Shown here one piece after another: positions 1-64,000 of a DNA stretch of 64,000 nt. The notes beneath the pieces were generated by a model. The model saw only the letters and a program-made list of their open reading frames with translations, ran no database searches and had not been told where the DNA came from. Both the position numbers and the translations under genes were made by a program. The DNA is from Cladocopium goreaui (taxonomy: Eukaryota; Sar; Dinophyceae; Suessiales; Symbiodiniaceae). The stretch spans positions 102,379 through 166,378 of the forward strand of contig CAMXCT020000318.1 of assembly GCA_947184155.2 (NCBI GenBank), written 5' to 3'. Position 1 is the stretch's first letter; each line of letters begins with the position of its first letter.

Positions 1-329
1 ATTCCTTTGCTTTCCATCTTTGTTGGCAAACCAGTGACCTTCAGAACTCGAAGAATAACATGCGTTGGCAGTCCAGGAAAAGCTTCAGGGGGCGGCTCAC
101 AAGCCATGGCCAACACATCGAACTGCCCTTCCAATGCAAGTGGAGTTCCATCATCGGAATCTGACTCAAGGCCTGCCGTGCTTAGCATCGGCAGGAAATC
201 TGCTGCAATCGACTTTTTGGATGTCTTGGACGTCTTAAACGATCCATATCCACGTCGCTCTTCACCGTCAATAGGAGCTGGTTCTTCAGCTCGTTCAGCT
301 TGCGGAAGGCTCAGGAAATTGAAAGCCAT
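1..329 (-). CDS. 5' part of an unrecognised gene, cut by the window edge
   Basis: An open frame starts at an ATG at 329 and runs 109 codons to the window edge without a stop. The protein begins MAFNFLSLPQAERAEEPAPI, then has a lysine/serine/threonine-rich stretch (KTSKTSKKS), an acidic patch (ESDSDDG) and FDVLAMACEPPPEAFPGLP. There is no signal peptide or membrane segment. I do not recognise the family. The even composition, the minus-strand location shared with every other gene here, and the absence of stops favour a real N-terminal exon. The frame could end at a splice donor, and the start could be internal to a longer gene. Confidence 0.5.
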   Translation of the reverse strand, partial: MAFNFLSLPQAERAEEPAPIDGEERRGYGSFKTSKTSKKSIAADFLPMLSTAGLESDSDDGTPLALEGQFDVLAMACEPPPEAFPGLPTHVILRVLKVTGLPTKMESKG

Positions 330-1635
330 AGATTCAACCGGATCAAATCATGCATCGTCTCTCGCGCATGAGGTCTGCTGTAGGCACTGTAGGCACCATT
401 TTGAAAAAAGTGGAACCGGGAAAGGTGGACAACAGTGAAATTGTTCGAAAGACAGAACCAGAACAAGTAATAACAAGTACCTACGCGTCGTATCACTTAG
501 TCATTTTGTGTTCACAAATGGTTCATGGAACTCGTTCTGCGTCTCAGGCATTCGGGTCTGACGCTTATGTCATGGAACCATACTTCCTCGTCTCAAGGCT
601 GACTGCTTAGTTTCTTGAGCCAAGCTTTACATGGAGAAAACATGGATGGAATCACTGTGCTCAATGTGCCAACTATTACACGTTTCTGGTCGATTGCTGG
701 CTGATGTTAGCACAAACAAAACCGAAGAAACACCTCGCACCAAACTCTTGACAGGCTAAGTGCTATCGGATATCGATTTTCACTGGTTTCATCGCTCTAC
801 TGCTTCTTCTCTGTGCACAACAAAGCATAACACAACTTCTTCAAACATCACGGGGCCAACCTTGATGCCATCTCTCACACTTCTGATGCGCCTCCTGGTT
901 TTGAGAAGTGCAGAATGGAACAAAGCAGAACTGGCGTCCACTAGAAGACTGTGCTTGATACAACGGTCTGTCCAGCCTGACCTCCCAAAATGACTGCACA
1001 GAGTGCTAAGGGATGCTAAGAGTTTAGTTCTCTTTAATCACATGAATGTTATGCAAACTAGAATGCGGCCGAGACGTGCGAGAAAAACTCTACTGGTAGC
1101 AAGGATGCAATTGGCACTTGATGTTGCGGGGCAGTCCATCCAACACTTTTCCCACCGGTGTCAGTGTGCAATTGAGAGAGAGAGAGAGGCCGTGTTAAAC
1201 CCGACCAAAGGATACCAAAGCCAAATCTGGAATGACCTAGGAAGGAATGGATGGATCCATGAGCGGATAGAGGCGAGCCCACACGACTGTGTGGATGTAC
1301 TGCAAGCACATGTGTTCACAAATAAATGGAATGGTACGGTATGGCACTGAATGGGCATGAATGGTGTGGTGTCGGATTGGAAGGGCAGGTATAACATGGT
1401 AAAGGCAGATCATATTGTATATAAAGGCATCCATTGAGCACGCATGCAATGAATGCAATCACATGTATAAAAACTTCATGCATCGTCATGCCATTGAATG
1501 CAATGTCACACAATTCTTTCCTGTGTGATTTATTTGTGCAACCCCATTTGTGTTCTGTCTTCTATCAAAAGGTGCCATACTGCCGTCTTCAACCTGAAAC
1601 CTGAGAAGGGGGAACGAAAGCCAGCATCCCACCTA
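330..1635. other. Spacer without recognised gene
   Basis: No open frame here resembles a known family. Short repeats of the words GGTATGG/GAATGG occur at 1330-1400, and a GA run at 1172-1186. It would hold the 5' region of the gene ending at 329, and includes a short spliced-leader-like match at 614-624. Confidence 0.4.
614..624 (-). other. Possible spliced-leader (DinoSL) relic, 10-nt match
   Basis: The minus strand reads CTTGGCTCAAG. Its last ten bases equal the 3' end of the dinoflagellate spliced leader (TTGGCTCAAG). Upstream bases do not continue the match. It lies 285 bp upstream of the ATG at 329 and points toward it. A ten-base match can arise by chance in 128 kb of double-stranded sequence, so this is a hint only. 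Confidence 0.2.
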
Positions 1636-3330
1636 CCCATATTTTACCCAAAAGATTTTTCACCCACAGACTTTTCACCCATATACTTTTCACCCACAGA
1701 CTTTTCACCCGGAGTCTTTCACCCATACTTCTCACCCATATACTTTTCACCCACAGACGGTTCAACCATACACTTCTCGCCCACAGACTTTTCCCCCATA
1801 TACTTTCCACCCACATACTTTTCACCCAGAGACTCTTCACCCAGAGATTCTTCTTGCACAGACCTTTCACCCGGAGACTTTTCACCCACAAGCTTTTCAC
1901 CCACAGACTTGTCACCCATGTAATTACTTTTCACCCACAGACTTTTCACCCATATACTTTTCACCCAAGGCTGTTCAACCATATACTTTCACCCAAAGGC
2001 TTTCACCCATACATTTTTCGCACACAGACTTTTCACCCACACTTCTCACCCTCAGACTTTCACATATATAATATATACTTTTCGAGTTTTCACCCATATA
2101 CTTTTCACCCAGGGGCTTTCACCATTTTTGCCAACATTTTTTTCACCTCACCCACAGACTTCGCACCCTGAGGCTTTTCACCCATACCCGTTTCACCTGT
2201 ATACTTTTGACCCACGGGTTTTTCACCCACACACTTTTCACCCAGAGGCTCTTCACCAATGTACTTTTTACCCTCATATTTTTCCCCCATATACTTTTCA
2301 CCAACAGATTTTTCACCCATATACTTTTCACCCAGCGACTTTTCACATATATTTTTCACCCACAGACTGTTCAACCATATACATTTCACCCCCAGATTTT
2401 CCACCCACAGACTCTTCAACAATATAATTTTACCTTCAGACTTCCCCCCATATACTGTTCTTCGTCCATGTGCTTTTTCATCCATACACTTTTCGCCCAG
2501 AAACTTTCCACCCACAGAATTTTCACCCATAGACATTTCACCCACAGACTTTTCACCCACAGACTTTTCGCCCGCAGACTTTCACACATACACTTTTCGC
2601 CCACAGATTTTTCACCCGCAGATTTCGCACCCTCAGACTTTTCACGCATACCTGTTTCACCCATATATTTTTGACCCACCGACTTTTCACCCACACACTG
2701 TTCACCTACGGACTGTTCAACCATAAACCTCTCACCCACACTTCTCACCCACAGACTTATCACCCGCAGACCTTTCACCCACAGACTTTTTAACCACAGA
2801 CTTTTCACTTATATACTTTTCACCCAGACACTCTTCACCCAGCGAATTTTTTTCCACAGGCTTTTCACCCACATACTTTTCACCCACAGACTTGTCACCC
2901 ATGTAATTACTTTTCACCCATCGTCTTTCACCCATATACTTCTCACCCATATACTTTTCACCCAAGGCTGTTCAACCACATACTTTTCACCCACAGACTT
3001 TCACCCATACACTTTTCGCACACAGTCTTTTCACCCACAGACTTTTCACCAACAGACTTTGCACCCTCAGATTTGCAACCCACACCCGTTTCACCCATAT
3101 ACTTTTGATCGCACCCGCGCACTTTTCACCCACACACTTTTCGCCCAGAAACTTATCACCCACAGACTTTTCCACGCACAGCCTTGTCACCTTTCTCACC
3201 CACAGACTTTTCACCCATTTACGTTGCACCCATATTTTTCACCCAGGGACTCTTCATCCAGAGACCCTTCTTCCACAGACTTTTCACCCACAGACTTTTC
3301 ACCCGCAAACTTTTTGCCCTCAGACTTTCA
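1636..3330. repeat. 15-bp degenerate tandem repeat field
   Basis: About 110 diverged copies of a 15-bp unit, TTTTCACCCAYAKAC on the plus strand. Because 15 is a multiple of three and the unit lacks stops, several frames of both strands stay open and give pentapeptide repeats (FSPTD/FSPIY on plus, VGEKS/MGEKY and WVKSL on minus). A longer variant containing GTCACCCATGTAATTACTTTTCACC recurs in parts at 1910-1930 and 2900-2920, showing higher-order duplication. I judge it a satellite, not a gene. Confidence 0.9.
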
Positions 3331-3334
3331 GGGA

Positions 3335-4530
3335 TCCTTACGGTTATATTTTCATATTTTCATCACCCCTTTCCAAAGTTTCCTAATTTCACATCTTTTA
3401 CCGACAGAAATTTCTTCTCCATAGCGACTGTGCCTCCATTCACGGACTCTTACCTCTGCCCTCCTCACCTCATATTTTCATCACCCCTTTCCAAGCTTCC
3501 TAATTTCACCAAAAAATGCAAAAAACATTGACGGAGCCGACACAGCAGTCTCATCTTCTGCTATGCTAACACCCCTTTCGAAAGCTTGCTGATTTCACAT
3601 CCCGTGCCGACAGAACCCAACAAATACAAGTCGGCCACTACAGTCTCGTCCACATCCTCCAGCGACCATTCCAAGCAACGCCTTTTCCCCTGACTCCCTT
3701 CTATTCCAGTCTTTCCCAAAGCATCGTAACTGACAGAAGTTGCTTCGAATCCTTACGACCATGATGGTCCGACATCGGAACCCCAGTCGACGAGTACATT
3801 CTCGTCCACATCCTATACTGACAGAAGTTCCTTTTAATCCTTGCGATCACAATCACATCGGAGCCCACCTATACTGACAGAAGTTCCTTCTAATCCTTGC
3901 GACCATAATGGTCCCACATCGGAGCCCAACAAATACAAGTAGATGGCTACATTCTCGTCGACATCCTATACTGACAGAAGTTCCTCAGAAGTTCCTCAAG
4001 CAATGCCTTTTCCTCTGACTCCCTTCTATTCAGTCTCTCCCAAAGCATCCTATACTGAAAGAAGTTCTTTCTGATCTTTGCGGCTTTGCGACCATAATGG
4101 TCCCACATCGGAGCCCAACAAATACAAGTCGACGAGAACAATCTCATCCACATCCTTCCGCAACCTTTCCAAGCAATGCCTTTCTCTCTGACTCCCTTCT
4201 ATTCCAGTCTTTCCCAAAGCATCGTAACTGACAGAAATTGCTTCTAATCCTTGCGACCATAATGGCCCCACATCGGAACTCAACTACTGGCAGAAGTTGC
4301 TCCCAATCCTTGTGACCATTAAGCAATGCCTTTTCCTCTGACTCCCTTCGATTCCAGTCTCTCTATCGCCTCCCCAAATGCACCTCCGAGGACGGACCAT
4401 CAAGCAATGCCTTTTCCTCACATCGGAGCCCAACAAATACAAGTCGACAAGAACAAGCCCAACTACTGACAGAAGCTGCTTAAGCACTCCCTTCGATTCC
4501 AGTGTGTCCAACGCCTCCCCAAATGCACCT
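3335..4530. repeat. Diverged long-unit tandem repeat
   Basis: Several incomplete copies of a unit of roughly 150-200 bp. Diagnostic words are GACCATAATGGTCCCACATC (near 3900 and 4089, variants near 3759 and 4255), CAACAAATACAAGTCGACGA (near 4119, variant near 4430), and CTGACTCCCTTCTATTCCAG (near 4190 and in variants at 3690, 4015, 4338). Unit order is shuffled between copies. Nothing coding is supported. Confidence 0.8.
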
Positions 4531-4565
4531 CCGACGGCAGACCATTTTCGGCGATTTTCCCAACG

Positions 4566-4735
4566 TTTCACTCCATGGTTTTACTAGATTTTTCCACGTT
4601 TTTACTCAATTCTTCCATGGTTTTATTGAATTTTTCAGTGGTTTTACTCAATTTTCCATGGTTTTGCTCAATTTTTCTAGGGTTTTGCTCGATTTTTCCA
4701 TTGTTTTACTCGACTTCTCCATAATTTTACCCTTC
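4566..4735. repeat. 21-bp tandem repeat, about 8 copies
   Basis: Unit close to ATGGTTTTACTCAATTTTTCC, repeated with substitutions. As 21 is a multiple of three it also leaves a phenylalanine-rich open frame on the plus strand, which I do not take as a gene. Confidence 0.85.
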
Positions 4736-7112
4736 CATTCCGGTCTCCCCAAATGCACCTCGGAGGATGGACCAGGGGGGAATCGATACCACACCGTCAC
4801 CCAATTGCCACCTGGTACATAACCCTCAAAAAGCTCCAATTTACACCCCTCCCACTGCACCTAATTCCGTGATTTTGTCACCTGGCACGCTCTACCCCCA
4901 GACCCCCTATAACTCACTTTGTTCGCAAAAGGAACTTCGCCTAGCCTAGCGGCTGACTTTCGTGATTGTTCCCCAAAAGTTTCTGGGGGCCACTTCATTT
5001 AGTATATTTAGGTGTACTTTTCCTTGGGTGCAAATCTGTGTCCCTTCCAATGCCAAGTTTTCCAGGTAGAAGCGCATGAACCCAAGAAAGCGTATTGAAA
5101 TAATTTGAAATACTATATATATAAAGATCTATAAAACTATATAAAAGTTATATAAAGCTGCTAATCTTTCTGTCTCCGCCAATAAACCCCCGGTATTTAA
5201 AAGCTGTCCTTGATCGTGCTGCCGCTGTTGCTCCAAGAACACCAGCCACAAACACCTCGACCACGGTAGCCAGTCTTCTGAGACGTGAAGTAGGACCAAG
5301 TAGGAACTGTTCATGTTGGACTCTGTTTGACTCTGTTTGACTCACTGTAGCACAGGCCACAGGCCAAGATCTTGGCAGAACCGGTGGCAAGTGCACACGG
5401 CTGCCACTGAGCTTCACCTGTCGCATATACTTCGCCAAACAGTGCTGCCGTGCCATGCGTCAAGCATCCAGCAAAGACTACAAAGACTATCAATCCGACT
5501 TTTCAAATTTCAAATGGGTTCAAAGACATTTGTCTCCTTTCATGGACTTATGTCCTGTGGGTCTTGTGCTGACTTCTTCTGTTTTCCTCCCCTTTGAAAG
5601 TCTTGCAACTCTACTGACACTCTTAACTCAAAGAGCTAGCGGAGCAAACCTTGTACGGGCAAAGCGCTTGATGCCTGCGGTGCAAGTCACATTGGATGGA
5701 CTGATTGCAGAACTGATTGTAAATTTTTTAAACTGAAAGCGATGCGCACTGCAATTTTTCGATTGCAAACTCTGTGAAGGCCCCTGTTCTGTGATCAACA
5801 TGTCTGATGTGCCTGAGCTCTTGTTGCCTGGTTGACGCCACGAAGCGCAGGATTCACAAAAGCCTTAAAAAACCAGGAGAGGTTGGCGAGGAGGAAGAAC
5901 ATGGAACTGCATGGAAGAACCAAAATCCATCAAGATCCATCAAGATCCATCCATGCTTTCTACATACTTTGTAGCTTTGTACTGAGGCTTCGGACAAGCT
6001 CTGCCATGGCTCCGAGCCCGTTCCAACTATGGAACTTTTCTTTGAGCTCAAATAGCAGAAAGATCGAAAGAGAGAGACATAGAGAAACCGAGCATAGCAA
6101 AACCGAAAGAAGAAGATCCAAAAGCAACGATAACCATGCAAGGATTGTTTCTTGGAATCTGAGCATCAAGCACGATCAAATGAAGCCCTGCACAACGCGG
6201 CACAACATATCAACTCTGTGATAGTTCTAGTATTAGTTGAAATGCACAATGAGTGTGAAATGCAGTGCCTGCCCAAGCACTGATGGCAAACCTTAAAAGA
6301 GTGACTCTTCAGCTTGGATCCCTCTGCGCCAGGAAACCGAGAACATCGAGAACATCGAGAACATCCGAGAACCCTGCTTCCAAAATGAAGACTTCAAACA
6401 TCTTCAAAACAACTATTGCCAATGATTCATGTTTAGAATGTCGCAAGCAGCCCAAACACTTCTTTCACGTCTTTCTCCAATAGAAAACGGAGTCCCATCT
6501 GTACAGAACAACCAGCCGCAATCCAATATGTAAAATGTGAGCTTCATTTTGTGAAGCCATGAAGTCGCAGCTGCATCGCAAAACTTTGCACCGGAGCAGC
6601 TGCATAGAGCGCTCCAAACTGATGTAGCAATCTCGTAGCAAGTAATCTCAAGATATGAAAATTGTCCCAAGTCATCTATGGCTCCTGTCGAAATATCGGC
6701 AGTGAATCGTAGTCTCCAAATGTCTCCAAGCTATTTGCCTCTGGCAGCACCTGCTTGAGGCACTAATCTCGAAGAGCTCACCGGGCACCTTCCCAACCAG
6801 CCATGGCAGCCTGCTCTGAGGAGCCTGGATGACAGAACACAACAATACAACAGAATACAACACCAAAAAACACACACACACACGTCTTGCAACATTTCCG
6901 AAAGTTGTGTACATATATTATATGAATTATATGCACCTATGGGTCAGCTTCGAAATTGCTGAAGCGGAAAGTGAACGCAAAGGCGTAAGCATGAAGTTCT
7001 CCTACAAAGCAGAACCGCCTTCTCTTCTTTCATTGGGATTCAAATCTTCAAACCTCAAGAGAAAATGAACAAGTGACTGGGATCAGATGATGAGCAATCT
7101 GGGGATGGGGCA
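4736..7112. other. Spacer with no securely recognised gene
   Basis: Minus-strand stretches at 5150-5310 and 5330-5490 have protein-like composition in more than one frame (for example TVVEVFVAGVLGATAAA), so they may be exons, but no family motif fixes a frame. There is an AT-rich patch at 5097-5160 and an AC microsatellite at 6869-6883. Confidence 0.35.
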
Positions 7113-7249
7113 TCAAATGGCACACATGCAGCTACCAGCTTTTACTCTCCAAAAGTATGGCTCCGGCTCCATTTCATCTGCCCATGAGGTTCCTTCATGA
7201 GGTCCAGGCCCAGCACTCTTTTCCGGTGCAGATGGATTGTGTGGAATGC
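7113..7249 (-). CDS. Candidate 3'-terminal exon, unknown gene
   Basis: A pyrimidine-rich tract followed by AAG|G at 7250 opens a frame reading IPHNPSAPEKSAGPGPHEG and then EMEPEPYFWRVKAGSC, ending with TGA at 7113-7115. Acceptor form and strand fit the other genes here. No family is recognised and upstream exons were not found, so this is weak. Confidence 0.3.
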
Positions 7250-8603
7250 CTTCAAAAGGACAAGCAAAACTGCATCAGCACCATAGAATGCAGTGGTGTG
7301 ATGCGTGCAAATTGGCAATCGATGAACCCAGCTTTGCAACCACTACCAAGGGCAGCAACAATGTGGCAAAAACGGCTCAGGAAGAAGAAGAAGAAGAAGA
7401 AGAAGAAGAAGAGACATTAGAGCACATAAAACACACATCAAGTCTGGAAAGCCGGTGACTAACAAATGAACAGCGGGAAGAAATCAAGAAAGCAAAGTGG
7501 AAGAAACATGAAGAAACAAAAAGACGTGACAAAACGTGAGCATGTTCAAAGACAATGAAGACAATCGTTCTCATCTGTGTTCTCCCCACTTTGTTCCATT
7601 TTTCGAGCTTGTGTTCAGCTTTCCGATTTTTGTTTACCTCTAATGATCTTGCGTCCATTTTGTTTAGTTCAGGCGCAATTAGACAATGCTAGCGTCCCAA
7701 CAAGAACTGGTGCCACTAGCCAGAAACACAACGCTACATTATGCATCATTATGCTACATTGTTATGTTCTACTTTGTAAATTTGCTTGCGAATTGGTTCA
7801 GGGTCTCACCTGAACCTTGGACCGCTGCCTAGTTTTTGGTGAAAGTTTGAGACATCTGGAAACGAGGTTCGGAAACGAGATGAAACGAGGAGCTTTGAAA
7901 AGAACCTGAACTTTTCGAGACCTTTGGTGCCTTTGGCGCCTTGGAGACATGATGAGAGATGAAATCTTGGAAAGTGTTCAGTTGAGCTCTTCAACCTCCG
8001 GAACCTCCGGAACACCGGAGCTTTGGAAAAAACCTGGGAACGCCAAATCAGTTGGAAGCTCAAGCTTCCACGGTGCCACCTCGGCCCTGCCCCCAAGAGA
8101 ATCCAAAAGAATCTAAGGACATTTTCAGGGAAAAACAAAAAAATGCAACATAGATCGATCGAAATAGATCGAAATAGATCGAAATAGCAGAGAGATGCAG
8201 AGAGTCCAATGGGAGTCCAAGCCTAGCTCCCTAGCTCCCTAGCTCCCTTCCTCTTGCCTTCCTCTTGGCTTCCTCTTTATTTTTTTTGCTACAGTATCTG
8301 GCTATCTTTGTGAATTGCTTTGCTACAGTAGATAAATCAGTACGGAATGCCAAGTATGATACAGTATGCACAAATTATCAAAGAGTATCAAAGAGTATGT
8401 CAATGTCTTGTATGTTCTTCTGAATTGAGCAAAGCGCCTTGCAGAACTTCCCTCAGCAATCCTTCGTGCTGCCGAACCGAATACCTTAGCTTTGACATGT
8501 TTTTGGCTGTCAGGTTCTGACGGTGCGAACTCCAGCAGCTGGAAGTAAAACATGGTAAAAGCGCAGTAAAACAATGTAAAACATGTGCTGTGTGACTATC
8601 TGA
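7250..8603. other. Spacer downstream of gene P1
   Basis: Contains a GAA microsatellite and two short tandem repeats (GAAATAGATC near 8161-8187, CTAGCTCC near 8222-8247). No gene is recognised. Confidence 0.4.
7381..7412. repeat. (GAA)n microsatellite
   Basis: About ten uninterrupted GAA triplets. They produce a poly-glutamate or poly-lysine shadow in open frames on the plus strand. Confidence 0.9.
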
Positions 8604-8699
8604 TCATGTTCTGTCATGTTCACTCTTCAAACTTCCACAGTGCTCAAACATGCTCAAACTGCATCCGCGAGGCTCCACTTGAGCAGACAGCAAGTTGAC
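8604..8699 (-). CDS. P1 last exon
   Basis: AG|G acceptor, then [20 protein letters not shown] and a TGA stop at 8604-8606 after KSEHDRT. P2 has VNLLAAFGEYMIRHKL at the same place. Confidence 0.65.
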   Translation of the reverse strand, partial: VNLLSAQVEPRGCSLSMFEHCGSLKSEHDRT

Positions 8700-11600
8700 C
8701 TCGCACGTCTGCTGTCAACCCCAACACTTGAAGATCGGAAAAGAAATCCAGTCCCTGCCTAAGAAATATAAGAAGGACCAAAGTCACCGAGAGACGCGAT
8801 GGGATAAACTGTTCAACGTCTCTCTGTTGTCTGACGATTTGTTTTTTTTTGCCGGAGTCTTGTGTTGAACACTGGGAAAGCACCATCAACCAGGTACCAT
8901 CTACCAGGCCTGCGCACTCGTGAAAGATGTCAGAGACCCCGGATTCTGACTCATTAGAGGGAAATGCGGATAATTGGCCTTAGCTAACTTAGCATCGAAA
9001 AGAGACTTTCAGCGTGGCTGGATCAGCGAAAGGACACAACAATGTCAGTAAATTGGCTTGAGAACTGCAGGGCGAAAACATGTTTTGAGTCTAGTTGCGA
9101 ACATTCCGTCCTTGCCAGCTTTTATCTCCTTAGTTTCTGCACTGGAGAGTTGAAGGTCTGTGCTTCGCAAAGCAAGCCGGGCAAAGAAGTGGAAGCAAAG
9201 TTTGACCATCTTTGAAGGTTCTAATGAAGGAACACTTTCAGAGCCGGTTTAAAATCTTTTAAAGTGTTGCTCAAGTTTTGGTGATTGTCCTTGTCGTTGT
9301 CAGCAAAAGCTCCATTCAGAACCCAGCCTTCTGCGTGTCTGCTGGAAGCTCGTTCTGGCCAAGAGAGTGGCATGGTGGCTCAAAAGATGCAAATAGATTC
9401 AGATGAAATTCATTTAACCATTATTTAAATTATATATATATGAAGTTTACTTAGTACATAGTACTCGTCCAAATTCATGCCCCTTTTCGATCCTTTTCAT
9501 GTCTGTGGCCGCGAACCAGCCTCAAAGACTTGGCTTTTGTCCAAATATATGACGAGCAGCTGGACACTCCAACCTCTCCAAGCGCAAACTACAACATGTT
9601 GAGCAACAATGAGCAACACGAAGCCAAGCAAAGACTGCCTCCTTCAATACCCCACCTGACGTCACACGAGGGAAAGAAGGCAAACAAGAATGAACATATT
9701 GCATGGGATTCTTCTGCAAATAGCATGAAGGGAATTCTGAAAATTGCAGACCATACTAGATTCGATAAATGTTCGATATTGGATATTGTATGATATTGTA
9801 TTGATAGTGTATGAATTTGTGTACCTTGTTTACCAAACATTTGCCATTCAATAACACGACACATCTGAGAAGGCGGCCAGCTATTCTTCAAGACTTCCAG
9901 CTTTCTGAGCGAGGCAGCCGGCCTTCCAGCACGCCTCGATAGCGCCAGGATTCTGAATCAGGCGACATCATCGTCAAAGCAAATTTATGGCATGAATTTC
10001 CACAGAATTTCCACAGAATCTGCTACCAGAACTGCATCTATGCCTGTGGGTTTGAAGGTCGCAAAGAATCGGCTGGAGATCTGCATAATGGAAAACCTGC
10101 AACAGAAATGACAGAAGAAGTCCAGAACTCTGCACTTTCTCGGCCAATGTCCTGTGCATCCCATGTTATTCTGCCGTCGCCTGGTTATGCATCTGAAACT
10201 GCCCTGCAATGTGGGAAGCCAATCCAAACTTGTCCACAAAATACCAGGCTGCCTGAGTTGTGTTGCGCATCATTTGTTTGACTTTGTCTGTATCTCTTTG
10301 GTGCAGAAGGGTCTGGTGTCAAAATGTGTCAAATACAGGATGCTAACCGAGAAGACTACAAGATCTCAAGCACATCTATTGATACTGCAGTTGATACTGT
10401 ACCTCTTGATCTTTTTGCATCCTTTTGCTATCTTTTGATGCTAAGAATGCTAAGAATGCTAAGAATGCTAAGATGCTAAGATCATGACTGCACCTTGAAG
10501 GTCAGGAGAAATCAGTCGCTTGGAGCCACAAAAGTCCTGCAGTGCAGCCCGAGCCAAACAGTGCCATTGAGATCCATTGAGTTCATTCGACTTCACCAGC
10601 ACCAAACCAATGAACTGTCCGACTTCAGGCTGATTGGCACGTCTGTGTTGACAAACATCACCACTTGGGGAACCTGCTGGAAATGCCACAAGAGTGAACA
10701 TCCTGAGCTTGTTTGTGAACACGAACGACATAATTTACACATCAAAACAGTTCAAATCCTTCAGCACAAGTCACTACTGTACAGCTTTCCAAAAGAACAA
10801 CATGAGAACAACATGGCCTTTCGCTGGAGAATTGGCAACAAACCAGAGTTGTCCATGTGTCCTCCGTCTCCGATCTTGTACTTTGCAGCAGCCTGCTCGA
10901 GACACCGAAGTGACACAATGTGACATGTGACACAATGTGACAAAATATTTGACAATGTCATTCTGGACTTGCCAAAGGGAAAACATGGGAAAACGATGCA
11001 TTTTCATGCTTTTCCTCTGGCTACAAGAGTGACACTCTTTTTAAAAGCGGCCTTTGGGGCAGGAACTCTTCTGGAGGTGATTGGCCACATTGTCGTGACA
11101 GGAATCAGTGCCTCATTTCTCCGGGCATGTCAAAGCACATTCTGGGTTGACCATCGGATTCAGCCCAGAAAATCTGTTTAATATGAATCCATAGGGATCC
11201 ACATCCACACCTCATGGAATTCTCAAGGTTATGATATGTTATGATAGCTTTATATAGCTTATGACTTTATGAATCCATGATAATCCATATTAATCCATGA
11301 TACTCCAAGGAATCTTCGGGAATCTTTGGGATTCGGCCTGCATGGACTGGCCACCAAATTTGTTCAGGGCTTGGGAGATCATCGCAGTGAAGGCCGCGCT
11401 GCTGACTCCAATGGCCTGGAGCAGGGGATGGTTTTGGGGATGGCCTGGTTCGGTAACTGGATAACCCGCTGGATGTTGTAATATGTTATATGGATTTATA
11501 TGGTAGGATAAGGGATGTGAGGGATGTAAGGCATAGGGGTTGTAGTGATGGTAGATGATGCTAGATGATGGTAGATGATGGTAGATGATGGTAATGGGTC

Positions 11601-14600
11601 CTAGTGAGGTACAGGGCCGCAATAGCCAAGACCGATGACCATGTTAGTGTCAGTGTCGTGGTGTCTCGTGCTCTGCTTGGCCTTGGCCAAACTGAAGGGC
11701 TCTGAAGGAGATGGCATCTTTACCCCGTGTCCTGAAAAGCCACATGGCATGTTTTGGTGGTTTGATGAGGCTTGTGTCGTATCCCGTCCAAGTGCACACT
11801 CACATCGCCCTCACATCATCCTTTCATGACAGCGACAGTCGCTTTTCTCCTCCAGACTGGCCCTCATACGGAGCATCGCCGCCCAAAGCAAAGGTCTCCA
11901 CCATGCCACCGCCAACGACCTCGGAAAATTGGAGATTTGGCCGATTTGGCAGGTCAAATGTTGGTCTCAACAGTGGTATGGCATTGTACCATTTGTACGG
12001 CTTGGACAGACGCATGACACATCTCTCAGCCTGCGGCCAGCTTCACGGCTGGGATGTCTGCTTTCGCAAACCAATTGGTTGATTCCTCGTCGTAGTTGAT
12101 GTGGCCATGACCTCGGTGAAAGACATGGATTGACACATGAAATTTCACCGTATTTATAATATTTGATCATCAAATATTTACTTCTATATCTTCTATAATG
12201 TAGTTATATGTAGTCAATGTATTTGTGTTACTACAATTACTACATGAGTTTGTGAGTCCACATAATACTCAGTTACTACTCTGCCAGCTGAGAATCTTGC
12301 CACCGGAATAGAAGGGAGACCCAGAAAAGTCTGGTGACATCTGCAACGACCTTTGCTTCCAACTTTGCCAAATCCATAACAAAATATCTCAAATCCATAT
12401 CAAATATATCCAAATTCATCCAAATGAATTCCAAGTTTACAGCAAGATACTGCAAGTCTGCTATACAATGATATACAATGTATGCATGGATTTGCATGGA
12501 TCTGCTACGTACCTTCAAACATCCTTGCCACTGAAGTCGACTGAAGTTGCAATCTGTGCTCCCCACACAACTGTGTTGTCTTCAGACTCATGTCCAAGAG
12601 GAGCAAGCAAAACACCAAGCCTCAACAGAGCTTAAAATGCAAAAGACGCTAGGTCCAGCAGTCTACAAACCTGGCTCCCGTCTTTGCATGCGTCTGACTT
12701 GGTGCCAAGTTGTCTGACTCTAAGCAGGCGGCATAACAAAAGCTCTGGGACGATCTATTGGAGGCACAACAAAATCCTGACATCATCAAATCAAAAACTA
12801 TCAAAAACTGCTCTCATACTCTCTCATCCTCTCCCTGGTATGCTGATGTATGCTGGGTCTTGCAAAGGAACGGTCCTCTCTCTGTAAATGCGGGTTGTTT
12901 CGAAGAATACGTTGCAGGCTCCCCTCGTCTGATGCCATGTACCTGAAGTCTATATTATCTATGTGACTCGAAATGGCAAAACAAACATGAACCGATATGA
13001 ACCGCATGAAACAAACATGAACAAGAAGATAACTGCGCGAATAGCGTGGCCTTGGTCACAGGGCACTTGCTAGTGTTGCCCAGGGCCAAAGGTTTTAAGA
13101 GTATCTGGTCCGCCAGGCGCTATCAAGATTCATGACATGCCACTCACAGATATTCGCAACACTTTCGTCCAAACCTCGTTGAAGGTGTTTACCCAAATCG
13201 AGTGCGGATCGTCATGATTGAAAAAAGCATGCTTCAGCAAACCTCAGCGCGGTACCGTAGCACAAATCAGTGAGTAGTGCTTGTGCTTAATCAATGAGTA
13301 ATGATGAGTTGAGTACAGCAATGATAAAAATGAAAACACCGTCAGAGAAATGCGGGACGGCTTCCAAACAGCTAGATCATGAGCCAAGAGACCGGTGATA
13401 TCATGAGTAGCTGCATCCTCAGGCAACCAAAACATGCGAGAATTGCCTGACACCAATGCGACAAAAATGCAAGAATGTGTAGTAATCTGTACTGTCGGCA
13501 GACAGGAATGGCATGGAATGGCAGTAAATCTAGTAAAGATATTTTGTAAAAGGCTTTCTTTCATGTGTCCAAATTCATCTAAATTCACTCAACATCGACT
13601 CAGACTCATCATTCAACTCATTCGTCACTGTTGGGGGCTGGGTCCAATTTATATATACCCACAATATCCATATCTATTCCATCCATCAACTCAATCTAGT
13701 TCAACCCTATTCAATCTGCTTACTAATTATCAAACTGCACAGCCTATTGGTATGCCTATCCTCCTATGTTTTGACCGTGCATCACTCTGTGACGAGCTGA
13801 GTTCCACACTCCAATGGCACCGGGCCGCTTTGTAAGCTCCTCTTGTACAGCGAACATCAACGCAACACACATACAGTATACACAAATTGACGTTCAAACA
13901 TATTCAAACTACATTAACCATAAGCATACCATAAGCGACAATGTGCAACACCAAGAACATTAAGATGATTAATGGGATATTGTTGAGGCCCAAACAGCGA
14001 AACCTGTGTCCCTTTACAGGGTCTTAGCATGTTTTAGCTGTTCTTTCAATCGTGAAAGCAAAGATGCATTGGCTATTTTAGTGGATCTTCAATTTCTTCA
14101 AATGCCGTCCACCATTGCACACCCAGGAACAATCCTGCAGCCTCTCGAGAGCATAAATGTAAGATCTTGCTTGAAGTCCAACACACATGCCAACCGAAGT
14201 CATTCAGTGTCCATGTATTGGTTGGTTGACTTTCACCGTGATTCTGACATCACCTAGAAGAAATTTGTGACAAATTGTCATATTTTGTCAAACTGCAGAT
14301 GAAGCAAAAAGGAATTTTCCGCTTCCATCTCAAACCCCAGTGGCAGTCCGGCAAGGAAAGCTGCGATGGCACTGTAGTCGCTCCCAAAAGAGATTCCTCG
14401 CTCATGTGGGAGAACCTGGTATTGCAAATGCTGAAGCAGAAGCTCAAAAGCAAGAAATGAGTTGAAGCAAATAGGAACACTCGTTCTTGTTTTGCTCTTC
14501 TCACTCTTCACTCTTCCACCAACTATTCCATCTCCAAAGTTTGGGGCGATTCAATATAAAAATAAGATACAAGTTAGATTATCTAAGCATATATAAGCGG

Positions 14601-17600
14601 CATGTAGGGACCAGCAGTCCACGTTCCTCCAGAGACTGAAACCAACAAATCCACATGGCTGATGAGGCTGAGATCTTCCATCCCACGAAGAGCTCCGATA
14701 GCTGCAACCATCGCCCTTGTACTGCCGCCACTAAGGGCAACTGCGGTCTTCAGATCTTCCTCAGGTGCACTGCCTCTGATTAGTAAAAACATATGCAAGA
14801 TCTAAGCAACAGTCAGACATTCCTGTCTTGAAGGTTTACAGTGCAGTCATTTTTTTCGAAATCATTCAAACGATTTCAAATGAACCTGTCCTGCCGCGGT
14901 GGGAACTTGTTGGATTCATCGTTGATGGGAACAACGTCCGCATGAACATCTGGCATCTTCTTGTGGCACTTGCCATCATCATCAGAGCAAAAACCTTGGT
15001 TTCCACCACGATGCTAAAGAGTAGAAACTCATGCAAGGGCAAACAAGGCGATAGACCAAGACTTGATATTGAGAGGGAATCAGTTGAAGTTAAAATCATG
15101 TAATCTCGGGCTCAAGTCGAACAATGTGATGCCAAGACAGCATGTGATTGGATATGTAACGAAAGGCAGCGTCAACAGTCTGCAGGTGCATTTAAGTGAT
15201 GGTTCAGGCCAAGACAATGTGATACTTGTGCAAACAACACTACAATACAAGAGGTAGCAAGCCAAAAAGAGTCTTAACCAAAACAGTTGTACTTGTACTT
15301 TTTCAAACTACGTGTGCTCGCAAACTATCCTTTTATGATCTTTTTATGTAACCTTCACATAGATCCTCTCTCGGTTTTCTGAAAAACTATGTTCAAAGGA
15401 AGTTTAGGGGGAGAAACTTCCGTGTTACGGACTTTTAGAATGTCAGGGAAAGAGTTAGTCAAAGAAAGAGTTAGTGAGGAAAAGAGTTAGTCAAAGAAAG
15501 AGTTAGTGAGGGAAAGAGTTAGTCAGAGAAAGAGTTAGCAAAGAAACAGTTAGTCAGGGAAAGAGTTAGTCAAAGAAAGAGTTAGTGAGGGAAAGAGTTA
15601 GTCACAGAAAGAGTTAGCAAAGAAACAGTTAGTCAGGGAAAGAGTTAGTCAAAGAAAGAGTTAGTGAGGGAAAGAGTTAGCAAAGAAAGAGTTCGTCAGG
15701 GAAAGAGTTAGTCAAAGAAAGAGTTCGTCAAAGAAAGAGTTAGTCAGGGGAAGAGTTAGTCAAAGAAAGAGTTAGTCAAACAAAGAGTTAGTCAAAGAAA
15801 CAGTTAGTCAGGGAAAGAGTTAGTCAAAGAAACAGTTAGTGAGGGAAAGAGTTAGTCAAAGAAAGAGTTAGTGAGGGAAAGAGTTAGTCAAAGAAAGAGT
15901 TAGTGAGGGAAAGAGTTAGTCAAAGAAAGAGTTAGTCAAAGAAGAGTTAGTCAAAGAAAGAGTTAGTGAGGGAAACAGTTAGTCAGGGAAAGAGTTAGTC
16001 AAAGAAAGAGTTAGTAAAGAAGAGTTAGTCAAAGAAAGAGTTAGTGAGGGAAACAGTTAGTCAGGGAAAGAGTTAGTCAAAGAAAGAGTTAGTGAGGGAA
16101 AGAGTTAGTCAAAGAAAGAGTTAGTGAGGGAAAGAGTTAGTCAAAGAAAGAGTTAGTCAAAGAAACAGTTAGTCAGGGAAAGAGTTTGTCAAAGAAAGAG
16201 TTAGTGAGGGAAAGAGTTAGTCAAAGAAAGAGTTAGTCAAAGAAAGAGTTAGTCAAAGAAACAGTTAGTCAGGGAAAGAGTTAGTCAAAGAAAGAGTTAG
16301 TGAGGGAAAGAGTTAGTCAAAGAAAGAGTTAGTGAGGGAAAGAGTGAGTCAAAGAAAGAGTTAGTGAGGGAAAGAGTTAGTCAAAGAAAGAGTTAGTGAG
16401 GGAAAGAGTTAGTCAAAGAAAGAGTTAGTCAAAGAAAAAGTTCGTAGTGCAAGCGTTGTTAGTAAAGAAGAGTAGTGAGGGAAAAGAGTAACAGAAAAGA
16501 GTAGCAAAGAAGGAAAGGAGGCGTCAGGGAAAGCAGTTAGGCAAGACTAAGAAAGAGTAGTCAAGAAACCAGGTAGTCAGGGAAAGGAAAGAGTTAGTCA
16601 AAGAAAGAGTTAGTGAGGGAAAGAGTTAGTCAAAGAAAGAGTTAGTGAGGGAAAGAGTCAGTCAAAGAAAGAGTTAGTGAGGGAAAGAGTTAGTCAAAGA
16701 AAGAGTTAGTCAGGATATATGAGGTAGTCAAAGAAAGAGTTAGCAAAGAAACAGTTAGTCAGGAAAAGAGTTAGTCAAAGAAAGAGTTATAGTGAGGGAA
16801 AGAGTTAGTCACAGAAAGAGTTAACAAAGAAATTGTTCCCTCACTGTAAATGGGATTGCAAGTGGTGCTGGTGGAGGAGTTGCCGATGGAGTTTTGGAGG
16901 AAGTCTCGCACGAAATGCGTTTTTGAGAGATAGGAGATGCACGAAACCCTATGTTTTTCCCATACAAAGTCCGTCCCCGAACCTCGATGATCTACCTCTG
17001 CTGTGCGACGGTTGCGAGACGGTCTCGTGTGTGGTCGGATCATTCTCGGATCATGCTCGGATCATGGTCGGATCGGTTCCGCATTGTAAATGGGGTTTCA
17101 ACTGTTTTTCGTGCATGTGCGGTCGACAGAATTCCATTGTGATTTGCAACTGTAGGATCGTTCCCGCAATGTAAATGAGATTGCAAGTGGTGCTGGTGGA
17201 TGAGTTGCCGATGGAATTCCATTGTGATTTGCAACTCTAGGATCGTTCCCTCAATGTAAATGGGATTGCAAGTGTTGCTGGTGGATGAGATTGGTCAAAG
17301 GAAGTTTAGGGGGAGAAACTTCCGTGTTACGGACTTTTAGAATGTCAGGGAAAGAGTTAGTCAAAGAAAGAGTTAGCAAAGAAAGTTAGTCAAAGAAAGA
17401 GTTCGTGAGGGAAAGAGTTAGTCAAAGAAAGAGTTAGTCAAAGAAAGAGTTAGCAAAGAAACAGTTAGTCAGGGAAAGAGTTAGTCAAAGAAAGAGTTAG
17501 TGAGGGAAAGAGTTTGTCAAAGAAAGAGTTAGTGAGGGAAAGAGTTAGTGAAAGAAAGAGTTAGCAAAGAAACAGTTAGTCAGGGAAAGAGTTAAAGAGT

Positions 17601-20600
17601 TAGTGCGGGAAAGAGTTAGTCACAGAAAGAGTTAGCAAAGAAAGAGTTCGTCAGGGAAAGAGTTAGTCAAAGAAAGAGTTAGTCAAAGAAACAGTTAGTC
17701 ACATAAAGAGTTAGTCAAAGAAAGAGTTAGTCAGGGAAAGAGTTAGTCAAAGAAAGAGTCAGTGAGGGAAAGAGTTAGTCAAAGAAAGAGTTAGTCAGGG
17801 AAAGAGTTAGTCAAAGAAAGAGTCAGTGAGGGAAAGATTTAGTCAAAGAAAGAGTTAGTGAGGGAAAGAGTCAGTCAAAGAAAGAGTTAGTGAGGGAAAG
17901 AGCTAGTCAAAGAAAGAGTTAGTCAGGATATATGAGTTAGTGAAAGAAAGAGTTAGCAAAGAAACAGTTAGTCAGGGAAAGAGTTAGTCAAAGAAAGAGT
18001 TAGTGAGGGAAAGAGTTAGTCACAGAAAGAGTTAGCAAAGAAATTGTTCCCTCACTGTAAATGGGATTGCAAGTGGTGCTGGTGGAGGAGTGGCCGATGG
18101 AGTTTTGGAGGAAGTCTCGCACGAAATGCGTTTTTGAGAGATAGCAGATGCACGAAACCCTATGTTTTTCCATACAAAGTGCGTCCCCGAACCTCGATGA
18201 TCTCCCTCTGCGGTGCGACGGGTGCGAGACGGTCTCGTGTGTGGTCGGATCATTCTCGGATCATGTTCGGATCGGTTCCGCATTGTAAATGGGGTTTCAC
18301 CTGTGTTTCGTGCATTTGCGGTCGACAGAATTCCATTGTGATTTGCAACTGTAGGATCGTTCCTGCAATGTAAATGGGATTGCAAGTGGTGCTGGTGGAT
18401 GAGTTGCCGATGGAATTCCATTGTGATTTGCAACTCTAGGATCGTTCCCTCACTGTAAATGGGATTGCAAGTGGTGCTGGTGGAGTTGCCGATGGAGTTT
18501 TGGAGGAAGTCTCGCACGAAATGCGTTTTTGAGAGATAGCAGATGCACGAAAGCCTATGTTTTTCCATACAAAGTTCGTCCCCGAACCTCGATGATCTAC
18601 CTCTGCTGTGCGACGGGTGCGAGACGGTCTCGTGTGTGGTCGGATCATGTTCGGATCATGGGCGGATCATCGGATCGGTTCCGCATTGTAAATGGGGTGT
18701 CACCTGTGTTTCGTGCATTTGCGGTCGACAGAATTCCATTGTGATTTGCAACTGTAGGATCGTTCCCGCAATGTAAATAGGATTGCAAGTGGTGCTGGTG
18801 GATGAGTTGCCGATGGAATTCCATTGTGATTTGCAACTGTATAGGATCGTTCCCGCATTGTAAATGGGGTTGCAAGTGGTGCTGGTGGATGAGTTGCCGA
18901 TGGAATTCCATTGTGATTGGCAACTCTAGGATCGTTCCCTCACTGTAAATGGGATTGCAAGTGGTGCTGGTGGAGGAGTTGCCGATGGAATTCCATTGTG
19001 CTTTGCAACTGTAGGATCGTTCCCGCAATGTCTAGAAGGTTTCAAATGGTTCGGTGGACGAGCTGAGGACGTAATACCATTGTGTTTTGCTAGGGATTGT
19101 TGCTAATCGCATTGTAATGGCTGCGTGAACTTGCTGCAGCTTGATTCTTTCAGATTTTGCCTGCTTTCATTTTTATTTAAATTCTTTATAAAAAACGCTT
19201 CAAAACTCAACTTTTTCTGCTCTGGCGTCGAGATCCGGTTGTGGAGCTACAATTTCCGACGCCGTTGCGCGTACTTCTATTGTGTTTTGCAACTCAGTCT
19301 CTGCAGATCGCATTGTAATGGCTGCGTCAAGGTTGCTTCGTGCTGTGGCTGTATTCATAATACTATTGTCTTTTGCAGCTCGACTTCATAAATCGTCTTG
19401 GAGTGGCTGCATGAAGGCTGCGAAATAAATTTGTTAGCAGATTTTCTCCATTTTGGCACTACTGTTTTTTTGTTGCACGTAGGTTTAGAGCAGTGGGAAG
19501 TGTGGGGCGTAAAGAGTGCAGTGTGAAGTGTGAAGTGTGAAGGAAGCAGTGGGAAGTGAAAAGTGTGAAGTGTGGAGTGTGAAGTGTGGAGTGTGAAGTT
19601 TCAGTTTGGAGTGCGAAGAGCGCAGTGTGAAGTGTGAAGTGTGAAGTGTGAGGTTTGGAGTGTGAAGGAAGCAGTGAGAAGTGAGAAGTGTGAAGTGTGA
19701 AGTGTGGAGTGTGAAGTTTGGAGTGCGAAGAGTGCGAAGAGTGCAGTGTGAAGTGTGGAGTGTGGAAGACTTTGCTTCGTCTCTCGCTGAAAAAATCAAA
19801 CGGTTGTCGAGGGAAGGACACGGTCGGGACAGGGTGTCTTTGAACTATAGGTCATTTATGTTTGGGAAACTTCCGCCGCCGGCTTGCCCGGGTCTATGTT
19901 AATACTGGTATCGCAAACATCATCTAACACAATACCCACATAATTTTCTATTTTTCTATCCATCGATCGATGGGTTGATCTATGGATCGATCTATCCATC
20001 CATCCATCTATCCATCCATCTATCTATCCGTCCATCCATCTGTCTATCTGTATCTATCTATCTGTCTGTCTGTCTGTCTGCCTATCTCCCTATCTATTTA
20101 TCTATCTACCTATCTATCTACAAAAAACAAACAAGAAGGCTTGCAAGAAGGATATCAGAAAACAAGTCCATCAGGGCGCTGGCACGGCCTATAAGAACTT
20201 TTAACTTTTAACCAAGGAGCCTGGCTGGCACAAGCACTCACCATCAACACAGCGAGTTGGGCCACGGTACTGGTAGCAATATCCAAACCAACTGCACGTA
20301 CCACCGGTGCGCTGTGGACATGTCAGCAAATTCTGGTCAGGGACATTGAGAACGCACTTGCCACCTATTGCACAATATCCAGGCTGACAGCGACATTGAT
20401 TTTGGACACATTGTGTAGGCCCTCGCCAAGAACTACAACTGAAATATTTGCAGGTGCCATCTGTGTGGCCATCACAGAACCTTGCATCACTTGACGCATT
20501 GGCAGCAGTCTGTGTCATGGCCGTTTCCACGCCTGCCTTTCCCGGAGCATCGCCGTCTTTCAAAGGCTTGGCATTGTTTTGTGTCGAATCTTTGTGTGGC

Positions 20601-20866
20601 TGTATCGAGTTTGTGCCGATTGCAAAGGCCGCTGGAGCTTCTGCTGTAGTCTTTTCAGTCTCTTTGTTCCCTTCAGTCCCTCTTTTTTGTGCTCTTCGTT
20701 GCAACCATGAAGCTTCACAGCTTCCAGAGGGGAAAACGTCGACCTTGCATTCCGAATCAACCGCGTCCAAAGCGCTCAGCACTTCCAGATCTCCTGTTTC
20801 AAGATGGGAGCCCAAGCTGCTTGAGCTTCCATGGAGAAGAAAAGTTGCACAGAGTGCCAGCCACAT
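8604..20866 (-). CDS. Gene P1: secreted 8-Cys-module / patatin-like acyl hydrolase (split gene)
   Basis: Span of start to stop including introns. Exons I could place: 20221-20866, 14891-14994, 14599-14759, about 14352-14415, 12876-12942, 12304-12350, about 11851-11919, about 11354-11444, 10818-10892, 10608-10673, 10044-10096, 9875-9904, 9642-9655, 9521-9573, 9328-9354, 8604-8699; some are surely missing. Order of domains: signal peptide, linker, two 8-cysteine modules, then an acyl hydrolase domain of the patatin/cytosolic PLA2 type with the nucleophile motif SVSGGTW and the DGG motif ([10 protein letters not shown]). Family knowledge: such enzymes use a Ser/Asp dyad to cleave acyl esters of lipids. 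Inference: a secreted or vesicular lipase/phospholipase. The glycine-rich oxyanion motif reads SGGSTRA instead of the usual SGGGxRA. Paralogue P2 lies directly upstream in the same orientation. Donors are mostly GC or GA. The domain call is firm; the exact joins are inference. Confidence 0.8.
9642..9655 (-). CDS. P1 micro-exon of 14 nt
   Basis: Between AG|G and a GA donor only 14 bases remain, coding WGIE plus flanking split glycine codons. With the neighbours (9875-9904, VLKNSWP; 9521-9573, [17 protein letters not shown]) phase fits exactly. If wrong, the three exons would need another path. Confidence 0.5.
10437..10480. repeat. 10-bp tandem repeat (AATGCTAAGA)n
   Basis: Four to five copies in an intron of P1. 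Confidence 0.85.
10608..10673 (-). CDS. P1 exon: FVNTDVP strand
   Basis: 22 codons, [20 protein letters not shown] then SL, between AG|G and GT. Matches P2 RKVPKIVAVFGTNRELAE at 23569-23622. Confidence 0.75.
10818..10892 (-). CDS. P1 exon: DGG catalytic aspartate
   Basis: Exactly 25 codons, [20 protein letters not shown] then ILQRK, between AG|G and a GC donor. The DGG aspartate is the second member of the patatin-type dyad. Joining to the next exon gives [19 protein letters not shown], an unbroken family motif. Confidence 0.85.
11545..11592. repeat. (GATGGTAGAT)n short tandem repeat
   Basis: About four copies of a 10-11 bp unit in a P1 intron. Confidence 0.8.
12304..12350 (-). CDS. P1 exon: SPFY motif
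   Basis: G + [15 protein letters not shown] + G, between AG|G and GT. The P2 exon at 28396-28444 has the same phase and reads SLQMSPDYTGSPFYP. Confidence 0.75.
14599..14759 (-). CDS. P1 exon 3: nucleophile exon of the acyl hydrolase
   Basis: Begins [20 protein letters not shown], then [10 protein letters not shown] and [19 protein letters not shown]. The serine in SVSGGTW is the expected nucleophile; SGGSTRA is the oxyanion loop. Aligns residue for residue with the P2 exon at 30060-30227. The end at 14599 assumes a GC donor; a GT donor at 14611 is the alternative. Confidence 0.8.
14891..14994 (-). CDS. P1 exon 2: end of 8-Cys module 2 and linker
   Basis: AG|G acceptor at 14995; two bases complete a glycine, then [12 protein letters not shown] and [18 protein letters not shown]2 has the same segment unsplit as YCSADDGSCHQ followed by AHVVPVNLQQRNFPSSQ, which proves the join to exon 1 across a 5.2-kb intron. 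Ends at CAG before GA; the P2 homologue ends at the same residue before GC. Confidence 0.8.
15442..16831. repeat. 16-bp satellite array 1 in P1 intron 1
   Basis: About 85 copies of a 16-bp unit, AAAGAGTTAGTCAAAG, alternating with the variant GGGAAAGAGTTAGTGA, so that a 32-bp dimer is the dominant period. Preceded at 15396-15441 by a lead sequence (AGTTTAGGGGGAGAAACTTC) that recurs at 17300-17343 before array 2. Confidence 0.95.
16832..17299. repeat. Complex satellite block, copy 1
   Basis: About 460 bp made of smaller words (GGGATTGCAAGTGGTGCTGG, GAATTCCATTGTGATTTGCA). Two further copies follow at 18042 and 18443. Long minus-strand open frames across it are spurious. Confidence 0.9.
17344..18041. 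repeat. 16-bp satellite array 2 in P1 intron 1
   Basis: Same 16-bp unit and dimer as array 1, with the same lead sequence, so lead + array + complex block were duplicated as one segment of about 1.1-1.9 kb. Confidence 0.95.
18042..19030. repeat. Complex satellite block, copies 2 and 3
   Basis: Copies begin near 18042 and 18443; the tail (18770-19030) is a tandem of the roughly 83-bp subunit TTGCAAGTGGTGCTGGTGGA...CATTGTGATTTGCAACT. A decayed continuation runs to about 19430. Confidence 0.9.
19491..19770. repeat. GTGTGAAGTG tandem repeat
   Basis: About 28 copies of a roughly 10-bp unit with GTGTGGAGTG variants, ending just before 19780. Minus-strand frames read HTSHFTL repeats and are not genes. 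Confidence 0.95.
19991..20120. repeat. (ATCC/ATCT)n microsatellite
   Basis: Tetranucleotide repeat in P1 intron 1, 100 bp from the exon 1 donor. Confidence 0.95.
20221..20866 (-). CDS. P1 exon 1: signal peptide and 8-Cys modules
   Basis: Starts at ATG 20866 with [20 protein letters not shown], a signal peptide. After a polar linker with WLQRRAQKR come module 1 (spacing C-x7-C-x4-C-x8-C-x4-C-x-C-x4-C-x5-C, with the core SSWRGPTQC) and most of module 2. It ends inside module 2 ([11 protein letters not shown]) at a GC donor; exon 2 restores the missing FCSDDDGKC with correct phase (646 nt = 215 codons + 1). Confidence 0.8.
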
Positions 20867-21238
20867 TGATCAATTGATCACTCAAAGATACTCAAAGCAG
20901 AAAAACTCTTCACCTTTCAGGACATTTGCAGTGGCTAATGTGTGGAAAGTTCTCTTTACATGAGATGAATGAGATGAAATAATGAATAGTGACCAGTGGA
21001 CATGGCTGAGAACCATCAACACAAGAAGATGTCAACGATGAATTGTCTTTCTTGAACCTGTTTGCTGCATTCACCTAAGCTCTGTAAACTCTGCAAAGCT
21101 GGTTAAGCGCTTTTGGCGTAAATCAAGCTGCGACAAGAAAGAGTCAAACTACGTTCAAACAAGACAGAGAATGATGCAAATAAATAAGCAGCATGGGCAA
21201 GGAGATGCAAGGAGAGAATCGTGCACGATTATAATCGA

Positions 21239-24115
21239 TTATACAAGTTTCTTGGGCAATAAAGACCAATACCTATGGCTTCTTAGTTGGCAGCCAATCC
21301 GGCACATTGGACGCCATGCAGCAGCTGACTTTTCAGCGCTCTGTTGGCACCGATCATTGAAAGAAACGCATGAACATTTCAGTGTTCGAACCTCGGCAGG
21401 GGTTTCGAGAAAATGCCAAGCTAAGAAAAGGCAGTCTTTCGTATTACACAGAGAATTTTGAATCCACAAGAAACAAAATTGCAGTGTAAGCTTGTGGCGA
21501 ATCATATACTCTCCAAAAGCTGCAAGCAGATTCACCTCCAGACTTTTCGGACAATCCCACTTCTCTACTGGCTCTAACATTTTCAATGAATCAAACATAA
21601 TCAAACTTGGCAATTCATCAGCTGGATAACGCCGGCCTGCTCAGGCGTATACGAAGTGAACTTGCCAGAGTTCTGCGAGGACCTTGCTGCTCCGTGCTTT
21701 AGCAATCCGCTCGTCGCGGTTCTCATCTTGCAGTCATCCCATGTCACGCTGAGCCCAAGGCGTTTTGAAATGAGGCCAGTTGGCAAAGCGTCCCCACCCT
21801 GCACAAAGCTGAAGAAATAGCACACAATACTGTAACACACAGTGGATTTCAAAAACAGTAGCAATCATGTGTGATTATACTATATATATAAGTACAACTA
21901 TGAAGTTGTAACTACGTATCATTTGAACAATCCTATGTAATCATATGTACAAATCAAACACATGATTGAACGTCTTGTATCATCTTCTGACATGCTGCAT
22001 TTTGCATTTGGGCAGTCTTCATCATTTGTGAAGCAGTGAAGCTGGGTTAAACAATCAAAGCTTGGCAAAACCTTACCGGTTTCATCAAAATTCATAAAAT
22101 GTGCCCAGGTGTTTAGAGCAAAGAAGTTACACTGAAATGATGGCAAGGCATGTCAAAGCTGGGGATCCGGCTGCCCTTTTCCACTTCCTGCACAGCAACA
22201 AAACCATGCACTATGGTGAAATGATGTCCTGCGAAACCTGCCATGGATGACCATGGTACGTATAACTTGGTCATTCGTTTTTGCTCCCCTCGCATCGTCC
22301 GTCTTGCGGCCTGAAGTGTTTCTGGTGGAAGGTTGACCGTGAAGCGCTTGCAGCTGTTCAAGTACACAAAAATCACAGACCTCAGCACGGCACTTTGTGC
22401 TTTGTGCATGCTCTTCAGTCAAATTCGGAAACTGCTGGGACCGCTTCAGTGTTACGTTGTGTCACCTCCTAGGGAACTCTTTCGTGGGGAACTTGCGTCA
22501 ACTACGCCACAATACCACCTGTTCGGAAAACAAGGTGTTTTCGCAAAGAAGTCTTCATGTAGGAACACCGCGTCGCTCAAGATGTTTGTTCCCAGTCGAG
22601 TGCGAATGATCGCATGCCACCAAGTGACACTCTCCAGTTGCCCTCAATGCCCCATTTGCTGTTTGCTAGCACCTCAAAGAGCGCTCACACAGATTGAAAG
22701 ATGTGCAAAGACAGGCAAATGCACGGACACCTCCATGTCTTGCTGAACAACTAGCGCTTCCCCGGACTTTCGCTTCTTCCTCAGCTCTGCTTGCATTCTG
22801 CGACAGTGTGCGACAGCAAAATTACAGGTGCTTTTCTTCTGCTCACAGCATACAGTTCCAATACGTACACATGGAACATCATAAAACAATGTGACACCTA
22901 CAATGCATCTCCCTAAAAAGGTATGAAATCATCATACTATCAAAGGCTCTCAAACTTGCATAGGAGCTTTGCCAAGTCATCAGAGTGAAAAACCTGCCAT
23001 CGGAGAAGGCACTGTAGACGCTGGAGGTGATGAAAGGATATAAAAGGACTCCAAAAACTGTCAACAAAATTGTAAAGAGATACCGCTACCGTAGGTGGAA
23101 AATCTAAACGCTAAACATCCAAAACATTCCAAAACTGTAAAAGAAAAAATAGTAAACACGATCTAAAACAATCTATATTAATGTGATTGATTGTGATTGC
23201 AAGACTGTGGCTCCGTGCCGCATGCCTGGCCTGGTTGTAGATGAGATACTCCCCAGGGTTTTCCGCGACATAGCCAAACTTGTCCAGCAAGTCATTTGAA
23301 ACCTGCTTTGGTTCTGCTTTGTTTTTTTTTTGGTTCTCAAGTTTGAAATGGGCAACGATTCTATTCAACACGTGAAGGAGTTGAGGATGTGCAGTTGCAG
23401 AAGAACAGGCCTTGTTCTTCAGGGACAACCGTAGGACGTTGCCATCGCAAAAGTCAATGTCCTGGCAATTTGTTTTCGAAGAGATTCAAAGGCTATCAAA
23501 TAAATGCTGAACCATCAAATATTCCTCCCACACCATTCATGATCAGCTTTGACATAACATGATGAAGCCTCAGCAAGCTCTCTGTTCGTCCCGAAAACAG
23601 CCACAATCTTGGGCACTTTTCTCTGCAAGAGGGCCATCCTTAGAAAACATAATATATCATAATATATCATAATATATCATAATATATCATAATATATCAT
23701 AATATATCATAACATATCAAAATGCATTGATTCGATGGACCATGCAAGCTGCCCTGTTTGCTTGCGGAAAACTGTCACACTTGAGTAAAGTGTCATGCCA
23801 GTGTTGTCGACTTCAGCACCATCCTCAATATTCAATTCCGAAACAGTGTCTGTAAAGAAAATTCAAAATGGCAAACAACTTTGCTGCACGGTTTTCTCTA
23901 ACCACCGCACTAAGCCTCCTGACACCAAGCTGATACTTCAGCGCGGGCCTCACAGCTGAGACTTACCTTGAATGCTGGCTTTAGGAAAACATTGTGGCAT
24001 AAAAAGGGCCAAAATGATAGTGATCGTAAAACCTTGTCAATTTTCACGATCCACGATATAATCTTTGCTATCTACATATTCCATTTTCTATAATTGCACA
24101 CACACACGCACACTA

Positions 24116-24146
<31 letters not shown>

Positions 24147-27100
24147 TCATTTATATATGTCGTACCAGTAGATCCAGCCGTAACGCGCAAGGCGGTGGCG
24201 AAAGTTTCAAAAATAGGAAACCTATAGGAGAGGTTTCTTGTTGTGAATCACGGATGGCAGAGCGAATCCACTGATGGACTGAAAGGTGGTTGGAGTTGTG
24301 TATTTTGGAGCGGTTACAATGGTTGCAGTGGTCACCTGGTCGGTCACCTCACCCACAACTGCTGGATGTAGTGTGGTGTAGCGCAGCTGTGGTTGTAGTT
24401 GTAGTGTAGTGGAGTTGTGGCTGTAGTGTAGCGTAGTTGCAGTTGCATTTGTGGTGGTGTGATGAATGTAATGTAATGTAATGTATTGTAATGTAATGTA
24501 ATGTAGCGTAACGTAACGTAACGTAATGTAATGTAGGGTAGGGTGGTGTAGTGTAGTTTAGTGTAGTGTAGTGTAAAGTAGCGTGGTTGTAGCTGTAGCT
24601 GTAGTTGGTGTAGTGTGGTGTAGCGCAGCGTAGCGTAGTGTAATTAGTGTAGTGCAATTACTGTAGTGTAATTAGTGTAATGCAATTAGTGTAGTGTGGT
24701 GTGGTGTAGTGTAATTAGTGCAGTGTAGTGTAGTGCAGTGTAATGTTATGTAGTGTAGTTGTAGTTGTAGTTGTAGCTGTAGCTGTAGTGGTAGTTGTAG
24801 TTGTAGTGGAGTGGAGTGTAGTGTAATTGAGTGTAGTGTAGTGTAATTAGTGTAGTGTAGTGTAGTGTAGTTGCATTTTGCAGTTGTAGTTGTAGTTTTA
24901 GTTGTAGTGTAGCGTAGTGTAATTGAGGGTAGTGTAGTGTAGCGAAGTGGAGTGTAGCGTAGTGCAGTTAGTGTAGCGTAGTGAAGTGTAATGTAGTGTA
25001 GTTGTAGTTGTAGTTGTAGTTAGTGTAGTGTAGTGTAGTGTAGGGTCGTGTAGTGTAGTATAGCGTAGTGTAATTAGGTGTAGTGTAGTGTAATGTAGTC
25101 TAGTGGAGTGTAGTGTAGTGTAATGTAATTAGTGTAGTGTAGTGTGCTATTGTGTAATGTAAGTGTAGTTGTAGTTGTACTTGCAGTTGTGGTGTAATGT
25201 AATGTAGTGGAGTGGTGTGTAATGTAGTGGTGGTTGTAGTTGAAACTGCTACAAACTCCTCACGTTTTGCTCGCTTTTGACAAGGTGCACAATCCCTTGC
25301 ACCTGCCACGCAAAACGACATCTGAACGTCCAAAAGTGGTCCAAACATTACATTTGGTGTTTTTTAACATTTTGACATTGAAATGTGCTTCGCGCCACAC
25401 GGCGTGCACTTTTTCGACATGTCAACTTTCAAAAGTGCTCCAAACCTGCGTGTGTTTTGTACATTGTGACTTCCAACTGTGCTTCGCGCCACAACGGCGT
25501 GCACTTTTTCGACATGTCAACTTCCAAGAGTGCTCCGAACGTGAGGTGTTTTTAGCTTTTTCACTTGCAAATGTGCTTCGCGCCGCAATGGCGTGCAACT
25601 TTTCATCTCTCATTTGGCCAGATGGCTCCGCATCCGCCGCTTTAGCGAGCCTACTTTTCGACCCTCCAGTACCACAAATCATTGGAAAAACACAGTGAAT
25701 CGCGACTTTCCTACCTTTTCGCGCACCTGCATCCTCTTTCTTCTCATTCTTTCTCTTCTCAGATCTTCTCTCTTCTGCTCTTCTCTTCTCTGACTCTTCC
25801 CACCTCTGCTTTTCCATCTCTCTACATTGTCGGAAGTTTGACTTCTACACTTCCTTCGATAATACAGTATATATATAGAGTTTATACAGTAAATGATAGT
25901 AAGTGTATATATTCGCGTATTAGTATTGTATCTGTATAATATTGTCATATCGTATCCCGTACACTGCATATTGACAATGCTTTGAATTTTGGTGCTGTTC
26001 ACACTGGAGACAGTGCTTTGGAGAACTTGCAACGTGCAAATCACTTCATATGAACGACAACTGCAAAGCAAGGACATGCATGGACAATAAAGCCAGCAAT
26101 AGCCCCAACTGAAACTTAATGCGCTTCTGCTGCAATGGTCTCAGGCACCAATGGCATCTTAAAGTGACATAAATTAGGAGATGGCTTAAGGTTCTAATAG
26201 CTCGACCGGTGCAGTTTGAACTTGTTCGCCTTGTTCGCGAAGTTGTTTCTTGTCTGTTACACACTATGTTCGACTCAGCCTTTGCTGGATGCCAAATGTT
26301 TCAGAACATTTATGCATAACGTTGCATAACATCTATGCAAATTTCATGTGTAGCTTAAAGGATGTCATAGGTCATTAATGACTTTGATGGGCATTGCTAG
26401 CTGCTATAGCATCCACTGACAAGCCTTCATGCTTTCATAGGTCCAAACTCTGCTTGAAAGAGTGAACAATGCTTGCTGAGCACTGCTTAGATTTGGTTTT
26501 TGTTTTCTGTCCCGGCCTCCAAGTGGAAAACTTATTCGAGGTTACTGGCCAGACATCTTTGACAGGCAAATATTCTTCAGCCTAGCATGGAGAGTGCTCT
26601 GCCACAATCTAGAGTTTGCTTTGACTCTTTGCTGGTTTTGAATCGAACCAATGCCTTTCTCCTGGCCAAAATCTCCCTGCCTCGTGGCCAATTACAAAGG
26701 AGGCAGCGCTGGTGAGCCAGCCTGCCTTCGAGGCTGCAAATGTGCAACAGGTGATGTCTCACTGGCTCGGTGAGAAACTGTTGAAAAACCAATGTTGAGC
26801 CATCGAATTCCATCGAATTCCCATAGTGCAATCTGGCGACATTAACCAACACGGAGGCGAAAGCTGCACTGCTGATACCGATTGCGTCAGCGAGGCTGAA
26901 GGCAGTTGGAGGCGCCTGCCATAGGCTTTCCAGTCAACATAAATCAACTCCGCATGCACAAATAGCAGAGTTTTGTCAACATCAGTTACAAAATTGTGTA
27001 TGAAAGCCGCAAACACGTTTGAAATTTATGCATGTTTGTGGAGGGTCTCTACAAGGGAATTCAAAATTCAATGTGATACTGCTTTGTCTTGCACTGCACT

Positions 27101-30100
27101 CAACTGTTGTGTATTCTGACACTTGATATATTGCGATGCTTTGGACGTATTTTGCAATGCAGCGATGTGTTGAAATGAGTACTGCAAGAGTGTGCCCACA
27201 GACACGCACACACACACAGACACATATACACACGCACCTTTCTTTGTTTGCGCGTGTTTCTTTTTGTGCAGGTGTTTGCGCAAGCAAAGTAGGTGGATCA
27301 AGAAGCTTGGGGCAGGCGGAGGGCAAAATAAATTCCACAGACACTGCACTGCAACTTTTGACACAGAATGCGTTTGGATAAGCAGCTAATCATCCCTGAA
27401 GGGTTGTATCAGTTGCACTGACTAGCGCATTTCTAGCCATGGGTTCTCTAGGGAAGGCAGCACCCACAGTCATTTACTAGAGCTTGCCTTGTAACTGCAC
27501 TGATAACTGATAACTAATATATTTTCGTAGAACATGGAGTTGCGAAATGATCACTTTGTATCCCAGTAAGATGCCAAAGTGAATGACTCAGATGTATTGC
27601 ATTGTGTTGTGTACCAGACTATGCCCGCATGCCCGCGGATGTGCCGAAATCTGTATATATTGCATAAGCACATTCATACATGTTTCATCATGTTTCATCA
27701 TGTTTCAATGTCTCTCCCAGTACTCAAGTACTTCTGTCATGCGAGCTGATTTTCACGCATCCCATCAACTCTGCACTCTGGAGTCTCCTCCATTTCAACG
27801 GCTTCTCCGCCCATTTGGCCTTGTGCCTGAAATTCAACAAATCAATGAGGTGACAGCATGTGACAGCACAAATTTGATGGGCAAAATTTCATGAAACGAT
27901 GAGAAGCTGACGGACGAGGGTGCAGAACCGCCAAACGCGAAACTTTCCTCAGGCACTCTCACAATGCCATCTTTGCAATCTCGCAGTCCCCTACTGGCTC
28001 GCAAACAGAACATCCAAATATTTGCAGCATTTTGAAGCAATTTGTACCAGCGCTTTGCATGGCATAGCGCTTTGATATCGAATTTGTTGCATTGAGTAAC
28101 ATGGAGAAAGCATGAGGATCCTGAGGTAGCGGCAACGAAGCCACCACCGACCAAGAATTCTCGATTGTCTTGCCCTTTATAGTGGACCAAACTATCCTGG
28201 CAACAGGGGACCTGTATGTGTTCTTTTGCCGGAGGGCAAACCGGAGACGGATGGTCCAAACTTCACTCTGCTTGGGCAAAAAAATAAAAGATTACAAAAG
28301 CATACAAAAGCACCTTCAAGATTGTAGTCTACACATCAGTCGAAATGAAACTCCTGCTGTCACGGATTGCATACATTGGCATACATTGGCGGCTCCTTTG
28401 GATAGAAGGGAGATCCAGTGTAGTCAGGCGACATCTGAAGAGACCTCACAATTTGTAAGTTGAGCTTCAGAGAAATCATTAAAACATATTAAAACCTATT
28501 AAAACCAAAGCAAACATTGGAATCAGCATGGAATCAGCATGGAATCATGCTTTGATGCTTGCTGCTTGCTGCTCTCTGGGTGAACGAACACTGCACTTGT
28601 CTCTGTTGCGAGCAAGCCGACCGGGGCCAGTATTGTGCCACCCATGATGTACCTTGGCAGCTTTGGTATGCAGCCATTGGAGCCATTGGATGCCGTTGGA
28701 GTTGGAGGAATTTCTTGTTTTTGATGGTTTTTGTTCTCCCCTACTTACATGTTTCACCTTTGTGTCTTGTTTTGATCATGATTGGCCACTCTCAAGCTGC
28801 TTGCAGTGGATTTCTTGGTAGTATTGAAGCTCGATATGTCCAGCAAAGCTTTCAAGGCCAGAACGTCTTTGGACGCAAAGGATTGGGCACCTCGCTACAC
28901 TGAGACGCTTTATGAAACTGTCTTGGCAAGAAGCCTTCCCCGCAGTTGCCGTTTACATTTGTTTTACCTCAATTTACCTTTGAAAGATGCAGAACGCCTG
29001 TCAAGATCTGTCAAGTCCATAAGTAGTCATAAGTAGTGATGAGTCTTGCAAGTCTAAAATGATCTAAAATGTCTAAAACATAAAACAGTCTCATCGGGTC
29101 TACAATATTCACTTCGCATCGCTAAGTTTCCTGCTTGGAACTGATCCGAGCTGAGGCTGGGGTTTCGTCTCAAGATTTCTTGAAGACTTTCTTCGTTGGC
29201 TGCCATGAATTGGCTCCTGACGCCAGATACGTGTGGATCATGCGTAGATCTGTGGATCGCGGCAGATCCTCTAAAATCTCAATCTGAATCTGTCTGACTT
29301 CAAAACAACTGCCAACAGTTTGCTGGTCACTCATACCGCACCATGCCGCACCTGTTGGCCAACCCGAAGGGCTCCAGAACAGCTTTTGCGTAGCTGTCAA
29401 TCCACATTTCATGTGGATTGTTAAACTTCACCTAGGATGTATTTGAAGAAAACAAATCGGAATAGCCGCACTATGTTTAAGTAGAAGTATGAGTCCATAG
29501 ACCCTGCAAGCAGTGCAACAGTCAAGTTGCATTGTGCCACAGCAAGGAAGTAATGCTTGTAGTGGCCACAGCCTCAGGCTCGCATTCATTTTCAAGCCAC
29601 CATGGAAACAGAACTAGAGAATCACCAAAATGAAATGAGAAAATAAATCTGCAATGAATCTGCACCAAGAAGTGAAGCGAAGTGAAGCGAAGCGAAGCGA
29701 AGCCAACAAATCAATTCGGCCAGAAAATTTGGCCTCGGAATCCTGGGAACCCAACACCAAGCCTGGCTGGCGTCTTAAGCAGCCGATCCATAGTCAGTTC
29801 ATTTGGGGTGGTATCTTCGCCGAGTAGTTCCTGCACACTCGTTTGAAGATGTTTGAAGCATGAACATATCACAATAATTTACAATGTCCTTGTATCCAGC
29901 GTGGGGCAGGCTCATGAAGGCCAACCACATCCCAACAAATACTATGGTTGGACATGATCATCAGCGATAATTTATAGTGGTTACAGGCTGATGCTGATGC
30001 CAAAAAAAAACATCGTTCTATTTGATCCTGTCAGAACACCTGTCCTTTATGCTGACGTCCTTGGCAAACATGTAGATAGAAGAAGCCCAAGTTCCACCAG

Positions 30101-31857
30101 AAACACTTGAGATCGCATCTACATGTGGGATTAATTTCAAACTCTCCAAAGCTCGAAGGACCCCCATGGTCACAGTAAGAGCGCGAGAGCCACCACCACT
30201 GAAGCAAAGTCCAGTGCGAAGATTGACCTCCAGGGCAGATCTGGAAAGAGTCTGGAAAGAGATTGAAAGAATCTTTGGCCCTGGACAGCATTACTCCACA
30301 AGTATGGTCCGAGAACAAAACCTTTTGGGCACTTTCTGCCTGGGAGGATGGGAAGTTTCTCTGCTGCAAATTCACAGGAACCACATGTGCCTTGATCCTC
30401 GCTTTGGGTTGGTGGCAGCTGCCATCATCGGCACTACAGTATCCTGCCTTGCAAACGCATCCTCCGTCGATGCAGTCCACTGCTCCTCGATATGAAGAGC
30501 ACCCGAAGAAGCGACAACTGCCCCCAGTATCTCGATTGCAGGTATCCGCCACATGAGCGACATTTTCTTGTTTACGCTCGTTGCAAACACCAGCTGTGGC
30601 ACAAAAGCCTGGCATGCAGCGACACTGCGACGATTTGCACATTGTTGGCCCTCGAGAGGACGAACAAGACCAGAATCGGCAGCTTCCACCAGTGTGCGAA
30701 TCGCAGTAAAACTTGGATGCGTTGGTGGACACCAGTGTGTGATCACTCTCTTGACTGCCCAAAACATCTGAAGCGTTTACGCCAGCTCTGCCCTCCGACT
30801 GCTGAGAGTGATTGCTGTCGGCATCGCTTTCCCTCAGAGGTCGCAGCGTTTTGCAGGTCCAGCTTTGGAGAGTAAGGAGTAGGAAACTCTATACAGCTTT
30901 GGTTACAAGATTATACAATTTAGGTTCAACCGAACCGATTACTGGGTGTCAGCGACGTTGTCTCTCCCTCTTGACATCATGCAACTGTACTATTCACAGT
31001 CGTGTAGCCCACCAAAAGGAACTGACAACGTCAAATTGAGTGACATACTTTGTTTGGTGACCGCAAGATACAGTATGTGCTGGTATTTTCATACAAATTT
31101 GACAATCGTTTCCTTTTTCTGTGTCATGTCAGTCATCATAGATCCACTTGCTTAGTTACGTGCCACTTTCACTAGAATTGTATAATACTGTCAGGGAGAT
31201 TCCTATGCAACTCCCCCTGTATTGTGCCCAAAGGCGCAATCGGCAGCCTGGAGGATTTGAATCATTTTGAACCTACATCATCTACATCTACAATGTCGTT
31301 ACAAAGTCTGTTGCAAATCTGCTGGCGAAGGTCTCACTCAGGCGTTTGGCCCGACGCTGAATCCAGCAAGCTGCATCTGGAGAGCTCCCACAGCTTTGAT
31401 CCTCTGAACAAAGCTGAAACCTCACTGAAACCTGATCCTGTTGAACATTCGGAATATTTCGGAATGCCAAACTTGAGAGCAAGCGGGAGCGCTCCTTTTC
31501 CCACCTAGACCACCACCTACTTTGGAGTTTTCAGACCCTTTAAGCTCACTTTGTTCGCAGCAAACAACATCAGCCTGCTGGCCGGCTTTTGTAAATAACG
31601 CCCCCAAACTGGAAGCCATGCAGCACCATAAAACAGCAGCAGGTTCCATACAACATCGTACAACGCATGCTGACGCTACGTTTCCTGATTTCTTGGCCTT
31701 TCCACGAATGGCGTAAAATTGAACATTGTCAATCCTGACGGTGTGATTCTTATCAGTCCTCCAAATGCAAGCCCGCTTGCAAATCATCGAACTCCACACT
31801 GCTCCCGTCGGCCCAGAGCAAAAAACATGTAAAGCTCAGGCCGAGCAAAGGCGACAT
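21239..31857 (-). CDS. Gene P2: secreted 8-Cys-module / patatin-like acyl hydrolase (split gene)
   Basis: Span including introns. Exons placed: 31773-31857, about 31336-31421, 30340-30832, 30060-30227, about 28780-28890, 28590-28652, 28396-28444, 28134-28174, 27912-27947, 26847-26915, 23779-23849, 23569-23622, 23411-23461, 23231-23302, 22311-22380, 21637-21682, and a last exon from 21535. Same layout as P1: signal peptide, linker with WIQRRAKR, two 8-cysteine modules, acyl hydrolase with nucleophile SSVSGGTW. Instead of DGG it has EDGAEVDNTG. Joins such as ATETSAV-SLQMSPDYTG, VGGGFV-ESFAFGGSAP and FTSYTPEQ-VNLLAAFGEY restore family motifs in phase. Role inferred as for P1. The 3' end is uncertain: the open frame continues to TAA at 21239, but a donor may cut it earlier. 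Confidence 0.8.
22311..22380 (-). CDS. P2 exon: FVYLNSCKRF
   Basis: G + SVIFVYLNSCKRFTVNLPPE then TLQ, AG|G to a GC donor. Corresponds to P1 [15 protein letters not shown] plus NELPADTQK, which P1 splits over two exons. Confidence 0.75.
23231..23302 (-). CDS. P2 exon: PGEYLIYNQ
   Basis: Exactly 24 codons, VSNDLLDKFGYVAENPGEYL then IYNQ, AG|G to a GC donor. Confidence 0.75.
23651..23720. repeat. (AATATATCAT)7 tandem repeat
   Basis: Six perfect and one variant 10-bp copies in a P2 intron; the array begins only 28 nt upstream of the splice acceptor of the exon at 23569-23622. Confidence 0.95.
23779..23849 (-). CDS. P2 exon: altered DGG motif
   Basis: Preceded by a clear pyrimidine tract and CAG. 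Reads TVSELNIEDGAEVDNTGMTL then YSS; joined to RKVPKIVAVFG it has the same length from DN(S/T)G to RKVP as P1. The usual DGG is DGA. Confidence 0.8.
24102..24150. repeat. (CA)(CT)(AT) compound microsatellite
   Basis: CA, then CT, then AT dinucleotide runs in a P2 intron. Confidence 0.9.
24365..25242. repeat. (GTAGT)n pentanucleotide repeat field
   Basis: About 880 bp of degenerate GTAGT/GTAAT/GTTGT words, including subfields of GTTGTA and AATGT. In the P2 intron between exons 26847 and 23849. Confidence 0.95.
25330..25620. repeat. 94-bp tandem triplication
   Basis: The word GCTTCGCGCCRCAAYGGCGT starts near 25387, 25481 and 25575, each followed by CACTTTTTCGACATGTCAAC or a variant. Period 94 bp. 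In a P2 intron. Confidence 0.85.
26847..26915 (-). CDS. P2 exon: IGISSAAF motif
   Basis: 23 codons, APPTAFSLADAIGISSAAFA then SVL, AG|G to GT. P1 has [13 protein letters not shown] at 11354-11444. Confidence 0.8.
28590..28652 (-). CDS. P2 exon: TILAP strand
   Basis: G + YIMGGTILAPVGLLATETSA + GT, 63 nt, AG|G to GT; joins in phase to the SLQMSPDYTG exon at 28444. Confidence 0.75.
30060..30227 (-). CDS. P2 exon 4: nucleophile exon
   Basis: VNLRTGLCFSGGGSRALTVT, then MGVLRALESLK and HVDAISSVSGGTWASSIYMF. Carries the intact oxyanion loop SGGGSRA and the nucleophile serine of SVSGG. Begins at AG|G; ends at AAG before GA. Confidence 0.85.
30340..30832 (-). CDS. P2 exon 3: two 8-Cys modules
   Basis: Module 1 CDSHTGGSCRFWSCSSSRGP... 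and module 2 CNRDTGGSCRFFGCSSYRGA... share the spacing C-x7-C-x4-C-x8-C-x4-C-x-C-x4-C-x5/6-C with P1. Ends with AHVVPVNLQQRNFPSSQ at a GC donor. The 5' boundary at AG|G 30833 is the best of several. Confidence 0.75.
31336..31421 (-). CDS. P2 exon 2: QRRAKR linker
   Basis: Reads CSEDQSCGSSPDAACWIQRR followed by AKRLS; the CxWIQRRAKR word matches P1 [13 protein letters not shown], which places it before the Cys modules. Confidence 0.5.
31773..31857 (-). CDS. P2 exon 1: signal peptide
   Basis: ATG at 31857; MSPLLGLSFTCFLLWADGSS is a typical signal peptide, followed by an acidic segment (EFDDLQA) and a GC donor. Phase to exon 2 could not be verified. Confidence 0.55.
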
Positions 31858-32531
31858 GCGTGAAGCTCGCACAAAAGCAGTTGAATAAGCTGTCCAGCAC
31901 ATATCTTTCATGTTTGATTTTCTACAAGCTAGAAACAAGTAAAGTTGACTAGAAACACCGATCTCTCGTTATGTAATCATATAGGCAAAGTATGTTGGTT
32001 GTCTTGGTTGCATTCTCAAACACATGCAGGCTACTTAAATGTATTCCATATACATTCTATGGTCGTGGCATGCCATCGCCATCCTGGAGTCTGTTTGCGT
32101 CACTTGATTGATCGGCCAAGCATTGGCTCTATGCTTTCACCGTCTATTAGATCTTTTAGTAAGGTAGAATTATACTTGAAATACTTGAATAAAAAGCCAG
32201 GTAATCATCAGATTTCAGATGATTTCACTAGTGAGCTGAACAGGGACTGACTAGTACGCTACCGACGCGTAATTTCTTGAGCCTCCAAAGAAACAAACAC
32301 ATGTCATCAGGTTTCAATATGGCATATGGATGCATGATGATGCATGTGGAAGGATTCCCGTTTCCTCATTGCCCAAATTTGCCAAATAATCCGTTGTGAA
32401 ATGTTGTGAACACGTGTGGACTCACTAGACTGTTCATATCTTTTCACACGGTACTTTAAGCGAGGCCAGAAGAAATGCACAACTGTCATCAACTGTCCAC
32501 GTCTCCTACTGTATACAATGGACTGTGGCTT
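31858..32531. other. Spacer between P2 and the dehydrogenase gene
   Basis: Nothing recognisable as coding. It would contain the 3' region of the dehydrogenase transcript and the upstream region of P2. Confidence 0.4.
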
Positions 32532-33785
32532 TCACACGGTATGCGGATGCTTTGGAGCCGTGGCACGTTCGGGAAGCCCCTGAATCTCTTGCGGAAGCAT
32601 CTGAGAGCAGTTGAAGCTCTGGGCCAGAGCCCTCAAACCCAAAGAAATTTGTAAGTTGAGGCGCACTCCGTGCTTTGCGGCATCTCCTTCTTCGGCACGT
32701 TCGGGATCGCCAGGGACCAACACCGACTGTGTTGCATCCCCTGGTGGAAGTTGTCGCATGGTCGACAAATACCCACTGAGAGCTTTCTGGAAATCCCCAG
32801 TTGGCAGTAACTTTGTGGGGTCGATGCAAATAAAGCAATGTCCGTAGTCCACTGGTGTACCACGATCCACTCTCCAGGGAGGCACATCCGGGCCCACTTT
32901 GTGGCAACCACTTAAAACTGCACACAAAATTTCAACCATCATGTTCAATCCATAGCCTTTGTAACCAGCTGTTTCTTCCAGCCCTCCTAAAGGAGTCAAG
33001 CCACCTCCCACGAGAACTTTTTCTGGACTAGTGGTGCTGCGAACTCCTGTGTTGTCAACGCCCCATCCATGAGGAATCTGCTGGCCCTTGCGATGGCAGA
33101 CTTCAATCTTTCCTACTGGCACAGTGGTCGTAGCCATATCAAGCTGAAAGCTATCTCCGTTTTCTCCTGGGCAGTAGCATGCTATCGGATTAGTCCCTCC
33201 TGCACGTTGACAAGCTCTGGTCGGAACCATAAACGGGCTTGTGTTGGTGAAAGCAAAACCAATGAGGTTTTCCTTCAACGCCAGTTCTGACCAATAGCCA
33301 GCGATACCAAAGTGGTTACTATTGTGGCACACAACGAAGCCAACTCCCGTGGATTTGGCCTTTTGAATGCATAACTTCATTCCGAATTCTGCCACCACAG
33401 CACCAAGTCCATTGCATCCATCCACATTTGCCGCACTGGGTGAATCCGCTGATATCTTCGGGTTGGCCGTAGGATCAATCAGCCCTGCCTTAAGCTCACC
33501 GCAATACATCTCTGCCCTGTTTACACCGTGTGATGGTATTCCACGACAGTCCGCTGCTACCAACACTTTTGCAACCAAAGCAGCTTTGTCGGGAGGAGTT
33601 CCCACGGCTTTCAAACAAGAGGCAACTGCTTCTTCAAGTTGGTCCTTCTTCACGAAGACATCAACACCTGACTTCACTACATCACTTGAACTTCTCACCG
33701 TCTGAACTCTTCGCAACTTTTCCAAGCAAATGCCAATGCCAACCCCAACAGCAGCGGCCGCAGCTGTCTGCCACGGGAAACCCAT
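32532..33785 (-). CDS. LDH2/MDH2-type NAD(P)-dependent malate/lactate dehydrogenase, unbroken frame
   Basis: 417 codons from ATG 33785 to a stop at 32532 without introns. Residues 7-20 are a hydrophobic Ala/Gly/Val stretch (signal anchor or targeting), so the enzyme may be membrane-linked or imported. From residue 45 the protein follows the LDH2/MDH2 oxidoreductase family: RGIPSHG (81-87), NSNHFGIAGYW (155-165), TNTSPFMVPTR (180-190), GGTNPIA (196-202), LDMATTTVPVGKIE, the glycine-rich GGLEETAGYKGYGLNMMVE segment and a C-terminal LVPGDPE. Length matches the family plus the N-terminal extension. Known reaction: reversible oxidation of a 2-hydroxyacid such as malate or lactate to the 2-oxoacid with NAD(P); the exact substrate cannot be told. 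It is the only recognised gene here free of introns, which suggests retroposition or acquisition. Confidence 0.93.
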   Translation of the reverse strand: MGFPWQTAAAAAVGVGIGICLEKLRRVQTVRSSSDVVKSGVDVFVKKDQLEEAVASCLKAVGTPPDKAALVAKVLVAADCRGIPSHGVNRAEMYCGELKAGLIDPTANPKISADSPSAANVDGCNGLGAVVAEFGMKLCIQKAKSTGVGFVVCHNSNHFGIAGYWSELALKENLIGFAFTNTSPFMVPTRACQRAGGTNPIACYCPGENGDSFQLDMATTTVPVGKIEVCHRKGQQIPHGWGVDNTGVRSTTSPEKVLVGGGLTPLGGLEETAGYKGYGLNMMVEILCAVLSGCHKVGPDVPPWRVDRGTPVDYGHCFICIDPTKLLPTGDFQKALSGYLSTMRQLPPGDATQSVLVPGDPERAEEGDAAKHGVRLNLQISLGLRALAQSFNCSQMLPQEIQGLPERATAPKHPHTV

Positions 33786-34557
33786 GAGAGGATACTGGAA
33801 CGCCCGGCATGAACAGCACCTAACAACTATGTGACATTATGTGACTATGTATTTAAGATATTTTAAAAAGCACCGGTTTGATGAGTACCAACAAATACCA
33901 ACACCACTTTCATATTTCCAGAGATTTACACCATGCAATGATATGCAATATATGCAATGTGAATGTTTATTTATTTCTTTGTCGTGTTGGAACATGCAAA
34001 GCAATTGGAAAAAGTTCATGTTTGCTTGTCAAAATGCCTGTCAAGCAACGTAAGCAGCTGCTTAGAGCCAGAAAGAGGACAGAATTGAATAAGAATCTGA
34101 AGCTAGATGAAACTAGTTAACATATGTTAACATCACTTGAGATTTGATTCCAACACAGTTGTTATGCCAGTTCCAGTTGCTTCTGGATCTATTCTCACCA
34201 AACGCGTTACAAAGACATGAAAATTGGGCCCTTTCTTCGCCGGATCCTAGTGATCTGGCCGAGTGCCAGTGGCATCTTTGATGGGGCTGGTGGCAGGTTG
34301 AGCCGTCCCCTTGGGGTGGGCTCTACCGTGGCCAGAAAAAATCCGGGAAGAGCGCTGCAAAATTTTGCAGGATTTTGAAGCTGCTTCAAGCAGCTGGGCC
34401 CATGGGCAATCGCCAATCTCTGTATCGGCAAAGCTGCACAGGCTCAGATGAGCCTTTTGGGAGGTCTACAACAAACAGTCTTCAGAAATACAAAGACAAA
34501 CATAGAAACACACGCCTAGGAAAACACCAGTTTTTTAATCTTGGAATTCACAAGCCA
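33786..34557. other. Spacer upstream of the dehydrogenase gene
   Basis: AT-rich near 33840-33990. No coding segment is supported and no spliced-leader relic is seen directly upstream of the ATG at 33785. Confidence 0.4.
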
Positions 34558-34692
34558 TCAGAGACTTGTTTGTGATGTACCAGAGCCGTCGGTTGACGAA
34601 TTGTGCTCAGAGGAACCAAGGGCCGCACTCCGTTTGGAGCCAACCCAGGGTGCAAAAAGCGGTTTATTCACTAGCTGTGCTTGTGCGCCTTC
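34558..34692 (-). CDS. Gene E last exon
   Basis: Acceptor TTTTTCAG|GAAGG at 34693; serine-rich polar C-terminus NSSTDGSGTSQTSL and TGA at 34558-34560. Confidence 0.55.
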   Translation of the reverse strand, partial: EGAQAQLVNKPLFAPWVGSKRSAALGSSEHNSSTDGSGTSQTSL

Positions 34693-36640
34693 CTGAAAAA
34701 TGAAAAACAGTTCCGATCCAGTTCGTTTGAATGTCTGTTTAAAAAGAATAGCTGCCAGTAATAATTTTCAAGGTTTTAGCCGGAGCGAATTGCTGTAAGA
34801 TCAAACAACACAATTCGGATCAATTCGGCATAGCTTGGGAAGCATGGCCTATTTCGCGCTTTTGTGCGTGTTCTTCGGAAGCAACTGCGTGTACCTCAAT
34901 ATGTCGCGCTCAATTTCCAAATGCGCTAGACTTCATCCCCTTGCTACATCTTGCCACCCCATGGTGTTTTTTCTTGCCAGTTCTTTTTCCCCATTGGCAA
35001 ATGTTTTTGTTGCTTTGTATTGAGTGGAAGACATGATAAGCTTTGTCAAATGCGAGAAGAGGGTATGTGTCATAGCTTCGACATTCAGTAGAAAACCGAG
35101 TTGCACAGCACCCTCGAAAGGAAAAGCTCGGCCAGTTCACCTGGGGCAAGTAGCTTGAGTATTGCAAGTTGGAGACATCTCCAAAACTACCGTACAACAA
35201 ACAATTCTCATCTCACTGCGAAGTCTTTGGTCAACATTTGCACGTCTCTCTGCAAGTACAATTTACTCCAACCCCAAAGTCAATACCTCTCAAGTTTGAC
35301 CTAATACAAAACTCTGAGCGGCGTGCTGATTGCAGAGTCAGTACAAGCCATGCAAAAAGAACGTAGAAAAATGACCAACCCAGAAGCCAACCTGCAGGGG
35401 CCAACGGAGACAATGCCAACCACAAACGCACGTTCGATAGTGTATTGTTGCCATAATATTGACATAATTAATGACCCAAATGCAGCAACAAATGCAAGCT
35501 CTAGACAGGTTGCAAACAAAACGCCGCCGCTTTCAATTTTTTCAGGCCATGACCTACTTCTTCATGAACCGGATTGTCTTGGATGCCCAAGTCTGTCATC
35601 CAATCCTGAAGCTTCGGACGAGACATGACAAAACTCAAACATCGAGAACTTCAAAACATCTAAATCTCAAGACAAATCAAGACTCTATGTCAAAGTCTAT
35701 GTCTATATCTGCCTAACTCTCTCTATCTGCTCTTAACATGGAAAGTCACAGCAAGTGCGCCCAGCAAGGCTCCTCTCCACTTCGCTCGCCCAAAGTTGTC
35801 ACCACCCCTTCAGGATCAAACCTCAGTCTCTGTGTTGGTTCGTCTTGGCTTCCATCCCTGCGATTACACTATGATTAATTGATTAATTACTACAAATCAG
35901 GATCTTTAGTATTGGGATGTGCTATGAATGATCGGCATGAAATTTTGACTGAGGAAATGGCTTGAACACCATGCCGCGCATCTCATTTGCGGAGAGCATG
36001 TTGAAAGAAGCGCGGAAGATTGACACATTTCTCAGAACCTTGGGAGCAATGTTTCGACACAAAGCAGCACGAATCTTTGCAGTGCAAGAGACTTGTGCAG
36101 TGTCTGTTCTCCAGTGTCCAACAATGTCCAACATCCCATGTTGCTGAATTGCTATGATTTACTGATATCTTTGTTCTTCGATTGTATGTTTTTCTTGGAA
36201 ATTTGTCGTTTTCGTGGGTTGTTTATTGCCGCATGCTGCCGCATGCTCAGCTTCTGATCGCCTCTGAGCCCTTTGCCCCTTGTTGCGTCGCGAGTAGAGG
36301 ACCACCGATCTGAGGAAAAGAAGCATTCCACATATGTCCAAATAATTTCCGTAAATCTAGTAAAGTATAGTAAAGTGATGTAAAGTGCATAGTGCAGTGT
36401 CTGATGGTGAATCATGGTGTATCTTCTGATTTGTACAAGAGCGGAGCAGTCGAAGATGCAGGTGACTTGAGCTCACAAGTCTCAGGGCGCACCAGGAGGA
36501 AAAGAAGTATCAGCAACACTGCCAATGGTAAAACCTGGCAGAGGTCTTCACACATGTGCGGACGAGCCGCTACAGCTGCTAATGCAAATTGGACATCATG
36601 CAAGTTCTTCCAAGCGAGGCGGCTTTGCAGCCCCCGATCT
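34558..36640 (-). CDS. Gene E: probable multi-pass membrane protein of unknown family (partial model)
   Basis: Built from separate exon candidates; joins not proven. The last exon (34558-34692) is clear: a long T tract and CAG|G, 45 codons beginning EGAQAQLVNKPLFAPWVGSK and ending GTSQTSL with TGA. Upstream candidates are 35400-35500 (LELAFVAAFGSLIMSILWQQ, a membrane segment), 35945-36100 (CRNIAPKVLRNVSIFRASFN, then NEMRGMVFKPFPQSK) and 36430-36640 (SRLAWKNLHDVQF, then VLPLAVLLILLFLLV, a membrane segment). I do not recognise the family. It lies between ABCG gene A and the dehydrogenase, same strand. Confidence 0.4.
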
Positions 36641-37929
36641 TGGGGCAGTAGCTCCCAAAGCCAAGCCTCAGGAAACGAGATGAAACAAGACCAAACCAAT
36701 CCAAATTATACTCCACACATCTCTACATTTTCAACACTGTACACAAATAAGATTCAGAATACTTCATGCCAAGCCATGTCCAAACAACGCCAGCAACAGT
36801 TGTTCCATAAGTTCTTTGTTCTTCTCCAAGGTCAGTGCAAAAGGTTGAGGCAACCTTGCATGAGTTGGACACTTTCAAATGCTGAAACTCCTCAACATTG
36901 CATTTTCTAGAGCGCTGGGTGATAGCACTGTGAAGCTATGATTTGAGGCACTTGCGAAAGAAGCCAAGCAAAAACCGAGACAGCAGACTGCCTCAAGAGA
37001 TGCAACACGATAGGGTGTCTGCCCTTTGCTGGAAACTCTTGTACTCCTCCATCTGCATCAAACATTTGACCCTTAACGAGCAGTTCGCATTTCTTCGGTT
37101 GTGTCATGTTGTGTCTTTAGTTTTCTCGTTCCCATTATTGCTAGAAGTAGCACTGGTTGCTGAATACTGATACATCCTGATTGCTTGAGGGAAATAGACA
37201 TTGCAGATCTATGCGGTATACGACGCTAGTGACTGCTAGTGGTGCCTGCAAAGGGCAGGTGCTCCTTGCGCTCAATTTAAATCTTGTTACAATTTGCTAC
37301 ATGTGACCCAAGCGCACCTCTCTACCTGGCTGCAAGCCAGCTAGTAAGTAGACGATGCAGCCTAGAAACGAGCAAAAAATGTAAGAAGAGAATAGAAGAG
37401 ATACAAACATGATCAACCATGTATGAAAAGGATTGAAAAGGTCAAAAAATGCAAATCTGAAGTAGATAAAAAAAAAACAAAAACATGAAAAAACAAGACA
37501 TCAGAATTTAAGATAATTTAAGATTGCAAAACAAGACTGCGACCAGACTTCCACGATCCACGGCTTCATGAGCTTCCAGCACATCAGAGCTGGCGGACCA
37601 ACCTGAGGACTCGGAATTGCATTGTGGATAATCCTGAAGGATCCTTAAGGTATCTTCAAAGGATCCTTAAGGTATCTGAAGATTGTTTTCTTGAGTGAAA
37701 TGGTGAAATGTAATTGAAATGTAATAATTGGTTGTGGAATGTTGTGGAACGTTTCACACAACATACACAACCATCGCCACAGGAGTTAGCGCTTTTATGG
37801 TCAGTGGAACTGCCAGTCGATTGCTACATGTAGACTCTCAAAGTCGAGAGCTACGTCTGAGTTGTAGATTGCAATAGCTGTAGATGTAGCAGCTGTTTTC
37901 CAGGTTCAAACCCACAGGCAGGAGAATCT
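36641..37929. other. Spacer between gene A and gene E
   Basis: A short coding-like piece, MEEYKSFQQRADTLSCCIS, occurs on the minus strand near 37000-37060 but without supported boundaries. The region 37200-37900 shows nothing coding. Confidence 0.35.
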
Positions 37930-37995
37930 CTAAAGAAAATGCGCAGCAAATCCCAATGCGAGTAGGAAAATGAATCCCAATGCAATGGCACAGTC
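37930..37995 (-). CDS. Gene A last exon: final membrane segment
   Basis: AG|G, then DCAIALGFIFLLALGFAAHF + L and TAG at 37930-37932; 66 nt. Fits the last transmembrane helix of an ABCG protein. Confidence 0.75.
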   Translation of the reverse strand, partial: DCAIALGFIFLLALGFAAHFL

Positions 37996-40900
37996 CTCAA
38001 ATTCTTCGGGAATACGAGACACATACGAGAGTGAAAGGGAAGGACGTTGAGTTCAGTTCCCATGCCAAACCCATCCAAACCCTAGAAGGATGAAAGGGGA
38101 TGAATTGTTGGATGAAAGAGTGTTGGGATCACGGGTTCACCAGGACCAAGGACGGGAGAAAAAGAAAGATGCCATAAGACGCCTATTTCATGCTTTCGAA
38201 TCCAGTTAGCGAAACACTTTCTCTAGATCTCTCTGGATTCTATTCCTCAGAAACGTTATATTCGTGGTCGTAGATATACTAGCCAGCTTAGCTGACTAGA
38301 TGTTCATTGATACTTTGTCTCATTGGGGATAGTCCATCCCCTTCCTTTTCCAGCACAGGCCCGCTCTAGCCAAGGAAACACAACTTTCCGAAGCGCTTCC
38401 ACAATGAGAATGCAAACAATGAATCCATTTCCATCATCTGAACTTCCAAAAGCAACTGTCACCAGGAAATAGATGACACACAAAGGTACTGCAAGGGTAT
38501 TAGAGCAATGAAAACAATCACTGCATTTATGTGTTGATGCCCTGTTGCCACGATCGCAATCTCAGCCGTGAACTCTCAAAAGGATTGCGTCCATCACTAC
38601 CTCCGGCTTTGCTGCAGTTGCCGTGTGACAAAGGGAGGGCACTTCAAAAGAGTCAAATTGGATTGAAAGAGAATGAAAGATGACTCGTTACATTCTGACA
38701 CCACGATGACCTGACATGACCTGACAAATAAAAAGAGAATGTGTAGTCGGCTGAAGGAACAGAACTCTTTGGTAACACAAGGAATGGGTGGCTTTGCAGT
38801 GTCTTGGCAGAACCAGTATAAAAGAGGGATGCTCCGAAGAATCACTGTCCTAAGTCACTAAGATTCTCAGCTCTAGCAACAGCGACAATGTGTTTGCGTG
38901 GGACCCTGCCTTTGCAATCACGAAGGTGCCAGTGTAGTAGTATCCTGCAGATCGTGTTTCAGTACCCTTTAATGGTGTCCCAGGATTGCATCCTGTTCCA
39001 GCCGTCGTTGGCCACCTTGAGCCATCTTGGTGTCTTGCTTCTTTTTGTGATTTAGTCTAGAATCGCACCAAAAAAAGAACCAACAAATACCAAAAAAAAT
39101 AAACACAGATCAAGAGCATTTTCCCAATCGCTTCCTGCCGCACGTTCTCGTCTAAAGCTTGTATAGCCTTCCCGCCAGGCCAGTAGGCCCTGCAAGGCCT
39201 CCAATTCCACGCAGACAGTTTCTGGCTGATTTAGAAGGCTGGAGCCAGCTGCAGCTGAAGCACACTTTAGTGGACCAGAACTCAACTTAGCATGTCATTG
39301 CAAGCCTCAAATAGCCTCAGTTTCCTTTGTTCTGGATGGCTTGTACTGTTGTACCATGTTGTACCTCTTACCCTCTCTTGAGATCGCGAATTCTCTTGAA
39401 ATCGCACATTGCTCATGGATATATGTACATGCTATATACTATTTGAGAAGGAAAGTGGATAGCCAAATATAGGAGAGACAAGAAGAGAGGCAGAGAGGTA
39501 GTGAAGTGCAAATAACTCAAAAAAGGGCGAGCGCACACAGTATCAATGATAACAGGTAAGAATGAGACTCCAGCCACTAACATTTCAGCAAATACAACCC
39601 CCCCTACAAAGCTGATTCTGCAAAAAGAAAATACCACAGTGCATCACAGTACAATCAAAATACTCACATGTCGAGATGATTTATGTCTCTACATGTCTCT
39701 ACCCCGCTCCTGTTTAGCCCGGCACCGGGTTCCTAGCCTGCATACCCAGGGTGCAGTGTACTGCGAAGACCAGACCAAGGCGACTGCAGCCAAGACAAGC
39801 ATGCAATTTCTTGAGTTGCTCGGGGTCATCAATGACTTAATGCAAAGACAGCAACAAAACAGGGACAAACAAACGCCAGAAAAACAGATTGAAGCAAGGG
39901 CTCAATGACACTGAACAAAACCTAGACTCAAAAGGAATTTGAAATAAGAATGCTTCTAACAGGCATGCACAGGCCAGCATTTTCTGTGTCAGTGGTGCGC
40001 CTGATAACTCCTGCCAGTCTCATGGACATCTGGAAGTAAGTCATTCCAAGCAGAACTCCTGCTATCGCTGCCTTGCAAGCCAGTTTGGCACGAAAACAAA
40101 GTGGGGATGAGAGAACACAAATAATATCAATAATACAGTGTATATATATATACACGTATATATATATATGTATATATACATGTATACACGTTTTTTATCG
40201 TTTTTTAATGTAAGAAGAACCATGAAGGCACATTCATGAGTTTGGCAACGCGCCGGAAAGCGCTGCCTCAAAGTAGGTGTATGTTGCCAGGCTCCTGATG
40301 ACACACGGACTGGCAAATCTCGAATTTTGAAGTTTGATTTAAGCTGCTGCAAGCTGGGCAAGGCATCCTCTGAATTCGCATTTCTCGGAGAAGAAGTTGT
40401 ATCCTCAGAGCAGAGTTGCTGTGTCGGGTACAGAATGCAGACTTGGTCGGCCGCCACCATCAAGCAGAACGGGAAAGAAAGGTACAACATGGTACAACAA
40501 GTTGGACAAGTCTGCAATGAGTCTGCAATCCACTAACACTGAAACCTCAAGCTTTGTCGCACCAGCTCTGCTTGTCTCAAGGTTTAGACATGTCTACTGA
40601 CCAACATCATCCGCAATCATCCACAATCATCCACAATCATCCTGTTTCTGAGGGCAAAGCAACTGCACTCTGATGGGTGGTACAGTTGCTGCCTTCACCT
40701 GGCAAATGTGACCGTGCAAAACCGTGAACTGCTTTGCACATCTTGCACGAATATGCACGAATCTCATGACACAACTCAGAATCCTCTGCAAATCCTGGAA
40801 CAGTGATGATAATGTGATGATGCTTGAAGCATCTTGAAACGGTCAGAACTGCCCTTGACCCGGCTTTCGCGCAGGTGGCCTCCATGATCTCTTCACCAGG

Positions 40901-43900
40901 ACTTGCAGTCAACGCCTGAGCGGCTGGAGTCCTTTTGGATCTTTTGGCTTCCATTTACTTATTTTACTTCCAGTTTAAAGCCCCTGGAGGCTTTGCCCAC
41001 TTTTTGAATCTCCAAATATCTCGCAGCCTTCAATGAATAACTTCATGCAGACACTCCGAAAATGACATGTGAGCACAACAACGGCGTGTCAATGAAAATC
41101 ATGGACCCGTAAACAAACCTCACATCACAGCAAATCACAGCAAATCCTGGGCCCCAACTGACTGAATCTCATCCTCCATGTCACCCTTTTCTTCTGCCCT
41201 CAGATGCTGGAGCATTGCTAGGGCATGGCCAGTACTTGAGAAAAGACTTTAGAAACGAAGCCGTTTCACGTGCCAGTAGCTCTCACATCCATAAGGGCTC
41301 GAGCACTTTATAAAGTTTGAAGGCTTCATCTGCATGATCACCTCAGGAACTTCCAATCTATGCGAAGGAAGCTTCCAACCACCAGAAGTACCAGAAGTTT
41401 GTCATCAAGGCATTAGAACCGTTTAGAACCATACTGTGGACTTCTGACGATCAGAACCTGCTTCTGTGTGCTTTGCAAACCATTCCCTGATAGGCCTGAT
41501 AGGTCTGCCGAACCGATATATCATGCACTGTACGGGTAATGAAGCAAGTTGGAGACCATGCGTCTGCTTCCAAGAAGCCAGAGATGATGTCCAACAATAC
41601 ATCCTCTCGGGCTCAAACGTCAAAATGATGCACTGCTTTCTTGACTCGGAAACAGCAGAGCGTTGCCATGGTATACTGACAATGCCGAAAAAAGCAAGGC
41701 AGTAGCAGCCAGCAGTCCGACGCAGTGCCATATCCCCCTTCAGGGTGGAGTTGGCCTTTCCGCATGCAGTCTGTGTATGTCTTCCTGACATTCTGAAGAT
41801 CCCCTGACTATGATCACTTAAAATCAATTCATGTTCATATCCATTCACATTAATCTATAAATGGTATCAGTATGCGTTTATATTAACTCCATTCAAGCGG
41901 CTGATCTTCTGTCACAACGCAATGATGTCATAGATGGCACTAAGGCGCCGACGCAAGGGCGAGATGTATGTGGGGAGAGATGTCGTTGCACCAAAATAAG
42001 CAACCTCAGCAAAGCTGTACTAAAATTAATAAAGGCACACACACACACATCCTCGCCGCAAATGCATTTTGAAATGATATGAATGTCACTGTGCATTGAC
42101 TGTGCATGTTTGAGCGAACGGCTCGTCCGTATGTCCCAAGCACGAGAGTGTCAGAAAAGTTTGCCTCAAAGCCATGAAAGCGGTTCAGAGAGCGGTTCAG
42201 AGCAGTTGAGTGCCGGATAGATTGAATCTTTGATTGATACATCTGGTGTTCAATCCGAGAGCCAAGCCAAGAGCTCAGGGGAAGGTTGGTGCATTGAAGC
42301 AAGCAGTATACAGCCTTCAAACAACAGCGGAATCTTTCATGCGGCTGAGGCAGAGCCTCTGTAACTCCTTGTTTTACGCCCAACCATCTATAGATATCTA
42401 CAGTAGGATGCCTAAGTTGAGGATGTCTAAATTGTCTAAATGGTCTGAATTGTCTCAAGATGTCGGATGTCTAAGGATGCTTGAGGCACAAGGAGCCAGT
42501 TGAACGACCTCAATACAGCGCCAGTTGAGTACAAACTCCTGACTCGCTGCGCGATTGGAATCACGAGGCGTTTTGTAGATTTTCTCATCTCTGTCTGACC
42601 ATCACCAACACGCTGTCCATTTGCTTCCGCAACAGCGTGTATCGATATGGTCACAGCAAACAGGGACGCCTGAAGTCCATGAGCAATGCTTACAGTGCTT
42701 AAAGCTGTGTGAAGGACACGTTGCCTTTGATTTGTAGAACTTACTTTGCCAGAACTCAGTAGTCCAGCCGGTGTTGTCGCCCAAATTTCAAGCTCATTTA
42801 GGTTGTGGTTATCCCGGGCAACCATGGCCAAATGATGCCAAATGGAACCCAAAGATGGTAGCCAGATGCTTAGCCAAATGTAGCCAGATGCTTGGCCAAA
42901 GGCCAAAAGACTCGTTCGCGGCAAATCCCACTCAGGAAGTGCCTTCGGCCGCCAATTCAGCTAACAAATGTCCCAAGGAGAGCGCTGTTTCGCTGTCGAG
43001 ACCTGAGTCAGAAGAAACATGAAAAGTCATGAGTCATGACATGGTTTCAAAATACATTGAAATACTGAAACAGTTGTAGCACGAGTGTCTCATGCAAAAT
43101 GAACCTGTTCGAGAGATGAGGAAGCGCAACAGTTTTTTTTTTTTTACATCTCTACATTCTGCACGAATGTTGGGTGGCTGACCACTTGTAGGTTCATCCA
43201 AAGCGAGAACACCGCGAGCCACCGAAAGCTCTACCTTAGAGGGCCAGGCACAAAACATGTACAATACGAAGTGTACGAAGTCATACAAAGATATCCAAAG
43301 TATGACATGTCCCAACTGTCCCCACTGTGTCCTATTCGTTACACATTTGTTACACACCTGTGAAACAACGAAAGGCACTGACTGCCCTCGCCAGACCATC
43401 AGCTCCAAGTCACGCCAACAGCAGTCCGCCGGCGTTCACCGCCCGAAATTCCACGGAATTTGTGACCACCGACTTTGGAGTTGGCCACTCCCTGGCAATC
43501 ACTTCTCTGTCAGGGCATGACAGATTAGCCGACTAGGCTGCAGAGAATGCTCTGTTGAGAGGCCTCAAGACCAAGTCTGCCTATGGTCCAGCGAACACGC
43601 CTTAGATCGAGCAAAAAATGAGCTGACTTGCAAAGGTGTGCCTAAATGTGTTTTGCAAGCGTTCCCGACGTACAACACAATGAACTGCAGTTGTTTGACA
43701 CGTCTATTATCGTCTATTGCCCAAAAAGAAAACCAAGGAACACTTGAACATCACCAAAAGCAAAATAACATCTTTCAAATAGACTTTAGGCGACGGCTCT
43801 TGACATACTTTGCGACTGGAGTGCGGCATTCTCAGCGCCACGGCCTTTTTTAAAGACGATCCATTGGGAAGGAGCTGAGGGAGCATTTACATGTGCCAAC

Positions 43901-45660
43901 TTGGTCAACTTGGCCAATGGCTATGTTTTCATGTCATTGAGTAAACGATAATGTATTTTATGTGATATATTTGTATACATAATATTCTCATATACTATCA
44001 TAATCTATCATACAATATCATACAATATACATAAAACATGCATATCACATAAACCTGCATGAACATCGCAAAACTGATCTGTTAGGATATCCACTGACTC
44101 CTGGAACATCTGAGGTCTTGGCGAAAGAGATCGCCTGAAAAGCGGAGTGGGTCACAGCGCAAAGGGTGCATCATACATGTCAACATATGGCGTCCCCCGC
44201 TGTATGTACATGCATTCATTATCCTGACTTAGATTATACGTTGTTACATGTTACTATTTATATTGATGTTGGTATGATATATATATATATTGGGTTCTTA
44301 TATTGTCATTTAATTGTTGCTGATTGCACTGGTGTTTGCCCTGTGCAAGCTCCCCTTGTCACGTTGTATCTGAACTCTGCACCTCCGAGACTGTCAGCTC
44401 AGGATGCAAGGCATCGTCTTGACGGACGTAGCCCACCTACCATCGAACGATGAACAAAGAATACCAAAGAATTCAAAGAATGACAGAAATTGCCAAAAGA
44501 ATGTGCGCACGATGTGGATATCAAGATTATCAAAATGATATAAGTGTCGACTCATGTCGACTCATGTCGACTCATGTCGACTCATGCCGACTCACAGGGA
44601 CGCTGGGACGAAACTAGTAACCGCTACGCTATGCTGCGCTATGCTGCATTCCTGGAGGCCGAGCACCGGACTGTTCTTCTGAGCTTGCTCCGAGCTATGC
44701 GATGCCTGGGCGGAACCAAATAAACATTCAAGGATCAATCCAATCTGAACACAAGATATGATAGGTAATTATATTATAAATTATAATATAATGTGTAATA
44801 TTGTGTAATTAATTGTATAATATATTATAATCTATAATCAGGACCTGCACAGAAAAAGCCGAAAAGGCCGCTTCTGGCACGTCATCAAGCCTGTTTAGAT
44901 AGACCGTCACGTCGCACTTTGTTCGCGTCACCTGTGGCAGCTTGCATGCTGCTGACTGTAGAGGGCCTGTTCTTTTTTCAAAACCGACTCAAACCTCCAT
45001 TGAACTGAAAGCAGTGGAAGCAGAGTAGGAGAGTGCGAGCAGAGTAGGAGAGTGGGAGCAAAGTGAGATTTGTGAATGATATATCTACGATTATCTACGC
45101 TTTTTTGGGAAGATAAATCCTGCAGTTGTTCATTCTTGTCATGTCCACTCCCACCTCGCCGGCAAGGCAAGACAAAAGCGTCGTCTTGCCACAGCCGGAA
45201 GGGCCAAGGACCGCCAATGGCCTATTGTTGCCCAGATTCGCAGCGTAAACTCGCCAAACTAATCATTCAATCGATCTCACCCTGAGGATCCGCTTGTCAA
45301 ATTTGCAATGTGAAGATCCGCAAGCAGCTTCCAAGCCTTCCGGCTTGAACTATGCCATTCATCCTGCGACAGAAAGTCTTCCGGTGTTCTATCATTGATC
45401 TCCAGCTCAAACTCGCCAATGATCACCAATGTCGAACAACTGTCGCCTATACATGCCTATACATGCCTATACCATCCTATACCATCAAATTCACATGGTG
45501 CGCGTCGCATCTAGTGTTTTGTCGCACGCCCCGAATCCATCTCTCCACTGAACCCCAACGATCCCACTGGCGCACCCATCGTACAGCGTGGTCGAGTTTG
45601 GAAGCATAGCATGCAGATCCTTCCATTGAATTTCAATGAATTTCACAGTGGCATCACGTG
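37930..45660 (-). CDS. Gene A: ABCG-type half-transporter (split gene)
   Basis: Span including introns. Exons in order: about 45570-45650 (VKFIEIQWKDL, the usual start of the nucleotide-binding domain), 45155-45250 (Walker A GPSGCGKTT), 43414-43491 (signature ISGGERRR), 43183-43234 (Walker B and D-loop start LALDEPTSG), 42637-42724 (switch histidine ISIH), 42120-42164 (FSDTLVLGTYGRA), 41568-41603 (DVLLDIISGFLE), then membrane-domain exons near 39955-40100 (AAIAGVLLGMTYFQ), 39548-39603 (GVVFAEMLVAGVSFLPVIID), 39135-39167 (FRRERAAG), 38775-38832 (YWFCQDTAKPPIP), 38395-38488 (VIYFLVTVAFGSSDDGNGF) and 37930-37995. The order NBD then membrane domain defines the ABCG subfamily, whose half-transporters pair to export lipids and other hydrophobic compounds. 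A Q-loop exon between 45155 and 43491 was not found. The first exon may lie further upstream. Confidence 0.85.
40138..40190. repeat. (TA)n microsatellite
   Basis: TA-rich dinucleotide tract with TACACG interruptions in an intron of gene A. Confidence 0.9.
42637..42724 (-). CDS. Gene A exon: switch histidine
   Basis: RVLHTALSTVSIAHGLQASL then FAVTISIH, ending at CAC before a GC donor. ISIH corresponds to the TIHQP motif of ABCG proteins; the next residues would come from the following exon. The 5' boundary is unsure because the phase from the Walker B exon does not fit directly. Confidence 0.6.
43183..43234 (-). CDS. Gene A exon: Walker B
   Basis: 52 nt, VELSVARGVLALDEPTS plus one base, AAG|G to GT. 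LALDEPTSG holds the Walker B aspartate and catalytic glutamate. Confidence 0.9.
43414..43491 (-). CDS. Gene A exon: ABC signature
   Basis: 26 codons, GVANSKVGGHKFRGISGGER then RRTAVG, CAG|G to GT. SGGER is the ABCG form of the ABC signature. The join to the next exon gives TAVG-VELSVARGVLALDEPTSG. Confidence 0.92.
44545..44594. repeat. (GTCGACTCAT)5 tandem repeat
   Basis: Four perfect and one variant 10-bp copies within an intron of gene A; each copy carries GTCGAC. A degenerate CGCTATGCTG repeat follows at 44622-44650. Confidence 0.95.
45155..45250 (-). CDS. Gene A exon: Walker A
   Basis: Reads AANLGNNRPLAVLGPSGCGK then TTLLSCLAGE, ending GAG before GT. GPSGCGKTT is an exact P-loop. Confidence 0.88.
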
Positions 45661-46078
45661 GCATCCATGGATTCTCCACGTGCCATGAATTTCATGAGCA
45701 TACAATATACTGGTGCTCCCGTGACCACATAGGTCCCAGATGGTCCCAGATCCGCATCCCCTGACTGCTCCAGCCTTCCAGACCAACGCCGCCGAGCCCT
45801 GTCATTTCGACCATAGATCCACGAAGCCATGAATCATGACATTGTGATTTGTGACATTTTATGACATCATTCTGATGTCATTGTGCTGCTATTGACATCA
45901 TTATAACATTTTATGAAACTATTTGTTGATATTTGTTGTATTTCATAGTCAAATGCCAACCAAAGGTTCCTAACAACTTGTGCCTTGGTTCTCGCACTCA
46001 CCCAAGATGGCGCTTCCAAGGACTTGGCATCACGCAATGCATCGTTCATTTGGAAACAAACAATTGCTTTAATTTAAT

Positions 46079-46237
46079 TAAATCTGAATATATCTGAATT
46101 GCATGTAACGCACATCTGACGATTTTCGTCTAGACTGACTGTAGGAAAAGTCAAGATGTTTGAGTCTAGAGCCGTGGAGCAGCCTGGATCCTTTCTGTAG
46201 ATGATAGCTCGAAGGCAGTCGCCCTTCTTTACCCGGT
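46079..46237 (-). CDS. Candidate exon of unknown gene between ABCG genes A and B
   Basis: Acceptor TTTCAG|G, then YRVKKGDCLRAIIYRKDPGC, STALDSNILTFPTVSLDE and MCVTCNSD, ending near a stop. Composition is clearly protein-like, with spaced cysteines. It could belong to the N-terminal part of gene A or to a small separate gene. No family is recognised. Confidence 0.4.
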
Positions 46238-46329
46238 ACCTGAAACAATATATTTCTGATGCAAATCGATGCACATTGATGCAACATGCATATGTATATA
46301 TATATAATGTATAGGCCACAGAGTATCTC

Positions 46330-49300
46330 TGTTATTGACATGTGAAGCTTGGCAAACAGCCAACAAAACTTAAACTTGATTAAGCAGGGGCACCATTGAA
46401 GCCACAGCGGGATCAATGCCAGTATCCATGCGAAGCAAGCAACGAGCGCCAACATTTGAACATTGTGTTCCAGCTTCGTTGGGTCAACGCTGAACTGCTT
46501 CGGCCAGATCTTAGCATGGCAGAGCTCTGGTAACAGCTCCAGGTGAGGTCAAGACGTTTCACGGAATCTAAGCTTGGGACACCTCCGTCAACTGTCAATG
46601 CATCAAAACCTGAGATCAGTTAGCTCTGCGAAAGCGTGTTCAGGATGCATCAGAATGCATCATAATGAAATGTTGGATGCAATGTTGGATGCAATATCTT
46701 TCCAAAAAAACAATCCAAGGCGGATTTGCAAATCTTTGCCCGAGAGCGCCTGTAGCATCTACTGTTGTCTCCAGACCAGTGAACTCGCTGGAGATCATGG
46801 CAGCAAAGGCATGAGCGAACGGGGACACGTCTGTTAGCCACCTTGGCGCCGAGGCAGTGAGGCCAGGTCGAGGCCAGGTCGAAGCCAGGTCGAGGCCCAA
46901 GATGCTCAAGATGCCCAAGTCACAAAGAGCTAAGAAAATCCGCCGATTTCGGATTTCAGATATTTCAGGGGAGATCAGTTGACTGTGCATGAGATGGATG
47001 AGATTTGTAGAGATTTATGTGCCTCAGCCCGCTTGGAATAGCATCTCGGCGTTGCAAAAAGCCCGCGTACATTTGCAGCACCTGGTCACGGTTGGACAGA
47101 TAAAGCATTCTCAGATTACATGTAGTTACTGTACATTACTGTACCATACGAGTCGTATCAAAACAGTCGATTCGCTGCACGCATCTGAGAACCAAACAGT
47201 AATGAAGATAGCTGCCAAAGAAATCCCAGAAGCAAACGTGCTCGTGATTGAAAGGCAAATCAGACCTTGCAGTGCTTGGGCTGATGCAGCTATGACAGCT
47301 ATGACTGCTGCCATGTGTAGCTGCTATGGCCGGTGTTGGCAAAAGACTTATGATGATGTTCATTTTGAACAGAGAATTTGGGCTCTTAAATCTGATGAAC
47401 ACTCCTGAGCACTGATCAGCACCTTTTACTCAGTCAGCTCGAAGGTGGCTGAAAGCACTAAAATGGCTGCAGCACATATACAAACATATATGCTACATGT
47501 GACATAGTCTACACTGTACACATATCTGATCACGCCTCCCGAGCCTGTTTAAAAACGGCGCTCCCGTCCAATTATTTGAACTAGGCGAGTTTTGATATGT
47601 ACAGCTACTCATAGCCACGCTCAAGCCATCTATGCTCTCAGTGTCAGGTGATGCTCACCTTCCAGAAAGTGAAAATTCATATTTCGCAAGGCTTTATTCA
47701 TTTTCTCTTCTATGACAGGTTTCGTCAAGACGTCGGCAAGCATATCGCCAGTGTCAACCTTCTTCAGCCGAAAATAGCGCTTGGCAACGCGGTCTTGTAC
47801 CCAATGGTATTGAGTATCCACGTGCTTGGCCTTGCCTAGTCCTCTGCGAGAACCCATTGCTATTCCTGCACTTGCGTCCATGAAAACTTCACTCTCGGGT
47901 TGCAAACCCCAGTCTTTGGCGGTTGAAACTTCTCCCAGCAAATTGCTGGCACCGCTCACAAGAGCGTAATACTCACTCTCTCCAGACGAAAGACTGACTA
48001 CTCCTTGTCCTTTAGAGTAAGTCTTGATACAACAACCTCCGGCCATCAGGACGCCTCCTGACACGCTCTTCCTCGTCTTCACGCAACCAGCGTGGTCAGC
48101 ATCAGACCACATCACAAATGGACTGAGTTTGCTCTGATGAGGAAAGAATTGTGCCATGCGTGGTCGATACCTTAGGTATCGTGCAACTCGTTTGAGCATA
48201 AGCATGTGGCTGGTAGTTGGTCGTTGTAGCCCTTGTGCTAAAGATCTTGTCGCTACTTGCAGATCTGGTCGATCTTGTGCCAAATAAGCTGCTCGCATTG
48301 CAACTGATCTGTACTGGGTTGCTTCTTCATCATTGAGAAAAACAGTGGCGTTCTTGAGGTCTTCCACTGAACCCTTGGCAAGTGGTGTCTTGACTTTGGC
48401 TCCTCGGGGACCATCTCCGAGTAAATCAATCACCAACTCTGCATGACGTGCATCTGGTTCCCACCAAATTCCATTCTCCTTCCATGTGATAATTCTGTTC
48501 AGGACTCTGATGTCCTGGATGGTGTTTGGTGTTCCTGGTGGTCCTAAAATACCACGTTCCACACATTTCCACTTCTTCGACAGCTCTTCATGAAGCCATT
48601 TGATGTTGTCAAATGTTCCGGCTGTTGTAAAATCATCTCCATGTACAACAGTTCTGAGGTCTCGGCCTGCATGGTAGTAAATGCATGGATTGCTTTTTCC
48701 TTGCTTGAAACCTAAGGCTAACATAACCTTCTGTATTTGCAACTCCCAGTTGAGAGGTGCGTCTCTGGTTCCATACAAAGACTTGAGCAATCTTCCTACC
48801 ACATCTTCTCCAGGCTTCTTTGCTTCTGCAGGAAGTTCCACATAGATCTCACGCGTCGCATCTGAGTAAAAGTGGGCGCGTTTCACATCCAAAAATCCTA
48901 GAAGTCTACGCTTGCGATAGGCTTCCTTGACAGCTTTTCCAGCGTCTGGCAACTGAAACGTGACGGCTATTGTAACTAGCATCTTCAAAGCCGACAAACT
49001 GGGCATAGCTGCGAAGAACTCATCAAAACCTGAGCCCTTCTTGACTTCTTGAGCTACTAACCTACTTCTATAAAGTGGATTCTCTTCATCCTGCTTGTTG
49101 ACATCTACCCATCGTGTTCCAATGGTGCGTACCCCTTTGGGCATCTTGTGTCTGGGAATCTTTTCCCAAACTGGAAAACTTTCGATGATTTCGACCTCAT
49201 CTTTTCTGGCTTGTTCTACACCTTTGCTGTCTAAAATCTTTCCACTGATATCATCGTAATAATACCATGTGGCTGCTTCATCTTCCAGTTCTGGTGGAAG

Positions 49301-52300
49301 AGGAATCGTCTCTTCACAAACTGGCTCTTCTTCACCTTCAATGGACTGAAGGTACTTCTCCCGATCTTCCATGATCAGGTTCATAAGACATTGGTCTATG
49401 TCATCCATGTCTTCTGGTCTCTCATTCTCAGGTGGCCGTTTGGTGCCCTTAGACGCCTGAGCTGAAGCAGCTCGGCTGTCCTTGGACTTTGACGTTTCGC
49501 CTCCTGAGTCTGCAGGTCTTTTCCGACCTTTGGTTGGAGACATTTCCAACCTTTTGTGTGCTCTTTCTTCTTGCTCGCCTCCTGCCCTCTTGGCTGAGGC
49601 TGTGCTTGCGCTTGCGCTTTCTGCAGGTGGATCTGCAGCTTGTCCGGTAGCAGGACTCTGCCTCGCGATAGCAGGTCCAGCTGTTGGCAAACTTGGAGCA
49701 GATTCCCCTGTGGCTGAGTACCACAGTTCAGTGACGATATCTGCGTCATCAATCAAAGGCGCGTTGATGACTTCATCTCCTAAACTAGGATCCATTGGTT
49801 CAGACTTGATAATGTTTCCTGTTTTGAAATCTCTGGTGACTCTCCACCAGACATTATCCCAACTGGGACCTTCTGGCATAGTACCCTTGAGATACCTTGC
49901 ATTCTTGTCAAGGCGCGCAAACACCTTAAAACCGTGAGGAACTTCTTGTGGTTTCTCACTTGAATACCCATAAAGAATCTTTGTGCCTTCTTCGGACACT
50001 TCTTGTTTCTGACCAGTGATTTCAGAATCAACCTTGGCCGTATGTTGGGCTACTCTCAGGTTGCCCTCTTCTGCTTGAAGCAGACGTTCCATCCTTTCTC
50101 TGCAGGCTGGAGTGTGATGAACTCCAGTGCCTCTTTTGCCAATTCTAGTGGCATCACAGGCGACACAACCAGCGGTGTAGCCATACTTGTCCAAATCACG
50201 TTTGGTGATGTAAAGTCGTCTTGTCGACTTCTTTGGTGGCTCAACTGGCACTGATGGCGCCAGTGGCTGCTGATCTCCCCCAACAATCTGAGGAAGCAAA
50301 ACATCATCTCTTTTTGATGCTTGAGGATCCCATGGAACCCCAGTGACTGACATCAAAGTTTCGGCATCATATCTGTCGTCAGCACTCTTGCGTCGAATGC
50401 TTTGCACAGTGAAAACACCTGATGCATTTCCCACTATCTTCTCAGTGGTATTGTCTTTGACTCCCAAGAAAACTCCTTGGTGCCATCTTTGTTCAAACTT
50501 GTGACCTCTTTTGAGGAATTCAATTGTTTCCCCAAATGGTGGTAATGACACTCTCCACTCACGACCACGGTGTCTAGAGTACGGTGTCTTCCCATCTTTG
50601 ACTTCCAATGATCTGTGAAACAAATTGTAAGTGGTGCTAGCATGTTCAACCAACCATGTCAAAACTGGGTGGTCGTCTGGCACCTTTCTTCCATAGCTTG
50701 TCTCCAAGGCACTTCTGAGTGTCCTGGATTGAGATTCAATAGCTTGAACTGCTCTTTCAATTTCCCCTTTGGATTCTGAGACTCCTTTGGGAACTTTTTC
50801 CAAAACCAACTGTTTGTCAAAACCATTCTTGGCTGCCTCAACTACGGAGTTGAGTGCAGGCTCTGGGTCATACCTCATGACCATCTTGGGGTACCCAAAC
50901 TTCTTAAGGTCATTCAAAAGACACTTAGATCCAATAGGACCTTGGGTAACTCCCTTGTATGGCAAAACGTGTGCGTAGGTCAACTTGGACCATCGATCAT
51001 GTACTATCAAAACTGGTGCATGCTTTTTCTGCACTTCTTCTGTGATGACAGTGTCATCCACTGAATTCATGAAACAATAGTCAGCTGAGATCACAGGAAC
51101 TGTTTCATCTGAATGATCTACTTTGACATGTCTCATTGCCTTTGCCTTACCTCGAATGCAATGTTCACACCAACTCCTAAAAGGATAATGGCTGACAAAA
51201 TGTTCTTCTTTTTCTCTCTGCGTCGGCGCTGCTGCAGTTGGTAGCGCTTGAGAACCTAGCTTACTACTGCCCGGTTCATCATCTCCACTACCTGCGCTCT
51301 CTGTGGTCTCCACAGGACTTACGCCTTCAACCCTTCTGTGGGCTGCCCATGAAAATCCATGGCTATCTTGAAAACTCCTCCAGTCATTGTGATTGGTACC
51401 TTCTTGGCTCCCCTTTGCAGGAACGATCCTTTGGGGCCGAAGGTCACTGTCCAGCCTTTCTCAACCAGCTTGGACACAGATAGCAATGGCTTTGCAACAT
51501 CCATTGCCCGGAATTGTCCCACACCTTTGACTTGTGGGCCTCCTTTCTCACCCATGGTCACTATAGGGTTGCACACCCCATGCACCTGGACTGGCTGCCC
51601 TGATGCGTTGGTGAACGGCTTCTCATCCACAGGTGTCATAGCCAACTCCAATGACTGTGCCAATTCCTTGGGTAGGCAACTGGTTGCTGCCCCTGAGTCA
51701 ACGGTGGCCCAGACAATGGTATCCACCTGAGATGCCAAACTTCCCAGGAAGTCGAGGTTGGAATCAGATCGAACTCCTCCTCTTGGTGAATGCTTCCTGG
51801 GCTTGGGAGATGGCGTTTTCTCCCTCTTCTTCCTGGCTTTTCTTTCCATGTAGTTAGCTGCATCACGCACCGTCTTCTCCAGGAATCTCTTGGTGCCCAT
51901 GCTGAACTTTCCCCTGCCCTTGGACGCCTGGGCTGAATCAGCCCGGCTGTCCTCAGGCGCTCTCGATGGGGATTTGGACTTCAGCTCGATGGGTGCTCTG
52001 GGTGCCTCTTCTTCTTCTTTCTTTTCTTCTTTCTCTTTCTCCTCGACCTTCTCTTTCTCCCCTGGCCTCTTGGGGATCTTCTTCACCTCGGGCTTCACTT
52101 CATCTTTGCCCTTGTGCCTGAAGCGCTCGTAGTGCTCCTCAAAGCTTTGCTTGCGCTTCTTCCTTTCTTCATCCTTGGCAATCTCTTGGCGCCTCTTCTC
52201 ATCTTTGGCTTCTGCATCATCCATGGGGCGCTTCTGGGATGATTCTCCTTCTTCTCGTGCCTCTCTCTCTGCCTTTACCTGACGATGTTCTTTCTTCCAA

Positions 52301-55300
52301 AACTCCAGGGCATACTGAGGATAGCATTGCTTGTTCTCCACATGTTGCCAAAAGCTTGCAACGCTCATGGAGTTGAGTGCCTTTCCACATGACTGGCACT
52401 TCACATAGGGATACCCTTTGTTGGAGACAGTTTTGCACTTCTCATGCAACTCCTTGAATGGAATGGGTCTTCGAAAGGAATTTTGCCAATGCTCGACCAC
52501 ATCCTCCATGCCTGGTGCTGGCTCCTGGTTGTAGGGCAAATCGTCTGGATCTGTCTCATCAGAAGATCCTAGGTCAAGAACTTCACCATAGGCTTTCTCG
52601 TAGGCTTCCTTCAAGACGTTGTCCAACTTGCTGAGGACTTCAGGATCGGTTTTCAGCTTTTCAAGTCTGCTGACAAACTCATATCCTTCAGAGGAAATGC
52701 TCTCCTCAGAGGAAATCTCACACTTGTCATGGATCCATTGTGGGATCTCATCCTTACTCATCTCTTTCATCTTTTCCTTATTGGCCTTCTTCCTTGCTTC
52801 ATCTGCTCTTCGTCTTTCAGACCTGTGATGTCCTCCTCTATGGCGCTTGGGTTCCAACTTTCTTGCCTTGGGAGGTTCAGACTCTTCACGGCGCTCAGAC
52901 TTTGGTGCCATAGTGTCTTCCAAGGTGAACAGCGCTGTGAGTTCAGGTTCAGGTTGATCACCAGTGGCAGCTGCTGCAGGTTGCTCTTGAGTCCAAGCAT
53001 CAGACTCAACATTGGCAACTTTGCGACCTTTACCTTGATCACCTTTACCTTTACCTTTGTCTTGACCTTTCTTGCCTTTCCCTTTGCTCTTGGAGTCATT
53101 GGTGTTTTGTTTATACCAAGACTGCTGATTCCAAGACTGATTGTTCCAAGAACCCTTGTGGTATGAATTGTTTGACCAAGACGAAGACTGACTCTTTCCT
53201 TTGTCTTTACCTTTGGACTTACCTTTGCCTTTCCCTTTGTCATGTTTTCCTTTTCCCTTACCCTTAGCAAGGGAATCCACATCCATGGGAACGGCTCCTG
53301 ATTTTGCTTCTTTCCTGGTCTCGACATTCTCGAGATAGGCCAAAACTTCAGCTTTCACCTGGTCATACGTGGTCAATCTCGAAGCCTGCAAGTCCAAATG
53401 ATCTTGCAACTTGTTGGGACACATCTGCTGCAAGCAACTCCTGCAGATGTCATCTTCAAGTGGTTTCTTTCTCCTGTCTTCGTACTTTCTTTTCAAGTTC
53501 TCCCAACTCTCAAGCCCTTCTCGAAGCTTATCAAGACTGCATTGACTTGGATGCAGAACCTTTTTCAACAAGGCTGAATTGGCTTGAGGATTTTGAGGAT
53601 CATATTTGCACAACAGTCGTCTCATGGCTTCTAGGCCAAAGTGGCTACCACGAGATGTGTTCTTGACAATTTCCAACGCTTCTCCCTCAGTCAATGATAT
53701 GAGGGCTTGTCTAGCCTGAGCTGAAACTAGCTCGGCGCCTTCATCAAAGTCTACTTCTAGACTTGACTCAGTGATCTCATTGTCACACTGAGACTCGACT
53801 TGTGCCACAATCTTCACAGCGTTCTTGTGGCAACTTTCAACCCATGTCTTAAACTTGTACCACCAACTATCCCAAGTGCCTGATGCTCCATTGAACTTGT
53901 CAGGTTTTGATATGCCTTTCAACTCTGATCTGTCTTTGTACTCAACAGATCTCTCAACATTTTTGTTGATCTGAAGCTGCTGGCTCATAGCCTCAGTCAT
54001 TGCCTGATTCAACTGCGCCTGACCCTGAGTCAATTGGGCCATCATCTGCATGATCATCTGGGACATGTTGGGACCGTTGCCTTGTGCTTGTGGTGGTGCC
54101 GGTGGAGTGCCTGGTTGCTGAGGTGGCTGCTGTTGCTGAGCCATCCTTAGTCGTTCTTCAGGTGCTTAGAGACCTGGTTCAAGAGAACCCTTGGATACTG
54201 TTGGAGATGCACTCCCAGGTTATGGAAGTACCTTTGGAGTTTCCTGATTTTCAGGAGCTTGAGTGTCAACCTTTTCCAGTTGGCACTGGGTAGGCGCGCC
54301 AGAGCTGATGCAGCTCGGCGTTGACACCTACACATTCACAGCTGGGTATCAGAACCTCAGCTCCGCTACCATGAACAGAGAATTTGGGCTCTTAAATCTG
54401 ATGAACACTCCTGAGCACTGATCAGCACCTTTTACTCAGTCAGCTCGAAGGTAGCTGAAAGCACTAAAATGGCTGCAGCACATATACAAACATATATGCT
54501 ACATGTGACATAGTCTACACTGTACACATATCTGATCACATTTGCAGGGCCATAAAGACATATAAAGGCATAAAACATATATTATAACAACATATAAGAA
54601 AATATAAAGATGTATAAAGTATTACAAAGTAGTGTATTAAAGTGTTATAAAGACCAAGAAGTGAGTCATCTCGTGAGGCCGGTACTTACTGCACTTGCTG
54701 CTGCTGTTGAAGCCGCAGTGCATAAGTAGAACGTCATGAACTTGGAAATACTGGCCTTGGCTGAAGGGTGTTCAAGCTGATTCAAACCGATTCAAACCAC
54801 GTGTTTCGCTGCTGCCGTCTGAGCGCAGAACTTGGAAACCAATTAGTGGATAGACAATAGCGACCTGGAACCATTCCGTCGGCAACTGGTTTGGGTTGGG
54901 CTGCGGCTTGCCATCATGCACTGCTATAAAATATATTCTGATGCGAGGCCGCTGCGTAGATTGCAGGAACAATGAGGCAATACCTAAGAAGCCGAGGTGC
55001 CCAGTCACAGCAGACAGTACTAATATGCAACATTTGTAGGTGTGCCAAAAAGCTTTTCTCAAGCATTTTGGAGTTCGTTGTCTGGATTGTGATGTGTGAC
55101 CTGAATGAACGCCAACAAACAGATAAGTAGAAGATAGTAGAAACTTGGGAGAGAAAGAACGGACTCTAAAAACGATTGGTTTCTATTTTTCTATATAAAT
55201 GCAACATATACACGTATACGGCAGGACGTCATCATGTTTATTACTTCGTAAAGGAATAGGCTACTGAGGCTCAGACCACCATAGATACGAAGATGCCTTC

Positions 55301-58300
55301 GAAGTAAAATAAGCCAAAACCTGAGTACTTCAGGCAATGTCCTTGTCCCATCACATCTTGCACTTTGTGAGACACTTCCATTCAAGGAACGTGGCTAGGG
55401 AGGCTCAATCTATGCAACCACAATAGTTGAATGATTTCAAGACCTTTCAATCATCAAGGCCCAAGGAACATGGTAGAGTTTTGACGCTCTTTCACGGTCA
55501 AGTCGGTCGCGATCAAGGTACCAAAGCGTGCAAGCCTGCGAAATGGACCAGCACAGTGGCCATGACAAACTATGACAAACTCCTCAACCCCTGACGATAG
55601 ATCACAAGGTGCATCCGTATCATTCCGTATCATCCATGTTCTTGATGTCCCATGCCGGAGTCAGTTGGTATCGCCTGGAGCCCAAAAAAGCTGAAGAAGA
55701 GCTGAGTGAAGAAAACGGAGCCGAAGCGATTTTGGACTCCAGAAACACCTTGACTCTTGACATCTACGTGAAAGCGCGTTTGGATGCGTTTGGCCACACC
55801 TTGCGTCCACTAATCTCATTTTTTCGGAAATGGGTAGATTGTTGTTCCAAACATGATCCTTTCTTTGGGATGTGGAAACCCCTGAACTTCTTTTGCTGCA
55901 CACACTCTTGCCCACTGCGCAATTTGGCCTTCATGACTGATCTCCATGCCTTTATGCCAGTGAGGCAGACTAGATGCATTCTAATCATATCTACTGTAAT
56001 TATAATTATTATAATTAGATAGTAATTACGTCTAATTCCGCGCTGCGAAGTTTGGCATCTGGGCAGCAGGCCACTTTCAAGGTCGCTGAAAGTGAAGCCA
56101 ATCTAGGTAGCAACAAGAAAATGAAACACTGGCTCCGAGTGAAAGCAAGTTTGCGCTCAATCAAATTGAGGTTAAAGTGCTAAGTCATGCTAAGTCAAAC
56201 AAAATGCATCAAAATGCAACTAACTCCTGAAGTTTCATGTCCTTAGATTCACACTACAACTGCGACTGTCGCCACCACAGCTGCAGCAACAATGCCGCTG
56301 TAGCTTCCGCGGGTTGCCTACGCAAAATGAATTGTGAGTTAGTTATATGTTATATAATTACAATCACAAGCAACAAATTCAAGCAAACATGATCAAACAT
56401 GAAGGAAAACTGGCCTCTCGGAAGCTGCGTTCCCACAAGATGAAGACCTGCGAACCGGTTTATACGAAGAATTACAAAGACAAACACTGGTCTGTAAAGT
56501 GCCATCCTAGCTGGAAGTCATTGGGTTGTGAAGAATCTGCTATGTGGAGCCCGCAAGAAGTGGGAGCAAGCTAAGCTGTTGCCAAGGAATGCAAGCACCG
56601 AAGAAATAACGAGTGTCCAAAAGGGTACCCTGTGTTCACTCAAATGACTCAATCTCGCCTGATAGGGAAGGTTTGCAGGTTTCACACCAGCAGTTGCACG
56701 AGCAGCTATTGTCTGGCGCAGCTGTTGGCTGTCAACAGTTGACAAGCGAGGCAACTCTGCTAAAACATGCAACCCAAGCAGCGCCCTGCTGGGGCCCTGC
56801 TGCCCTGCTAGGGCCCTGCTAGCGCCCTGAGCTCTGGACCAGCGCTTCATGCAAGTCATCACCCATGCATGCTCTGCAGAAGGGATGTTTCTGCTGCTGC
56901 ACGGATCTCCTTGCGAAAGATGAGCATTCACTGTCATTCACTTCCTTCCATCAAGAACAATTTTGAGCTCAAGAATCACAATCATCTGATGAAATTCATG
57001 AAAAGTCAATATCTGAAACTCAGCAAAGATGGCAGAAGATGGCATGCCCTTGCCTGCTTGTCGCCCGCGTGATCTCGCTGATCACTACAGAGTTCAAGAG
57101 ACCCGATGTCTCGCGATTGGTGTGCATCTCACGGTTGGGGTTCAACCCGCCGATTGGGATCTGGTAGCTCTGGTTGGGGTTCGTCTCGATAGTGGGTTGC
57201 GGCTGGTGACCCGTGCGCGCTTCAGCCATTTGTGAAGCTCTTCCTTTCGCGAACTCGTGTGGAACGTGTGCCTCGAGATCACCAGTGACCCCATCCTGGC
57301 AAAGGTTGAAGCAGCTGAAGCAAAGCGACGTCGAAATTGACAAAGCTGGCACTATCTGGTACTAAAATGTGTGTGCTCAAAGCTTTGACGTCTACCGTCT
57401 ATAGGGTCTCAAAAGGATTCAACATGTCTCAAATCTCGTCAGCTCGACCTTTTCTGGTAAGAACTTGGGAGTTTTCACCAAGGCATCTGTGCCGGCAACC
57501 TGAGCGAAGTGGCTTTTCAAATCACACGACTTCTGCGCTCTGCGACATGTTCAATTCATTTCAACTCGCATCGGCAACGTATTTGTTCATATTGTCGCCG
57601 AAATCATCCGAAATCTTGGTTTCAAAATGTGCTCAGGAGAAGACCCCAAGGTCTAGCCTGCGGACAGGTTTGTTCCGCTGACCCTAAGATGAGATTGGGA
57701 GAGACTAGGCTACTAGATGCCATTAGCATTAGTGACTCCTTTGTGTCCACTAGGAGCAACTTGGACCAACTTGGACCAACTTGGGGAATTGAATGAAATT
57801 GACATCTGGCAGACAAAACATTCATCGGCCTGGCATCGAACAAACGCATTAGCTCTTGACGAGGCTGATGCATGCTGCAAATTAGAAGCCGCCCACCCTG
57901 CAGTGCAGAACAATGAAATCAATGAAGAGGCTGAAGAGGTCGGTCAAGTGAACCAAAGGACCAAAGGATCTGAAATCTTGTGGAACTTTGGTGAACCCTG
58001 GTGAAATCATGTGATTTATCAAAGATCTACGAACATGTCTGGTGGGCACAGTGTGCACATGTCCAGCACACGTGCTGAGTCTTGGATCCGGCTCCCCAGC
58101 TCCCCGATGCTCCCCGATGCTCCCCGATGCTCCCCGATGCTCCTCTGCCAGCTTGGCAAGGACCTGGCCCAGCATCAAAGCACAGCTTGCATCCAGCCCA
58201 GTTGTAGGCTCCTCAGTGAGACATGATGAGACATGGTCAGGTTAACAAAAACACACAGTAATAACATCAGTATAGAATAAATATGAACTAAATAAATCAA

Positions 58301-60836
58301 AGTATATAAATCATTATAAATCCAAAATAACCGAGATTGCTTTCAGTGATATCATTATCATTCATATCAAACAATCACTGGCTCTGTATGTATATCTAGA
58401 GGTTGCACGTCCATATTTGAATATAATTCACACAAACGCTCAACTAATGGACATCAAACATATCAAACATAGATTGTTCATAGTTATTTCATGTTTGCAG
58501 ACATTGCTTTGGGACTGCACAAACATGACTAAACAATATCAAACAATACAGAAACGTTGGACGCGCCAACGTTTTCCGACAGCATACTCCAAACGATTTG
58601 CCCCCCAAAGCTGTGAATTTGTCGTGTAGCGGAGGCAAAGGGCGAGAAAATGGGTGCCAAGCGTCGTCCAAAAACATGATGGGTGGGGACACAATCAGCT
58701 CCACACCTTCGAGGCATCGAGCTAGTGACAGGTGTAGCGACAGTTTATAGCGGCTGCTACGGCAGGACTTTCAGGCCTATTGCCACTCGACGGCGCTCTC
58801 CGCCAGACACCCCTCTTCGCAGATTGTCTCCAATTCTCGAGTTTGCAACCTCCTAACAAATGCTGTGGACATCTGTGGAACCTGCATATTCATTTCTTTG
58901 GAGATTTGAATATCTATGAATATCTTGCGTTTCAAATTTAATATCAGGCAAATGCAGGCAAATGTTCTTGCAACGGTCTGGCCTCTAAATGCAAAGTTTT
59001 CAATGCCCACGAAACTCGCCCTGCCCGTTGAGAGGCCTTGATCCGTTGTGGACACGTCCCAGCAACTCCCAGCGCTCAAAAAGGCAAAGCATTACAATAG
59101 TTTTTCAAGATATTACAAGCTGTCTATCTGGATCTATCTGGATCTATCTGGATCTATCTGGATCTATCTGGATCTATCTGGTCTACCTTCTGCACATCTC
59201 AGCAATGTCTCCTTCGCACAGCGTGCACATGAGGGAACTACCGAAAGTGCTCTCAAGCGCATCGCGGCTGAAAATTCCAAGGCCTCAGGGGGGAAACTTT
59301 GTACGGGATGCCCATCTGTGTTGTTCGAAAACATTTGAACACCTGTTTTTGTTCAGCTCTGCAAATGCCTCTCGAACTGTCAATGTGGCTCCAAGGATAT
59401 CGTCCTTCAAAAGCGTCTGAAAGCTTTGACATGCTTTGACGGCTCCAGCATCCAAATTGTCCAAACTTCTCATCATATACAGAAATACTGCTACAATACA
59501 GTTGCACTACATATTATATACTTACATGATTATACATATCATTGTATATACATAATTACGTAAATTATGTATTGGCATCATGTAACTCATGCAACATCAT
59601 GTGACTTTATCATGTAACACCGAAACATCACCTGTCCTGATACACAAAGGAAATGTGCCGACGTCGACTCTCTGGAGACATTGCCTCGTAAAGTGTCCGC
59701 AACTGCAAAGACGAAAACAACAGATAGACTTGGATAAACCCTTTATTTTTAGTATATTTTAGTATATGTTAATGGTTTTCAATCCCCAAGTGACAACCCT
59801 TTTATATAGATCTTTTAGATTCTTTTATATAGCATCGTTGAACAAAATTTCAGCTACTACGAGGCACTACAATGCCCTTCTTGTTCCTCAGGACATGTTC
59901 CGTCTTTTTGACCTGATGTTTGCTGTTTTGTCGGATAGGCTTTGAGCTTTTTGCTTTTAACACAAGTACAAACCTCATAGCATGTCGGGCCCAAAGGCAC
60001 CTTTCCATTGATGTACACTGTGGCAGTGTCCCCACGTGATGTGCGGCCAGAGAGAGCCTGATGCTCAAAATATCTTCAAAATTATGTAAAGTCAGAACAA
60101 AGTCAGACTGTCGACTCTTCGAAACACGCTGCCGGCCGCAGCCGCTGGCGTCTGCCTCCAGTAGTGTTGTCTTGCCACTACCAGACGGTCCAAGCAAAGC
60201 CACCAAAGCACCATGTCCAGAGGATGAGGACTGCAGAAAGGCAGCGTTGGTACAGCAATAAGGAGTTGAAATGTTGAATAGATGCTTCAAAGACTGAAAG
60301 TGGCTACAACGTGAAAATAGCAAATCCACCTGCATAGCTTGGACATGCTTGGATTGTGTTTGCAGCATAAAACATGTTTGCTATTAAAGACTACAAACAC
60401 TTGAGGTCCGGGGGGAGGTACGAAAGCTAGTCGGACGGTTGCAACATTTTAATTGCCGGAGATTGGGCTATCAAGGATTCCTTGCTAAAGCAAGAGCAAC
60501 TTCAGCTAGCACAAACTACAAGACGCTACAAGACGCTACAAGATGCTACAAGTAGCTCTCGTGATTGGTAAACTCCAAAAAGCATGGCTGGGCACCTCCA
60601 CGGCACCTGAAACGTCTCTCAACACCTGGCTACTCGGCTACTCTCTCCGTCTTTCCAAGGTTTGTGGCGAAATTGCAATGGAAAAGACTGGAAAAAATAG
60701 AAAAGAATGGAAATAACATGGACATAGAATTGAGAAGAGCTGCTCAAGTGAAGTCAACTGAAGTCAAGCTCTCCCTGCACCTGCTTGCCATTTCGCCTGC
60801 AATTGACGTTCTGCCAGCTGAAGACCAGCGTGGCCC
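46330..60836 (-). CDS. Gene B: ABCG-type half-transporter, interrupted by a retrotransposon in an intron
   Basis: Span including introns. Exons: 60781-60836 (ATLVFSWQNVNCRRNGKQ), 60156 to about 60260 (Walker A GPSGSGKTT), 59974-60057 (ALSGRTSRG...YINGKVPLG), 59369-59404 (DDILGATLTVRE, after the Q-loop), 58777-58852 (signature VSGGERRR), 58666-58706 (Walker B VELIVSPPIMFLD), 58143-58211 (EPTTGLDASCALMLGQVLAK), 57830-57874 (MHQPRQELMRLFDA, switch histidine), 56577-56629 (VPFWTLVISSVLAFLGN), a possible piece at 54900-55010, then beyond the transposon 47183-47320 (membrane segments), 46750-46841 (WLTDVSPFAHAFAAMISSEF) and about 46350-46490 (FSVDPTKLEHNVQMLALVAC, last membrane helix). Joins TTLLE-ALSGR and RRRVAIG-VELIV-...-FLD-EPTTGLD are exact in phase. 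The signature region (ANSRIG...SGGERRR) resembles gene A (ANSKVG...SGGERRR), so A and B are paralogues. The 3' end is approximate. Confidence 0.83.
46750..46841 (-). CDS. Gene B exon: SPF motif
   Basis: AAG|G, then WLTDVSPFAHAFAAMISSEF and TGLETTVDAT, ending before GC. Equivalent to the conserved W..SPF.YA...L..NEF.G of ABCG membrane domains. Confidence 0.8.
46858..46897. repeat. (GAGGCCAGGTC)n short tandem repeat
   Basis: Three to four copies of an 11-12 bp unit just upstream of the SPF exon acceptor of gene B. Confidence 0.85.
47183..47320 (-). CDS. Gene B exon: membrane segment next to the retrotransposon
   Basis: Reads MAAVIAVIAASAQALQGLIC and SITSTFASGISLAAIFITVW then FSD. Hydrophobic pattern of ABCG helices 4-5. 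The acceptor is probably CATAGCAG| at 47321; the transposon target duplication begins 40 nt upstream of it. Confidence 0.6.
47361..47365. repeat. Target site duplication, left copy
   Basis: CATTT immediately outside the left LTR; identical to 54539-54543. Confidence 0.95.
47366..47532 (-). repeat. 3' LTR of the retrotransposon
   Basis: 167 bp; in element orientation starts TGATCAGATATG and ends CTCTGTTCA. One mismatch to the other LTR (47447 G against 54453 A). Confidence 0.97.
47533..47544 (-). promoter_or_regulatory. Possible polypurine tract
   Basis: On the minus strand GCTCGGGAGGCG directly precedes the 3' LTR, where the plus-strand primer is expected. It is short and not pure purine. 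Confidence 0.45.
47630..51313 (-). CDS. pol: Pol polyprotein: integrase, reverse transcriptase, RNase H
   Basis: 1227 codons counted from a GTG at 51313; the frame is open further up to a TGA at 51461-51463. Zinc-binding HHCC near residues 38-52 (H-x3-H, C-x2-C). Integrase triad D78, D149, E184 (RYDPEPAL, SKGEIERAV). Reverse transcriptase around 700-900 with GTRWVDVNKQDEENPLYRSR, FLDVKRAHFYSDATREIYVE, LLKSLYGTRDAPLNW and the catalytic VHGDD (the usual form is YVDD). RNase H from about 1065 with SDADHAGC, LSSGESEYYAL, HVDTQYHWVQD and ADVLTKP. No ATG occurs before the zinc region, so Pol is likely made by frameshifting from Gag rather than from its own start. Confidence 0.96.
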   Translation of the reverse strand: METTESAGSGDDEPGSSKLGSQALPTAAAPTQREKEEHFVSHYPFRSWCEHCIRGKAKAMRHVKVDHSDETVPVISADYCFMNSVDDTVITEEVQKKHAPVLIVHDRWSKLTYAHVLPYKGVTQGPIGSKCLLNDLKKFGYPKMVMRYDPEPALNSVVEAAKNGFDKQLVLEKVPKGVSESKGEIERAVQAIESQSRTLRSALETSYGRKVPDDHPVLTWLVEHASTTYNLFHRSLEVKDGKTPYSRHRGREWRVSLPPFGETIEFLKRGHKFEQRWHQGVFLGVKDNTTEKIVGNASGVFTVQSIRRKSADDRYDAETLMSVTGVPWDPQASKRDDVLLPQIVGGDQQPLAPSVPVEPPKKSTRRLYITKRDLDKYGYTAGCVACDATRIGKRGTGVHHTPACRERMERLLQAEEGNLRVAQHTAKVDSEITGQKQEVSEEGTKILYGYSSEKPQEVPHGFKVFARLDKNARYLKGTMPEGPSWDNVWWRVTRDFKTGNIIKSEPMDPSLGDEVINAPLIDDADIVTELWYSATGESAPSLPTAGPAIARQSPATGQAADPPAESASASTASAKRAGGEQEERAHKRLEMSPTKGRKRPADSGGETSKSKDSRAASAQASKGTKRPPENERPEDMDDIDQCLMNLIMEDREKYLQSIEGEEEPVCEETIPLPPELEDEAATWYYYDDISGKILDSKGVEQARKDEVEIIESFPVWEKIPRHKMPKGVRTIGTRWVDVNKQDEENPLYRSRLVAQEVKKGSGFDEFFAAMPSLSALKMLVTIAVTFQLPDAGKAVKEAYRKRRLLGFLDVKRAHFYSDATREIYVELPAEAKKPGEDVVGRLLKSLYGTRDAPLNWELQIQKVMLALGFKQGKSNPCIYYHAGRDLRTVVHGDDFTTAGTFDNIKWLHEELSKKWKCVERGILGPPGTPNTIQDIRVLNRIITWKENGIWWEPDARHAELVIDLLGDGPRGAKVKTPLAKGSVEDLKNATVFLNDEEATQYRSVAMRAAYLAQDRPDLQVATRSLAQGLQRPTTSHMLMLKRVARYLRYRPRMAQFFPHQSKLSPFVMWSDADHAGCVKTRKSVSGGVLMAGGCCIKTYSKGQGVVSLSSGESEYYALVSGASNLLGEVSTAKDWGLQPESEVFMDASAGIAMGSRRGLGKAKHVDTQYHWVQDRVAKRYFRLKKVDTGDMLADVLTKPVIEEKMNKALRNMNFHFLEGEHHLTLRA
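51319..54144 (-). CDS. gag: Gag-protease polyprotein
   Basis: 941 codons from ATG 54144 to TAA 51319-51321. Gln/Pro-rich start, a Gag core (FNGASGTWDSWWYKFKTWVE), a long Lys/Gly-rich stretch near 290-370 (KGKGKGKHDKGKGKGK) likely to bind RNA, a C2HC finger near 580-605 (CQSC...H...C), a charged Glu/Lys region, and an aspartic protease near 810-930 with active-site DSGAA and LLSVSKLVEKGWTVTF. The zinc finger has a longer spacing than the classical CCHC knuckle. It overlaps the Pol frame (-1 relative) by about 140 nt. Confidence 0.95.
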   Translation of the reverse strand: MAQQQQPPQQPGTPPAPPQAQGNGPNMSQMIMQMMAQLTQGQAQLNQAMTEAMSQQLQINKNVERSVEYKDRSELKGISKPDKFNGASGTWDSWWYKFKTWVESCHKNAVKIVAQVESQCDNEITESSLEVDFDEGAELVSAQARQALISLTEGEALEIVKNTSRGSHFGLEAMRRLLCKYDPQNPQANSALLKKVLHPSQCSLDKLREGLESWENLKRKYEDRRKKPLEDDICRSCLQQMCPNKLQDHLDLQASRLTTYDQVKAEVLAYLENVETRKEAKSGAVPMDVDSLAKGKGKGKHDKGKGKGKSKGKDKGKSQSSSWSNNSYHKGSWNNQSWNQQSWYKQNTNDSKSKGKGKKGQDKGKGKGDQGKGRKVANVESDAWTQEQPAAAATGDQPEPELTALFTLEDTMAPKSERREESEPPKARKLEPKRHRGGHHRSERRRADEARKKANKEKMKEMSKDEIPQWIHDKCEISSEESISSEGYEFVSRLEKLKTDPEVLSKLDNVLKEAYEKAYGEVLDLGSSDETDPDDLPYNQEPAPGMEDVVEHWQNSFRRPIPFKELHEKCKTVSNKGYPYVKCQSCGKALNSMSVASFWQHVENKQCYPQYALEFWKKEHRQVKAEREAREEGESSQKRPMDDAEAKDEKRRQEIAKDEERKKRKQSFEEHYERFRHKGKDEVKPEVKKIPKRPGEKEKVEEKEKEEKKEEEEAPRAPIELKSKSPSRAPEDSRADSAQASKGRGKFSMGTKRFLEKTVRDAANYMERKARKKREKTPSPKPRKHSPRGGVRSDSNLDFLGSLASQVDTIVWATVDSGAATSCLPKELAQSLELAMTPVDEKPFTNASGQPVQVHGVCNPIVTMGEKGGPQVKGVGQFRAMDVAKPLLSVSKLVEKGWTVTFGPKGSFLQRGAKKVPITMTGGVFKIAMDFHGQPTEGLKA
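51322..51460 (-). other. Gag/Pol frame overlap, likely -1 frameshift zone
   Basis: In this stretch both the Gag-protease frame and the Pol frame are open. Pol is in the -1 frame. I see no canonical X-XXY-YYZ slippery heptamer in the Gag frame, so the mechanism is open. Confidence 0.7.
54355..54371 (-). other. Primer binding site
   Basis: TGGTAGCGGAGCTGAGG, directly after the 5' LTR on the minus strand with no spacer. It starts with TGG, complementary to the CCA end of a tRNA, and resembles sites complementary to initiator methionine tRNA. Confidence 0.75.
54372..54538 (-). repeat. 5' LTR of the retrotransposon
   Basis: 167 bp; differs from the other LTR at 54453 only. It would carry the element's promoter; a CATATATGTTTG word is the only TATA-like stretch. 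Confidence 0.97.
54539..54543. repeat. Target site duplication, right copy
   Basis: CATTT, identical to 47361-47365. Confidence 0.95.
56776..56826. repeat. GCCCTGCT short tandem repeat
   Basis: About five copies of a 8-11 bp unit (GGGCCCTGCT) in gene B. Confidence 0.85.
58101..58142. repeat. (GATGCTCCCC)4 tandem repeat at an exon edge
   Basis: Four copies of a 10-bp unit touching the 3' end of the D-loop exon of gene B; on the coding strand the copies read GGGGAGCATC. Confidence 0.95.
58143..58211 (-). CDS. Gene B exon: D-loop
   Basis: EPTTGLDASCALMLGQVLAK then LAE, from GAG|G. The exon runs straight into a 10-bp tandem repeat at 58101-58142, so its donor lies at or in the repeat. Confidence 0.85.
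58666..58706 (-). CDS. Gene B exon: Walker B
   Basis: 41 nt, GT + VELIVSPPIMFLD, AAG|G to a GA donor (a GC donor three bases on would add one aspartate). The catalytic glutamate comes from the next exon. Confidence 0.85.
58777..58852 (-). CDS. Gene B exon: ABC signature
   Basis: EVANSRIGDNLRRGVSGGER then RRVAI plus one base, TAG|G to a GC donor. VSGGER is the ABCG signature. Confidence 0.92.
59123..59180. repeat. (GGATCTATCT)n tandem repeat
   Basis: Five to six perfect 10-bp copies in an intron of gene B. Confidence 0.95.
59974..60057 (-). CDS. Gene B exon following Walker A
   Basis: 28 codons, ALSGRTSRGDTATVYINGKV then PLGPTCYE, CAG|G to GT. Confidence 0.85.
60156..60260 (-). CDS. Gene B exon: Walker A
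   Basis: GHGALVALLGPSGSGKTTLL then E, ending GAG before a GC donor. Joined to the next exon: TTLLE-ALSGRTSRGD, as in ABCG proteins. The 5' boundary is uncertain. Confidence 0.85.
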
Positions 60837-61555
60837 CTCGCAAAGAATGAAACTTGCTGCGTCACCGGCAAGCGCGTATCATTGTATCATTGTATTTATT
60901 TTGTATGTCAATTCCTTTGTTTGATTGACTTGCTTTCCCAAGCCTGGAGGATTACTTCCGAAACCTGAGCCGAAAACAGTGACAGGTCTAATATGGTCTC
61001 ATATGGTCTCATTATGTTATGAATTGTTCTCAATTGTCATAATTATCCTCGTCAACTTCCAATGATTAACAGTGATTAGCGAAGAAAGTTGATCAGCTGA
61101 TACTGCTTTGACCACACGCCGTCACACGCCTCCAAGGGCTGCCTGAGCTGCTGCAAGAGCCGCCAAAGGTGCACCAGGCTCATTTAGCGGAATGGACCGC
61201 AGCCTTCGTGAAATGCCACATGAATCCACATGAGACATATTACGTCATATTATGATGACGCAGGGATCAACATGAATCAACATCCGGATCAATGCAGATC
61301 AGGGAAACCTGGGAACAACCATGAACCACCACCATGAACCACCAGCATGACATCCATGACTGAAAATACCTCAAGATCTTGGAAACCAAAATTTAGTATC
61401 ATCATTTAAGTACAGTAATTATATTATAGTCATATTTCGTCACTTCGTTTGCTTTTCCGCCACTCAAGGCCTTTTTGTGCGCAAGCAGTGGAGCATGATG
61501 GCAAGCAGCAAAAGCCTAACCCGCAGATGGCTTCGCCAGCTTGACGTGGTTTGAT
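60837..61555. other. Spacer upstream of gene B
   Basis: Would hold the first exon or 5' region of gene B. No coding segment can be fixed. Confidence 0.35.
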
Positions 61556-61693
61556 TCACTGCACGAAGAGCACAAAGCATTCGCCGACAATTTGAGCTGC
61601 GGGCACTGAGAGGGTTGCCAGAAGGAACAAAATGCAAATAGCAGCTGTGGTCCATGAACCGAAGAGATTGAAGGATTTTTTTGCTTCGATCAC
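61556..61693 (-). CDS. Gene F last exon with a membrane segment
   Basis: CAG|G acceptor at 61694, then VIEAKKSFNLFGSWTTAAIC and ILFLLATLSVPAAQIVGECF, then VLFVQ and TGA at 61556-61558; 46 codons including stop. One strong transmembrane helix close to the C-terminus. Family not recognised. Confidence 0.5.
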   Translation of the reverse strand: MIEAKKSFNLFGSWTTAAICILFLLATLSVPAAQIVGECFVLFVQ

Positions 61694-62024
61694 CTGCATC
61701 GGAAGGTGGTTTCCAGCATCGCATTGAGAAGGTATGTGTATCATACCTAGCTACCATCAAATCTACAAGTGCGTGTTGTTTTACCCCCTTGCAATATCTT
61801 GCATTTTCTTGCAATAACAGTACTGAACAAGACAGCATGATGAACTTTAACTTTAACTTTCCCTTTACTTCCAAATGTCTCGTCAGTCCGTCTTGGCAAA
61901 TGTCAACAAAGCTTACTGGCAAGGAATACCAGGAGCACGCCTCTCTCGTCTGGTTGTCTGGAAAGCAAAGACCACTTTCGCAGTCAAATGAGAGTGGTGC
62001 TGGCAGATCCTGAGGAAGGCATGG

Positions 62025-62136
62025 AGGGAAGGGGGGCAAGGGGGGCAAGGGGGGAAAGGGGGCAAGGGGGGCAAAGGGGGGCAAGGGGGAAGGGGGGCAA
62101 GGGGGGGCAAGGGGGGCAAGGGGGGCAAGGGGGGCA
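62025..62136 (+). repeat. (GGGGGGCAA)n G-run repeat
   Basis: About twelve runs of four to seven G separated by CAA or AA on the plus strand. The minus strand reads proline/leucine repeats (PPLPPLPPFPP), which I take as a shadow. Many G-quadruplexes could form. Confidence 0.9.
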
Positions 62137-62329
62137 GTATCAGGCTTGAAGCTCCAACGACAAATTGGTCACAAGTGATGTGCTAAGTACAGCTATGTGA
62201 TGCCCAATGGAATGGATTCCCACGTAGGGCGTGCACATCGAGCATGGCAGTGCAGCTGCTGGAGTTCAGGCCCGCCTTGCTTCGAAAGCAGACCACGGAC
62301 ATCATGGTGGCATCATGGTAGGTCAAGGT

Positions 62330-62517
62330 TCATTCATCCAACGTGCAAAATTCATAGAACGGTGCTGCAATGGAGTCGAAATCCAAAATCTCACCACTGT
62401 CCAGCCATCACAAGGGAAATTCATTTGCTCATGGACCTCGCAGCCCAAGTAGACACCCTGACTAATTCCATCGACAATGGTCCTGCCGAGGGTGTGAATG
62501 GTCATGCAGCAGTACAA
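62330..62517 (-). CDS. Candidate exon of gene F
   Basis: Minus-strand frame reading LGRTIVDGISQGVYLGCEVH and EQMNFPCDGWTVV. Protein-like, same strand as the exon at 61556, but boundaries and family are unknown. Confidence 0.3.
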
Positions 62518-62622
62518 TACACTAATTGCCTATGGGAAGACTGAAAAAAGCGGAAGCCAACCACATGATGCCAGCATCCAAGGGTAGTCAGCATACATCA
62601 GCACACAATATCGTCCAAGAGT

Positions 62623-62705
62623 GTATAAATAATAATAATTATTGTTATTAACAATAAGAATAATAATGATAATGATAACGATAATAGTTAACAATAATAA
62701 TCATC
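62623..62705. repeat. (AAT/GAT)n trinucleotide repeat
   Basis: Imperfect AAT, ATT and GAT triplets. Confidence 0.9.
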
Positions 62706-64000
62706 ATAACAACTCTCGAAACATGCCTGGCCAAATCACAACTTACAAAGGAGCACATGCAAGTATGGTAGCAGGTATGGTAGCATTATAGTTATCTTTT
62801 GTTTGGACCGACCTGGAGTATGTGTACGTGTAAATACGACTAGCGTACCAGCACTGGACGCAAGCCTCAGACCAGAGGCAGTGTGACCTGTTCTGTCTGG
62901 TAGCTGTCCTGGTAAGAGTCCCCAGCCAGGAGTCATCCGGATATGTGCACCTTGGGCTACGTCTGTTTGTGTCACTCTGATGGATGTGCTCTTGTTGAAT
63001 TCGAGTCCCGCTAGATTTTTCACTGAGTCGGGTGCCGGCATGTCTCACATCTTGCACATGGGCTTGGGATTTTCTTTTGTTTGCAGACCTGGGATTCGGA
63101 TTTCGGATGGACTCAAGCTGTGTCTGAATCCGATTTGCCAAAGCCAGAATTGCAATTGACTCAGAATTGCCAGACTGCCCGACCTCAGAACAGAAGAGCA
63201 TCTGATAATATCTGATAGCTGGGTTTCAAACGCCACTCTGTTCGTTCGTCAGGGCATCTATTTCGTCATACATGGAGGAACATTCTTGGCAGCTGCACCT
63301 TGACCAACTTCCACGTCACCGCAACGTGGTGCAACAAGGTGCATCATTCTACACTTGCCAGATATGATATGCTGTAAATTGATATAAATTGACTGAATGC
63401 AGAATCTGAGAATCTGTGCAAAAAATCCCCGTGGAGTTGAAGCCCTGATGAACAGATTGCTTGGACCCTTGCTGCATCAAGATTGGCTGCCGGTGACTGC
63501 ACATTGTGTTTATGATGTCCTTGGAGGCACAAAAAAAGAAGCAGTACAGTACAATCAAAACAATCTGCGGGAATCTTCAGGTAAAAAGGCTCAGCTCAGC
63601 ATGCCCAAAAAGCTGCTTTGAATCATGCTCAAACATGTTCAGTATCTTGGAATTATATAACTCTGTCGAAGAATTTGTGGCCAAAGTTCAAGTCGCGCTG
63701 TCCCCCTGGAAGGGAAGTATTGAGCGAGGAAACGTGGACTTGCCCAACCGTCTGGCCTGGAACACGGACTGCATGGACTGCAGGGACTGTATGGACTGCT
63801 TGTGCAATCAACTATTAACTACAAGTATTATCAATGCTATTATCAATGCTTTTATCAATGATTATCACCTCAAGTCTTTTGTCCCTTGAATTGCGGACAA
63901 TCTCAGGTTCTGACCAAAACAGTTTGTATGTTGGATGTCGCTTCAAAGCATCAGAGAAGGTACATGAAAAATGCCTGCCAGGTGGGGACGCACAAGCGTC
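62706..64000. other. Right end, no secure gene
   Basis: Minus-strand open frames at 63045-63240 and 63344-63530 may contain exons of gene F or another gene, but no motif fixes a frame. A short GGACTGCATGGACTGC repeat lies at 63765-63800. Confidence 0.3.

Follow-up and report, generated by a model that had tools for sequence, protein, structure and literature searches.

Two tandem genes of Cladocopium goreaui predicted to couple eight-cysteine modules with a cPLA2-like acyl hydrolase

Results

A collinear gene pair on the minus strand

We found two tandem genes on the minus strand of the window (the whole 64,000-nucleotide stretch of DNA that was analysed), P2 running from 31857 to 21601 and P1 from 20866 to about 8901, both coding for a protein that opens with a hydrophobic N-terminus, continues through a QRRA(Q)KR site and a pair of 8-Cys modules, and carries a Ser/Asp acyl hydrolase. 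On balance it is likely that they are tandem duplicates whose products are lipid acyl hydrolases destined for export; the enzyme fold is a known one, and the architecture built on it is new. The original prediction was confirmed in its overall observation, and the motifs that it named were found in their places on this strand; ESFAFGG, which it gave to both copies, is exact in P2 but reads ETFALGG in P1. Its statement that no named family has this layout also agreed with our searches of Pfam, NCBIfam, the PDB and the full-text literature, none of which turned one up; the literature search, judged largely at the level of abstract openings, returned no description of the protein or its parts.

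When the fragments of P2 were compared with those of P1, conserved exons were seen in the same order and on the same strand in both copies. The Cys exons matched at E 7e-30, the core hydrolase exons (SGGxxR..SVSGGTW) at E 1e-16, the end of module 2 with the linker at E 3.4e-7 and the SPFY exons at E 8e-7, the remaining exon pairs being weaker. Codon positions 1, 2 and 3 differed at 32, 39 and 70 sites respectively over 104 aligned codons of the Cys part, and at 186, 125 and 250 sites over 367 aligned codons of the hydrolase, which points to selection on the protein.

Exon joins (Table 1) were picked by eye, using permissive GT/GC/GA-AG rules and the fit to the other copy, and the joined exons of P1 and P2 are stop-free by construction. 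The donor of P2 exon 15 fits none of these rules. The splice style and composition of the window fit those of a dinoflagellate such as Symbiodinium (PMC4083563). A search of the 64-kb window for the dinoflagellate spliced-leader relict gave no matches.

The end of module 2 and the linker, contiguous in P2, are split in P1 by a 5226-nt intron exactly at 20221/14994, so the P1 junction proposed originally holds. In P2 the complete modules and conserved linker are followed 88 nt further on by the hydrolase exon, a single 88-nt intron lying between. The donor first proposed for this intron (30340) was retained, but its acceptor is better moved from 30227 to 30251, because SALEVNLRT is thereby restored against SAPEEDLKT of P1. 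We conclude that the anatomy of both copies supports a gene model in which the Cys modules and the hydrolase are held in one gene.

Table 1. Exon models of P2 and P1 in window positions; copy comparison is P2 against P1
Feature	Content	Positions	Strand	Evidence or remark
P2 exon 1	start ATG, hydrophobic signal-like N-terminus	31759..31857	-	
P2 exon 2	short Cys-containing stretch, IQRRAKR basic site	31334..31431	-	3' end uncertain
P2 exon 3	both 8-Cys modules (30708-30577, 30543-30409), linker	30340..30862	-	copy comparison, HMM
P2 exon 4	SGGGSR, SVSGGTW catalytic core	30045..30251	-	bacterial HMM E 4.7e-27
P2 exon 5	ELLGEDTTPNELTMDRLLK	29756..29830	-	ends partly by eye
P2 exon 6	NNPHEMW	29352..29431	-	copy comparison
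P2 exon 7	FMAANEESLQEILRRNPSL	29135..29216	-	copy comparison E 7.8e-6
P2 exon 8	VPNPLRPKTF	28859..28890	-	by eye
P2 exon 9	IMGGTILAPVG	28590..28652	-	by eye
P2 exon 10	QMSPDYTGSPFY	28396..28444	-	copy comparison
P2 exon 11	LVGGGFV	28134..28196	-	
P2 exon 12	ESFAFGGSAP	27912..27947	-	
P2 exon 13	SLADAIGISSAAF	26801..26915	-	bacterial HMM E 8.5e-5
P2 exon 14	catalytic-Asp segment EDGAEVDNTG	23795..23849	-	copy comparison
P2 exon 15	MALLQRKVPKIVAVF	23560..23638	-	3' end uncertain
P2 exon 16	DIDFCDG to DKFGYVAENPGEYLIYNQ	23231..23461	-	copy comparison
P2 exon 17	VFHSDDLAKLL	22948..22993	-	copy comparison
P2 last exons	WPHF, SQNSGKFTSYTPEQAGVIQLMNCQV, stop TGA 21603-21601	21601..21798	-	individually weak
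P1 exon 1	ATG, signal-like N-terminus, LQRRAQKR, module 1, most of module 2	20221..20866	-	
P1 intron 1	GC-AG, 5226 nt, many 16-nt and larger repeats	14995..20220	-	
P1 exon 2	last two Cys of module 2, linker	14886..14994	-	E 3.4e-7
P1 exon 3	SGGSTR, SVSGGTW catalytic core	14599..14775	-	bacterial HMM E 1.4e-17
P1 exon 4		14336..14415	-	ends partly by eye
P1 exon 5	DDPHSIW	13137..13242	-	copy comparison; 3' end uncertain
P1 exon 6		12876..12942	-	copy comparison E 7.8e-6
P1 exon 7		12730..12776	-	by eye
P1 exon 8	GVLLAPLG	12567..12620	-	by eye
P1 exon 9		12301..12350	-	copy comparison
P1 exon 10		12068..12111	-	by eye
P1 exon 11		11853..11919	-	
P1 exon 12	AIGVSSAAF	11338..11468	-	
P1 exon 13	catalytic-Asp segment	10818..10892	-	bacterial HMM E 1.4e-5
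P1 exon 14		10608..10673	-	
P1 exon 15		10504..10536	-	
P1 exon 16		10181..10312	-	copy comparison
P1 exon 17		10044..10096	-	copy comparison
P1 last exon	stop TAG	8901..8978	-	individually weak

The 8-Cys modules

A search of all six frames of the window with the strict 8-Cys spacing gave three matches (P2 30705-30583 and 30540-30415; P1 20476-20354), and none was found in 200 first-order Markov surrogates of 64 kb. The fourth module, which spans the intron of P1 (20320 to 14966), has C-x5-C where the other three have C-x4-C, and the fixed spacing claimed for the modules therefore holds for three of the four, the second module of P1 deviating. An HMM built from the four modules recovered nothing but those four, one of which was hit in two pieces, at E < 0.01 among 2943 window fragments.

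The Cys module had no match above cut-off in Pfam, the PDB, viral contigs or the bacterial loci: there were no PDB matches at E 10, none of the 33 and 3 pattern matches in viral contigs was confirmed, and the EB module (PF01683) scored 6.9 to 13.4 bits, below the Pfam gathering score of 24.3. By our own reading the Cys-rich end of the window modules (CxC..GYC....C) looks similar to EB module and EGF-like domains; however, the modules here have eight Cys and another spacing. The structure model of the module was of low confidence (pLDDT 63.6), and the idea that the Cys pair folds like EGF or scytovirin was set aside because the best Foldseek E-value was 0.21, which is not significant. The proposal that the modules bind a substrate, wall or membrane stays a guess, since no relative or confident fold was found; should its fold turn out to be new, the module would count as a novel extracellular domain.

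The hydrolase domain

The assignment of the hydrolase to the patatin/cPLA2 clan was borne out, both copies having Arg, Ser and Asp at the catalytic positions. The Pfam Patatin profile (PF01734, gathering score 27.7) gave 27.8 bits for joined P2, in a match spanning 50 of 191 profile positions, 27.5 for the P2 exon alone and no match for P1; PLA2_B (PF01735) reached about 13 bits at most among the scores listed, below its gathering score of 23. Instead of the strict G-x-S-x-G elbow, both copies read S-V-S-G-G. The best match in a sequence search of the PDB was group IV cytosolic phospholipase A2 (1cjy, 5iz5), at E 3e-4. The equivalents of Arg, Ser and Asp are common to this enzyme and to P1 and P2, but group IV cPLA2 is cytosolic, whereas P1 and P2 are apparently exported, and Pfam gave no C2 match in the regions scanned, namely the N-terminal half of P1, the Cys exon of P2 and two early hydrolase joins. 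Patatin-like phospholipases (PF01734) and PlpD differ from P1 and P2 in their downstream motifs. With the hydrolase alignment, 24 pattern matches in viral contigs and 25 in genome contigs were obtained, none of which was confirmed; the P1 hydrolase found nothing among phages, and an NCBIfam search gave one unrelated match at 0.24.

Judged by sequence, the hydrolase domain belongs to a patchily distributed, rare bacterial cPLA2-like family that has no NCBIfam model. An HMM of 17 bacterial relatives only, themselves first found through similarity to P1 and P2, matched joined P2 at E 4.7e-58 and P1 at 3.2e-42 (Z = 100,000), and on the unjoined window fragments just 4 of 2943 scored at E < 0.01, all inside P1 and P2. 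The family, including loci L004-L018, shares with P1 and P2 the domain from SGGxxR to past DGGxxxN, at about 23-31% identity over alignments of 350 to 546 columns; unlike P1 and P2, these loci lack 8-Cys modules and introns. The relatives in Sulfitobacter sp. D7 (WP_162931929.1) and Ruegeria pomeroyi (WP_011242114.1) are both annotated as hypothetical protein. At E 0.01, Pfam Patatin matched 10 of 15 members and PLA2_B 4 of 15, while NCBIfam gave one unrelated match at 0.006, in a single member of the 15.

Residues G36, G37, G38, R40, S68, G69, G70, W72, D338, G340, N344 and G346 (L015 numbering) are invariant in the 15 aligned bacterial members. P1 and P2, compared with the invariant columns at the motifs, keep R40, S68, D338 and N344 and also the others, barring G38 in P1 (Ser, in SGGSTR) and G340 in P2 (Ala, in DGA). 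In addition both copies have Ser for T227, reading SP where the bacterial members have an invariant Thr-Pro.

The AF2 model of L015 (pTM 0.83) matched human cPLA2 best in a Foldseek search of the PDB (E 5e-9), followed by PlpD (6e-4), with modest TM-scores of 0.46-0.47, large rmsd and 12-14% identity. A cPLA2 catalytic fold is thus predicted for L015, the model being of a relative rather than of P1 or P2 themselves.

In a tree built without eukaryotic relatives, P1 and P2 formed their own branch (100/99), and that of P1 was long (1.8 versus 0.5). A claim of gene transfer was rejected, because the pair lies beside several bacterial clades and not within one, and eukaryotic relatives were outside the search.

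Export, mechanism and alternative readings

Over the first 40 residues the best 9-residue hydropathy mean was 1.96 in P2 and 2.60 in P1, the hydrophobic N-termini being short, and export of both proteins is plausible. A lipoprotein-type lipobox Cys at residue 25 in 4 of the 17 bacterial relatives suggests that some of these are probably exported; export is no family rule, since 10 of the 17 have neither a lipobox nor a clear hydrophobic start.

We read P1 and P2 as probable exported lipid hydrolases of the zymogen type, with N-terminal binding modules rich in disulfides. The chain would enter the secretory pathway via its N-terminal hydrophobic segment, a short pro-segment may be lost by cleavage after the basic site, and the two disulfide-rich 8-Cys modules would fold, with the cPLA2-like hydrolase ending the chain. 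By homology, the Ser of SVSGGTW would attack the lipid ester, activated by the Asp of DG(G/A), and the SGGxxR loop would hold the oxyanion and phosphate. The most likely role of the Cys modules would be to keep the enzyme where it acts, for example at a vesicle, a food vacuole, the cell surface or the membrane of a partner. The enzyme chemistry itself would be ordinary. The pair would link an uncharacterised, rare bacterial cPLA2-like family with eukaryotic genes carrying an apparently new disulfide-rich module, and is a candidate for how dinoflagellates attack or remodel lipids beyond the cytosol, as in feeding, symbiosis, or wall or vesicle traffic.

It is unlikely, if deserving of some weight, that the enzyme acts on lipids of its own cell within the secretory or endosomal system (a vacuole, the plastid envelope or a trichocyst-like vesicle), the Cys modules being only a folding or stability device. 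Acyl hydrolases of the patatin/cPLA2 clan often remodel the lipids of their own cell, and the anatomy is equally compatible with such a role; however, the Cys modules are conserved at the protein level, which suggests a specific surface and not filler. A more elaborate version of the exported-hydrolase reading is quite unlikely as it stands: the pair would be protist-specific secreted zymogen phospholipases in which a new 8-Cys disulfide fold steers the bacterial-type extracytoplasmic cPLA2-like domain fused to it to foreign membranes (prey, bacteria or animal host), the enzymes being freed by basic-site cleavage and kept diverging by tandem duplication.

We think it very unlikely that either gene, or both, is in decay or lacks catalytic activity. 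The long branch of P1, its SGGSTR for SGGGxR, the missing Pfam Patatin match, its repeat-rich intron 1 and the irregular exon 15 junction of P2 would all suit decay, but both copies retain the Arg, Ser and Asp of the catalytic site, the joins, chosen to be so, are free of stops in each, and differences between the copies are fewer at codon positions 1 and 2 than at position 3. The activity of P1 may have been changed or lost, given the lack of a Patatin match, the Ser for the third Gly and the long branch. Least probable of all are two separate products, a secreted Cys-rich peptide from an independent gene and a neighbouring leaderless cytosolic enzyme, for although the unspliced P1 Cys exon runs into a stop shortly past 20221, a repeat-rich 5.2 kb parts it from the remainder and a leader is missing from bacterial relatives including L010, L014 and L015, in P2 the one short intron alone parts modules and linker from hydrolase, in P1 the end of module 2 and the linker sit on the exon adjoining the hydrolase (E 3.4e-7), and both copies share order and strand.

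The 3' ends of the two genes

The end of P1, originally put at 8604, was revised: its stop is likely the TAG at 8903-8901, and that of P2 the TGA at 21603-21601, the last exons of both genes being weakly supported. Against the bacterial C-terminal HMM, the WPHF part gave E 0.85 in P2 and 2.6 in P1. A C-terminal reading of P2 through FTVNLPPETLQA (about 22350; E 8.6) was dropped and the TPEQA exon preferred, because the latter is collinear with P1 (E 0.056).

Two conserved genes on the minus strand

The 64-kb window contains no N and reads, by its look, as intron-rich nuclear DNA. The motifs that the original prediction had assigned to a tandem pair of genes, each coding for two 8-cysteine modules N-terminal to a patatin/cPLA2-like acyl hydrolase, were recovered as two minus-strand sets (P1 and P2), most by motif scan and the remainder by reading frames. 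When stop-to-stop fragments of P2 were compared with P1 genomic DNA, we found a collinear run of conserved exons; among the matches listed, the strongest was the Cys exon (E 7e-30), followed by the core hydrolase exon (E 1e-16), the end of module 2 with the linker (E 3e-7) and the SPFY exon (E 8e-7). DNA similarity between the two regions (blastn at E 1e-3) was limited to a single 45-nt stretch (80%), which indicates that the copies are old and have been conserved as protein.

Seventeen exons were assembled for P1 and 17 for P2. The last exons are weakly scored (E 0.056 for P2 against P1; E 0.85 and 2.6 in a second search), the join at P2 exon 15 is tentative, and the joined models probably miss a few further C-terminal exons besides the WGIEG exon. 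The best evidence that modules and enzyme form one protein comes from P2 exon 3, which carries both modules and the linker without interruption and is separated from the catalytic exon by an intron of 88 nt.

According to PMC4083563, Symbiodinium introns use GT, GC or GA as donor and AG as acceptor, frequently with a G as the next base, and the modelled splice sites match that style. The 32 internal donors comprise nine GT, 14 GC, eight GA and one matching none, and all 32 acceptors are AG, with G next in 26, counts that are no independent proof since the GT/GC/GA-AG rules were used in building the models. A search of the 64-kb window for a spliced-leader relict found none.

Features of the P1/P2 genes and of the surrounding window
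Feature	Position	Strand	Remarks
P2 C-terminal exon stop	21603-21601	-	weak scores
P1 C-terminal exon stop	8903-8901	-	weak scores
WGIEG exon	near 22657 (P2) and 9657 (P1)		outside joined models
P1 intron 1 repeats	15415-19060		16-nt tandem arrays; repeats of 200-240 nt, up to 96% similar; Cys module 2 is split by this intron
P2 intron array	24371-25240		long simple CTACA-type array
Short tandem duplications	e.g. 26820-26797, 11345-11280, 10490-10440		near several modelled exon-intron borders, as if direct repeats flanked introns
Malate/L-lactate dehydrogenase ORF	32532-33836	-	uninterrupted, 434 aa; Ldh_2, E 5e-109; just upstream of P2, same strand
Probable copia-type LTR retrotransposon	47366-54539	-	direct repeats of 168 nt, 99% similar and separated by 7 kb; RVT_2 ORF; aspartyl protease matches sub-threshold
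Tandem repeats	1600-3424	+	15-nt units; overlapping plus-strand open frames
GC skew	2001-4000		strong
ORF	59853-60380	-	P-loop/NACHT-like matches sub-threshold

The hydrolase domain has rare bacterial relatives

Pfam Patatin matched P2 at 27.8 bits against a cut-off of 27.7 and did not match P1, and Pfam PLA2_B scored far under its cut-off; among PDB sequences, a P1+P2 profile matched cPLA2 delta (E 3e-4). A plasmid search with P2 gave 34 records at E 0.1, the majority covering the first block only and often annotated as patatin-like, and led to proteins of Sulfitobacter and Ruegeria that carry the annotation 'hypothetical protein'. A genome search seeded with these gave 148 pattern hits and 15 confirmed loci, whose sources include Alphaproteobacteria, Myxococcota and Pseudoalteromonas. 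An HMM built from all 17 bacterial proteins matched joined P2 at 4.7e-58 and joined P1 at 3.2e-42; against the 2943 unjoined window fragments it gave four matches below 0.01, every one inside P1 or P2, and no sign of a third gene copy.

None of the 15 aligned bacterial members varies at the catalytic Arg, Ser and Asp, and P1 and P2 retain all three. Departures at other invariant columns include a Ser at the third Gly of GGGxR in P1, DGA instead of DGG in P2 and, in both, SP instead of TP before the YTG/FSG motif. At E 0.01, 10 of the 15 bacterial members matched Pfam Patatin and four matched PLA2_B, placing the hydrolase family within that clan; no related NCBIfam model matched them. It can be seen from the AlphaFold2 model of one member, L015 (pTM 0.83, mean pLDDT 72.9), that the best structure match is human cPLA2 (E 5e-9), followed by PlpD (6e-4). 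With modest TM-scores (0.46 to 0.47, relative to the query) and a large rmsd, the likeness to cPLA2 is a fold match, not a close structure. By homology, P1 and P2 would share the catalytic mechanism of cPLA2, and their enzyme chemistry would be ordinary.

The bacterial family is rare. In the phylum of G001, the genome holding L015 (a Polyangia record), 3 of 140 genomes had a full-length match (E < 1e-50), and in the class of G002, the genome with L008 (Hoeflea), 4 of 190 did, with the centre genome counted each time; any match at E 0.001 was found in 17 and 15 genomes, respectively, mostly as short alignments to the first catalytic block. A maximum-likelihood tree of 23 rows, with P1 and P2 as its only eukaryotic entries, makes these two sisters (support 100/99) on a stem of their own, outside each bacterial clade, with the placement of P1 unsure because of its long branch (1.8 against 0.5).

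The cysteine modules

The fixed 8-Cys spacing claimed originally holds exactly for three modules, but the fourth, in P1, deviates at one gap and is divided by a 5226-nt repeat-rich intron. The exact spacing occurred three times in the window and not once in 200 Markov surrogates. The modules had no match among PDB sequences, EB as their sole (sub-threshold) Pfam match, zero confirmed relatives in viral contigs and a best E of 0.11 among 4073 fragments of the bacterial loci. A predicted two-module model was poor (pLDDT 63.6, pTM 0.36), and the top structure matches of this low-confidence model were EGF-like and non-significant (best 0.21). The gene pair is real and, as far as searches of PDB, Pfam, NCBIfam, viral contigs and bacterial loci reach, its joining of Cys modules to this hydrolase is new; any surprise would most likely lie in the Cys module.

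Proposed export and processing

Disulfides require an oxidising compartment. The N-termini of P1 and P2 are hydrophobic and without a lipobox, and the basic site reads R-A-K-R in P2 and A-Q-K-R in P1. Taken with the paired Cys modules, these features suggest that the chains would take the secretory route and perhaps undergo zymogen cleavage at the basic site. Among the 17 bacterial relatives, four are lipoprotein-like, two more (L004 and P0001) have a hydrophobic start, 10 have neither and L007 is ambiguous; these mixed leaders suggest that the domain can act outside the cytoplasm but need not. In L005, L006, L008 and L009 the lipobox Cys lies at residue 25, and two of the four lipobox relatives, Hoeflea poritis and Kiloniella spongiae, bear coral- or sponge-derived species names.
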